From assembly GCA_001600175.1 (NCBI GenBank), contig BCJC01000003.1, positions 310,001 through 374,000 on the forward strand: a DNA stretch of 64,000 bases, read 5' to 3'. This DNA is from Erythrobasidium yunnanense (taxonomy: Eukaryota > Basidiomycota > Cystobasidiomycetes > Erythrobasidiales > Erythrobasidiaceae). Below the pieces are notes generated by a model, which saw nothing but the letters and a program-made list of their open reading frames with translations, was not told the origin of the DNA and made no database searches. Below, in pieces: positions 1 to 64,000 of this stretch (positions within the stretch are counted from its first letter, which is position 1; every line of letters begins with the position of its first letter). The position numbers and the translations under genes were made by a program.

Positions 1-144
1 TCTACGTGTAGCGCTATCCGTTCCCTTTCCTCGCCTCATCGGCGTTGGAATTACCGTCCCGGACATCGATTTGTAGCAAATCGCTTTCGAAGTATACGTT
101 GGGATGTATGGAGAGTGTAAGACGGTTGAAATGTCATTGCTAAT

Positions 145-963
145 TTAAGCGGATATCGGCGCGATGCGTTCGCTGTTGAAGATGACGACGTTGCCTGCGC
201 CTGCAATATTAGCGGCATCTGTTGCCTTCTGCTTGCGCGAGAACTAGAAGAAGACAGTATAGCATCAGGCTAATTTCCTTCTGTGCCAGATGAGCACATC
301 GTACCAAGTCTCTGATTCTTGCCAACTTGCCTCGAGGCGGGGTGGACTGCTGCCGCCCACGAAGCATACCCCTGACTATTGCATGATGCTGTGCTCTGCG
401 GTCCAAGCCTTCAAGATTGCTCTTCGCAGTCTCGAAGAAGAGCTCCAATACTCGAATGGTATCTTCGGGCAGGTTACGTTGGAACTCTGGCATCAACAGG
501 TCGAGGTATTGTCCTATACCTTTCCATCTGCAGTAATCCCACTCGAAATCCTCCCAGCTCTCCAGAATGACCGCGGCTGTCCAAGGTGCCAGAGGCTCGA
601 ACAACGCAGCCAGCGCTCCTTCGAACTTCAGATAATTGGCCGCGTCGAGAGCCGGCATACTCGTTTCCAGAACACTTATGATGACTTGCTGCCAAGTACT
701 GGGCGCTCAGCTTCCTGCTCCGACCTTATTAAGGCTGCACCAGCACTCACAACGCTGCTTTCAGGTGGAACCGGATCCGCCAGGAAAGCAATTGAGCGTA
801 CCAGTCGAAAGAGCTCGATAGGGCTCTGCTCTGGTTTGTTTGCAACGTCCTCCCATGTTTGCGGTTCTCGCTCCAACCATGCTGGACAAGGATACACGAA
901 CTCGGGGCCTGGTACGATGCGATTGCGCGGCTTGGGACTGCGACTTGCGATAGGAGCATACAT
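145..963 (-). CDS. LERSIAF/PWxA family protein, copy 1
   Basis: I do not recognise this family; it is defined here by comparing copies within the window. The model has three exons (963-751, 688-305, 243-145) and encodes 231 residues. Both introns (62 and 61 nt) are phase 0 with good donors. Exon 1 carries VPGPEFVYPC, a WLER segment and LVRSIAF near its end. Exon 2 carries LFEPLAPWTAAV, then W-x-YC and a run of amphipathic helix-like sequence. Exon 3 gives a polar tail containing GNVVIF, matched by GDVTIF in copy 2, which supports the splice. No signal peptide or membrane segment is visible. Copy 2 lies 165 bp upstream in the same orientation and is the closest relative by eye. Function unknown. 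Confidence 0.72.
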
Positions 964-1128
964 TGTGCTAATTACTCATAAAGAAGGATTCTCAGATCAT
1001 GGAGCAAAAAGCTGGAAGCTAGCGTCTTATATCGGTTGGCCCGTCTGACAGTAAACACAAGATTACGGGTCAGGGGCTACTCAGTTCGCATTGACAGTGT
1101 CTTCGGTAGCTGTCATCCCTGATTACGT

Positions 1129-1946
1129 CTACGCCTGTTCAGAAAAGATGGTAACGTCGCCGATCTTTGCGACCTTTCCTTGTTCGTTCACGACCGGCTT
1201 GCGTCTTCGTAGTACCTAGATATGTAATGTAATGCTCAGGATATTGTTTCTGCGCCGAAAGATCAAGTCGTCGTACCTTATCCTTGAAACGACTCAATCT
1301 TTGTGATAGAGTAATTCGCGGCGCAGCGTGCATCTGGAGCTGCTCCTTCGCCTTGCGGGCCTTGATATCAGCAGCCAGATCGGCAAGGACATCACCACTC
1401 TGCAGACGCTCTTTTGCGCGATCCAGATCGTCCGAAAGAACACGACTGTCGCTCTCAGGCAGCAGACGCAGGATATCTGGCATTACGATGTGGAGATATC
1501 GAGCCAGGCCCTTCATCAAGCAGTACTGCCAATCCTCTCTGTCCGAGCTGTCCATGACGATGGCCGCTGTCCATGGCCCCAAAGGTTCGAAAAGTGCACG
1601 CAATGCTTCGTCAAAATGCTCGTAGCTGGAGACATCGAGTGCTGGCGTGCTCCGTTGTACGATGTGGCTGACGAGATCCTGTAAAGTATCTGCTCAGGCT
1701 TTTCTCTCGTCTTGGTGCTCGCGGTCCACCTACAATGTCGTTTCTGTCTGGAACTGCGCTCGACAAAAACGCTATCGATCTTTCCAACCGAAACAGCTCT
1801 TTTCCAACCTGCTGCAGCTTGCTGTCGGCGTCCTCCCAGGATTGAGGTGTGCGCTCCAGCCATGCTCGGCAAGGATAGACGAATTCTGGTCCTGGCACAA
1901 TACGGTTCGCAGGCCTGGGATTGCGGTCTCCAAACTCGTTTGACAT
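1129..1946 (-). CDS. LERSIAF/PWxA family protein, copy 2
   Basis: This is a second member of the unrecognised family, with exons 1946-1734, 1678-1277 and 1215-1129 (233 residues). Exon 1 has 71 codons, exactly as in copy 1, and shares VPGPEFVYPC and a full LERSIAF. Exon 2 carries LFEPLGPWTAAIV followed by W-x-YC. The second intron is 61 nt, as in copy 1. The short third exon encodes a basic stretch (RRRKP) and then GDVTIF. ATG 1946 was chosen because it gives the same exon 1 length as copy 1; an in-frame upstream ATG is possible. The gene is head-to-head with a helical gene beginning at 2161, with 214 bp between start codons. No known domain is apparent. Confidence 0.72.
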
Positions 1947-2160
1947 GCTGGATGAAAGTATGCTTCGACGTATCGGAATCTGCATAAGCGGGAGAGCAAT
2001 GCTTACAGACGTCTGCCGCACGGGCTTCGGATGGCGGCCGACGACAGGTTCCGAGAGGCGTATACTTTGACTAGAGACGAGGCGTCGAGGAGCGCAAATG
2101 CTCTGCTCGTATGCCTGGCGCATCTCAGCCTTCTCTTCTCTTCAACAATCGACGACCACA

Positions 2161-3445
2161 ATGTCTGATCCTCTCGGCGTAGCTGGCGAAATCGTGGGCG
2201 GCTTGAGATCATGGTGGCATGAGGTACTGAACGAGAAGGTCATCGCTCCACTTCTGCGCACGGAAGTCATTCTGCACGTAGGCCACACCATTGTCCGTGT
2301 TGGCCATCATCGCTGAACTCAAACACCAGCTGAGCGACCTGCAACGAACGCGACAACATGCGGATCTAATTCTGCAAGCGTTACTGAAAGTACTTCGGCG
2401 AACCCCGACACTACAAAACGCTGTGGAGTGGCACATGGCACCGCATGCGATTGCCCGCCAATTTATAGACGAACGTCTTGGCTTTCCGGATCTTAAACCC
2501 TCCCCGACCATTCAGAAGCTCTCGATGCACACTGGCAAATCTTCCTTCTCGATCAGAGCTCTAAATTTCCTCGGCACCGCCTCTCATGTCACCAGACAAA
2601 TCAGCGAAGCTGCGGCGGACGCGCCAGAAACGCTAGCGACCCAGTTTGAGAAGTACATCAACAACGTAAAGCTGGCTTGTTCGCAGTTAAAAGTTGCAAA
2701 CACCGGTATCCTGGACCAATATTACGCGATGACTTTTATTGAACTTCCTTTGGAATCCATGCATGCCAACAGAATGCTATTGAGCACCGTGCCTACTTCC
2801 AGTGGTGCAGTACCGGACTTTCCGTTCCATGGACAGTACACAGGTCAGCGCCATAATCACGTCCCAAACTTCCAAGTCCTGGGACCCTCCAACGGTAAGG
2901 TTGTTTGTTGTCTCTTCGCCAGCCGTGCCGTCTGACACCTGAGCTGTACAGAACAATCAAGACGCATAGACACAACTCTGGAAGAAGGCATGGCGTCGAT
3001 TGACCTGGGTCAATCAACTTCCCGCACTGCAAAGGACCCGACTCTTGATCGCGTGCGCGCCGTAGTGGAAGCCGATCTGTCAGAACAGCACAGAACCAGC
3101 ACTGGGTGCGCCCCTTCAGCAGGCCACCCCGCTGCAGCTCGCGCGTCTGCGGATGCTCCTCGTCGAGCGTCATCGTCAACAGGTATTTCGACCTCTCTTC
3201 GATGCTTTGGCAAGTCTTTAAGTGATCAAATTTCAGGAAAGTGTGGATGTGCGCACACTTCTGGAGAAGCCTACGAGCTGAACAATGAGCCCGTGCAAGG
3301 TTTCTCTGGAGGATGGGTCGACGAGGAACGAAGCGCCGGCCAAGCTAGCAGGTCTAGAGGCACTCGTCGCAGAAACGGAAACAGGCGTGGCAGAAGAGCC
3401 GCTTCAAGAGGTTCGATCAACCACACTGGCGCTAGTGCACAATGA
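2161..3445 (+). CDS. Unrecognised helical protein, 3' end uncertain
   Basis: The first exons are well supported: 2161-2223, 2282-2894 and a third from 2952, joined by a 58-nt phase-0 intron and a 57-nt intron. The product begins MSDPLGVAGEIVGGLRSWW and is rich in predicted amphipathic helix, with no membrane segment. After about 3100 the most coding-like stretches lie in different frames: LARLRMLLVERHRQQ near 3140-3180, and an acidic helical stretch from 3285 to 3518. The end given here (3445) is only one possible model through a 57-nt intron near 3182-3236. Either the splicing is more complex or the 3' end is decaying. The helical LLVERH stretch faintly resembles part of the 24279-25168 gene, which also stands head-to-head with a family member. 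Function unknown. Confidence 0.5.
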
Positions 3446-3692
3446 GCGTCTCTGTCGTAGCCGTTCAATGGCGTTCAGGATTATGTTTTCGCTGATCGTA
3501 TACCCGAAGCTCGCTTAGAACATTTAAATCAACCCCTCCCTCTGTCCGCGCGATAGTCGCCGCAGTTAGCATGTCTTAGACTTGTTCTGTCAGTATTGAT
3601 GCGACTCAGTGTGTCGTCGTATTATAGATTTCTGCTAGGAAAGCTCTAGATATCTCAGGATGCGATATACGATATACAGGGTCAAAGCAGAC

Positions 3693-4438
3693 CTATCGCG
3701 TTGAAGGCTTGTTTGAGCGGGAGAGCTTTGATCCACGACCACCATGCATCATCAGCATGTTTCCGTTGATCTCTCGAAAATGTATTAACTCACCCGCCGT
3801 TTCAGGGCAGCCAGGCACCCGCCAGGCTTTCTTCCAGACGGACTGGAAGCTTGCTTGTACGCCCAGACTATGGCCTGTGCCTCTGCAAACTCTATCCAGC
3901 CTGCTGCGTTCTCCTCGTACATACGCAATATGCCTGCTTCTTGCTCTGGAAGACGAGACCAAATTTCGGGCGACAGGCACGCCAACAGTTGCAGCATGGC
4001 TTGCTCTATCCTATACTTCCAGACAAGCTCCTGCTTCCAGTTGACGACAACACTAGCGCTCCATGGTGTCAAGGCCTTGAAGGTCGCGGACAGAGCTTGA
4101 TCGATTGCGGGCATGTTGCTATCATCGACGTTAGAACGCAAGACGTTGAGGACATACTTCAGCCTATCCTGAATACCCAGAAGTCTCAGTAAAGATGGTT
4201 CGTGGCCATGGCGATGCGTCACGACACATACGGTATCGCACACACACCACTCGCCGTTGATGAAGGCTATCGACCGCTCCAGCCTGGCGAGCTCACTTGA
4301 AGCCTCCCAGATTCTGGACCTCGCTTCGTTGACAGATTGAGCTGGACAACTTGGCCAGTTGCTGCCGGGTCGCACCCAATTCTCCTGCTCTGGCTTCAGG
4401 CTGACAGGAGCGACTAGCCATACTTCTGTCTTATCCAT
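3693..4438 (-). CDS. LERSIAF/PWxA family protein, copy 3
   Basis: Third family member, exons 4438-4232, 4168-3794 and 3725-3693 (204 residues). The product starts MDKTEVW, has WVRPGSNWP, LARLERSIAFINGEW at the end of exon 1 and KALTPWSASVV in exon 2. The last exon encodes LSRSNKPSTR, almost the same tail as copy 5 (LSRSNKPSS), which fixes the second splice. The first intron (63 nt) has no stop and is a multiple of three, so an unspliced message would still be open. The gene is tandemly arranged with copy 4, its closest relative by eye: both exon 1s are 69 codons long. Function unknown. Confidence 0.75.
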
Positions 4439-4440
4439 AC

Positions 4441-4860
4441 TACGACAGTGGAAGAGACAGATGAAGCAGAAACAAAGTCGCGCAAGAGGCAACCACAAAA
4501 TTTTACGATCCGAATCGCACCTGCATTCTCCGCACCAGCAAGCCTTCGCGATATCGGAAACCCTACGCACGCAACCGAGATCTTTGCAAGTACAATACTC
4601 TTGCTTCGAGGCTACTCTTCATCAGGAATTAGCCGACTCTCTTTTTTCTGGTGACTCCTGAATCAACGAATATGGCAAGAACACACGCTTGGGAAAACGC
4701 ACTCTTCGAGATCGAGATTACCAAGCTCAAGATCAAGGTAGACGGCGAGCGACCGACTAGAGAAGAGCTAAGTACTGAGCTATCTCTCAGCTGTTAACGC
4801 TAAATCATGTCATGATAGGCTGCGAGGATGATCAAACATGGCCAGCGATCATCTCACAAA
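4441..4860. repeat. Upstream segment duplicated with copies 3 and 4 (copy a)
   Basis: This segment upstream of copy 3 is clearly related to 5977-6400 upstream of copy 4. Shared blocks occur in the same order, for example the stretch around AAGCCTTCGCGA, the one around AGCCGACT, GTAGACGGC with AGAGAAGAGCTA, and CATGTCATGATAGGCT. It shows that the duplication copied gene plus upstream DNA as one unit. On the plus strand it holds a small open frame (4672-4797) with a coiled-coil-like stretch that is less open in the other copy. Confidence 0.7.
4672..4797 (+). pseudogene. Small open frame, possible relic exon
   Basis: A 41-codon frame starting MARTHAWENALFEIEI with a lysine/glutamate-rich helix. 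The matching place in the second duplicate (about 6230-6330) keeps the VDG and REEL residues but not an open frame from the same start. Conserved codons beyond a possible GTACTG/GTACCA donor continue with HVMIG in both duplicates. This looks like the first exon of an old gene that was copied together with the family member. It could also be chance coding in conserved upstream DNA. Confidence 0.3.
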
Positions 4861-5232
4861 TAATAGTATGATCCCGTCCCCACCGGTGAGCCTTGTCAGA
4901 ACAATAGACATTCGACTCGTCGCTAATTGTGGTTGTCTGTCAAAGTCGGCGTGAGCGATGATGTGATGGCCACCGGTCATGCTGTTTGGAGTAACGAAAG
5001 CATCGTGCCTACTGCATGAGAAGGTCTGGCTGTCTTTTGACTGGGAAGTAGCTATACGCTACGGTCATGGCTGGAGAAAATGCAGAAACACGATATCGGT
5101 GATCACTTTTAAGTTATCTCACTACAATCAGGCAATACTCGAGCAGTTGATGTCCTGCATAATTATTCATGGTCAATACTGGTGTCGCTTGACTGTCGCA
5201 ATCTTGATTGTAACGAAAAGGCGCGCGGTCGT
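4861..5232. other. Intergenic stretch, nothing recognised
   Basis: Between the upstream segment of copy 3 and the stop codon of copy 4 I see no supported gene. An 85-codon open frame (4979-5236, plus) has no family resemblance or intron structure and is probably chance. Confidence 0.5.
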
Positions 5233-5976
5233 TTAGACGTTGTTCAAAGATCGTTTGCTCGTAACCTGTACGATAGACATGCATGTGTAAGAGGAGACCT
5301 AGTCAGAACAGAATTGTTCAGAATACCTGACGTTTGACCTTGGCTATCGCACGCCTCAGCTTGCTACTAGACGGCTTGAGTGCCATCTGCTCCCGCTCCC
5401 AGATGCTAGCTTCCAACTCTGTTATCCTGACCTTCCTTTCTGCGCTTCGCTGATACGAGCGCAAGATCTTTGCTTTATCCCCTGGAATCTGAGCCCAGTG
5501 CTCGGAGCTGAGACAAGCCAGCAGTCGCAGCAAAGTTTCTTCTACTCTGCATTTCCAAATAAGCTCTTGCTGGAAGCTCTCCACAATCCTTGCAGCCCAT
5601 GGTGTCAAGGCTTCAAAGCTATCAGCCAGGGCCTGGTCGATTTGACGGAAGTTGTTGGCGTCGACAACCTGACGAAGGGCTTCAAGAACATCGCTTAGCT
5701 TCTCCTGTGCATCCAAGCAACTTAGTCAAGCTACAGGGGTTCGTCTTGAAGTGACATCATGCAACTTACGGTGTCAAAAACGACCCACTCGCCGTTTACG
5801 AAGGCTATCGACCGCTCCAACCTGGCAAGCTCGCATGCGCCCTTGAAGATTCTGGCTCTCGTTTCTATGACAGTTTGAGCTGGACTTGCAGGCCAATCGC
5901 TTCCCGGGCGTATGAATCCCGGTTCTGGCTTTAGGATAGCTCTGGGCATTGTGAACCAAAGATCAAGCTTGTCCAT
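5233..5976 (-). CDS. LERSIAF/PWxA family protein, copy 4
   Basis: Fourth family member, exons 5976-5770, 5704-5327 and 5265-5233 (205 residues). The product begins MDKLDLWF, contains FIRPGSDWPASPAQTV, then LARLERSIAFVNGEW, and EALTPWAARIV in exon 2 followed by IWKCRVEE. Both introns are phase 0 (65 and 61 nt; donors GTAAGT and GTATTC). The short third exon encodes a basic tail containing SKRS. Exon 1 is exactly as long as in copy 3, and the upstream 400 bp are also shared, so copies 3 and 4 are a tandem duplication. Function unknown. Confidence 0.75.
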
Positions 5977-6400
5977 ATCTCGAACTTATGTGGAGTAAAG
6001 AAGAGACAGATGGCACGAAGCAGAAATACCGTCGCGAAGAGGCGATCACGATTGTTGCGATTTGAACTGCACCATTCTCCACATTGGCAAGCCTTCGCGA
6101 GTTCGGCAGCCCTACATGTATATACGCAAGCGAGATCCTTGCGATCACGACTCTCTACTCTCAAAGCTACTCTTCTTCAGCAATAAGCCGACTTGCATTC
6201 TCTGGTGTCTTCAGAAATCGATCAATATGCCCGCAGCATAAGAATGTATCCTTCGAGGACGAGCTTACCAGTCTCTAGATCATGGTAGACGGCAAACACC
6301 TCAATAGAGAAGAGCTAGGTACCAAGTCATTCGTTCGCTTTTGAAGCTGGACCATGTCATGATAGGCTCCGAGCATGATCAGACACTACGCAAAGAAGAC
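5977..6400. repeat. Upstream segment duplicated with copies 3 and 4 (copy b)
   Basis: Second copy of the segment described at 4441-4860, in the same position relative to its family gene. Substitutions and small length changes are frequent, so the duplication is not recent. Confidence 0.7.
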
Positions 6401-6765
6401 AATGATACGCTATCACTGAGGTACTCAAAGTACAGCTGAAAGTGTTGGAGTTGGCCGAGAAGATCAAGAAGGATGCCTATCTATACAGCCGCCACGGAAC
6501 CTGCTACAATGCACCTATACCTTCACGCACTCTTTTGTTTCGCAAGACTGTGTCCAACTGGCAACCGTCAAATCGGACGTCGAGTCATCGACAAGTCGAC
6601 CGCTGAAACCGAACACGATCAGGCAGCACCTGGCATTGGTCGGGAGCGTTACGACAAATTTGCAAGCTCGACATCAGCAAGTTTCAGAGGCTCAGGCTTT
6701 ACTCCCTGCAGAATGAGGGTGAGTTCAATGAAATTCAAAGGCTTGCTTGCGCTAATGCTAAACAT
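6401..6765 (+). pseudogene. Coding-like relic of an unrecognised gene
   Basis: From about 6420 the plus strand reads as helical protein (KVLELAEKIKKDAYLYSRHG and onward) and again near 6660-6760, but stops and frame changes interrupt it and no start is clear. It may be the 3' continuation of the relic exon upstream of copy 4. I cannot assign a family, and a functional spliced gene is not excluded. Confidence 0.3.
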
Positions 6766-7833
6766 CTACAGCGAATCCTCCCCACGGCTCTCCTTCTCAA
6801 ACATCCTCTCATATTCCATCCTCTCTCTTTCCTTCTCCGCTCTTCTCCTCCGCTCATACTGCTCTCGACTCTGTCCGGCTCCCGACATCAAGCCAAATTC
6901 GTTCGCAGTTGGGTCGCTGCTAGAAGAGCTAGATGTATTGCTCATCTGTTGTCGTGCGTTCGTTTGTCGTATCTGTTCCCATGCTGAATCACGCTGATCA
7001 CGTACACCTCGCAGTTCCTCCCATCTCGTCCGCTTGGGTGGCCCGCCTGGATATTATGTCTGTCAGGACAGATACTTTAGATATGAGCAGCTATTAGACT
7101 CACTTTGGTCTCTCCTTTGCGTTGGATTAGCAGGATCAGGGACATCAGATGCGGAAACAAAGCCACTCTCGTTCACGCTATTCCTAGGCTCATTACCCAA
7201 TTCTTTAGCGAAACTACTATCTCCCCATGCCCTGTTCTGAGGCTGCGAGTCTGGAGGCTGAGACGTGTCCCGCTCGAAATGTCTGTTCAATCTTGAATTC
7301 TCGCCAGAATCTGCGTTCTTATCGCCGTAGAAATTGGTAAAGTCGCTTTGGTTCACTTGCTCAGGCGGTCTTTGTCCTTGCAACTTCCTTTTTTGTCGAT
7401 CTGTAAGAATCGCCGCTTCGCTAGCTTGAGACTGCGGTCCAGGCATTCCGAAGGCGTCTCTTGTAATACCTGAATCACCTAGCAGGCCGTCGTTCCGATT
7501 ACCAGCCGGACCTGCTCCATTCGCCGCCTGATAGTTGTCCATCACATCCTTCTGGACCTTCTTCATCACTTTCTCTATACTCTCGTAGTTTCCCTCGCGA
7601 TGTAGGATCTTCGCGCTCTGGCGCATCCCTATCACGAAGCCGACAGACTGACCCAGTAGAACGCCTCCTGCACTGAAAGCTATAGTCTTCAGTGTCTGGC
7701 CAAAGCGATCTCGAACGGCATCGTGATCTGGGCCATTCCGAAAGCCATTCGGGAACAGTTTTGGAAGCTTCGACCACCGAGTCGGGTGATAGCGTCCTCT
7801 GAGTGCTAGTAAGATACCCAGACCGCCTAGCAT
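6766..7833 (-). CDS. Small membrane-associated protein of unknown function
   Basis: Two coding exons, 7833-7104 and 7046-6766, joined by a 57-nt GTGAGT intron. A possible 5'UTR intron ends just before the ATG. The N-terminus is hydrophobic (MLGGLGILLALRG). A second hydrophobic segment at roughly residues 50-70 (TIAFSAGGVLLGQSVGFVIG) is followed by a basic helix (MRQSAKILHREG). The rest is polar and low in complexity, and the C-terminus is a charged helix rich in Arg and Glu. The layout resembles small mitochondrial or ER membrane proteins, but I do not recognise the family. Confidence 0.6.
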
Positions 7834-8568
7834 ACTGCATCAGTCGATATTCGTCGAAGCTGGAGTCAGCTAGGGCGGACTACTCACTACCGAGCACAGT
7901 CCTAGCGGCGGTACAGCTTTTAATAGATTTATCTATGTAGAGCCAGATTATATTGCTCACCCTGTATTATCGTCAAAGTAAGTTCGGTCAAGGCAAACAG
8001 AAGCAGCGCGCCTTACCGAAAGCTGAGTAGCGAATAAAGATCGCAGAGGCCTGCCAATTGAGGTGAAGGGTACCATAAGAAAGACGAGGCACGCAGAGAA
8101 CGGAAGTGAGGAGTGTTCGAGCATATGTCGTAATTAGTCGACTTTCATGCTTCCTTCGGGCAGTCGCCGCTGCTTACGTGCTTTATAGCTTCTCTATCTG
8201 TACTTGAGAGCTCTCCTAGATCTTTCTTGATGATTTCGCGCAGAATCTAAACGGGTACCGGATTGCCGATCCAGCAGCGTCAGCTTTCGCGAAGCACCTT
8301 GCAGATTGGACAGGAATGGCATGAGGGTCCTTCTGTAGACATACACCAGGGCCATTCTCGTACGTTCCAGGCGGGCGCTGATTCATTCTTCAGAGAAATC
8401 AGGAAAAGAGCAAGGTCAAGAAGCTGTCAACTCGTTCGAAAAGCCGAAATCACCTCAAACTGCGTGAGGGTCACTACTATTTGATGGCAATATGGATCAT
8501 TGAACCTGCTATGCTCCTGCTCCTGCCTTCTGCGCGATTTTGCCTGCTCCTCCTCAGTCGCCCTGTAG
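7834..8568. other. Intergenic region between divergent genes
   Basis: This separates the divergent membrane-protein gene and LSM1. It should hold both promoters and the probable 5'UTR intron of the minus-strand gene. I see no supported coding region; a short open frame at 8263-8484 has no other support. Confidence 0.5.
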
Positions 8569-9184
8569 ATGGACGTCGCTTCCAACGCGGCCTTTACGAC
8601 TTCTGGCGCGCTCGTCGATACTGTTGACAGTCAGTCGTGGCTTATGCTGGCAAGCTGGCCTTCATCCTAGACTGACGCTGGCTCGCTCTCCAACCGCTAG
8701 AGAAAGTCATTGTCGTGCTGCGAGATGGCAAGAAGCTTATAGGCGTACTGCGGTCCTATGATCAATATGGTGAGATGCTCTCTTATACGTACATGTTGGG
8801 CTGGCGCTAAAGAGTCTTGTCTGATGGGCAGCCAACCTCGTTCTGATGGACACGGTCGAACGCATACAAGCGGGCAATGTGTACGCCGATGTACCAAGAG
8901 GACTTTTTCTCATACGAGGCGAGAATGTAGTATTACTGGGTGAAATCGTGCGCAGACCACAACATCCCAATATTTCTATCTGTGCTGACTTCGTATCGGT
9001 ACAGGACCTCGATCTTGAAGATACACCACTCCCTTGGATGAAAGAAGTGTCTCCTGAAGAAGCTCTTGTGGCAGCTAAAGATGAAGAGGATGCGAAACGG
9101 ATAGCTCAACGCCGTAAAGACGAAGTTCTGCATGCTGTCCGAGGTTTCTCAAGCGAGGGTCAAGAATACGATGCTTACGGCTAA
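8569..9184 (+). CDS. LSM1: LSM1, Sm-like protein of the mRNA decay ring
   Basis: Four exons (8569-8629, 8701-8769, 8832-8947, 9005-9184) encode 141 residues. Lsm1 replaces Lsm8 in the cytoplasmic Lsm1-7 ring, which binds the 3' end of deadenylated mRNA and promotes decapping with Pat1. The Sm fold is complete. Sm1 reads [20 protein letters not shown] and continues [10 protein letters not shown]; Sm2 has [18 protein letters not shown]. The IRGENV form and the N-terminal [10 protein letters not shown], as well as the C-terminal helix rich in acidic and basic residues, favour Lsm1 over Lsm8. Length is normal for fungal Lsm1. Confidence 0.93.
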
Positions 9185-9426
9185 GATTACGTGCAAGTGA
9201 GAGAATCGTATAGTCTACCCAAGCCTGTCTTTATTCATTCGCGACACGGCTCTGGGAGTTTCGGTAGGCAGGATAGATGTACTCATCTTGAGCTGCAACG
9301 ATTGTGATTACTACGTTTAGAAGTGATACTTGACTGTCCTCGCCCATCTCAATTGTTCTTCAAGCTTTCGACCATGACCACCCTTGCTTTTCTAACAAGT
9401 ATGCGGTCTTCCTGACCCGCCCAGCC

Positions 9427-12400
9427 ATGGTCAACGGCGTATCCAACGAGGATCAGGACTCGAAAGCGTCGACGAGCACGGCAGCGAACGCCAGCGCAAG
9501 CGGGAGTGGTCCACCGACAGGCCAGAGAAGCCGAACGGCGTGTGTGAATTGTGAGTATCAAAGTGCTGGACGTCCTGTTCCCTGCCTGGAAACATCTATA
9601 TTCCTTCAATTATGAAGAAGAGAAGACGAAGAAGCTGCGAAACGTCTTGAGTTTGTCATTGACAGCTCCTGCCAGCCAGCAGGCCCGGCTCGCGCTCGCC
9701 TCGGGCCCATCATCATATCTTTTCAATCAGTGAAACCTTCAATGAAAAGATCAAAGCAATCCCGTATCGGACATGTATAGATAAGATCAGAAGAGAATAG
9801 GATCCCTGCCTCAAATGCGAACCTCGATCCGCCTTTCCTCGTCCCCTCCGATCTTACCCATCTTGATTCTCCAGTGCTTGTAGAGACTGCTACAGTTCTG
9901 ACCATACATACACCACCTACATAGGCCGTGCGACCAAGCAGAAATGCGATGGACCCACTAGGATCCCGTGCAGACGCTGCGAACTGTAAGAGACGCAGAA
10001 ACCGTCAACATGGTCTGATGCTAATTGATGTTTTCGTACCTCCGCTAGATACAATCTAGAATGCAGCTATACGGATTCGGCGCCGCGACAATTGAAACGC
10101 AAAGCACCGGAAGACTCAGCAGGAAGCGACAATGGTCCACCTTCTTCTGCTCCTAGACTATCCGGAATACAGGGAGATATCGCTGAGACGATACTTAATC
10201 GGTGAGCCAGTCTTCGTCTATGCACGCTCATTCATGTCGCCTGAACGCCCTTCTCCTCTTAGTCTAGAAGAATTGACCAATCGCACCAAAGGCATCGAAG
10301 AATACCTCAGCTATTTTGCGAGGTATGGAAGTCCCGCACCGAGCGCTGGAGGCAGTATCAAAGTCCCAGGAAACGTAGATGGCCCTTTTCCGCGTGCTTT
10401 CACGCTTCCAGGAATGGATGAACTGGGTCTTCCCGACACCACAGCAGGGGCGAGTCATATGCGAATGGGAAATCCAGTCAGCGCAGTTGCCGAATCACTG
10501 CCACATATGGACGAACTGCCGCTGCCTGTACCGCTGGAAGCTCATGGACTCGCTTCGTACACGCAACCAGGCTTGACGAGCCCTGATGCCGTCTCAAGAG
10601 GCATCATCACTGTCGAGCAAGCACAACGATACTTTCAATTGTGCGTATCTCTGCCCACCTAGCTGCACGAGCCGGCTAATCACTTCATATCATAGCTTTG
10701 TCGATCACTGCAGATATTGGGTGCATGGCTTTGTACCTGAACAAATACGAGACTGTATGCGGATACGACAAACTTCGTAAGTCTCACCACAATGAATTCT
10801 TCAACCCTACTAATAAACTTCTCTTCGCCAGCCCTTTGCTGTTTGGCGCAATCTGCTGCATTTCATCCTACTATCTCGATGCCTGCAATGGCGAGCAAGG
10901 CTTGCAGCTCTATCTCTCACACGTAGCTCTTGTCAACGAGACTGTCGCTCGTAAGTCCCGAATTTAGCGACTCAGCACATGTTCATGCTGAATCGGCTAC
11001 CCTACTAGCCATCATCATGTCCCCGAGAAACGCGGAGCTGGATGATGAATTCATCTTAGGGCTAGCCTTCTGTATCATCTGGAAGACCCCGCGCCTACAG
11101 TCGCGCAACATGAACCAAAGTACTTTCCCAGCTATGCAAAGGCTGGCGAAGCTAAATGTAAGCATTCATACGTATCACTTTTTACGGATGTCAGTCAGCT
11201 GAGGGTCTTTCGATTCATCTAGAACGCAACTACCTACTTCCTGGCTGGTATTGCTGGTCGAGCTGCACGAGTCACGAAGCTTAACGCGACACCCACATTA
11301 CTCATGGGCGGAGACACGTCTCCCGCAACTTTGTCACGATGCAGGCTATGGCTGTGGATGTGCTTCGTAGATGCACACGGCTGTATGCAGAATGGCAGAG
11401 CTGCAAGTATCGACATCACAGATTCGTAGGCTCAACTTGATTTATCTTGTTCATGCAAGATTACTGACTGCATTCGTGCTTGATAGCCTCAAAGTTACCC
11501 GAGCTTTCGCAAACCTCAACGATGCTCCCACGGACGTCGAGCTTTGCGTACTTCTCGAGGTCTCTTCCGTGTACCGCACATTTCATGGCTCTCGCGAAGG
11601 CGATCAAGCCGACTTGTCGGCATTGTCGAGAGCCAATGCGGAATTGGACGCCATCACCGAATACTGGTATAAGAATCATCCACGCTTGGCGTACGACGCA
11701 GCATTTGTTACACACTTCATTGGACCTTTCCATCGACTAGTCATCAATGCAGACGTCTATCGCTCATGGGCTATCCGTAACAAGACCTACTTGGACAACG
11801 GCGGAGATGCCTCTTCTGCATCTAATCCAAACTCAAACGCATCGGCGCCAGTCATCTCGCACGACGAAGCCAAATTCTTGGCAATCGCTGTTGACGCAGC
11901 ATCGACCATCTTGCTCTATCTGACCACTCAAGCTCGAGCAGAAGGTGGCCGTCGAGTCCCAAGATTCGAAGATCCTCAATACTGGAAAGATGGGCTCCCT
12001 ATATACAAGCCCATGAAGCCCGATGTCGAACATGCAAGACATGTCAGTACTGCTGTCGACACCGTGATCTGTGTCATTATCGTCTTTGCTGCCATGTTTC
12101 TGGCTAAGCTACGGGCAGCGGTGAGCACAGAGTTGTGCTGAATTACACGATCTAGCGCTGACCGTCACCTTTTGATGCCAGAATCTTATGCGGTGCGACC
12201 TTTCAGTTGTTACTCCTTCTAATCCTATCAAGTCCTATGAAGCCGACTCGAGAGGGCGCATAGCATTATACAGCAAGTTCTTCCGAATTACTGAGCTGGC
12301 GTCAGACTTCTTAGAGGTAGGGTCATAGTGATTTGCCGACAAGAGCTGCCCGCTGACACTCTTCCGCTTTTTCCGCAATAAAACAGATGGTAGCTCCGAA

Positions 12401-12905
12401 CCCTGGGCATCCTTGCATCGCCCAGAGTCGGGTTCTCCGCTCGCTTCTAGCTACCGCAACCAATCGTCTCACGCAAAATCCAGGCGACAAAAACGCTACA
12501 ACAAATCTTTCCACTTCTTACGGAGGTCCGCAAAATCACTTCAATTTGAATCAACCGCCACAGATGCAGACAAACAACTCGTCTGCAGCTCCTATGCCTC
12601 TCCCACGCTATTCTCACTCCTTACTAGGGCTGTCTACGCTCGATCATTCACCGAATTCCCCCGCGGCTCCCGGCATGCAGGACTATCACAACATGCAGTT
12701 GCAGCAGCAACAAATCCAGCAGCAGCAGCAGCTACCTCAGCAGCAATTGCTACAGCAACACAGTAACGGCTCCTTTGACGGTACGAACGCTCTTGACGAA
12801 GTCTTAAACGGCATCGGGCAGCCTGGCAATCCGCTTGTTACATCTTTCCTAGGCGGAGACGAGTGGTCGATGCTTATGACTTCGCTCGGATTGCAGAGTC
12901 AGTAG
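9427..12905 (+). CDS. Zn2Cys6 transcription factor with Gln-rich tail
   Basis: A Gal4-type nuclear regulator. The binuclear cluster is complete: CVNC, KQKC, then CRRC and LEC, with the linker PTRI. An unusually long first intron (9551-9924, 374 nt) splits the codon of the second cysteine; later introns are about 55-65 nt. Exons 2 and 3 are 9925-9985 and 10049-10201. After a basic linker comes a fungal-specific regulatory domain with FVDHCRYWVHGFVPE and PLLFGAICCISSYYLD. The last exon, from about 12388, is low complexity, with a glutamine-rich tract (12700-12765) and an acidic/hydrophobic end typical of an activation region. Target genes cannot be read from the sequence. Internal exon borders between 10.9 and 12.4 kb are approximate. 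Confidence 0.85.
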
Positions 12906-13006
12906 CGAACGTGTTGTTGGGCAGATTGAAATGAAGAACGGTCACTCGGAAATCACCACATATGTATCGATACGTCGCTAGATACAAACAATCTGTTTCA
13001 ATAAGT

Positions 13007-14830
13007 CTAATAAGCTACCCCTGTCTCTGGCCGAGGACGAGAGTCTTGCCTCCAAGCGCCATAGTACTGTTTAGCCATCACGCTCGCAGCTAGCGCGATG
13101 GACAGCGCCGTCAGAGCAAGGTTGACAGGCCTATCGGAGAACAAGTTATGAGCATGAACGTCTGGCTGATAGGGCAATACAAGACTTACGTATAATTACC
13201 GGAGAGCTTCCGCTTCACAGTCCAGTCGACACCATACTGTGCAAAGTTGAAAAGGCCGCTTACAGCATTAGCGAAGCCGTAGACCGTCCCAAAAGTTTGG
13301 ACACCGATGATCTGTAGGCAGGTCAGCCTTTGGTATCAGAGCCGGCCTGATGCTTACCTTCGTGTAATAATCGGAAATTGTTGTATACCTAGACGACCTG
13401 TGAGCCTTCTTCATTACTGACGCAGTATGCGACATACATCAAGGGTCGCATGATCGTGAACATCAAGATGCCGACGATCTGGGCAGCAGCATTACCCGTC
13501 ATGCAGAGTACACCGTACCCCAGACCAAGTATCAGAAGAGCGCCAAAAGCGGTAAAGGAGCTTCTCTGGTCCAGCAGATATCCAATGAACGGTATGGAAA
13601 CGACGCCTCCTAGCGGGAGGAGGATAACGAACGCATCCGTCACTTTCTGTGCCAGATCGCCATCTTTTGTATAGTGTAGGACTTGTTCGTAGACTGTTGC
13701 TATCTCGTAGTTGATGCGAAGCATATAGCAAATCAGGAAGAGCTGAGGCAGCCAAAACCATGCGGTTGCGATTTGCTGAAGAGCAGTCTGACCCCAAAGC
13801 TTCCCTGTGATTGGGTCTTTGTGAGAAGCTTCATCATATGTGCCATCTACGGCAGCATCCGTAGCGTAATGTATGCGGGAGAAAGAGGAATCGTAAAAGC
13901 TGGAATGGCGGGCTTCGAGAGTCGGTCGAGGCGCATTTGCTGACTCGTGACTATCGTCTTGTAGAAGAGGAGTCTGCTCGTCCGCTGAGTCCGAGTCCTT
14001 CCCGCGCAAGTACGGCTCTTTCGGAGCCAAAAGGAACTGTTCAATGAGGATGCTGCGATCGAAGCTGCTGCTTAGCAGATGTGGCTTAACAACCTCTTTC
14101 ATGTACTCACATTGTCGGAATTATAGTATACAGCCAAAACCAAGTTCTGAGCGCGATGTGTCGCCGGCGATAGATGGCTGCGTAGAGGACGAAAGGCAGG
14201 CTGGAAGCATCGAATGCGCCAATGATGGAGCTCAGTATCAGTCCAGAGCGCTGTTAATACAATTGTTCAGCCCGCTTTCGCTTTGAGCAAACAGTGGAGA
14301 TGGCTGACTTTCGGGAACGCATTGCAGAGGTGAAAGGAAGACAAGAAGATCATAGGGCCTCCAAGAGCGAGTAGGATGTAGCCGGCAAGGAAGGTATCGA
14401 AACCTGCAGAGTCGGGCATGATACCGAGAAAGACATTCCCCAGCGCGAAGACCATGGCTCCTAAGATTGATGTATATCTCGGGCCCATTCTATCGAGGGT
14501 CATGCCAATAGGAAGCGCTCCAACATTGGTGAGGACGACAGAGATGGTGAAGGACAGATTAAGCTTGAGATCTTGTTCAAGACACGGTCGACCGGTGAGC
14601 CTTGACTTCTCCCCATCTTGATCGTTGTCGCAGTACGAAGCATATATGCCTTCATGAACGAGAACGGGCTTGAGTGCCGCAAAGCCTGTTCATACTCGCC
14701 TGCTCAGCAAAGAGAGCCAAGGAGAAGCAGAAACGACGAGCTTGCCGAAGATAACGCCCGCTACGAGCAGGCAGCTGAGCACCGCAAAGGCCACTTGAAA
14801 CAACCGAATACCAGTTCTGGGATGTGGCAT
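13007..14830 (-). CDS. FMP42-type MFS transporter
   Basis: Multi-exon gene for a 12-helix major facilitator related to yeast Fmp42 and the SLC43 group. The start MPHPRTGIRLFQVAFA leads into TM1, followed by GFAALKPVLVHEGIY and CDNDQDGEKSRLTGRPC. Further landmarks are LPIGMTLDRMGPR after TM2, the loop with PITGKLWGQT, then WFWLPQLFLICYMLRINYEIAT, and IGVQTFGTVYGFANA near the end. The C-terminus is ETGVAY. The central cytosolic loop holds an acidic motif (EQTPLLQDD). The first intron appears to be GC-AG (donor GCAAGC). Yeast Fmp42 was found in mitochondrial fractions; the substrate is unknown. Confidence 0.85.
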
Positions 14831-15035
14831 CGAACTGGCTTTGCGACAGAAAGACAACAGCAGACCGATGGATGGATCTGATAAGCTAGCTGATAAGGCC
14901 TCTCGAGCGAATCGATCAAGACCGAAGGAGTCCTTATGGATCCTTTGACGCGACTCCTGGTAAAGCTATTCCATCGGACAGATTAACAGCCAAAGCGAAA
15001 GTTCTCTGCCCCTCCTTCGCGATGTACGATCAAAT

Positions 15036-17003
15036 CTACTGCTGCCATCTATCCTTCAAAGAAACGAAAAGCTGAGCTCCCTGCGGCTGTGCGTTGAATG
15101 TATCGTTCTGAATGAACATCTCATCCTTCATGCGCGGATCTAGCCTGACATCGAAGCGTCGAAATAGGTTCGTTGCTGCTTGAGACAGCTCCATCATTGC
15201 CAAGCTGACAGCAAGAAACATCAGTAGGAGGGTACTGTCTCATTATGCAACGAACAATCTTACTTGCGACCGACGCATGCACGAGGGCCTATTCCGAAAG
15301 GCATGAAGGCATCGTTCAGATCTCGACCTGTAATCTCTTCCAGCCAGCGACTTGGACGGAAGTCATCGGGCTCAGGGAAATAATCTTCGTTATGGTGCAT
15401 GGTCCAGCAAGTTGTTAGAACCTCGGTCTATAACCCAAATCAGCGCCAGCACATTGCAGGGTATACATTTAACTTACGCCTTTGGGTACGACCACGCCAT
15501 CGAGTACGGTATCTTCAGTAGCTATACGGGGCTGAGAGCCGATGATTGCAGGATATCTTCGGAAGGTCTCCTTGAGAACGGCATTCAGGAAAGGCAAACG
15601 CCGTGTAATCTGTCTCAACGTTTCAGCTCCCTCATCTCCGTCATGCCTGGTTTCTACACTTACCGCATAGGACAGATATTCACCCTCTGGCACCTCATCT
15701 GTACTGCGGACTTCCTGTTCCAGCTCGGCGAGAACATTCTTATCTCGTGTAACCGCGTATATAAGGGTTACCATCGTGTTTGCAGTGGTTCCAGAACCGC
15801 CAAACCTGTTCAACACGGTCAAGATGCGTTTTTACCTTTTGCGATACTCCGTCGACTCACATCAGTCCCATGCCCTCTTCTGCCAGTTGGCTATCGGTCA
15901 GCAACCGGCCTGTAGATGAGTCCGGCTCTTTAAGCATCTTCCCAAGGTATACTGTGTTGACATCTTCTGCCCTAGCTTTGCTGACAACGTTGAGCGAGAA
16001 CTAGATGATCGGCCAAGACGCTTGTCAACTTGTTGCTCTCATGTTAACAGCGATCTGGAAAGGTACGCACTTCTTTCCACGCTCTGAGATCTGCGAAACA
16101 CCGTCCAACTGAACCCGGTAGGTAATGACCAAAGTGATTCAACCAATGACCAAATGTCTGACGATAGATGAATGCATTCTTCCAGGCAGCAAGATATCGC
16201 ATTGTAACGTTGGCTCGTCCGGCTTCCAGCAGTTTTGCATCGACATCAAACGCCAAAGCCATCTGGACCGGTGGATGTCAGTGATCGGCAGCTGCAACAA
16301 TATTTCTCAGCTCTTACCATTGCTTCGAAGCCAAGCCAGTGCAGCCACGGGAAGACTGCATACGAACTAATCGTAAGCACTGCTTACAGATTTTGGCGAA
16401 CGCTTCTCACTCACCGTTGATAGGACCAGACTGCGCTCGTCGAGACCATTGATCAAGAAGCAGAGAGATCTTCGCGTTCATAGTCGGCTCGAATTCTTGC
16501 AGCGACTGAGCCGAGAATGTGCGTGCAGCTAACTTTCGCCGAGCTGCGTGCTTGACAGGATCGCGAGTGCTGAACAAGTGATGTTCCTGGTACATCTTGC
16601 GAGCTTCGTAAAACTAGGCCAAGCAGTATCAGCTTGGGAATAGACTGAGAAATCTGAGGACGCCTACTTCTGATTTCTGGAAGCCTTTATGACCGTATAT
16701 TTGCTGGAGGACAGCGGGATTGGCGAAAGACAGTTCATTAGGTGCCACGCGAACGACAGGACCATATGCTCGATGCGCGTCTAGCATGGAGTGCGCTCTT
16801 CGATATCTCCAATCTGCTCTCTTCTTCCATAATGTCGATACGGAAGCCAGCCGAGGTCCCGGAACTTTGGCAAGGGGATGAAAGTATGCATTATAGAGTG
16901 TTTTGACGAGGAATGAGACGCAAGTGAGCGACATTACGAGGTAAGGGAGATTGCCGGCAAGACCAGATAGATCGCTTGCGTCAAACGCGAAAGGAGATGC
17001 CAT
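15036..17003 (-). CDS. Cytochrome P450 monooxygenase, microsomal type
   Basis: A membrane-anchored fungal P450 in several exons. The N-terminal anchor (LPYLVMSLTCVSFLVKTLY) is followed by the proline-rich hinge HPLAKVPGPRL. The I-helix oxygen-binding region reads FGGSGTTANTM, the K-helix ExxR is in LKETFRR, PERF-like residues are in DDFRPSRW, and the heme loop is FGIGPRACVGR with its cysteine ligand (around 15260-15310). All catalytic landmarks are present, so the enzyme should be functional. It would receive electrons from P450 reductase at the ER. The substrate cannot be inferred. It is divergent to the permease at 17269, with 265 bp between start codons. Confidence 0.93.
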
Positions 17004-17268
17004 CGTACCAGAATTGTATGTCCTGATGCAAAGTAGGGCTGTGAAGAGAGGGCCTGCTCCTCCATCTCACCTACTTTCGGGGAACCAACGGGACAAGCCA
17101 TTCGGCAGTCTTTCCAAGGGCCGGCGATGCCTATTCTGTGGCTCCAAGGGATTGGTTCCCCACGTCTCTCCGCGTAATGAGCATTTCCCCATCCCTTCCT
17201 TCCAAAGCATCTCTTCCCTTCTCTCCTTGCCTTCTGCTCCAGGAACCTAGCTGTTCACATTTAACACC

Positions 17269-19594
17269 ATGACTGACATCGAGAAACGAGACGATGAGCT
17301 GTTCGAAAATGCTTCATCAAGTAGACAAGATACCTACGGGGTCAAAGATGCTGCTATCGATGGTCAGCCCGCTACCGACAGTTCTGGGCAAGCCCTTGTC
17401 ACAATCGATGAACAAGCCGAGAAGCGTCTACGAAGGAAGATGGACCTGTACCTCATCCCTGTGGTATTCATGCTCTACTTGTGGACTTTCATAGACAGGT
17501 ACCTTACCCGAACTTGAACGTCGATACCGAGCTGATGGATCTCGGACTATAGGACAAATATTGGCAATGCACGAATAGCTGGCTTGGAGCGAGACTGTGA
17601 GCTAATCCTCATGCATTCTAGCTACATTTATTGCCTTTGCTAAATGTTACTACAGTGGGAATGAGGGGTGGGCTCTATGCTGTAGACTGACGGCAGATCG
17701 CTAACAAGCGTACTCTAGGTTACGATTACAACATAGCTCTTACAAGCTTCTATGTGGCTTACGTGGTCTTGTAAGTCATGCCCGCAATGTGTCAATGCGC
17801 CGCTGAGTGTACCTGTTCCTTCAGCGAAATTCCAAGGTATTTCAACACTGTTGTAACGAGGTGCTGATGCTGACTACTATATCACAGCAATATTATCTGC
17901 AAGATAGTAGGACCGGGCAAATGGATCCCCTTCTTGGTGTTCTCCTTCGGGGTCGTCTCGATGTGCACGGCTTTCGTAAAGAGCTATGCAGGGCTTGTCA
18001 TCTGCCGCTTCGTCATCGGAGCCTTGGAGGGTAAGTACAATGTCGTGAACTCTGATACGTCGCTGAAGACATCCGTAGGTGGCATGCAGCCGGCTTTAGC
18101 ATTCTACCTGTCGCGGTAAGTATAGAAGTCATTCGGTCAGTAGCAAGTACTGATGTATGTGGCTTAGCTGGTACACACGTTCGGAGCTTGTCTTCCGGAT
18201 CGCTTGGTATGGGCGAGCAGCCCAAGCTTCCGTCTGATTAATACTGAGCATAAGCTTTTTTAGGTACATTGTAGCTGCTCCAGCTTCAGGAATGTTCGGA
18301 GGTGCTTTGGCATACGGCATTTTGTCCATTGACAGCATCGGTTGGATGAGACAGTGGCGCCAGCTGTTCTTTGTAAGTTGTCCTCGCTGCTCGTAGAGAG
18401 ATGAAAGGTTGAGTTTGACACCGCTAGGTCGAAGGCATCGTAAAGAGCTACTCTCCTTCCACACGTCGAGGTCGCGCTGAACTTTATTATCACAGGTCAC
18501 CTTCTGCATTGCAGCCATAGCCTACTTCATAATGGCCGACAGACCCGCAACTGCTAAATGGCTCTCCAACGATGAGAAGGCTCTAGCAATGAGTCGTGTC
18601 AAGCGCGAGACTCCCGCGCAGACCGAAGTCACGGAGAAATTGCGCAAGGCGTCCCTGTACTCTGGCTTGTTCAACATCAACTCGGCCATTATAGCACTGA
18701 TCTTTTTCTTCGTAAGTCATGCCAGTTCTGCCGGCAGATCGAGCTGATCATTGCTTGAAGGATGGAATCGCTGTGCAGGGAATTTCTGTGAGCCATCGTT
18801 CATGTAGTACAGCAAGCATCCGTGCTCATTGTTCCGTTCTAGGTCTTCCTACCTACACTCATCTCTGCGCTCTATCCTGGTCTCACGACTCTGGAGAAGC
18901 AGGCTCGAACTATTCCACCATATGCCGTAGCTTCCGTCGTTGTTCTTGGCCTGAGTTTGATCAGCTGGAAGATCCAGAGACGCGCGATAATGATGATCTT
19001 CACCGCACCTCTGGGCATTATCGGCTACGCACTGTAAGTGAACAGCTGTTTTCGCATATCGGACTACCGGCTTATGCTTATCTGAACGGACATTCAGGTA
19101 CCTCGGCTCATCCAATGTCACAGCACGTTTCGCTGGAACTTTCTTCATCATGGCAGGCGTATACCCATTCGGCGCCTACTGCTTGGCTTACTAGATCAGG
19201 TGCAATCACACTGGTCAGCTTTGGGGGCAACCTCGGTGGATTAGTGTCCACGTGGACATATCTACCTCGTCAAGCTCCCAATTACCGTATGTCATGCGGC
19301 TTCGGGAGGCATCGCACCAGTCTGAGCTGATCTCGCGATTTGCACTCCAGGCGAGGGCAACATAATTGGTATCGTTTCCACGACCATTATGTGCATTCTC
19401 TCTGCAGCTGTTTGGGCCTATCAAGTCCGGGAGAACAGGATTCGAGAAGCAGGTGGCCGTGATCACCGCCTGGAAGGGCTGACAGAAGATGAGATCGCGA
19501 TGCTCGGTCATCGACATCCCAGTAAGTACCTTGTCATGTCTTGCATATGTGCCTTGACTTATGGGATCATGCAGAATTCCGGTATACATATTAA
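17269..19594 (+). CDS. ACS-family permease (allantoate/DAL5-like MFS)
   Basis: Many short exons encode an MFS protein of the anion:cation symporter family, whose fungal members import allantoate, nicotinate, pantothenate and related organic anions at the plasma membrane. Evidence includes KMDLYLIPVVFMLYLWTFIDR before TNIGNAR, GYDYNIALTSFYVAYVVFEIPSN, GLVICRFVIGALEGGMQPAL with FYLSRWYTRSE, and MADRPATAKWLS in the central loop. The end is the family hallmark HPKFRYTY, recovered by joining the last exon at 19575. The shared promoter with the P450 and the adjacent regulator suggest a common inducer, which is inference. The exact substrate is unknown. Confidence 0.9.
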
Positions 19595-19933
19595 GGCATG
19601 GTATGGCAAAGCTGGCCAATTCGCAGCTGCCGATTCAGTGCAGTGGAGATGCTCTTCGTGATGTTCGATGACAGCAGTAGGAGTCTGTTAGGGCGCTGTC
19701 TGGAATAGTCATGGTGTCGCTGTTAGGAAAGTTCGGTGCAGTGCGAGTGTTGAATGTTAGTCTTGTATTTCGTTTTATGCAGTCCTCGTACTGCTTTCGC
19801 CAGGCAGATAAGCCAAGTATTATGTCCTTTAAGCGGCCTTCCGTGCCCCTCTTGTGCACCGTTCTGAATTGTTCAGATTGGATGGGCCGCCCGGCAACCT
19901 GCTGGCAACGCCTTGACTCTATACGAACACTTG

Positions 19934-22090
19934 ATGGAGGGATCTGAAGAACGAGATGCGCCATCAAGGCCAGCGAAGCGGCATCGCGTTGCTCTGGCTT
20001 GCACGAGCTGTCGTGCCCGCAAGAGCAAGTGTAATGGTGTCCATCCATCATGCTCGACCTGTATAGACAACGGCATCATCTGCATCTACGATGCGCCCAC
20101 TCAGCAGCGACTGCCTCTGACGGTGCGCCAAGAGTCAGTCGGCTTCCGCATAAGAACGCTACGCGATGCCAATCTTATATGTATAACACCCTTCCCAGAG
20201 ACTATGGACAGCTGCTTGGTCGTGTCGAGGTCCTTGAAGCGACTGTCGCCCGTCTCTCAGAGCGAAGGAGTCCGAAACCAGGCAAAAGTCACGACGAATT
20301 GGAAGCGCCGACATCGGGCAGCAATGCGAACGGTTCAGAGGGTGTTGATGCAATGGGCATAGCTTATCGCGTCGATAGGAACCGTCCTGGCTACTTTGGC
20401 TCGACCTCCGCTACCAATATCACCGAAATGCTACTGCGCGATGCACCAGTCGAAACTATAGCTCAACAAGAGGATGAGAAGTCCATAAATGCTAAGCCTG
20501 CCCTTCTCCTTCGCTTTCCTTTGAGCGAGAGCGTGAACGGGTTGCTCTTCCCATCTTTCAGAGTCGGAGATGAATTGCTGCGCATCTTCCAAGAAGACAT
20601 CTGGCCCATATATCCTGTCGTATCCCTGCCAACGCTTCGCGACATTTTCTATCGCATACAATCGACATCGTCGTGGCAGAGTGAACTTCCGAAAGCGCCC
20701 CAGCTTGGCTTGCTCTTTTCAATCTTTGCGCTAGCAGCGGCTCATGTCGGAGCCGAAAAGGATGGCGAGGCTTATTACGCTAGGGCGCAAAAGTATATGG
20801 AACATGACCATACCAGCAAACCTGGCGACAGCTTGTTCCAAGGTGAGACGGCCGTGTTCGCAGAAAGCACACCTTGCTGAAACCGAGATCAGTATGCAGT
20901 CATATGTACTCCGTTCTCTACCTTCAGTCAGGTGATCGCCCCTCCTCCGCCTGGCACTCTATTGGCAAAGCTTTACGCATTGCGATCGGTCTAGGCTTGC
21001 ACACAAGCAATACTGTGGCTCAGTTTGACACCGACGAGCTGCAGGAAATGGGAAGCAGGGCTTGGTGCAGTTGCCTGAATATCGACAGGTCGGCATCACT
21101 GCAGATGCGCAAACTCTATTGCTGACATACTCTCACAGGATGGTCAGCATGGCTCTCGGGAGGCCAAGCACCATCAGCTCACGCATAGGCTCCCAAAGAT
21201 TGCCGAGCAAATTATCACACGAGAAAGGTTCCGAAGTCAACTACTTGGTTCACTGTACCACCCTTTGCAAGATTCTTGGACGCATACTTGAAGATGTACA
21301 TGATGAATCGACAGTCAGGCCTTCCGACGAAGCTACCGCACTGCAAGCGGATCTTCTAGCTTGGCGAGAACAGCTACCCCTTCATCTGGACGCTCGTCAC
21401 TGTGAAACTACGGGCCATAGCTCGCAAGGTGCCGTCATGCTTGCTCTGCGATTCCATGCTATTCGAATGCTTCTGCACCGGCATGCGATACAAAAGCATT
21501 TGCAGTCGCTACACAGTCGAGAAGAAGTTCCAGGAAGCGGACACGACCCTGCAAGTATCAAAGTATGTGTAGATAGTGCACTCGAGACTATACAGCTACT
21601 GGAAATAATCTCTCGAATACCTCGCAACGGCGGAGCGACGTGGTATAGGCTATATTTCCGTGAGTACCTCGTACTCGCCTGTGTCCACTCCTAAAACATG
21701 TTCGTTGTCGCAGTATATAACGCTTTCACTATTCTGGCTGGTAGCCTAGTCATCGGAGGAATACCTCCGCAAGATTGGGCTTCACGAATGGCCAAATGTC
21801 GAAGTTGCGTTGATATGATAATAGAGCTTGGCCACAACTTTAGCTCAGCAAGGAGATGCCAAAGCATAGTCCGTGCCATCTTGGACAGTTTGAATCGGGA
21901 TCTTTCCGGTTTGGCCGTTCTGGCGCTTCCGGAAGGCGAAGAGATACCCGTCACAGATGCGCCCGCATATACCTGGACCTGGCCAGAAGACCTTGGCGCC
22001 ACTGCCTTCCCGTTTGAAGATCATGGAATCCAGATGGAGGACTCGCTGGCTCTATTCAACGGGGACCTCGCTTGGCTGAATTGTCAGTAG
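19934..22090 (+). CDS. Zn2Cys6 transcription factor with fungal_trans domain
   Basis: Five exons (19934-20133, 20199-20842, 20893-21088, 21139-21659, 21714-22090) give 645 residues. The binuclear cluster near residues 20-50 is complete: CTSC, KSKC, CSTC and IIC, preceded by a basic KRHR. A leucine-rich coiled coil follows (LLGRVEVLEATVARL). The middle homology region has IWPIYPVVSLPTLRDI, SIGKALRIAIGLGLH and MVSMALGRPSTI, typical of fungal_trans domains. The C-terminus is acidic. It lies 339 bp downstream of the permease on the same strand and is a candidate pathway-specific regulator of the permease and P450. Confidence 0.9.
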
Positions 22091-22334
22091 TCGTACGTAA
22101 CCTATCAGAGACAGGGGCGATCTGGGACTATACTTGACATATTTGCGATGAAAGGGAAGCTGCATAGCTGTCTGACAGGTGAGACAGCTCGGACGGACAA
22201 CCTGCATCTCGATGTCAGACAAATGACGCAACGCGAGCATGTCGAATCTTGTTCGGGCGGCAGCCGATGTCATGACACCTTGCAGAACATTGCTATCTTT
22301 GCGATTCTCTTGCCAGCGAGCGAAGTACCACAGA

Positions 22335-23122
22335 ATGGAGATGAGCCTAGAGCTAGTCCCTGCACGGCCAAGCCAACCGCTCGCCCCCAGTGCAGACTTC
22401 GTGCATCCAGGTAGCGAATGGCCAACATCACCGGCTAAGGACGTGAGGGAGGTTCAGAACCGGGTCATACAGAGCAGTAAGGAGTTGGTGAGGCTGGAGC
22501 GCTCCATAGCATTCATAGGGGACAACGGAAATGGGGAGTATCGTGAAACCGTACGTTTGGAAACCTTGTTGACGCGAAGTCTCGCCTGGTCTTGACGAAC
22601 TTATGTTGACAGGATAGATTGAAGGCAGTTCTGGCGATTATCGTTCCTCTGGTCACCTTATACAACTTTCGCGAGGTTGATGAGGCCATCAAGTCGATGT
22701 TCGAGATTCTGTCGCCTTGGGCTGCTTGCGCCATCAAGGATCCAGACGAAGACACTAGATGGAAGTACTGGGTCCATCGCTGCAATCTCCGCCTTATTCA
22801 CACCATCGAACCGCATGCGATAGCCAGCCTTCCAAAAGAGCAAGTCAACCTGCTCGAAATCTACTCGCAAGCTGCCAAGCATGCCATCGTTGTTGGGGAC
22901 GGGATGGCTCCAATATGGGCCAGCAATGCTGCTGCTGCCGCTGCTATCACTCCAAGTCGGCAAAGCGAGACAGCAGGTGGTGGAAAGCTGAAAGGCGGCC
23001 TGGCTGCGCTGAGACGCCAAGTAGGTCTAGCATCTCACATAGTACAACAGAAGAGAATGCTGATATGACATCGTGATCGTTGCTCATCATAGCTTTCCCG
23101 CTCGAATAAGCCATCGTCCTGA
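22335..23122 (+). CDS. LERSIAF/PWxA family protein, copy 5
   Basis: Fifth family member, on the plus strand, with exons 22335-22550, 22613-23020 and 23093-23122 (217 residues). Exon 1 has FVHPGSEWPTSPAKDV and LVRLERSIAFIG. Exon 2 has EILSPWAACAI, then RWKYW, and a small alanine-rich insert before GGGKLKGGLAALRRQ. Exon 3 encodes LSRSNKPSS, nearly identical to the tail of copy 3 some 19 kb away, which strongly supports the splice. Both introns are phase 0 (62 and 72 nt). Start ATG 22335 is followed by a second in-frame ATG at 22341. Function unknown. Confidence 0.75.
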
Positions 23123-23299
23123 ATCATTCGATGGCCGAATTGAGAGTGTCGTCTTGGCTGCGTGTACGGCCACCAAAAGCCATTTGACGCTGTCCTTCTC
23201 GATGATAGTAGTGCTACGAGGATTAATCACTATACTGTGGTCTTCAAGTGTAAGGTAAAGCGTATGTGTATCGTCTCAACAATGATCTGTACAGGGGAG

Positions 23300-24080
23300 C
23301 AAAAAAAACGGTTTCAGCCATGCTAGATCCGCCATCTGACAATCCAGCCCACGGTCTGTCAGATTGTGCCTCTCGTAATATGGAAAACGAGCAGTCGAGG
23401 TCAGCAAATGCGAGTATTGGCGTGCAAGGGAGACTTTTGCGCGAAATGGCAGATTCTGCAATTTCGCAGTGTTGAAGCTATTGGAACGCTCTATCGCTTT
23501 TATTGGCGAGAATGGAAATTCCGATGTCGACGATACTGTGAGCCGCTCGACAAGCGCTCGTTGGTGAATAGCCGCCAGATCCTCGCTGATGGTGCTACAT
23601 TCGATAGAGTGGTCTGAGAAGCATTCTCACTACGATATATCCGGTCGTGCAGACGAGTTTCGGCGAGGTCGATAGGGCTCTGGCTGCCATGTTCGAGCTG
23701 CTGTTGCCATGGGCTGTTTGCGTGATCAGGGAGCCCAAGCAGGACATCATCTGGAAGACTCTGATCCAGCAGAGTATTCTGCTCCAGATCGATGCGATGA
23801 AGCCGGAGGATTTGGCTCTGCTTCCAGCAGAGCGTGCCGCGATGCTGCAACTTATAAGGACAGCGCAAAGGCAGCGATGGAGAGAACAGAGACCAATGTG
23901 CAGATATGGAAGCTCGAACACGCTCAAGCAAGCCAACCGAGCGAGAAGCCAGTCGGTGGAAAGCTGAAAGGTGGCCTGGCTGAATTGCGACGGCAGGTGA
24001 TGTCTCATAGCCAGCAGTAATGAATGACAACAGCTCTAAAAAGGACATTAACTGCTCAAGGAATGTCTAGTCGCCGAGAA
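23300..24080 (+). pseudogene. LERSIAF/PWxA family member, broken copy 6
   Basis: Recognisable family segments appear in order: KLLERSIAFIGENGN (about 23475-23520), FELLLPWAVCVI (about 23690-23730), and GGKLKGGLAELRRQ (about 23955-24000). They do not sit in one reading frame even after plausible splicing, and the N-terminal WP-region is not recognisable. It is closest to the adjacent copy 5 by eye and follows it directly, so it looks like a tandem duplicate that has decayed. The alternative is a functional copy with altered splicing, which I consider less likely. Confidence 0.65.
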
Positions 24081-24278
24081 GTAGCCCAGAATGACAATCG
24101 ATATCGGGTTTCTGCACTGTCTCGATTCGATCCTGAAGCATATAGGCAGTCGCCTCAGACCAGATGAGAGTTACCCTGCTCACGCAGTAGGCACGATGCT
24201 TTCGTCATTCCAGACAGCATGACCGCTTGCAATCACCTCATCGCTCACCGGGACTGCGACAGACACTATAGTCAGCCA

Positions 24279-25168
24279 TCACTCAGGATCGACTGTAAGC
24301 TCACACTGACTAGGTGGGACGATATAGAATCGAAGTGATCGCTGGCCGTGGTCCCTGAGATGAGAGTTCAGGACAGTCGTGCACCAAATTGTGTTCTTTC
24401 TTAGTCCCTCCAATTTGCTCGATAATACACTATTGAGCTTTCCCGCCTCCTTGGAAAGTTGCTCAGGATTACCGGCGAGTGCCTTTCCTACTTCCTTAGC
24501 GCGTCGCTGCAAGCCTTTATAAAGGCGAGAAGCCTTGGATCCCAAAGTTGCGGAGGTGCCTTTACTCTGCATACTCGATTGTCGAGGATTGGCTCCCGCA
24601 CCATCCTTATCCTTTGCGGCTGGGACCTTATCCTTCGGCGGCAGGAGTGTCCTTTCATGCGCTTTCGTCACCAGTTTCAGCAGTGCACGGTAATGCTCTT
24701 CGCGCTGCTGTGTAATGAACTCAAGCGCAGAGACGCTTCTGCGCTCCATCTCTTTCCTGATGTGCTCAGAGTGCTGGATAGCCGTAAAAACATCGTCGAT
24801 CTGGCAGAGCAGGTCAGCTCAATGCTTAATAGGCTCGGATCGAGAGTCGCCCTGCTCACCGTTCCTTCCAAGTCTATCTGTGTGAATAAGCCTTGTCCTT
24901 TTGCATCGTCATGGGCTACCTTAGCATCTCCTAACCTTTCGACGAGCAGGGTGAATGCAGCATCGGCTCCAGCTGCCATTGCTCGAATTGCGTGCTTTGA
25001 ACGAGATTGAGAGCCATTCCCATCCTCGATACGCAGCAATGCAAAAGACGCCTCTTCATTCTCTCCTATAAGCGCCTCTCTGCGGTTGCTATCCGATGAT
25101 GCCTCGTGCTTGACAGGACGTGTCGGACCATGCATCCTGGGCCTTTTCTTTGCCAGTAGACGCAGCAT
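24279..25168 (-). CDS. Unrecognised helical protein paired with copy 7
   Basis: Two exons (25168-24860 and 24800-24279) joined by a 59-nt phase-0 GTGAGC intron encode 276 residues. The N-terminus is basic (MLRLLAKKRPRMHGP). The middle is helical, with AIRAMAAGADAAFTLLVERL and QQREEHYRALLKLVTKAHE. Next comes a Lys/Asp-rich low-complexity linker, then another basic helix (LYKGLQRRAKEVGKAL). There is no membrane segment or signal peptide. Only 23 bp separate its start codon from that of family copy 7 on the other strand. No family recognised. Confidence 0.6.
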
Positions 25169-25191
25169 CGATTTAACCAATCACCATAACG

Positions 25192-25940
25192 ATGATAGGA
25201 AGACTCAGACCAGAGCCCAGCCTTCGGGTGGAAACCAGCCAGAACTTCCAGTCCATCTGGCGCAATGTTTCTGCTTATTCTCCTGAGAGTGTCCAAGACG
25301 CAGAGAAGACACTACTACAATGTCGACTTGGATTGTTTCATCTGGAGAGGTCTATCGCGTTCGTGAGCGGCGAGGTGCTCAACTCGATGCTCCATGGTTT
25401 GGTAGGCCGCCCAAGTCGGACGCTGCTTCAGGGCTGACGTTGCCGAGAATCCATCATAGAGTGGCCTTGATAGCGTACTGCGTATCCTGTCTCGAGCGCT
25501 CAAAGATGACAATTTCCGAAAGATCCACGACGCCGCGGTCTCGATATTCACACCTCTGGAACCATGGGCCGCTGCTATTATCAAGTCCGAGGATGACGTT
25601 TTAAGCTGGTCATACTGCTATGCACAAAGCATGCGCCTGCTACTGGAGCCTTTGATGCCTGACATTTTGAGCGACATCGCGGAGGACAAGGTCGTAGAAG
25701 TCAAGTATCGCTTTGAAGCGGCAGAGGAGAATGTCAGGGGAATAGACGAGCTTGCTGCTTTTGAGGAACTTGCAACGCGCAACGATAGACGTCGCGAAAG
25801 TCTGCCTCGGAAAGCTTTCAGATGGGTCAAGGGAAGGGTGCGTAACCTTCTTTCGATGATGAGATTGTTATCTATGCTAATGACCATCGTTACAGATCAA
25901 TCGCAAGCCCAAGACGTCGGTGACGAAGACTGTAGCCTGA
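25192..25940 (+). CDS. LERSIAF/PWxA family protein, copy 7
   Basis: Seventh and most divergent copy, exons 25192-25401, 25460-25837 and 25896-25940 (210 residues). Exon 1 (70 codons) ends after LFHLERSIAFVSGE. Exon 2 begins with LDSVLRIL, has FTPLEPWAAAIIKS, then WSYCYAQ, and ends VKGR before the conserved second intron. Exon 3 encodes INRKPKTSVTKTVA, a basic tail like those of copies 3 and 5. Both introns (58 nt) are phase 0. The gene is head-to-head with the helical gene at 24279-25168. Function unknown. Confidence 0.72.
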
Positions 25941-26086
25941 CATAGCCTCCTGCTTGTCCACTGCGACGGGACCATAGCTGGTCTGCTTTCCATATTCCCG
26001 TCGCGCCGGGCTTCGCTGGTTCCCATAGTATGCTTGTAATCAGGATCTTGATTTCCTAGCCTGCCTAGCTCTGTCATAACGTCTCT

Positions 26087-26955
26087 TCATTGATTGATAC
26101 CCGAGATCTTCGCGTTCGAAAAGTCCATCTCTGGATGCGCTTCTTGAAACTTCTTCAGCGCTTCTAACTTCTTCTGTTCATCCGAGCTAGGTTTACCCAT
26201 CTGCTTCTGCTGCTGGTCGTACTGTATCGCAACAAGAAGCGTAATTAGACATTGTCTTCATAGAGCTGCAAAGACGAAAGGACGCACCATCATCTTTTCG
26301 ACCATAGCTCGTGTCTCTCCGTCCAGATCACTCAATTTACTGTTCTCAGGGTTGATCTTTGTTGTATCGATTTTGGGTGCGCTTTTCACGACATTCTCCC
26401 ACCATGTCTGCTGGTTAAGCTTCTCGAGCGACAGGACAACTTCTTTCTGATCATCTGCAACAAATATATCAGCTCTGTTCACCTCGTCCAATACAAAGCG
26501 AGGCTACCCAAGGTCCAGGTAGAATCGTCGACTTTGATACCTTGGCACAGCTCGTCGTCGATGATGGGCTCTTTGCCTTTAAGTCCTACTTTTAAGCGCG
26601 TCTTCTTGATCTCTACGGTCAGGTCTCGGCTCTTTGTTCCAGCAGGCACGGGCACAGTGACGGTCAGTTCTTGCAAGGTCTGTCTCCAGCGATAAGGCAG
26701 GGCTAAAGCACGAAACATGAATGATTCAGGGACGATGCATAGTCTTGCTAAGTTGGGGTAGCCGCACCAGCTTGCTCGGCTCCTTCTTGATCAGCTCGCG
26801 ACTGGTCATACGCTTTTTGCTCCTCTGGCGACAGCTTGTCATAGTCGGCTTGCGAGAGCTTTTCCACCACTGCAATAAGAAGATAGCATGAGTGCAAGAA
26901 CCTTCGTAACGACACTGAAATGCTAACTTTCGGTTGTAAGTTATGATGGAATCCG
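26087..26955 (-). CDS. NudC family protein (CS domain)
   Basis: NudC proteins are Hsp90-linked chaperone factors needed for dynein-dependent nuclear movement. The order of elements fits: [12 protein letters not shown], then [20 protein letters not shown] at the start of the CS domain, [20 protein letters not shown], the STWTL turn, [15 protein letters not shown], and the C-terminal helix [14 protein letters not shown] with [16 protein letters not shown]. At least four coding exons are needed. The start codon was not found: the first clear exon opens with [12 protein letters not shown] after an AG at about 26873, and upstream ATGs run into stops. A tiny first exon is probable, so the 5' limit is approximate. 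Confidence 0.85.
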
Positions 26956-27007
26956 GTCAAGCGTAATGAAAAACATTCGCTCGGTCTAAGCTACATTAAT
27001 TATGGGC

Positions 27008-28061
27008 CTACAACCTCGCCTGTGCAGGCGGTTCTGCATCTAGGAAAGTCGTCAAGCTCCATGCCCAGAATTCCCCTCCGAAGTAGTCGTACCTGCAAAG
27101 CACGTCAACAAGAAAGCCTTGTTCAAAGCCTACATTCGACTCACCAATTATGACCAAAGTCATCTTTTGGACATTGCAGCACCTGCGCGTGCTTAATGCT
27201 CTGCACCAAATCCTGCATCTCGTTCGGATAGACAGACACATCCCTCTTTCCATGTATGATTAGGACAGCCAGACTCTTGGGTATGCTTGGTAGCTGCTTC
27301 CTGACATCATATCCTCCTATTGCACGCTGTTGAAGCTGAATAGTTGCAGCTGGCCGCCGGCTGTTGACACTTTCTTGTATTCTCCGCTCGCATAGCTCTG
27401 GGTTGGCTCTGATCCAATCCTCGTCATAGCATAGCTGTGAAGAAACATGTTAGCATTATGAAGGGACTACATCTTACAACAGAGCTTACCTTGATGATCA
27501 GTTCAGTCATCTCCCGATCTTTCTCCTTCTTGGGTCTCTTGTCGTTCGCCAGTCTTTTCGTCTGTTCGTATATAGCTCTTCCTAGATCTGATTTAGGTGC
27601 TTTTGCAGAAGTCGCGCCCAGTACGCAATGTACGATTCTGAATGGTAGATTTGACGTGACCAGCATTGTCTGAGCAATCATGCCTGGCGCCGGAACATGT
27701 CAGCATACAATTATCACTGATAATATACATACTCACCACCCATTGAATGGCCTAGCAGATCTATCTCTTTATAGCCGAGATGCCGGACCAGATGTATCAC
27801 ATCGTTTGCTAAGTCTTGGAGTGTGATGCTCTTGCTGTCCGCTTGCCAAGTACTTTCGCCTATGTCTCTGTTGTCCAGAGTGATTATCGTGCGCGTCTTG
27901 CTGAGGACGAGAGCCAGGTCGACATAATCGACGTTTCCGCAAGCCGACAGCCCTTGTATCATGACGAGAGGGCGTTTTCCAGATTCTGCATTATCATAGA
28001 CCTTATAAGCTGTCTTAATGCCATGGCCAGCGTCTAGGAACTTTGTCTCGGGTATCGACAT
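27008..28061 (-). CDS. Alpha/beta hydrolase
   Basis: Soluble alpha/beta-hydrolase-fold protein in several exons. It begins MSIPETKFLDAGHGIKTAYK. The oxyanion region is PLVMIQGLSACG, followed by IITLDNRDIGES. The nucleophile elbow is LLGHSMGG, so serine is the nucleophile. Later come LAVLIIHGKRDVSVYPNEM, which supplies the acid residue, and a histidine in FGHNW. The nearest groups are esterase-like or AB-hydrolase-1 proteins such as lipase or haloperoxidase relatives. The substrate is unknown. It is divergent to TRM2, with 253 bp between start codons. Confidence 0.8.
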
Positions 28062-28314
28062 TGCGGGCACAAGACAATCAGACGAGAAGAGACCCAGGTT
28101 TCGAGAAGGATACTGAGTATAGATTTCTGTTTCCAGCAACTTGAAGATCCATAAGAAGCTGCAAGACAGCATATCGATTGCTTGACGTTGGTCTTCAGAT
28201 TGCAACTCTCGCGCACGCGAATTGTGCATGCTGCACTGTGGACTTTGGCGTCGACTGTTTCCTCGTCTGCTTAGCTCCAGCTCTATCAACTTCTGTCCTC
28301 TGCCTTCTCGCGCC

Positions 28315-30275
28315 ATGAGCGTCAGCCCTCCCTTCAAGCGAATCAAGACCTCTTCAAATGGCCATGAAAATAACGGCGAAACAGCGACGTCGACATCCTT
28401 TGCAGTCGCATCATCGTCAACGAGCACCTTAGAGAATCCAGCAAGCAATGGTCACGATGCGACTATGCTGCCTGTCCCGAAAGCGCCGAAAGGAAAGAGT
28501 GCCCAGAAATTGCGAAAACGAAAGATCAAGGCTGCAGATCCTGGTGGCCTAGAAGAAACGATGTACTTTGAAGCCTTGCATCTCCTTGGTAAAGATATCG
28601 TTGAAACAGCTGTCAAAGAAGATCAAGACTATCGCGAAAGATTCGGTAAACTCGAAGAGATCGAACTAGACGTCGTAGCTATCTCCAGCCATGGTGCGTA
28701 TACTGAAACGCTCTCTTGTAAGAAGGCTGAGATGAGATCGTGGATAGGCGAAGGTCTAGCGATACCTGCAGAGAAAGATTGGATAGTCGCCGTACCGTTC
28801 TGCGTCCCCGGCGAGCGCGTCCTGGCTAGGGTATACCGGAATGTGAGTCGCACATAGTTGCACAATCAAGTGCTCGGAAGCTAACCGGCCAACAGGACCG
28901 AATGCACTCGTACGGCGACCTCGTCAAGTTCGTCAGAGCAAGCGAAGGAGAAGACCAATGGCGAGATGACTCTCGGATACAATGCAAATACTTCGGAACG
29001 TGCGGGGGTTGCCAATACCAGATGCTAAGCTATGAGCGCCAACTCTCGCTCAAGCGCGATGTCGTCGTGAAAGCTTACCGCAATTTCAGCAAGCTACCAG
29101 AACATCTCATACCAGGCATACTGGATACACTACCCTCACCGCGGCAGTATGGCTATCGCACGAAACTTACGCCCCATTTCGATGCGCCTACGAACGAGAT
29201 GAAGCGCAATGGAGGAGAAGGACTGCGGATAGGCTTTCAGCAGAAGGGAAGAAGGACAGTCATGGATATTGAAGAATGCCCGATAGGGACTAATGCCATC
29301 AATCGAGAACTCGTCAAGGCTAGGCAGGATGTGCGGAGGTGAGTCCCTTCAAGCTGACATTTCGCCTTAGGGAGCGCTTAATACCGTACATCAACAGGAA
29401 TGCAGCGAAGTACAAGCGAGGCGCTACGATCCTGCTTCGCGACTCTTTACCGATAGACGTGCCCATCGTCGACCAGATCGAAGCTGGCCCAAGCGAGTCC
29501 GAGGCGCATATTTGCATAACGGAGCACAACGCCGTAGTTCGCGAACGAGTAGCCGACAAGTTCTTCACTTTCACAGCAAACTCTTTCTTCCAAAACAATA
29601 ATGGGATCCTTAGTTCGCTAGTCGAATGTATAAGGGATTTATTGCCGAAGAACGAAGAAGGAGACAAGTATCTGGTCGATGCGTATTGCGGAAGTGGCCT
29701 GTTCTCGATCTGCTTGGCTAGTAGGTTTAAGGAAGTCGCAGGCATCGAAATCTCAGGTGAGCTCCCATCCCGGCTTCGCATTTTATGACATAGCTGAAAA
29801 ACCATCTTTAGCCGAATCTATAAAGTACGCAAAGCTGAACGCCGAGTTGAACTCTATCAAGAATGTCAGCTTCATCGCTGGTTCGGCTGAAGCAATCTTT
29901 GAGGTGAGCCATACTCGAAAAACACATGTGTGCATGCACTGACTTGTATTCTGAGCAGAGCCTGTCTTTCCCGAATGCTCAAACAACGATCCTGATTGAC
30001 CCTCCTCGCAAAGGCTGCGATGAATCCTTCCTCAAGCAATTGCTGGCTTTCGCACCGGCGCGCATTGTTAGTCCTCGATCTATTATGCAGTAACTAGCTT
30101 ATATCTCTATCTGCAGGTATACGTCTCCTGCAATGTCCATACGCAAGCTCGCGATGTCGGCTACCTTATCAACGAAAGTAAGGAGAAGTATAAGCTTGAT
30201 AGTATCAGAGGCTGTGATCTCTTCCCGCAAACGTATCACGTCGAGTCCTTAGCGGTCTTGTCGCGATTAGGGTAG
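28315..30275 (+). CDS. TRM2: TRM2, tRNA (uracil-54-C5) methyltransferase
   Basis: The enzyme makes m5U54 (ribothymidine) in the T-loop of tRNA using SAM. First exon 28315-28842, second 28896-29338, third from 29371. The disordered N-terminus is Ser/Lys-rich, followed by a TRAM-like beta domain. The conserved cysteine cluster reads CKYFGTCGGCQYQ. The Rossmann motif is VDAYCGSGLFS, the DPPRKG motif follows later, and the catalytic cysteine lies in VYVSCNVHTQARD. The C-terminus contains DLFPQTYHVES, a family hallmark. All catalytic residues are present and the length is normal for fungal Trm2. Confidence 0.94.
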
Positions 30276-30451
30276 GTATTCCATGCTTGAGAGTTTCCGC
30301 ATATCGGCCCTTAGCCGTTGCGCGTCAGACCGTTGTCGAGGTAGTCCGCGGCGATTGAACGAGACTTTCTCATCTTTTCATGTTGAATCTGCTATCTCTG
30401 CTCCTTGCTTTCTCCTCTACCCATCACCCTGATGTTCCTACTTTGCAACCG

Positions 30452-31778
30452 ATGATGAGCGCCGACAGCTCTTTTCGCAGGAGCGAGAGCTTGTCTAAGA
30501 TCCCTCGTAGTAGCAGTGGCAGTATCACTCGACCAAAGCTGGACGCCAGAGATTCGATACTTACCCGAACAAAGTGCGTTCGACAGGAGATCCCAGAAGA
30601 CTGTCAGAACACTTTGAAGCTGACAAAGATTCTAACGCATCCATTACAGCAGTCTCAACCCAGTATTGCGTATCAACCGCTCCGCTTCTGCTTCTATAGC
30701 GACTTCCAAAGAGACGTTTCACGCGCAAAGATCAAGAACGAACAGCGAAGTCAGTACGGGATCAGCAAGGTCTATTGGCTCGAAGAAGAATCAGAATCAC
30801 CATCCTCAAGAAGAGAGAAGTAGAAGGACCAGCTCGGAAAGCTTGCGACATTGTCTTGAAAGAGCGCCGTCCCCAGCTCCTTCAGCAGCGTCATCCACGA
30901 CTTCGAAAAAGTGGGCACAATCTCGTTCAGATGCGTTAATGTTCTTTGATATTGAATTTGTTGCTACCAGATCATCACCCTCCTCCTTTATGCGAAGATC
31001 GTCGAGTTCTCACTCATCCCTGAACAGTTCGCCAAGCTCACTGCGCACCCCTGATAGAGCCGGTCTACATGTTCGCAACACATCAACTGCCTCCGCTCCT
31101 GCAGTGACGAACACAGTCAGCTTCCCTACAAACTACTCTCCTACGCATTCTACAGCTTCATCCACTTCGACAGCCCCTTCTTTCGACATATTGAAATCTT
31201 CTTTACGCGATACTCTGGCAAACTACCAGCCCAATGGCGAGTGCATCAGCAACAACGATGTTGCGCATGTGCGCAAGCGATCAGAGACGAGGAGCGTGTC
31301 CTTCATGCTAGATGAGGCGCAGGCGATATCAGAGGCTGCCAAGGCTGAATCCTCGCAAAGCAATACCGCAACGTCTACGAGTTTCTCTTCCCCGTCTACA
31401 ACTATCTCTTCGAGAACATCTACCTCTTCCTCTACTTTGCGAACGTATCCAGTAACGGACTGGCAACCGATCTCGCCGGATAATGATAGCAGTGCAAATC
31501 ACATGCCTATCCTTCCTTTACAGCTTGCAAGGTATATCATCGGACTATCAGAGAAGGACACCTCGCTGGCCGATACCTCTGAAGTCTCGTCGGAACGTGA
31601 CAGTACCGACAATCCAACCGCTTCGCCTATCGCTGCGAATGCTTCGCACAATACTCATGAAGTGCTATATCGAGATAGCAGCACTATCGTCAAAGTAATG
31701 GAAACCTTCGTCGGTCTATGGCTGGCGCTTGTATGGCTTTCCATCGGTCGTATCGTTGGCTCTGATAGGAACAGATGA
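30452..31778 (+). CDS. Ser/Thr-rich, probably tail-anchored protein
   Basis: Two exons, 30452-30573 and 30650-31778, joined by a 76-nt GTGCGT intron. The protein is dominated by Ser, Thr and Pro with Arg-rich patches (KIPRSSSGS, RRSSSSHSSL), typical of a disordered phosphoprotein. A hydrophobic segment near the end (ETFVGLWLALVWLSIGRIVG) followed by a short polar tail suggests a tail anchor. An upstream in-frame ATG at 30380 would add a hydrophobic leader (MLNLLSLLLAFSS), making a signal peptide possible instead. No domain recognised. Confidence 0.6.
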
Positions 31779-32321
31779 AGAAGCAGGCTAGCCCTACATA
31801 CATGCAGTCAGTGCTCGACCAATGCAACCAAGTCCTCATGGTCTCGGCTGGCAACCATACACGCAATGCAGTTTCGCAGTCAGTCTTTCGGTAAACATGT
31901 TGATGTAGATATACAGAGTAGACGCACATATAGCTACTATACAGGAAGTGGAAACCTCGACTAAGTACGCTATTTACCGATGATAGCTAATTTTCTTACC
32001 ATAGGCGTTAGCTGCCTTCCACTATCCTGATCACACCCCCTCTTGGCGGTATGGATCAGAGGCATCACTTCAGCAGTTTTCTACAGACTCGGATCCACTC
32101 CAAGCCTCTCCTCTCCCGTTATTGGCCCCCCTCACCCGCATGAATGGGCAACTCGGATGAGGCCCATTGCCTCGCTGATGTCTGGACTTATAATATGTGC
32201 GACAGGCTTTATGTCATTACAGTTCACGAGCAGGGATCACTACATCTAGCTAGTCTAGGAATTCTCCTTCCCCTCGAGCATACTCTGAGTGCTTCTCAGG
32301 ACCTCCAGATCACCGACTACA
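31779..32321. other. Intergenic region, nothing recognised
   Basis: About 540 bp between two plus-strand genes. I see no coding, RNA or repeat feature I can support; the right part should hold the promoter and 5'UTR of the next gene. Confidence 0.5.
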
Positions 32322-33347
32322 ATGGCGGCCGCCGACTTGATCGCCAAAGCTGGGCCCCAGCTCGTCAAATGGGGACCAAAAGCTTTCGATTTCGGAAAGT
32401 CGCTCGTGCCCATGATCAATCCAGCCCTGAGTGTGTACAAGGAAGTCAACGCGCGACATAAGGCACACCAAAATGATAGGAAGTCGTCGAATAACAAAAG
32501 TGACGATCGAGATGATTACCGCAAATCCAAGGCAAGAAGGGCCGAGCACCATGGCCGCAGGCGACCTGGCGACTCAGACGACGACTCGTCGTCCGAAGAC
32601 AAGGACCGCCAAAGGAATAGTAGACAAGGCCGACGGGGTTCAGCGCAGTATAATGGGAGACGGCAGAGCGAGACAGGCAGCTACGACAACCCAGCGCGGA
32701 GGCACGCGCCAGCAGCACAGACATCGCATCCCCCTCTACCGTATCCAGACGCGGACTTTATGATCGACCCGAGTCTTTACAACTACAACAATCTGCAGCA
32801 GTACGGTAGACGAGGCTCGAACGGGTCAAGAAGAAACCCATACATTCCTACACTCAGTACTCCTAGCCAAGAGGGACGAGACTATTTCGATCGGAGAGCC
32901 AGCCTAGATCAGCGAAAAATATCTATGGGCAGTACTTCTGGAAACCCTTACCAGCGATTCGACGATAGAGAGGAGAGGAAGAGGGACCCCGCACATCCCG
33001 ATCGAGGATATGCAAGTCAACCACCTCCGGATACATATGCTGCATATCCTCCTGCCCGCAAGGCAAGCAATACTCCGGCACCCATGGTCAATCAGCGACC
33101 GACTGCGGCTCAGCGATGGCAGATATTCGCAGACGCTGCTGATAAAGGAATTCCTATAGATCGGCCTCCTATACCTCGTCCCCGTCAGTACTCGACCACC
33201 AAGCAGGCTAGACCGTCCATGCCTGAACGACACTCCAGCAGCGGAAGAAGAGGCTCGCTGGCCTCATCCGTGGGCGGCTCAGACGCAGGCAGTGTGCAAG
33301 CCTGGCCTTACAGCAAGCCGGGCTACAACTATAGTGGTAAAGTATGA
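32322..33347 (+). CDS. Basic low-complexity protein of unknown function
   Basis: A single long exon starts at ATG 32322 (341 residues). The N-terminus forms a hydrophobic/amphipathic helix (LVKWGPKAFDFGKSLVPM), then a charged Arg/Asp/Ser region (DSDDDSSSEDKDRQR) and a Tyr/Pro/Arg-rich tail. A folded-looking motif near the end, RPTAAQRWQIFADAADKGIPIDRPP, is the most likely functional element. There is no catalytic motif. It may be a membrane-associated or cytoskeletal adaptor; this is a guess. Confidence 0.65.
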   Translation: MAAADLIAKAGPQLVKWGPKAFDFGKSLVPMINPALSVYKEVNARHKAHQNDRKSSNNKSDDRDDYRKSKARRAEHHGRRRPGDSDDDSSSEDKDRQRNSRQGRRGSAQYNGRRQSETGSYDNPARRHAPAAQTSHPPLPYPDADFMIDPSLYNYNNLQQYGRRGSNGSRRNPYIPTLSTPSQEGRDYFDRRASLDQRKISMGSTSGNPYQRFDDREERKRDPAHPDRGYASQPPPDTYAAYPPARKASNTPAPMVNQRPTAAQRWQIFADAADKGIPIDRPPIPRPRQYSTTKQARPSMPERHSSSGRRGSLASSVGGSDAGSVQAWPYSKPGYNYSGKV

Positions 33348-33666
33348 GCGCAATACCCTGGCGTGTCGCGACCATCCAGCTTTCGCAGCGAAGTAACCTC
33401 AGATCGAGTTAGCAAGCACAGCTGGCCTGTATGCAGCTTAATCTTCCATGTCCTAGGCTTCGAATATATTCCAGATAGTCAGCTAATTGTCATAAACCTC
33501 TACTGCCGGACCTCTACATCTCTATCTGCGAACTACGACTGAAACATCGGCTAACATTGAAAGAACATGAGTGAAAAGGGTCAAACAAACGAAGGGTATC
33601 TATTCGACCAGTGGTCCGTTCCGCCCCGGGCGACATTATAGCAGAGGTTCATTAAAATCGACATCT
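33348..33666. other. Convergent intergenic region
   Basis: This holds the 3' ends of two converging genes. No further feature is supported. Confidence 0.5.
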
Positions 33667-35673
33667 TCATCTCAAACTGCCGCTGAGCTCGAGCTCGATC
33701 TTGCTTTTGAGGCTCAGAATGTCTTTGCGTAGATTTTCCTGGATAAACGGTGTTAGAGTCGCCGAAGTAACGAGGAGGCATTCAGCGCACGAGATATGCT
33801 GTATATTCAGGAACGTTGTCCAGAGGCGATGGCGAGGTACAGCCATTCTCAGACGGTTTTGCAAACCACTACGAGTTGTCATAGGATTCAGCAAAATAAC
33901 TCAGCAGGACAAGCAGAGGCAGCTTACGCGATAGTGGAACAGCTTAGGCCAGACATCCGCTTGTGACGAGTTCCAGCCGACTTCCCAAAAGGGACGGTTT
34001 GCCTTAGCCTTGTGCCGTAATGCGATTTCTTCGCCAATCGGGTACATGCGCTGGCGATAGGATATGTTAGTCACGAGTAGCATGCTCAGAGTATATTACT
34101 CACAGTCTTCTTATGCTGATTGGCAGTCATGACTGTATTTGCTCTATAGAACGACTTGACTCGCTTATCAACTCCGTTGACGCAGGTCAATTCGCCTTGC
34201 ACCAGGTTATCCTTGTTCGGCGGACCGTGCGAGCTCTCCGCCGAGATTGGCACTCTCGTCATTTCATAGCATCCTCGATCTTCCGGTAGGCGATTCAGAA
34301 AGTCCGACCACTGCTTTGCTAGTGGGGCAGTGGAGATCTTGCTGAAGTCTGGCATGGGGAACTCATCGACGTCTAAGATCAGGAGAAAGTCGCTCGACTC
34401 CCGATGAGATAGGATGCATTCGCTGTACCAGGCGTCTTGGTCGTGATAAGGATTGATGAAGAAGGAGTCGCCTTGGTCGCCTAGAGGAGGTGCGTATCTA
34501 TGGGGATGTCGCGTCAGCATAGTTCGATAAGCCAAGATGGGTACTAGGACAAACCTGAAAACATCCTTTGCGCCCGCTAGCTTATTGTAGGCATCGACGA
34601 AAGTGCCAAGATTGGGCTGCCTTCCATACCAGACGACTCTCTCCGTCCCTATCCTTCGCATGTGTTCCCTCCATTCCAGCCATTTGAGTAGAGGCATCTC
34701 CTCATAGAAAGCCGGGCTGAGACAGGCAGTCTGCTCTACCTTTTCTAACGGTTTATGTATCTCCGTCTTGACGTTTTCAGCAGTATACCATAGTGAAAAG
34801 TCGTTCACTGGCCCGCTTGTGCTCGTCTCGAGCTGCGCTCCACTGCCTAACTTGTGCTCGAAAGCAAAGTCGAGCACGATGGCCGGCAGCTGGCTCGCCT
34901 GTTCTTGCGTAAAAGAAGACGGCAGAGCATCTGACATGTCGAAATGCGCCCTCAGTAAAGGTGTCGCATCGCACTCTGCCCATACTAGGGTATCTTGCTT
35001 TATCCCTCTGTCTTTGCGCTCCGTCCACAACACTTTCACTTCTGCTTTCACGCTCATTGCGTCTTCTCCTGGCACGACAGGTATATCTGCTGCACTCTTA
35101 CACCACGCTTGTACGGCGTCTAGTTCTGGTCGCACGCCATTCATCACGCGTATCCAGGCTACGGTCTGGATGAGCCAGCTCTTGCCGTTCTTCGTCACTG
35201 TATTCCGCCATGTCACATCTTGGTGTGTGATGCTCGAGCGGAGTACTAGAACTTCATACGATGGGTCGCGCAGCTTGAAGTGGGCCCGCTGGAAAGGCAC
35301 TATTGCGGCGTGGGGATGTGATGAGGGTGATGTATTGGAAGATTGCGTCTAACAGCGGTAGATCAGCAATTTGAACGCTCCAACACGATAGGGGTAAGTC
35401 TATCTTGCGTACATTTGGGTCGTGATTGAGTCGTGCTGGATCTTCGCCGGCAGGACCGCTATGCGAATATACGGTGTATGCTATCAGCGCTACCGCAGCG
35501 AGCAGGAGGATCCGACGAAGTGACCGCGACGAGATAGCGTGAGAAGCAGCAGGGACAGGAGCAGAGTTGGACAGCGAAGCAGATCGCGAATGCATAGGGC
35601 TATGGTGGTCATGATTATGATGCTGCGCTAGAGATGTCAGTTTCCCGGGACTTGACATCTGCCTGCGGATCAT
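33667..35673 (-). CDS. Type II membrane glycosyltransferase, GT92-like (DUF23)
   Basis: Multi-exon gene. After a cytosolic His/Ser-rich N-terminus comes one transmembrane anchor (ILLLAAVALIAYTVY), as in Golgi glycosyltransferases. The luminal domain has EEMPLLKWLEWREHMRRIG (the typical KNE-like acceptor region), CILSHRESSDFLLILDVDEFP with the DVDEF metal-binding motif, and late HKKT plus FHYR. Two further short exons complete the 3' end, the last at 33733-33667. GT92 enzymes transfer galactose or related sugars to glycans. ATG 35673 has a downstream in-frame alternative at 35658. It is divergent to the histone chaperone gene at 35746. Confidence 0.8.
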
Positions 35674-35745
35674 CAGTAGTGGTCAGGTCAGTCTCTGATT
35701 AACCCAAGCTTTTAAACACTTTCAATACTTTTCAAGACAATCATA
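35674..35745. promoter_or_regulatory. Short shared promoter between divergent genes
   Basis: Only 72 bp separate the start codons of the GT92-like gene (minus) and the SET/NAP chaperone gene (plus), so both core promoters must overlap each other or the 5' ends of the partner gene. No TATA box is obvious. Confidence 0.45.
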
Positions 35746-36850
35746 ATGGCCGACACAAGCACAAGCAGCGGGTTCGCAACATCTGAGCAGATCAAGCAGG
35801 AGCTGCAAAAACAGGCGTTTGGGAAAGACGCGCCCAAAGTCGACGAAATCCGCAAAGAAATTGCAAAAACAGTGTTTGAAGCGCGCAAGCAGCTCATAGT
35901 CACGCAGAAGGACATCTTCAACAAGAGAGACGAGTTTGTGCAGTCTATCGACAAGGTCCGCACCGAAAAAATCCAGGCTGTTTCCTGAAATTCTGAGACC
36001 TTTGGCTGCAGTTCTGGTCGACTACCGTCGATAGATCTGGACTCGACAACTTCAGTACTTCTTGCCGTCATCTTCTGATCCTTCCGAGGGACGCATGCTG
36101 ACGGTACTGTGACTTCAGTCGACGAGACCGACAAAGAGGCCTTGTCGCATCTTACCAAGTTGCACGTTGAATTCGCAACGGATGACCCAAGAGAATACAC
36201 TGCAACATTCACGTTCAGCGACAAGAACCCTTACTTCAAGGAGACTGAGCTCAAGAAGACATTCAAGGTCCCTGCTGAGATCAAGAAGGAATTGCCATTT
36301 GATCTGGCAGCACCAGTCTCTTCTGAGCCAATTACAGTATCGTGAGCATGATATCCTGCTGAGGACTGAAGCATGAGAAGCGCGACACTGACTACTCCCT
36401 GAACGTGCAGATGGACAGATGACAAGCACAACCTCGTCAAGAACAGCCCGAAACCCGACATGACAAAGATGGAAGAGTATGACAGCTTCAGCGGTCTTGG
36501 CTGTGAGTTTCAGCACCTTTCATAGCGTAACGTATGCTTATATTTGCACCTATAGCCTTCTTCAACTTCTTCACGACATCCGAGGATGATGGCATGGCTG
36601 AGCTGGTTCTCCAAACGTACGAGAACGCATTAGAGTTAGTGCCTTTCCCGTGCAGCCGTCCCGTCGATCTCGATGGCTGACTTGACGATTCTCTTCGTAT
36701 AGAATCTACGCTGGTTTCGCTGCTCTAGACGAGGAAGGTGACTCTGACGACGAGGATGAGGAAGAGGACGATGGTGCCGACCCCACGGCAGAGATCGACC
36801 TCGGCGATTCCGAAGACGAGAAGCCAAAGTCCAAGAAGCGAAAGGCGTAA
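35746..36850 (+). CDS. SET/NAP-family histone chaperone
   Basis: Six exons (35746-35955, 36012-36054, 36119-36341, 36411-36502, 36556-36634, 36703-36850) encode 264 residues. Family landmarks are FNKRDEFVQSIDKFWSTT at the helix-to-globular junction, DEDKEAL-like residues with YLTKL-like LTKLHVEF, KNPYFKETELKKTF, and SFFNFFTTSEDD. The C-terminus is a long acidic tract followed by a basic KSKKRKA tail, typical of SET-type proteins. Nuclear histone binding is expected. The first intron (56 nt) was placed by matching the spacing of the SET family. Confidence 0.9.
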
Positions 36851-37105
36851 ATCGCCTTGTTCTAGCGGAGAAAGTTGGAGATTGCTCTGCTACATCTATC
36901 GTCCGGCCAGTAGTGTCTACTCTTGCTCACTCTCGCAGCTTCACGTCTAAGCTAGCCTACCAACCTAAAATCCCGATGGTTGCAGACCATTTCTAGGGAC
37001 TATTTACCTATTACGCCTATTACACGATTCCTGTATCATCCTTTAGAGAAGATTAGTAACTACTCGCTTTCTTCTACATTTCCTCGGTTGCTTTCTGACC
37101 ATGTC

Positions 37106-38795
37106 ATGGCGGATCCGACTTCGCCTTTGACGCCTATAGCCAGCCAGACTTCTGTCGCTGCTTCTGCTACAGCTACAGAAGCACCATCGCCGATTCCAGC
37201 GCAAATAAGCAAGCTAGCTGGGTCTGCTGGTTCAGGAGCTGGAAAAGGACGAGGAAAGCGAGCCTCTGGCGCAGACAGCAGCAAGCAGCAAGATAGTAAT
37301 GATGGTGGAGAAGACGGTGATGGTCAGCCGCCAAAGAAACGAAGAGCGGCAGCTGTTTCTGGACGCGCAAAACGGATCATAGACGAGAGCGACGATGAAG
37401 CAGTGCCGGTGTCACAGCAAGGTCTAGAACCAAATATCAGTAAACAGAATGCGAGCCCTGCTGCAGGAGGCACGAAACTCAAGCTCAAGCTGGGACGTCA
37501 ATCTTCCAGTCTCCCTGCTCCTGCTCCTGCTCCCACCACGCTAGCAGCAGATGATATACAATCCTCATCAGCTACTATACTCCCTCCTACTGCTCAGCCA
37601 GCGCCTGCCGCTCCTTTAACCGTGGATAATCTGTTTGACGATGCTGTAGCGCCTCCGGCAAATACAGCTGAAGCTGCTGTCAATCCGCCAACTACAAGCG
37701 CAGCTCCTGAACGAGTGAAGTCTGCCAAAGTACTCCCGCCTGGACGTTTGAAAGCTGCACCAGGAGGAGCTGCTACTCCGATCAGCGAAACGGAAGCCAG
37801 TGGTAGCAAGATGCCCAAGAAAGGAGGTGCACCATCGAATATAGCGAGATCTGGCTCGTCAGCGAGTCTGTCTTCCGCCAAGAAGCCCCTGAAGCGACCG
37901 ACGGGTAGTAATTCCAGCACTTCCACGCCGAGACCTGCGACTCACGCCCAGGCTCCGGTTAAAGCAGCAGAGCCTTCTTTCCTGGACTCATTGTTCTCAG
38001 GCATAGTACCACAGACGGAGCATGAAAAGCAGGCACAGAAGGAGAGGGAAGAGAAAGCTAGAATCGCGAAGGCAGCTAAGCAAGCTAAGGAGAAGGAAGA
38101 GAAGGCAAAACTGGCTATCAATGCTAGTATGAAAATGGCGAAAGACAAAGAGAAGAAAGATAAGGAAAAGGATAAAGCAACAACCGCGACACCTAATCTA
38201 AATTCAAAAGCAAGCGATATGGCAACGCCTAAATCTGGCTTAGCACAGGCGGGAAAGAGTCTAGCATCGGCGTCGCCATCTGCTTTCTTACAGAATTCAA
38301 GGATCAACTCGTTGGCTGCCGGGAGAAATAGCAATCTTCAAGCTAGACTGGCAGGCCAGCACGAGTCCCGAAAGGACGAGATACAACGACTACGTACAGA
38401 AGCCAGGCGTGAGCGCGAAAAGGTGGCGGCAGTAAGTGCAGGCTGCGATGCGGCATCGCAACAGCAGCTGAAGACTCTGACAGGCCGGAGGCTTCGATCT
38501 TCTCGCACAAAGCTTAGAGATGGCCACCGTTGAAGTGCCTTTCTTCAAAGACTGGAATTCTCATCAGCAGTTAGCCTATCAAGCTAGATCAGATCGCCCA
38601 ACTTTTCCTTTCTACAATCATCGAGGCCCGCTTCGCAGCGCTGCAGGCGCGAATGGGACACCGAGTGCGCAGGAGGAGGAAGATGAGGACGAAGAAGGAC
38701 AGGTGACGAAGAGTAGCAGCAATACGCCTGCTCAACCTCTGCCTCATCCCTGGACTTTTGGTGCCGCTTTCATCTTTGCGGGAGCGAGGAAGTAG
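37106..38795 (+). CDS. Basic, Ala/Lys-rich nuclear-looking protein
   Basis: Two exons (37106-38431, 38484-38795) with a 52-nt GTAAGT intron encode 545 residues. The N-terminal two thirds are disordered, with basic clusters resembling nuclear localisation signals (PPKKRR, GRGKR). A Glu/Lys-rich helix follows (EKQAQKEREEKARIAKAAKQ), and a second helical region reads ARREREKVAA. The last exon looks folded (EVPFFKDWNSHQQLAYQARS) before an acidic tract and a Pro-rich end. I do not recognise the domain. A chromatin or transcription role is guessed from composition only. Confidence 0.7.
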
Positions 38796-39052
38796 GGGTT
38801 CCAGCAGAAGCTTCGCACGTCGTAGTCTGTGGCAGTATGTTGTTGTGCAAATACCGGTCAGTAAAAGAGCTGCGATCTATACGCATCCATTCTACTGCGC
38901 ACTTCGGGGTCACGCCGATAAGTCGCTAAATGACCCTTTCCATATGCTTTCGAAATCTGGCTTGAACATCTTGAATCGGGACTGTCAGCCGTAGTGAGAC
39001 GGTGCGAACGAACGGCGAACGCAGCCTGGCCCGGCTTAGCCTAGGAAAAACG

Positions 39053-42000
39053 ATGCAAAACGACGCGGGCGCATGGACAGCCCTGCCTCGGATTCTGTAT
39101 GGCTTCGCTATCGTCAGTCTGGCGCACCTATCTTAGCGATATATCTGCAAAGTCCTGAGACATCTACGCACAGTTTCCTTTTACGCCTATCGAAGATAGC
39201 GAACGTCCCAACCCTTTCCAGACCTCACTTGAAATAGGTTCAGAGCTCTACATCTTCGAAGTCTACAAGCCAGGTGTTGGATTCAGCGATGAAGGTTCTC
39301 TATGGTATCGCGGATACGTCGTAGCAAGCCGTCATGCTTCGGTCCCAGCATCAGTACCTTCTCAAGATGGCAGTGTCGCCGAATGGGGTGCTACGACGCT
39401 CGCAGAAGAACCTTCTGTAACGGTTGGTATATTCCCGGCGACTCACTGCCTGCTCAAAGAACGCTTGGAAGACGACGACGCAAGATTGGAACAGTTGCGG
39501 GCGCATCATGCTGAGCAAAACAATGGCAGCTTCATGTTCAACGCATCTGCATTCAGCAAAAGTAGCAACTTGAAAGAGCCTCTCGAACCGCTGCTGGAAG
39601 AGGAGGACGAGGGCGATATATTCGGAAACTTGGTCTCTACGCCCAGCAAGGCGAAGAACAGAGCCAGTATGTCAGATGGGAGACTTTCGAGCTATATATC
39701 GAGTCCGGGCGCAACGAGCGGGCGTTCAGCCGATAAACCCAGAAGGAATGGTCATCAGACGGGAGGCAGTATAGCTTCTATCGCTTCGATTACGCAAGAC
39801 AGCACCGTCAATACTCCACATCCTGATTCGGATCAAGACAACAGACCTTTACCGCCCTTACCATCCTTGAAGACAGGGGACGAGACTGCCGCTGGCTTGG
39901 AAGAACCGCTCGTTGACGAGATCGCTTGCGCAATACGAGAATCCGGAGCGCTGCTTTATCAATATCTACACAAGCGGGAATATGCGACGTTTCAAGCTGT
40001 AAGAGCACATATCGAAGCGCTGCACCTTGGTCGGAGACAGCTTCTTTCCAAGTCCTTGAGCATAGACGAGGTTACACGTCTTCGCGCGAGTCTGGTCGAG
40101 AGACTACGTAAGTCTAGCTTGGAGCAAGGCTTGAACCTGGTCGTGCGGCATCCAACATGGGGTGCTATGGCGGATGTAGAAGCATACGGCGACATCGATA
40201 GAAAGGCTTGGATGTCTGGCGTGAGAATGTACAAGATGGCAGTCGACATGGCGTACTCGGACGTCTCGCTCAGGGCGAAGGGTGCCACAGCCAGTCCAGC
40301 CCTCAACAAAAAATCGGGCGGTCAATCTGTTCTCGATAGTATACCAACTCTTGGCATCAGCTCACTGCTCGCCAAAGAGGCTTCGCAAGATGCTCTGGCC
40401 AGTCTCCGGCAGCATTACCATCTACTCATCGATCTCAAGGCTTTCTTCGCGAGTCCCTGCCAGCCAGGCGAGACCGCAGAACTGCTGTTTAGCCTATACA
40501 ACAAAGCCGAGAACAGGTTCATGACGGAAGAGTGCTGCATGATCCTCAATCATCAAGGCGGTAAGCTGAATACAGATCACAAGAGGCTGTCAGTCTAGGC
40601 TGATAATCGCCTTAATATACAGTGCCTTGGGATCAAAGAATGGATGGAGCGCGTGCGCTGTTTGTCGACCTCTCGCAAGCAGATGTGCTAGATGCTCTGG
40701 TTCTCGTATGCCGTATCATCGTCAACGGAGTGGGAAAGGCGATACCGCAGTCTACGCAAGGGACTCTGACTGCTAGGAACTCTCGCATGCCGTATGGTCC
40801 CCTCGCATCCTTCGGCAACCACGATCGCAATTCTACTATAACCTCCATGGCGTCCTTCATTTCCCAAGATGCAAGCAGTATACACCGACATAGTCTTGAC
40901 GACGATGACTCCATGCTTCGCTCAATTATTCGCCCCGATGGCATGCAACGGACAACTCGCAGGCCTTTCGGGTGCGCCGTAGTCGAGATCTCGCAATTTA
41001 TCAAGGTCAATCAGGCCCCATCGACCACTGCTGTCGAACTGTCCATGCCCATATTTACACCCATCAATGAAGCTGCTTTTTCGACATTACACGAAGACAT
41101 CATAGCAAGTCGGATACGGGAGTTTGAAAGATCGCCCGCAGCTGAACACATTGCAGTTGGCTTGCGAGTCTTTCACGATGACATGAAAGCTGTCATTCGC
41201 GACAATCCTTCCCTCATGCAAGATACCGCTGTGACAGGTAGACTCGGCTTCAGCGATGTAGTCTTTCCGGACGACCAGAGGAACGATATCTACATAAAGC
41301 TGTGGAGCGGAGATTTTCCCTCCCTCACAGGCGGCGCATCCAAGCTAGGCCGAGTGCCCATCAATGTGGAAGTCGAGGCGGAGGTGCGGTCTCAGGACGG
41401 GAGAGTCATAGCGAACGCTATCTTGCGGGGCACAGGAGAAGCGCACGTCACACGCTTTACCTCGACCATCTACAGACATAATGCATCACCAAGTAAGTCA
41501 GCCAGATGCCATGCCATGGAGCTACAGAACTGACGAGTGTGTCAAGCCTGGGGCGAGCTGCTCAAGCTGAACATCTCCTTTGAGCAAATGTCTAGAAGCC
41601 ACCTCTTCTTCACTTTACGGAATCGCAAAGACCACGGCACTAATAGCCACGCAGCCAATCAGAGCTCTACATCTGATAAACCATTCGCGTTTGCATACCT
41701 GCCTCTTTTCGAGGACAGCATACATTTCCTTCCTGATGGCGGGCACAAGCTCGCTCTCTATCGATATGAGGCTCAAGCCATACCTACAGCGACGTACTTA
41801 CAATTTCCAGCGGTTATCGGTCAAAGTCCGCCCTCGGGTACTATGCAGAAATCCGGTAGTACAGCGATGCTGCGCGATACATTGGTCGTCCGATCGTTCC
41901 TGTGCTCAACGAAGATCACGCAAGATCCCACGCTCTTGACCTTGCTGGACTATCAGCGTTCCCTCCTTCACGACCATACCCTCCTGCAACAGACCCTGAG

Positions 42001-45000
42001 CAAGCTTCGATATTCCCCTGAGTTCGAATGCGTCAAGATGGTGACGAGTATCTTCGATGCTCTTTTCGCAATCATGGCCTCTGAACGCAATGCAAATGGC
42101 GAAATCGACGACGAGATTTTCCTTGCTGTTGTGAATCTGCTCGGTGAGTGCTACGGGAAGGGCAGCTGCAAAAAGCTGAATCTTATCTCCCTCAAAGGCC
42201 TGGTCAATGATAGACGGTTTGCCAACTTCAAGCCAGTTCTCGATATCTATATAGACAAGCACTTCGCTTCTTCGACGGCTTTCACGCACCTGATCCGCTC
42301 GCTGCACCGCTTAATCATCGATTATGCGAATACCGAATCGGCACAGAGCTTGCGGGCGTCTCTGAAGGTTTGGAGCCCTCTCTTCAAGTTCATCATCCGG
42401 TCACGGGCTTTACAGCGCAACAAGGAAACCGACACAGACTATACATCTTACCATCTGGAGAACTCGTTCCGACAAGACGTGAAGTCTCTGTTGCAGTCGG
42501 TCAATGCGATGATGAGTGCGGCATATCCGCCTTCTGTCATTGGCACACAAAGTAAGCCGAGATGCAGAAAGATAGGACTTCCTGCTGACAGAGCGAAACA
42601 GCACTAGCGATTCAACATTTTCCTTCCATCGTACCCGATTTAGCGCAATGCTTTCCAAACGAAGATCTGACAGATGTCGTCATTGGCTTTTGTGACGCTA
42701 TAGCGGACGACAGCAAGTCTCTATCTACACAGAAAATCGCTTTTCAAGCTCAGCTCTTCGACGGTCCCTTGATGAATGACGCGAAGGCTCGAGCCATTCT
42801 TGTACCAAACATGTGTCGATGGCTCAAACCGCATTTAGGGAAGTTTCAAGAACTGCAGTGGTACTCAAATAAGGACACGGACGCCCAGAAAGCGGCAATG
42901 AAGGTTTCATGGCTCGAAAGAGTGCGTCTGGCTACCGCAGTGCTAGCAGCGTTATTGGACAGCTTGCACACTGCGATTGTCGACCCTTCAATCAGTGGTA
43001 ACCGCCATGCAATGGCGCAGGAGCAGGACAGTATCGAATTTGTTCTAGCTCTTCTGCCCAAGTTGATAGAGTCGTATCACGACCTCGACGGCACAGAATA
43101 TCATACATTCTTACAGCATACTCGCTCGTCAAATTCGCCCATTACGAATATACCCATAGTTTTCCCTTCTTCGCATCCCTCACCGCTGCTTGTATCGCAC
43201 CCGCAGCCTTCTTCCGTGCCCCATGCCTCTTCCGATCTCGACAACCTGCTGCAACACTTCCGAGGCGAGATTGCGGTAGCTGTCATGGTTCTTATCCACA
43301 TCTCTTCCGCGCCGACCCTGTCAAATTACTTCGAGACTTGCCTTGAAGTCGATGGCTTCCAACGTTTTGCGCAACTCTTGTCTGGCATATTCCGATTATT
43401 CTCATCGGTTCTACATAGCCGCGCGTTCCCCGCAAGCTGGCTCAATGTCAGTATGTTGGCACACAAGGTCGCCCTCCGTATAGCCCGGCCTAGCACCGTC
43501 AGCCTAATTCGCCATTTCATACCGGATCGACGAATGGCATCGACATTTGAAGTAGCACTCTGGAAAGACTTCTTCGACATGCTACTGACAGTACTGTCGT
43601 CGCCATCTTTACTTATTGAAGACTTCAGCCCTGCTCGTCAGCGAGCCGTCTGGCGATTAGCAGGCGACATCCGAGGTGAAGGCGCAAAGCTGTGGCTACA
43701 GACATGGGAAGCGCTAAGCTGGCCAGATACGCATTCTCGATCCGGTCCACGCTACGGTGGCTACCAAGTGAATCTCACCGGGCTTGTGCGTCTCCTTTCA
43801 CTGTCGTTTGGGCTGCGAACTGATCACTATCTACTGGGAAGGTGGACCCTGTACTTGAGCTATGCCTCTCGCACCATGATGAGCTGCGGAATACTGCAGT
43901 ATCCGTGTTTTATTCGCTAGTCATCTCCGAATTCCAGTAAGCAGCTTATCTCTATCAGCTGAACAACTCAAGATTGATTATTCTCGCATCGTAGGCTCAA
44001 AGGCAGCTTTCAGTCGATCGAAAATGAGATTCTGGATCGACTGGACAAGCTGTTCTCCCACCGCAAAGGTGATGAAATCGCCAAGTAGGTCTCATCCACA
44101 AAAGTCTGTATGTCATGTATGCTGGCTGATATAAAATGCAGAGCATTTTTCGTTACCCAACTTCGCGATCTCTTCGAGTCAGCCGACATGGAAGAGCATG
44201 TGAGACAGCAAGTGGAGGTTTTCTTGGAGGCTATAGATCAGTTCTTGCAGCTACTGCTGGGCATTCGGAACCTGCCCGAGAGCGAAGAATGGCAAGATGA
44301 TCGGGTCATTGGCACTCTCCGCCTGATGGCATTCATTGAGAAGAGACACCGAGCTATCTTCATCCGATATGTCCATCGGCTCGTCGATCACCATATCGCT
44401 TCGAAGCAGTTCACCGAAGCAGCCCTCACGCTCAAGCTGCATGCCGATCTGTATGCTTTCGATGATCAGGCAAGTCTGCCAGCGATGCCGGAGCTTTCGC
44501 TGCCAGAACAGACTGAATTCAGCCGGAAAGAGGTGCTTTATTTGCAAATTCTCGAATTGTTGAGCAAGGGCAAGGCCTACGAGCCTGCAATAGCGCTTTC
44601 CAAAGGTAAAGCGCTGGTCGTGCTGCTGCACTCGGATGGCAAGCTAAATTGGCTTTTGCATCTGCTCAGCCCTACAGCAACAATACGAGCAGCAGACATT
44701 TGCGTATCAGCGTCTAGCGGAACTGCTCGTCCACCAGGCGGACTTGTATGCAAGCATCATGACGCAGCCACGCAGCTATTCCGACACGTTCAGAGTCGGC
44801 TTCCTCGGGAAGGGCTATCCTGCAAGCGTTCAGAATAAGCAATTCGTCTATCGAGCATTTGAGTGGGAGAAATACGGGTGCGGCTTACTCACGCCTTTGC
44901 AGTGGTCCAGGCTGACCATGTCCACAGCTCATTCTGTGAACGCCTGCAAAACAAACATGCTGGCGCTCAGCTTATCCGCGGTCATGTAGCCAACCTGGAA

Positions 45001-46346
45001 GAGCTTGCAGAAAGCGAAGAGCGGTACCTCGTCATCACGCCAGTGAATAGCGAATCGGACAAGTCACTTCCAGTCTTCACCAACCCAAATACACCAATTC
45101 CTGTTCGCGCTTACTATCAAAACAATGAGACTCGTACCTTCAGCTTCAGCCATCGTGTAGAGCGAGTCGACCGGACTCTGCTTGATACTGCGCCTGACAT
45201 TAGCCGATGGACTGAGAAGATCTACATTGTCTGTGCTGAATGTGAGTCGCGTTTGCTGAAGCTAGCATGAAAAGGCTAACATCTCCGCATAAGCCTTCCC
45301 AACTATTCTACGCAGGACAGAAGTCATCGACATCGAAATCCACGAAATATCACCCATCGAGGCTGCCCTAGACGAAGTGCGAAGCAGGACCTCAGAGCTG
45401 CAAAGTCTTCGCCGCGCCTACGAGTCTCCCGGCGCCACGCAGCGAGCTAGTGCGGGCACGCAGTCGGACATCAATACCAATTCGCTCAGCATGGCACTCA
45501 ATGCCGCTGTCGACAGCGGCAATAAAGGCATACCGCTCTTCAAGCAAGCTTTCTTCGAACAATCTTACATTACTGCCAACCCGGACAAGCTCAACCTCAT
45601 CGAAGAGCTGCGGTCTGCAATCGATGAACAAGTTATCACGAGTGAGTATTGTCGAAATTATTAGCTAAATCATACTAACAGAGCTATATTACAGTCGCAG
45701 CTTGCCTCAAGCTTCACCAGAACGTATGCGGACCAGACATGGCAAGCTTCGATCTGACGCTGGTGGACTGTAAGCTCCAGAGCGATGTCTCTCAGGGTAT
45801 GCAGACTGATGATGCTCGTGTAAATCAGTGTTCGAGCGTAGCTTCTCAGAAGAAATTTCCCGGATGTTACCGACTTTAGAATACCGGAATCCTCCTCTTC
45901 CTCCCTCGTCACCTGCTATACACACGCCAAGCTCTCAGGCTATGCTCGTCAGCGGTAGTATACCTCTTAGCCGAACGTCGCTGTCAGAAGGCAGCGGTGG
46001 TAGACATGTCCGCCAAGGCTCAAATGTCACCATCACTTCGCCCAGCAGTTCCCACCTTCCCTTCCAGCTTCCGCCCGTCTCCGAGCATCCAAGCAACAAC
46101 AAGAATAGCTTCAACCCTTCGTTCAATACCATCCGCTCAGCCAGAGGCGGTCTTTTTCCTAATGCTCCGCTTGAAGGCTCGCCAACGCAGACCAAAAGCC
46201 CTCACCAAGCCAATGGCGTTCATTTCGCGCCTGACACCCATGGAGGGCGCCAATCTCCGGTTCCATCGACTGTCAACGGGACTTTGACGAGCGAACGGCC
46301 TTCCTCCATCCTCAGCCGGTTCTCAAGTTTCCGCAGAAAGAAGTAA
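39053..46346 (+). CDS. DOCK-family guanine nucleotide exchange factor
   Basis: A long multi-exon gene for an atypical Rho-family GEF (CZH/DOCK type; the yeast relative is Dck1). Exon 1 is 39053-39112. The N-terminus resembles an SH3 region (LYIFEVYKPGVGFSDEGSLWYRGYV). The DHR-1/C2 domain is seen as RNDIYIKLWSGDF, NVEVEAEVRSQDGRVI, and LNISFEQMSRSHLFFTLRNR. A long helical scaffold follows. The DHR-2 catalytic domain has FTEAALTLKLHADL, YSDTFRVGFLGKGYP, QNKQFVYRAFEWEKY and the final FERSFSEEIS. The last ~150 residues are a Ser/Pro-rich disordered tail ending in RRKK. DOCK proteins signal to Rac/Rho GTPases and actin, usually with ELMO. Confidence 0.92.
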
Positions 46347-46597
46347 TAATACTCGACCATAGCAATGTTTCCACAGTTCATTACATGACGTGCTGCTTAT
46401 CCTGTAGAAATAGGCAGTCAATCGTTATCATCGGGACTAGGGGCAGTGGCTTCTCTGTTGTGTGTACTTCAGGTCGTTGTGATAGATTGATTGATAGATA
46501 GAAGAGACCACTGCAGCCATTTAAACACACTTCGACATCGCCGAGAATCCCTTGCTTTCTCTAAGGTCATTCTCATCGATGCTCATGCTGGCTCGAC

Positions 46598-48521
46598 ATG
46601 ATACGTGGTGACATTGGCCGGTCACCGTTGTCGTCGCCTCGCAACACGCGCTCTCTGAAGCCGTCGAAAACAAGCAGCCTGTTTACGCGCTCCCAGCAAA
46701 TTCGCGGAAGGGCGCTTCTGCCATATGTCGTCGTCGCTGGCCTCTGCACTCTGCTCCTCTACAGTCTGCTCAGTTCGCACACCCACCAAGATGCTGTCTC
46801 TGGACCGACAATGGCTCAGCGCCCGCCTGCGAAACAGCAGGAAGCAGACCGCGATGTTGCCCTGAAAATTATCGAAAACCAGCACGCAATAGCTGCGCAA
46901 GAAACAGGCAGACAGCATGCTTCACAGCTGGCTAGATATCGCGAAGCAGAAGCAAAACAATCCAACCCTTTCGCGTCCTTCTCATGCACGCCCAACGAAC
47001 CAGGTACCAAGACCAACGACATCTATAGCGCTCCCTTCCGCTTCCATGTATATCAAGACATGCCAAAGGAGCTGTTGGACGACGTACTAGAGCGGGCGCA
47101 GAAGTATTGGCTGCCAGAACACAGGTAGGCTAAAACGTTGCGATAAAACAGCGGCGCTGACAGACTTCATCCTGTAGCAACAATCAGTTCGTGACAGAGA
47201 TCGGTCTGGCCAAGTATTTGCCGCTGCATCCATGTCATACCGATGATCCTAGTCTGGCGGATGCTTTCATCGTGCCTGTGCAGGTAGGCCTGCTCGAATG
47301 CATCTCAAGCACGCTTTACTAAATCACATTGAACAGACTGTCTCGATGATATGGCTAGAGAAGGAAGCGGGTCGCAAGGACGGCGGGAGAACAGCCTTCG
47401 CGAAGGGTGAGCCACTTCGAACACAACAAGAGTGCTCAATCGTTGACAAATTTAACAGTCATGCGCTGGTTAGAGACGAAAGAGACATATAAACGTACAA
47501 AAGGACGAGATCATTATGCAACCGCTATTGCTTGGGACACTGGACGAAGGCCCTTTGGCGAACTCAACCTGCTAGGACCGGAAGTCCCGACTGCTTTCCA
47601 GAATATGTCTTCCTTTGGCATAGAGAAGTATATGCGGGCGCAGCATGATATAGTGGTGCCGTAAGCTGGATCTCTCAGCTTGCTCAAGCGGGACCTTGCT
47701 GATATGTCCGAACATCAGATACCCCGATCCAGATTCTATCGCCTACTACACTGAAGACAGGCTGAAAGGTATAAAGAAGCGAAATCTCGCTGTCTTTGTA
47801 GGGTCGATGGTCAGCACCGCACCGTAAGCAGCTTTCACGCGAATGTGAGATCTGTGCTGATGGAGTAATCCCCACTCACAGTATCCGACGTGTCATACAT
47901 GATCAGATGCAAGACTTCAACAGCCGCAGTGCAGGAAGCCGAGCAGTATGGCGAGACTTGGCACATCAGGATAGCACGCAAAGCATTCGAGACCTCCTTC
48001 CAACTGCCTTGTTCGGACCTGTCATGGCTGGAGACTCCTATTCCTCGAGGCGGCTGTTTTCTCTAATTTTCGCTGGCACAATTCCAGTGAATCCCAATGT
48101 GGCTGTTTGTGGTACGAGCAAAGCTGACGGTACTTGCGCGATAGGTCATCATCTGCGATCGCTTGATGCTGCCATACGAAGATGTTATCGACTATTCGAG
48201 CTTCTCTGTCTTCTTTTCTGAGCAGGAGCTGCTTGATAATCCAGATACAAACATCATGGATATACTCGATGCCATGCCGTCTAGCGAGATCAAGAGGCTT
48301 CAGCAGAATGGAAGGCAGGTTAAGAAGCACTTTATCTATCACGATAGCGCGCCGGAGCCAGGTGACGCATTCGACATGTTTGTGAGTAGCTCGTTGCGCG
48401 AGGCTGCAAGAGGGTCTGCTGACGGGTTATTCAGGTGCGGCAACTGGCTCAAGTCAACTTCAATAGTCGACGCCTGAAGAACATGTTGAGAAGGGTTTCA
48501 GTCAAGGCCCTTGCGCACTGA
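46598..48521 (+). CDS. Exostosin-like glycosyltransferase (GT47)
   Basis: A type II Golgi membrane protein. A single anchor (ALLPYVVVAGLCTLLLYSLL) follows a basic cytosolic tail. The luminal part has FRFHVYQDMPKEL, ADAFIVPVQ, GRDHYATAIAWDTGRR (the DH-F-like region), HDIVVPYPDPDS, LAVFVGSMVS, and a C-terminal half with GDSYSSRRLFSLIFAGTIPV and LPYEDVIDYSSFSVFFSE, which is the family hallmark. The final exon restores DMF then VRQLAQVNFNSRRL and ends at TGA 48519-48521. Members act on cell-wall or protein-linked glycans; the acceptor is unknown. Confidence 0.88.
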
Positions 48522-48652
48522 ATTGTAGCGTGATGCGGATCGGATGCAGTCTTTCCTCGTTGTTGTTCAAGTTTCCCGTTAGCAGCTAGAGTATAGACTT
48601 AGAGCAGTGTGTGGAGGTCCTAAATTTGTTTCTCAATAGATACAAAGCAAGT

Positions 48653-49361
48653 CTAGTCCGAGTCTTTCGATTGATGAGCAGTCCACTGCGGATCGAAGTC
48701 AGCAAAGCGCAATTTGAAGAGGGCAATCACCTACATCCAACCACGATCCTGCATAGTTGCGTACGTTCGAAAAGCCTTGACCCTTGGCCAGGCCTAGAGC
48801 AGTCCCACTTCGCTTGCCGGCCTTGCAGTAGACGATGATCTTCTGGTTCTGTTGTGGCTTCCTGAAGCCGTATGTCTTCTGAAAGTCTCCACCATCAAGG
48901 GATAGAGCCTTCTCAAAGTTGGATAGAGGAATATTGACGGCTGAGGGGATGCTTCCCATCATGACCTCGTCTGGCTCGCGGACGTCTGAAGGGCAATTCG
49001 GATAAACGGCCTTGTTTCGTGCAGCGTATGAGATACGTGAGATGCGTACCTATTAGCAGTACATCCTATCAGAGATGAGATACAAGTCAGCCGGAACTTG
49101 CTCGCTTGAAGGCATTCGAAAGCGAGCGCGCACGTCATTTGGCTGCTGTGTGATGGGAAGCAGCTCATCATACGAGATGTTTCTGTTTGATGTCCATGCG
49201 TTTCCACTTTGAAGCCATCGGCGTTCGATTCTGGCTCGACTGGGGACGGCGCTGATGAAGGAAGGACGAGCAGCTGCCAACCTGACAGCGCCAGAACGAG
49301 CTGAAGTAGCGAATGTCCGGTAGACGAGCTGAGTGCGTAGACCGCAAAGAGCGCGCTGCAT
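48653..49361 (-). CDS. Rhodanese-domain protein, probably mitochondrial
   Basis: Four exons (49361-49134, 49065-49050, 48985-48735, 48685-48653) give 175 residues. The Arg/Ser/Ala-rich N-terminus (MQRALCGLRTQLVYRTFATS) looks like a mitochondrial presequence. The single rhodanese domain has SYDELL, a DVLLIDVREPDEV strand, IPSAVNIPLSNFE, and the active loop IVYCKAGKRSG with the catalytic cysteine. The end is NYAGSWLDW. Exon 2 is only 16 nt and supplies the DVLLI strand; without it the conserved strand is lost. Thiosulfate sulfurtransferase activity is expected from the CKAGKRS loop. Confidence 0.9.
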
Positions 49362-49482
49362 GTTGAACGTCTTGCAAGTATCGGGACAGAAAAGAGCCTT
49401 TAGCCGTCACGACGATACTTGACTAATAGTCCCATCCAATCCTATCCCTCCCCTTCCCTTACGTATTCCATCTGCTAACACT

Positions 49483-50814
49483 ATGAGCAACGCCGACATC
49501 TACCTCTCGACAAAGGCAGATACGGTCCACATTCTGTCTATCCCGCAGGCTGTCTGGGCCGAAAAATTTGGGCCACATCCCCGGCGTTTCGCTCTATATG
49601 GGGCCTCATGTGTAGTCGGTGTTCGGGGCAAGCTCTTCTCCAACGAAGGTTTGGAGACAGAGATCGATTACGATACTCAAGCAAGCGGGGCTTTCACCTA
49701 TGTGCCCCAAGGTTGGCTATGCTATGAGATAGTTTGGACCAGTCAAGCTGACCTTTTACCCACTAGGCCCAATCAGACCTGCCGCACCCGTGATTCTCGA
49801 CGATAAGAAATCTGCAGCGTCGGGTACCAGTTCACGAATTGGTCAGTCGGCTCTTCGGGATGCAGTTCTTGAGCGCGACCAAGGCTGCATTGCAAGTGGA
49901 AAAAAGAGCAGCTGTCTTGTAGAAGCAGCACACATCATACCGAATTCAAAGAAGGACAAGGTGAGTCGACAAGTCAACAAAACCACAGAGCTGATACCCG
50001 GAGCAGTATATAAGGTCTCTGGAACTCTATAGGGGTGATCTGAGTGACCACTTAGAGTCAATCTCTGATCCCAGAAATGCGCTATGTTTCTGTCTCCATT
50101 GCCATCGCACCTTTGGACAGCGAATCACTGGACTCCTGCCGGTACGGCTAAAGTGCTCGAGCCGCATCAGCTACAGACGCTAACGTGCCTTCTCTCTGGA
50201 AGTCCCCAAATTGGTCGGATAAGTACCCTGGCAAGGAGGAGCCACCCACGCATGTGCTCTGGCAGCAGTACGAGCCATGCGATGGCGTCGAAATGTTAGG
50301 CATTGACAATCGGATGCCTTGCCGTCTCGATCTCTCGGCGGAACATGCTCCACCAGTTTGGTTGCTTGAAATTGCCTTTGGGGCGTTTTTAATGGAGCAA
50401 TTCGGAACCAAAGAGGGAAAAGAGTACATGATGGCCTTCCAAGCAAGAGCCACTGGTGCCGAAACGTCAAATTCGGGGGGCTCTGTCAAGAGGTCCTCGA
50501 CTTCGCAGAAGAGTGACCGAGACACTTCCAGAAAGCGCGCCTCTACTGCATCTGAGAAAGCGCCCGAGAAAGAGAGAGGCAATCACGATGAAGCGGACCG
50601 CTTCGATGCTTTCGATGCGATGCTCGGTATGTCGATTCGACAAGAGCGAATGGATTCGGGCTATGATCCCGGCGCGGAGCAAGCGGAGGAGGAGCAGATG
50701 GTCATTGATGCGAGGGAGCAGCGCCAGAGCGTTGAGATTGTGCAAAGCTGGCTTAAATCGCAGAGTGCCGACATGACAGTCGATGTCGATGCATCTCTAA
50801 CGTCCGACCTCTAA
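49483..50814 (+). CDS. HNH-domain protein (HNH_2-like, fungal)
   Basis: The N-terminal region (49483 onward) is a beta-rich segment of unknown type. An HNH endonuclease-like core follows: RDAVLERDQGCIASGKKSSCLVEAAHIIP, with the paired histidine in AHIIP, and SDPRNALC later. The C-terminal part after 50185 is a conserved-looking region (DKYPGKEEPPTHVLW, HAPPVWLLEIAFGAFL) and then a disordered acidic tail. Exons around 50080-50200 could not be placed with certainty. Fungal HNH_2 proteins are common, and whether they cleave DNA is mostly unknown. Confidence 0.7.
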
Positions 50815-50978
50815 TTATACCATAAGTGCTAATTAAGAAGTTGAAGTAGGGCCTCATATGTGCTTGATGTTGTTTTGAATAGAATCATCGCATTTCAGTC
50901 AAGCAACAAGAAGCCGCCTAGAATTGCTCAGTACAGCGCGTTTTGTGTATGTTCTTGGGGCTGACATTCATCTTCTGG

Positions 50979-53900
50979 CTAATGTAAATACACATCCCAC
51001 CGGGTAAGGGTAGCGTATGTCTCTGACGATAGACGATAGCGGAGCATCCCCGCAAACATCATCAATGCCCGAGCACGCTTTCTCGCTTCTCCCATCTTGT
51101 GTTGCCTACTTGGATCTCCATAAGGCGACTCTTTAAGCTGCGTATGGATCTTGTACAGGATGTGCATAGTTGTAAGGAGGATAGTGTCGAGGTTGCGAAG
51201 GATGGCATCGTCCAGCTGCTTGACATCTTCCGCCCTGCGGATAATGCTCGCCAAATCACCGTCTAAGGGAATGATGTTGAGGCCTTCAATGGTGTTGAGC
51301 GCATCTTCCAGTCTATTCTGCTCAAACAGCCCAAGAGCCTCCTTGAGCTTTAGTAGGGTCTGGCATGTCTCACGAGCCTTCTTGGAGATTCTATGAAGCA
51401 CAATGGCGCTCCTATCATAGTGCTCGAGAATGCTCTTAGCGCTCGAGACTAGATCGTCCGCCATGCCGAATGAGCTGCTTTGGTTCGCCTGGCTAGCTTC
51501 GCTCGTCGCTCCTGCTGGTTGAGATAGAGAGGCTCCCAGAGCTGCATTCAGGACTTGAATGACCGAGTCGTACTCTTCAGCCAAATTGTATAAGAGTATT
51601 GTATCGGCGAAACGTTTTTCTTGATCTGCTCTCTTCGCTGCAGTCTTGACGATGCCACTGAGATACTCCTTCTCATTCTTCAAATGTATCAACTGAAGAT
51701 CCTTCTCGATCTGCCCAGGTACTTTAGTTCCGTCATGCCTGACATCGCCGAGTAACTCCGAGTAGGCACGCGTTTCGGTGACGAGCTCCCTGATGTAGTC
51801 ATGGCACCTAGCGACCTGTTGTTCTCCAGTAGGCGAAGGAGCATCGGCATTCAAGCATAGCAGGTAGATGTACTGCAGGGCTTCGACTGGGTCTGAGTGA
51901 GCGAAAGGGCGGTAGTACCGGTAGATCATGCGTGCAAAGTTGAGATAGCCAGATTCGTACGATGCAACATCCCCTGCGATGGATGTGACTGTACATGGAG
52001 AAGATATCAGCCCGGGCAATCAGTATGAGAATCTGCAAAGGTGGACTTACAAATGTCGATGTCCGAAGTTTCTGCTGGAGATGGGATTCTGAGGAGACCA
52101 TAGTATGCAAGGGCTATACCGAAATGAACGGCATCGACCTGGTACAGGGAGCTTCCGTACAGGTAGGCGACGGCCTGTAAAACATAGGTGAATTAGCTAA
52201 GTTGTAACGCCAGCAAGAACGAAGTGACTCACCCTCTCAAACTGTCCTGAAAGCAACAAGATTTGGAAGTATAGCAGTGGTCTCTGACCTTTCGGGTCAA
52301 AGTGCGCTTCTCCGAACTTGATGAGGACCTTCGCCAGATCTCTGAGTGTGAAGCGTTCATGGCTCGGTTCCGAAGCCAGGGAACCATCTGAGCGATCTCT
52401 GACGAGCATAAGCTGCATCCACAGCCAGTCTTCCGTAGTGTTCGTCACGCCTGGTACGTTTCTTCGGGAGATCTCAGTACGGCCTATAAGCTTGTACAAG
52501 GCGTGCTTGAAGGGATCGCCTTGGTTGTCGGTGATGTGTCGGATGCGCTGGTTGTACTCAGATAAGAATCGGTCTCGCATCTGTTTCGGCAGGCTATCAT
52601 GACACATGAATCAGCGATCTTAGCTTTGTTAGTGAGGATGTATGACTTACCGACGCTCTGGGCTATCTAGCCAGGCTTTGAAGTAAGAAAGGAAGTTGCG
52701 CTCGAGTCGTGTGAGTTGAGCTTCGTTTTCGTTTGCAAAGTTTAGAGCCTCTTCAGGATGGCCAGCACGCATGAGGAGGAAGATGCGTGCCCAGAGAGGC
52801 TGGTTGTTGGCCATCTGCAGAGCGTTCCGGTCAAACATGTTAGCTCGAGCAAGCGGTGGAAGCTGGCCTCGAATATGCCTTACCTCCAGATTGGTTGCAA
52901 TCCATTGACCCTGCTTAGAGTACTTTACATTGATGTATGCTCGAATCTTGTTCTGTACAGTGGGAACACCACCGAGATTCGCTTCGGCGGGTCGTGCTTG
53001 TAGCGTCTTTTCGACATGATTCATGAACCTGTAGTGACACAAAGGCGCAGTGTGAGCATCTTCTTGTGGGCGTGTTCTAGCTGCAGGAGGAATGCAGACG
53101 TACTGCTCTTCCAGGAACTGCAATGCCCCGCTTGTCGTCATCCTCCTGAGCTCCTTCGCATCCCCTGAATCTTGATCCGGGCTCAGATATACACTTGCAT
53201 ACTGGCGTTCCGACACTACATCCCTTCTGAATTCTCCATTGACTACATCACGCTCGCGGACGAGATGTCCCAGCAACCGCCAAGTATCTGCCAGCTGGGT
53301 GATCCTTGCATCTCCAGCGGATGCTGCTCCTTGTCCTGTGCTAGCTTCTGCGTATGCACTGACGATAGCGAATGCGAAGCCTTGTTTACGCTGCTCGTTC
53401 AATCTCCTGGTCGTCCTGTCATACTTCATCATTCGGTTGTGCATCTGGAGCTGTGATCCAGAAGACTGAGCTTGTTGAGAGTACTGCTGTCTTGAATCAT
53501 CTCCTCTTCCACCAAGACTTCTTCTCAAGCCAGCTGCAGAAGCAGAAGACGTCAAAGCCGCCGAAGAGGAGGAAGCAGACCCGCTAGCTTCTGCCAGGCT
53601 AAGTGTAGAGTGTCTTCCTAGCTCTTCAAACACTTGCTCCTTCTGCCTCTCCCATTCTTTGTGCATGTTTCGCTCCAAAGTCATGTAGAAGTTGTTGATG
53701 GTCGCTCGCCGGGTATCCTCGATGGCAGATATGATGGTCTGCTCGTGCGCATGTCGTAGATGTCCTTCGATGTCAGTATCATTTAGCGGCTGCAAAGGCG
53801 CGAAAGCAGAAGCTGGGTCCAAAGTGTTCAGCGTCCTCGAGACAAGCGGGAAGTCGACGTTTCCATGGGCCAGGAGGTATTGTCTGCGCAGTAACACGTA

Positions 53901-54193
53901 AATATTAGCTCTCAAATCGCACCTGAAATGCTTCTTGGGTCTGTCCGGACTGACCCTCCTTCCTGCTCCCCGTCAATGGCCATCCCTCTACCACCTCGAA
54001 GCTGGCCATACGTTCCATTCTGACCAGCCAACACTCCCGCTCCTGCTCCTAGCCGTCTGCTGGCGCTCTCAATCTGATCCAACCCAAGCTCGACGCTCGG
54101 GATATCGCGCCCTCCTCTGGTCTTGCCCTGAAGCTTGCGCGACTGCTCCAGCAGCGTAGCCAGATTCGGCGCACTCGCTGTGGACGCTGACAT
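50979..54193 (-). CDS. NIC96: Nucleoporin NIC96 / Nup93
   Basis: Large scaffold nucleoporin of the inner ring, which anchors Nsp1-type channel proteins and the Nup188/Nup192 partners. The N-terminus is MSASTASAPNLATLLEQSRKL followed by SVELGLDQIES, the short helix that recruits the channel trimer. The body is alpha-helical: QYLLAHGNVDFPLVSRTL, TINNFYMTLERNMHKEWERQ, PLWARIFLLMRAGHPEEAL, NFLSYFKAWLDSPERR, GDVASYESGYLNFARMIYRYYRPF. The C-terminus is YATLTRWDVYLH. A linker of variable sequence follows the N-terminal motif, and the splice there (near 53.9-54.0 kb) has two possible donors. Confidence 0.93.
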
Positions 54194-55395
54194 CGCAGAG
54201 ACTGATCTCGCCAAAAGCAATTGGGTGCGATGGAAACCTGTATCGGACCTTGTTCAATTCCTCATGATCCTTTACGATGGAGCCGCTTGATCTTCATTCC
54301 TCTCTCCTACTCAGGCTGTTCTACCCTGCAAGCCGCCTGCTCCAACTCTGCCTTTGCTGTCCTCCGCATCCGGATAGCTCACCCAAAACGTCTTCATCAG
54401 TAACTGCGTGCGCTCGGCGCCAACAGTTTTGCAGACTACTGTAGTGGATCAAGACTTATCCGATTCTTGCCCCAAGTGCTTGACAGCCGATCCACACATG
54501 GCGAACGCTTCTGCAAGTCCGCCCTTCTTTCACCAATCTGCGCGATACTCCTTCCCTGCATCCTGAAATGTAGATCCTACCATGTACAGATTATCCAATC
54601 ACCTCTCTTATATGCCTCAAGCTCTTTACTTCATGAAATCGGCAACCGACCTTCAGGAGTACGTTCCTTTGTCGAAGTGCAAGTCAATCCTGGGACGATG
54701 TCCGCACGACGAAGATATGCCTTCATTGTCGGTCAAACGAAACACAGAATAGGGAGATTATGGATGCATCAGCGCTGATAAGCCCGAAAGAACAGGCAAG
54801 ACTTTCATAGCTGATGTCTGGCTTCATTTTCGTTACAGAGAATGGACAAGACACGACCATCAGACGTTTGTGAACACCTTACATGGATGCTCATAGCGTT
54901 GCATGTTGAGATATTGCAGAGCGGGCGAATCGCAGTCGAGCGAGACCTAGAGAGCATGGCAAAACACCAGATATCGGGAAGCTTTTCAGGACTCTACTCT
55001 CAGAGTCGCTTACAGTATATATTAACAGTAATGATCGCCAAGCTCTCAGATCGATGCCTGCGCGTTCATTGACGGAAAGAGCAGTACCGGCGGTAATCGC
55101 GAAGCATACCGCAAGCATACAGGCTTATTCTTGTTCGTGTATCTCTATCTTGTGATCCAATACTTATCGCTATCTATATCGCTCAATCGCCTACCCGTTT
55201 CGAGGCATCCCCAGCCACTCATGCTGAGCTCAGCTGGATGCGACTTGCTTCTTGACCATCAAACGATACGACGTACTTTCAGTGCTATAGCCAGCAGCGT
55301 GACAGTGACAGTGAAAAGGCGCGGGCAGGCAGCCTTTTGCCTTTGTCGCCGGTTCAGATAGGATACGATAGCCCGCAAGAGACAACGCCGGCCAG
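54194..55395. other. Intergenic region between divergent genes
   Basis: About 1.2 kb between NIC96 (minus) and SSH4 (plus). Several open frames occur, but none has recognisable similarity or a convincing exon pattern. It should hold both promoters. I see no tRNA or repeat that I can support. Confidence 0.5.
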
Positions 55396-57565
55396 ATGCG
55401 TCAACTCAGAGCGCGCACGATGCAAGAAACAGCAGAGGAACTACAGCGAAGAGTGCTCGAGCTACTGGCCATGGACAACAGCGACGACGCAGCAGCAGCT
55501 GATTACTGGCCCTCACTGGATCCCGAAACGCCGATAGCGTCGACAGCAGAGATAACAACGATGCGAGATCCATCCCTTACGCTACTGCTACCGCTTCTGA
55601 TCCTGCTATCAACACTGCTGTTCCTCCTCATCGTCTTCCTCGTCTTCCTAATCGTCCTCAAACGTAAGCGGAGGAGCGGCATCGCCCTACTCGATAGCGA
55701 TGGCCCGATAGATCTAGCGAGGGAAGAGGAGATGGAAGGTGAAGGAGGACTAGCGGGAGTAGAGGAACGCTGGCTGGAGCAGCAGGATAGCAGTACCCGA
55801 ACAGGCTACGAGCGGGCCAAGCGTCAGTGGTCACTTACCCTTTCAAGGCTGAAGTTTGCAAGCTGATATATTTCATTCTGCTTCATAGTATGGCAACAGC
55901 AATATTTACCTAACTCAATGTCAACCGACATCACGCTCTCGCAGTTCTTGAGTATACAGGAAAAAGGCATCTCAGCATGGTCCTTCGAGCCAGACTATGA
56001 GACAAACTCGCCCTTATTCGTCACTTCACGGACAGAAGTAACTTTCTTGGAAGATGGAGCAGGGATGGCAGCTCAGGAAGGCGGAGCATGCTGCGTGCAA
56101 TCGAATCTACCGCTACCGAGGATAAATGAGGTCTACTACTGGGAGTGCAAGATATATGAGAAGCCGGAATCTACGAATATAGCTATTGGTCTCTCGACGA
56201 AACCCTACCCGACCTTCCGGATGCCAGGTGCGCTCAAACACTGTCTCTTCTAGCTTGTGTTACCTAGGACTAACTGCCCGTGCTCGCTTTTCAGGTTGGA
56301 ACCGATATTCTATAGGCTACTTCTCAGCCGATGGTTTCAAGTGTCACAACTACCCTTTCGCTGCTCAATCCTACGGTCCTCCCTTAGCAGAAGGCGACGT
56401 TTTAGGCGTCGGGTATCGGCCTCGGACAGGCGCTGTCTTCTTTACTCGGAATGGCAAGAAACTCGACGATGCGTATATCGGGTTGACGAAACATAATCTG
56501 TTCCCGACAGTAGCGGCGGATGGAGCAGCTACGATCCACGTCAATTTGGGCCAAGCGGGATTTGTGTTCATAGAAGCGAATGTCAAGAAATGGGGCCTCG
56601 CGCCAACGATAGGAACATTGGCGCCCCCGCCAGCGTATGGGAGCGAGAGGGGAAGTATACTCCTAGAAACTGCTGGTGGACCGCAAGCGGGAGATAGCAG
56701 TACAGCTGCAAACGTGCCGCTAGTCCCACCACCTCAACTACCGCATCATCAAAGACAGCGATCGGACGAAGCTGCTGCTGTAGCTGCGCTGACTTCACCT
56801 TCCGATGCATACGATGCGGGCTCTTCCTCTTCTTGCTCGCGGACGCGCAACGCAACACACCGGCGAGTCCAGTCCCATTCCACAGCACCTCTTCGTCCAT
56901 CTCCACTACGGACATCAATGACGCGACAACGGACCTCGTCCTATACCGGCTCACTCAACTCCGCTTCTTCTTCCCCCGTGTCTATACCTGGAACGCTGCA
57001 TCACGACGATGAGCACGATTATTATGAAGGACAAGAAGAAAGTGATGAATTACTGCCGCATAACCCACCTACGCCGGGGCAGACGGATATCTCGCTAAGA
57101 GCAATGTCGCCGTTCAGTCGGAGAAGAGAGCTGGAAGACCGTTCGGAACGACAGACACAATCAGCTTCAACCTCCACCTCTCAAAGACCACCTTCACCCC
57201 CTACATCGTCTACGCCGCCTTATCACGCGTCAATATCAGGAGCGGGACGAACGCCTTCAGTACTTGCACCGCGATTGCCAGGCGACGTCTCTCCTCCTTC
57301 CTACCAGCTTCTAGATGCAAATCAATACCCGGCGGGCGTAGCTGAAGCCATGCTAGAAAGCATGCCTGAAGACCAATTCGCGGCTCTCTTCGCACACGCG
57401 GCAAGTGCAGGGCGGTCACCTAACCCGTCCAGCACCAATGGAGCGTCATCGACTTCGCAAGCGCAAGGAAGTCAGGGAGAACAAGGTCTTGGGCTTAGAG
57501 GCCTGCTTAACGGCGTATTTGGGCGGTCTTCATCTTCGACAGAATCAACGAGCAGTAACGTATAA
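55396..57565 (+). CDS. SSH4: SSH4/EAR1-type SPRY-domain ubiquitin-ligase adaptor
   Basis: Three exons (55396-55822, 55889-56227, 56295-57565) encode 678 residues. In yeast, Ssh4 sits in the vacuole/endosome membrane and recruits Rsp5 ubiquitin ligase to sort membrane proteins. One transmembrane helix lies near residues 60-85 (a Leu/Val/Phe run followed by KRKRR). The first splice restores LWQQQYLPNSMSTDITLSQF, a family hallmark. The SPRY domain follows: EKGISAWSFEPDYE, YWECKIYEKPESTNIAIGL, GYFSADGFKCHNYPFAAQ, GDVLGVGYRPRTGAVFFTRNG. The Ser-rich tail carries PPSY and PPAY, candidate Rsp5-binding PY motifs. Confidence 0.93.
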
Positions 57566-58608
57566 CATAGACGTTCTTTCCGCTTGTCTCGCTGTACTAT
57601 TCCTAGCCTTTCTCACCTTTCGATCCTTTCACTTCGACCTCCTTATCTTCTTGTCATATTTACCGTATCCCCAGAGTGTAGCTATTCTGTTATTTGGCAA
57701 GCACTGTTTTTACTCTCTTCCTGTGTCATGGATTGACTATCAAGTATTGCTAATCGAGACTTTGCGACTTTCCTTTGCACCCATGCGACAAGACATCCGC
57801 CGTTTACAACGCGCTCTTATCCTGAATTCATTAAATAGAGGTCACCGCTTGCGCAAAACAACCCCGGCTGTAAGGACGGCCTATCCCGTTTAGGATGCCA
57901 GTCCGACCCAGCCACTCTACCATCTTTCCTTCTCACTGACATCGTTCTTTTGACTACAGAAGTACGCGCAGTCTCTTCTTCCTTCTTCCTTCCTATCCTT
58001 CCATGTCAGACTACTGACAAATCCGCAAAAGAGTGTGTTTCGAGCTGTGCCACACCGTTGTCAGCAGAGAGAAGTTGCAGTCCTGACGCCAATCCTCACA
58101 TGTGCATACGCTCTGCTTCTCAAAGGCGCTAAGAACCTATTTGTGAAGTCCGGAGACAGGGCCAGGCATGCCGGCAACCAGTGTTGGGCAGAGCACTGCG
58201 AAAGGGGGATAGAGTATGAGTATGAGGTGACTTCACGCCTATAGAGCGATGTAGGCTCACTAGCGAGGATAGGGAAAAGGTATCGAAATGTAGGGGAGAG
58301 GGCTATGGGTCACATGGAGAAAGAGAGGAAAAGAGAGAGAGGAGGGAGCGGCGATGGGACAGGGTTTTTATAGTCGGGAGATTAGAGGGAAGGCTCGCAA
58401 ATTCTGATGCCTAGCTGTTGGACTGTTCTACGGTTGGCGATGCATGTGTTATTTCGGTTAGACGGGATGAGGCAGGCATGAAGGAGTACATCACGAAGGG
58501 ATGTTAGGTGGACAGCAAATAGACCAATCTTTGACCAACATGCAGTGTGTTATGTAGGAATCGTAATTGTCAAAAGCGTCTCAAAAAGTCCCATCTTGCT
58601 TCTCCCCA
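57566..58608. other. Intergenic region, nothing recognised
   Basis: About 1 kb between two plus-strand genes, with a purine-rich patch near 58260-58400 (GGGA/GAGA runs). I find no supported gene, RNA or mobile element. The right part should hold the promoter of the palmitoyltransferase gene. Confidence 0.5.
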
Positions 58609-60486
58609 TGCGACCGGCCAAGGCGTCGTCACAAGAAGACGAGAAGCAGAGCACAGAGAAGGGCGATGGAGGGACATTTAGCAATATAAGCAAGAAGTGG
58701 AAAGCGTCTCAGGAGAAGCAGCGCAGTCTTCCGGATCCATGGCCTACACGATACTTTGCGGTAGCGCTCTGCGTCGGCTTGCTGGTCTGGTGGGACAATC
58801 ACTCTACAGATGTCTACGCTACATGTACTGACGCTGGAGACAGGTGCTACTATGTCTATGTCGCTCGGATATGCCTGCCTATGCTGCGACAGAACGATGA
58901 TCGAAGAGGCTCGCGAGGCCAAGGCAGTGAGCCAGGCCGTCATAATTTCAAGGTGATAATTTCCTGACTCTTGCGCAATGATTCAGTCGCTTTCCTGGTC
59001 TTGTTCAACATTCTATGGCTCCTGCTCGTCTATACCTATGCGGCTATTGTGCTCACACCGCCAGGAAACGCAAAGGATGTAAGTCGCGGCAATACTATGA
59101 CATATTGCAGCATCTGATAGTTTCAGCAGTACGTATCCCGAGTGCCGTGTCCGGAACCACCTCTTCCCATCCAGCAGCAGCAACAACAGCAGCAGGTCTA
59201 CCCAAGCTTCGAGCCGGTCAGGCGTCCTCTAGACGAAGCGAGACCCAATTCAGCGTCTACGACTGTCGCTTCTCAACCCAGCACTGGCGCCACAGCTGTC
59301 GAGGGAAGCCATCTAGAGATACAACAAGACGGTATAGCCGAGCATCATGCTCAGAAAGCAGCTTTTGGTAGTGGACCTGCTAGAATCATAGCTGGCATCA
59401 CTGGAGACAGTACAGAGGATCAGAATCAGGAAGTGCAGAAAGGCCAGCCTGTAGCTATACCAGGCTGGAACGCAGAAGAAGCTGCAACGACAAGCGAAGC
59501 TCGGCCTAGACCTTCTATGGCAAACAGCTTTCGGTCTTTCCTCAATTTCCCAGGCCCTCCACCCGATGCGCACGTCGGGCCTCCCAAGATCGAGCAGCAG
59601 AAGAAGGTATTCAGACAGCCTCCGCTATCGGCACCCCTACATCCGTATTTTCTCTGGTGTAGCAAGTGCGAACATATCAAGCCCTATCGTGCGCATCACT
59701 GTAGGCACTGCGGTACTTGTATACTTTGCATGGATCATCATTGTCCTTGGTAAGCCCATGCTACCATTTTCCAGCTAGATGATCTATGCTGAACAGGTAA
59801 TGCAGGATCGGGCAATGTGTCGGCGCGCACAACCATATCTATTTTGTAACCTTTTGCTTCTGGGCTTGCGTAGGTTGGCCGTGGTCTTGACAAAGGAACT
59901 CCGTCTGATCTCTATTCCTTGCAGATCTCGCTTGGCTATGTATTCATCACTCTTCTTATCGCTCTACTAGCGCCTGGCATCTCTCCTCGTCCAGAAGTCG
60001 ACATTCAAACGGTAGTCATCACAGCTCTCGCATTTGTTCTATCTTTCTTCACCGGCTCAATGACGGTTACACACTGGTACTACATCCTCCACAACGTCAG
60101 CACCATCGAGTCATTCGCCATCTCCGACATGCGGCATTCAGAGAACGTCGCTCTGAATAGGGAATACGGCATGCTGCATTTGAAGACGAAGAAACGACTG
60201 GTCAAGGACTTTGATCAGGAATGGGGGAAGCTTAGCACGGAGGCTAATATGTGGTGGCTGGGAAATAAGAAGAGCAATTGGAAGCTCGTTATGGGTCCGA
60301 AGGTGCTGGCTTGGATTCGTGAGTCTTGATCTATCGCTTCCGGTATCGTGAGGCACGCTGACGATGCTTGTAGTACCACCACCGAAGTACAGGCCAGACG
60401 ACGGTCTGCATTACCAGGTCAATCCAAGAAGAGGGCCTGATGGTCTTTGGCGGCGCAGGACAGACTGGCCCACCGACTTGCAGTAA
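58609..60486 (+). CDS. DHHC palmitoyltransferase
   Basis: Multi-exon gene for a four-helix membrane enzyme that S-acylates proteins. TM1 reads [14 protein letters not shown] and continues, after a short intron, with [16 protein letters not shown]2 is [22 protein letters not shown], followed by the TPPGNAKD motif of PFA3-like enzymes. A long Gln/Ser/Pro-rich insert precedes the zinc domain ([19 protein letters not shown], then [17 protein letters not shown]). The DHHC is intact. TM3 and TM4 follow, then a C-terminal NPF-type region with [13 protein letters not shown]. The long insert between TM2 and the DHHC domain is unusual in length. Exact PFA subtype not assigned. Confidence 0.9.
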
Positions 60487-60708
60487 GGAGTATTATATAC
60501 GGCAGTACTTATCGTTGTTGTGCTATTACAATGTCCCTAAGCAATCTACCACATGATAATATTTACCGAACAATTCTGATCGCAACCGTCTGGAGCGGAA
60601 CTGGCCCCTCTCCTCGACACGCCCAAAGCAGTCGCAAATCATGATACGACTTTCCTTCTGTTTCTGTTCTGCTAACTCCTCTGCTCTGCTTACGTTTGTG
60701 CTTGCGCT

Positions 60709-62321
60709 ATGGCGGGCATGTTGCGCCGGCTGAATACCAGCAGATCTGGGAACGGCTATTCAAACTTGCTGGCGTCGTCGCACTCCCCCGAAACGAGCGA
60801 GGCCGCTGCGCCTTTCGCGAAGACACCTCCTACTACTCCGCCTGCCTTCAGCAATGGTCATGACATGGGTAGCGCGTTCAGGCGGCGTCGTAAAGGAACA
60901 GCAACGTCCTTTTCTGGTGGCCCTCAGGTCTTAATCACAGATACCGACAACGACAACGATGGTGCTCGTCCAAGAAGCACGCTCCATGATTCAGGACACG
61001 CTCATGGCCCGTTCAGCGATACGAGCGAAGTCCGACCCTCTATGAGCTCATCTGATGTATCGAGCCTGTCCGGTAACGAGAGGGCCGGATACCGCGATAG
61101 CATGGACGCGCAGAAGCGACTCGATAAGCCGTCTGCGAAAGGCCTAGGGAAGAGGCTTAGCATGGGAGGATTCGCCCTGCCCAAGAGCCTGAAGAGCAAG
61201 GAGAAAGCGATGCGTGTCAATGCGGTTGCAGAGCGAAAGCACGACAAGAAAGAGCATAAGGATAAGAAAGAGGACAGCAAGAGTCAGAAGCACAATAAGA
61301 AGGCGGATGTCAAAGCCGTGCAGCAGGCCGAGACGGTCTTGCGATTGATCACGGGAGAGGACGCTGAAGGTATAAAAGGAGAGAAGAAAGCAAAGCCTGC
61401 TCAGCCAGTATCGTCGAAGCAGCTCAACCAGCTGAAGAGTAAGCTTCCAAGACTGGCAGGCGATATCTGCCCATACTGACATGAAACACCGACAGGCTCG
61501 CTTACTGATGCGAAGGAAGGTCCTCGCATCATCGGTGCACTCAAGAAGATACCCGTACAAGATGTCGAGACGGCCACTCTTCCCCACCCCGTAGATCACC
61601 ATCTTCCAGCTCGCGGAGCATGTCTCGAATGCAAGGAAGTCGAGTCCTCAGCTCAGCGCAAGCCCATATCTGGTGATTTCCTACTCAATGAGCGACTCGG
61701 GAACTTCGCACCCGCTTCTGATGGAATACCTACACCTGGGAAAATCATGGGTCAGCTAGCTAGCTCGTCGGGAGCTTTTACGGCGCTGGCGGGCGTTACG
61801 GCTAGACTGATAGATGCTTCTGGATCACATGAAGGAAAGACGCTCAAGCCGCCCATGGACAGAATAAGCATCTTTGTCTATTGGTGGGGCTACGAACTGG
61901 TTCTGCCGCCTTCAAGCATTGCGTACCTCTCGACGGTACATTCGGTAGCTGGGTATGTTATCGATACCTTATTCCTTATTTGTATCAAGCTAGACTGACG
62001 ACGATTGCGCAGCACCCTCTTCACCTTTCTTCAGGCTCTTTGCATTTCGGGCGGATGTCCCGAGCTTGCACCTGTGAGTGCAGCAAAACCTCGCAATCTA
62101 GACGGAACTAAGTTCTACTTGATCGTTATACAGTTTGTGCGATACCTGTCCACTTACATCGACATGGAGTGGAAGGCCATCCAAACGCAAAATACGGGCA
62201 AAGGCGTCATCATGGCAGCTACATGGGTCGGTCCCTTCTCCGTATTGTGTCAGTAAGCTCGCTGACCCTAGGATAACAGGTCTTGCCGGTAGCAGTTGTG
62301 CCTCGCCCTTTCGACTTCTGA
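60709..62321 (+). CDS. Charged protein of unknown function
   Basis: The first exon (from ATG 60709) encodes a disordered Ser/Thr/Pro region, a Lys-rich helix (KHDKKEHKDKKEDSKSQKHN) and VQQAETVLRLITGEDAEG. Later exons look folded: GPRIIGALKKIPVQDVE, RISIFVYWWGYELVLPPSSI, TLFTFLQALCISGGCPEL, and FVRYLSTYIDMEWKAIQTQN. The last exon (from 62281) ends VLPVAVVPRPFDF. The C-terminal part resembles a conserved fungal protein without a named domain. No membrane segment is certain; YWWGYELVLPP and the following segment are moderately hydrophobic. Confidence 0.65.
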
Positions 62322-63247
62322 ATCTTTCGCTCATTCTGCCAGCCTGCTTCGCATCTCTCATCACACATCTTCCATACCTCATTCTTATTCTTCATCAAGT
62401 AGTAATTCTCGCTGTCAGTCGATGTTGACGTACTTATCGTTTCAGCTGCATGCCTGTCTCCTGACAATGTACTATAACTTATGAAGCGCTCAGCTCGCGG
62501 CTCTGGCCATCTATCTATCTCCGAACATCCGTGCTCAATTCGCACCTCGTATCTGACGCTATTAATTTCCCCTTTCGCTTACGCTGGCTACTACCCAATA
62601 TCTCTCTATAAGGACGATCGGGAGCTTGACCTTGCCTGCCCTGTCCAGAGCTAGCTGATGATTTGGTAGTAGTCAACAGAGTATCCAAAGGCTTGCTGCT
62701 GCAACAGGAGTCCGGAGACTCGCAGGCACACACTTCTTACAGCTTTGGTAGCCGAATCATGGGAAATCCGGTCAAACAGCTCATCAGGCTTTGGAAGGGT
62801 GATATATATAGCAACACCATATCATATATACCTGAGGCAGCTTCTATGGAACAGTCGATCAGGTGCCGGATCATCCGATCTCGTTGGCTTCTGCACCTGG
62901 GCTTTGCACGACATCTGGAAGCTTTGTACCTAGGTCTACTTTGTGTTCTGCGTAGACATAATTGTCGCTTTGGCTTTGGCGGTGTATATTTGAGATGCCG
63001 TGACCAATTACTCAGCGCCTATCGACCCCTTCTTTTGGCTCTGCTCGAACTTGAAGAGAAAGGAGGGAGTAACGAGGTAGCGGGAAAGGACCAGAGGGGA
63101 GACCGAAAACAGAAGGGAAACAGCGTCGCAAACGCTTCGGGGCATTGCCATTGCTGGGTCTCCGACTCTGCCTGGCTGGATCTGGCCAATTTCTGGCAAT
63201 TCGAACGACTTTCAGCGCTTGAACAGCAAGTTTAAACTCCTACAACA
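62322..63247. other. Intergenic region upstream of the bZIP gene
   Basis: About 0.9 kb. Pyrimidine-rich and mixed sequence with a 190-codon open frame at 62663-63235 that shows no recognisable similarity. It is best read as the promoter and 5'UTR of the downstream regulator, which is plausible for a stress-response factor with a long leader. Confidence 0.45.
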
Positions 63248-64000
63248 ATGTCGACACTCAAGTAAGCAGCTGCTGTAGCTTGAAGCGCCATGAACTCGCA
63301 GTCTGATCAGCTACTCTCAGCTGGACTTCGCCGGTCATGGGCAGCGATGTACAGACGAATCAAGCGTACTTGGACAGATTACAAGCATTCCTGGACATGC
63401 AGCAACCAGCAAACAGCAGCGAGAACGGCGCGAGCAGCCATCCGAAGCGAAAGAGCCCTTCGACCAGCTCGGATATCGATACGGCTGCATCGCTCAAGGA
63501 CCGCAAGCATGGCACGAACAGCACACAGCATTCACATATAGAGCAGCGAGAAGGTATATTGCCTGACATCTTCAGCATTCGCCGTATATAGCAGGTTAAT
63601 ATGGGTCCACATGATAACACAGATTCTCCACCCGAGCAAGCTGGCAAGAAGGGCAGAGCAAGCACTTCGGACAAGAGAAAGGAGCAGGTATGTAGATGTC
63701 ATCATATCAGTTCCCATCCTCATGCTCGTCAAGCTCAAAAAGTGACCCTGACACGTTTCTCTCGCGCGAATACAGAATCGAAACGCTCAGCGTGCTTTTC
63801 GGGAACGCAAGGAGAAGGTGCTGAAAGAGCTCGAAGACAAGGTCGATGGCCTCAACAAAGTCAACGAGCAGCAGGTCGCTGAGAACCAGAGTGAGTCAAG
63901 CCCCAAGTTTAGCCCATCGGGCTTCGGATCTGACTCCATCGCCGACAGACCTGCGAGAGATGGTATCGCGCCTGCAAGCTGAGAATGCACGATTGCAAGC
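63248..64000 (+). CDS. YAP1/Pap1-like bZIP transcription factor (5' part)
   Basis: Truncated by the window edge. Exons are 63248-63261, 63321-63553, 63623-63687, 63776-63890 and 63949 onward. The basic region reads KRKEQNRNAQRAFRERKEK, the fungal AP-1 (YAP) signature NxxAQxxFR, and is followed by a leucine zipper (LKELEDKVDGLNKVNEQQ, then LREMVSRLQAENARL). The N-terminus has DRLQAFLDMQQ and a basic PKRKS patch. YAP-type factors drive oxidative-stress and drug-response genes and are held in the cytosol by export until oxidised; the cysteine-rich domains that would confirm this lie beyond the window. Confidence 0.9.

Follow-up and report, generated by a model that had tools for sequence, protein, structure and literature searches.

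HeLo/HET-S-type proteins are fungal cell-death proteins, and wtf-type spore killers, which cause drive in crosses, have several transmembrane helices and dual transcripts, for poison and antidote. Fungi also commonly carry taxonomically restricted multigene families. The DNA analysed here (the window) is a stretch of 64,000 nucleotides, C3:310001-374000, from a genome of 20.9 Mb in 10 contigs. We found seven copies of one gene at positions 145-25940 of the window and seven further divergent members outside it on contigs C1 and C9 (d1-d5, e1 and f1). These 14 members of one genome make up an old family of paralogs that encode small proteins; the 11 models built range from 204 to 249 aa, the C-termini of the C1/C9 models being provisional. 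Like HeLo/HET-S-type proteins, they are small, fungal and supposedly intracellular and helical, but Pfam gave no HeLo-type match, and in seven proteins hydropathy showed no hydrophobic stretch at the N-terminus. Unlike wtf-type spore killers, the seven C3-type proteins have no 19-residue Kyte-Doolittle window above 1.52, and the best one is not N-terminal.

The window copies form two blocks: the minus strand carries c1-c4 (145-5976), and the plus strand c5-c7 (22335-25940). On the minus strand, c1 (145-963; 231 aa) has exons 963-751, 688-305 and 243-145, c2 (1129-1946; 233 aa) exons 1946-1734, 1678-1277 and 1215-1129, c3 (3693-4438; 204 aa) exons 4438-4232, 4168-3794 and 3725-3693, and c4 (5233-5976; 205 aa) exons 5976-5770, 5704-5327 and 5265-5233. 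On the plus strand, c5 (22335-23122; 217 aa) has exons 22335-22550, 22613-23020 and 23093-23122, and c7 (25192-25940; 210 aa), the copy nearest to the C1/C9 members, exons 25192-25401, 25460-25837 and 25896-25940. These six copies have intact frames. The broken copy, c6 (23379-24020), lies between c5 and c7; of its exon 1 the profile recognises the end only (positions 50-69, E 0.0028), and the matches to its exon 2 are spread over two frames. The sequence-only reading had described seven copies in two blocks, six of them intact-looking, with decay of one copy, and all of this was recovered. P0007, a relative in another record, has an open frame over the corresponding part of c6 exon 2. When exon 2 of c3 was searched against the whole genome, the other six copies were matched with E values from 7.7e-29 to 1.9e-6, which places the similarity beyond chance.

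The exon 1 lengths of 71, 71, 69, 69, 72 and 70 codons proposed earlier for c1, c2, c3, c4, c5 and c7 agreed exactly with our models. Intron 1 was modelled as a phase-0 GT-AG intron of 62, 55, 63, 65, 62 and 58 bases in the same copies, picked among several candidates by its donor and by agreement between copies. A second phase-0 intron could be placed in all six intact copies. In c3 and c5 it has good support from their nearly identical last exons (LSRSNKPSTR and LSRSNKPSS) and from the relative P0001 (LSRTRKPST); in c1, c2, c4 and c7 several candidates compete for it, and the one chosen is plausible only. LERSIAF is found in six of the seven copies, c1 having LVRSIAF together with PWTA, and PWxA likewise in six, c6 having PWAV.

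Searches of the genome with c3, c5, c2 and P0007 returned the window copies only, save one C1 match with E 0.048, which first suggested that the family is confined to the window. Queries with c7 and d1 overturned this. The c7 query matched C1 at 2995716-2996093 (E 2.0e-6), 2571537-2571737 (E 8.9e-4) and 2971819-2972076 (E 0.36). The spliced C1 member d1, used as a query, gave 18 matches with E values from 1.9e-99 to 0.68 (13 on C1, two on C9 and three on C3), which we read as seven further putative genes: d5, d2 and d4 in tandem at C1:2569.5-2573.7 kb, d3 at 2971.7 kb and e1 and d1 at 2993.1 and 2995.4 kb of C1, and f1 at C9:17.9 kb. A stop lies inside five of the 18 matched pieces, and exon 1 of d5 has an in-frame stop. 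The family therefore also occupies two sites on C1 and one on C9, and local amplification, as proposed earlier, is not the whole story.

To compare the two groups, we searched profiles against 1494 frames from the window and four fetched loci. The profile of the window group found exon 2 of d1 (7e-12), d3 (1.1e-7), d4 (1.7e-6), f1 (3.6e-5) and d2 (8.4e-5), and weakly e1 (0.0096) and d5 (0.013). In the other direction, a d1+d3 profile found c7 (3.4e-9), c3 (4.1e-5), c4 (4.4e-5) and c2 (1.9e-4), the copies c1, c5 and the c6 piece at 0.013-0.038 only, and e1 and d5 at 2.8e-16 and 2.8e-15. The two last-named genes are tied to the window group weakly, mainly via d1 and d3. In the control with reversed frames the best E value was 0.79. 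An hhalign comparison between the groups (seven against five sequences) aligned 164 columns over both blocks with P 1.6e-14. With d5 left out, a phase-0 intron was found at the same place in five of the six tested C1/C9 copies; d2 has a poor intron candidate only, d4 has no branch site, and alternative candidates exist in several of these copies.

The two-block plan is alike in both groups, and the profiles match both ways for part of the members. In exon 1, a short start is followed by V-x-D/E-V/A and a segment like E-L-x-R-L/W-x-x-S-I/F/Y-A; after the phase-0 intron, exon 2 carries N-x-x-x-I-x-x-A/S-L and a core like L-x-P/N-W. The second intron and short last exon are additional features of the C3 copies. 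The pairs compared between the C1/C9 members and the C3-type proteins are 18-23% identical, exon 1 of the former spans 82-105 codons (d1 82, d3 89, d4 85, e1 82 and f1 105), and their residues at the LERSIAF and PWxA positions differ (RWRLSFAI and PWVG in d1). The sequence-only reading had taken LERSIAF and PWxA as the signature of the family; they hold for the C3 branch and fail in the C1/C9 members. It is therefore the two-block plan and the old intron, common to both groups, by which the family is defined, and LERSIAF/PWxA is the mark of one of its branches. A motif seen by eye has thereby become a defined family with 14 members in one small genome and an old intron as its marker, and the two branches jointly give a profile usable for searches by others.

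Two profile searches outside this genome gave six matches at E 0.01 or better among 7806 candidates, and at least three among the 8000 candidates scored, at E 10 or better. In total, seven relatives (P0001-P0007) were found among 5.77 billion proteins, a set whose fungal coverage is uncontrolled; all come from jgi/ena records that do not show the sample type. All are labelled just "hypothetical protein", with no Pfam domain listed. P0001 (218 aa, on a contig of 934 bases) shares 89% identity with c5 across 218 residues, P0002 and P0003 are 52% and 49% identical to c5, P0004 is 66% identical to c2 over 134 aa, P0005 and P0006 are 76% and 72% identical to exon 1 of c7, and P0007 is 50% identical to the exon 2 piece of c6. 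The intron places are identical to those of the window copies where seen. The reading frames of P0002 and P0003 stay open across intron 1, at the same place, and that of P0003 likewise continues through intron 2 into SRSNKPSS, so that both proteins look like intron-blind gene calls. P0001 is continuous across both predicted c5 junctions without either intron, and is most simply taken as transcript-derived. A record that already lacks the predicted introns supports the splicing model from outside this genome.

The substitution pattern was analysed between the intact copies. Between c3 and c4, the differences at codon positions 1, 2 and 3 were 0.26, 0.21 and 0.46 in exon 1 and 0.38, 0.30 and 0.54 in exon 2; the corresponding values all along intron 1 were 0.43-0.52. 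These two copies are the youngest pair (Nei-Gojobori dN 0.48, dS 1.44), and their pattern points to constraint on the protein. Third codon positions are the most divergent in 14 of the 15 pairs. By the same method, dS is saturated in 10 of the 15 pairs and 2.06-3.26 in four others, so that the duplications are old as judged from substitutions, and a rapid recent amplification was rejected. In a tree of 12 proteins, c5 grouped with P0001 (97/100) and c3 with c4 (100/98), and two further groups, c2 + P0004 (93/91) and c6 piece + P0007 (92/88), did not reach the star level of the tool; the branches of c7 and of the c6 piece are long and their placement is unsure. In a tree of exon 1, c7 grouped with P0005 and P0006 (99/83). 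From these groupings, the subfamilies look older than the split from the organisms behind the other records. Rapid duplication, which had been proposed before, is not supported by these dS values or by c2, c5, c6 and c7, which are nearer to relatives in other records than to copies in the same genome.

The sequence-only reading also matched the signature to no named family. A Pfam search, as had been called for, gave no credible match, with best E values of 0.13 for five window proteins, 0.016 (in one member) for the 20 members of alignment A4 and 0.019 (in one member) for the nine members of alignment A7, all below the curated cut-off, and none up to E 1 for six pieces of d1-d3. Pfam matches with E 0.016 to 0.18, in members and in the neighbour genes X and Y, were set aside as chance. 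Three profiles searched against PDB gave best E values of 0.16, 0.19 and 0.19, none of them significant. In one of these searches, 17 of the 21 rows were chains of a bacterial toxin subunit, which we rejected with about 43 residues aligned and a best single-stretch i-Evalue of 9.3. Neither PADLOC (one of six members matched, E 0.037) nor PHROGs (best E 0.036) gave a credible match, and Rfam at the gathering threshold gave nothing in positions 1-26500 of the window. Scans of viral contigs gave 37 pattern matches and none confirmed, and scans of bacterial and archaeal genomes with P0001, which detect close relatives only, gave 157 and none confirmed. The word LERSIAF did not occur in the literature searched, and the family may still be published. 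By these comparisons, none of the libraries searched has a name for the family, which is likely to be lineage-restricted. Since such families are common in fungi, the result is a useful annotation and no surprise, as long as neither a structure nor the phenotype of a deletion supplies a mechanism.

The retrocopy or mobile-element test was negative, the intron being kept at the same place in all six C3 models and in the five of six tested C1/C9 copies. The secreted-effector test, by hydropathy only, found no N-terminal hydrophobic stretch, and the top 19-residue window starts at residues 55-123 in all seven C3-type proteins.

The charge of the proteins is unevenly distributed. The last 40 residues are net positive (+3 to +10) in eight of nine proteins from both branches and net negative (-1) in f1, and the middle of the protein is negative in seven of the nine. 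For each of the seven C3-type proteins, between 4 and 147 of 5000 shuffled sequences reached the tail charge. The N-terminus of f1 reads MGQKASKSKSRS, with a basic run behind MG, and its start MGQKASKSKSRSFFKHRH presumably resembles an N-myristoylation signal with a basic patch, in this one member. Helix periodicity had p <0.05 in four of 16 overlapping windows, the strand signal being higher in one window, and a helical fold of the conserved blocks is our guess. A basic tail is equally compatible with nucleic-acid binding or nuclear import.

The basic tails, the lack of a hydrophobic stretch and the start of f1 lead us to favour, at a probability of only about 0.35, old paralogs of a soluble, mainly helical domain whose basic tail sits on a negatively charged surface and which recruits another protein. 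The conserved blocks would form the intracellular domain, and the basic C-terminal tail would attach it, most likely to the inner face of the membrane. In f1, whose end is not basic, a myristoylated, basic N-terminus might serve for attachment instead. At the surface the helical domain would recruit its partner, and the old subfamilies may differ in partner or place. The same basic tails, with RRQ-LSRSNKP-like runs in c3, c5 and P0001, could instead mark a nuclear or nucleic-acid-binding family, in which the tail would be a nuclear import signal or an RNA/DNA binder and the helical core the protein-contact domain of regulators; the Pfam and PDB searches gave no credible nucleic-acid-binding domain, however, and f1 carries its basic run at the other end, so that we find this possible but somewhat doubtful. 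It is also conceivable, though we would not count on it, that these are the genes of an ordinary old family, restricted taxonomically, which does routine work inside the cell and owes its copy number to unequal crossing-over and drift. The mostly saturated divergence of a protein under constraint, the shared intron and the clusters at several places agree with such a history, and nothing is directly contrary to it, but it points to no function.

The sequence-only reading suggested an accessory or conflict role. A conflict family of this kind would comprise allorecognition genes, killer genes or genes against selfish elements, whose copies arise and die out. The suggestion drew on multiplicity and decay alone, which neither show nor exclude such a role. 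The clustering of the paralogs, the broken c6, the in-frame stop in the C1 copy d5 and the neighbours X and Y, which have no credible Pfam match (X also has no relative among 3295 candidates), are consistent with it. We consider it unlikely, since the duplications are old and the relatives in other records are kept at about 50-89% identity, against very fast turnover, while PADLOC gave the one match only, hydropathy showed no transmembrane stretch in seven proteins and death-domain models are absent from the Pfam matches. Very improbable is a more elaborate form, in which a new fungal membrane-attached helical family (basic tail, and in one member a myristoyl-plus-basic N-terminus) would act as a recognition or conflict system spread over several loci, its partners being divergent orphan genes in convergent orientation, X and Y here and W and V on C1.

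Among the other neighbour genes, LSM, cytochrome P450 and CS domains scored above the Pfam cut-off and an MFS match below it. Together with the short introns, these neighbours indicate a fungal origin. The region upstream of c3 (4439-4839, unstranded) is 72% identical to that upstream of c4 (about 6000-6385). A tiny gene at 4673-4775 was rejected there, with no codon-position pattern and a frame broken upstream of c4, and so was an upstream coding exon of c3, whose protein query found itself only. The region shared by c3 and c4 is better conserved than their introns and exon 2.

The regions upstream of c3 and c4, two minus-strand copies of the family in the window (3693-4438 and 5233-5976), lie at 4439-4839 and 6000-6385, respectively. 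Across about 400 bases they are 72% identical, which is higher than the identity of the two copies in exon 2 (59%), the introns (46-52%) or the 3' flank (34%). The c3-c4 comparison revealed no codon-position pattern in these regions, and genome-wide the upstream sequence was found at just these two sites at E 1 or better. From its sequence, the stretch reads as a conserved control region or a 5' untranslated part.

Two orphan genes in the window are convergent with family copies: Y (2161-3445, plus strand) with c3, and X (about 24183-25168, minus strand) with c6, the broken copy at 23379-24020 (plus strand). The Pfam search gave no match for Y and a single match for X, at E 0.1; the PDB search gave none for either, and X had zero relatives at E 10 among 3295 candidate proteins. 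The same arrangement was observed on contig C1, where the minus-strand orphan frames W (L056:3234-4076) and V (L056:5855-6658) are convergent with the divergent family members e1 and d1, respectively. When W, V, X and Y were compared, their sequences were not alike.

The apparent last exon of X (24266-24180, minus strand), with the reading ...SDEVIASGHAVWNDESIVPTA, resembles a stretch of 87 bases between c3 and c4 (4933-5019, plus strand), with only 14 differences distributed 4, 4 and 6 by codon position. When extended, the DNA match covers 226 bases. The stretch between c3 and c4 is possibly a relic of X.

Unlike its relatives, the divergent member f1 on contig C9 has no basic tail at the C-terminus. 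Its N-terminal sequence, MGQKASKSKSRSFFKHRH (L077:3770-3823), resembles the combination of a myristoylation signal and a basic patch.

Several genes lie between the two family blocks (13389-22090), and Pfam matched a cytochrome P450 above the cut-off and an MFS transporter below it. By eye, another transporter and a regulator of the zinc-cluster type also appear to be located there, and together these genes are possibly a small metabolic cluster.
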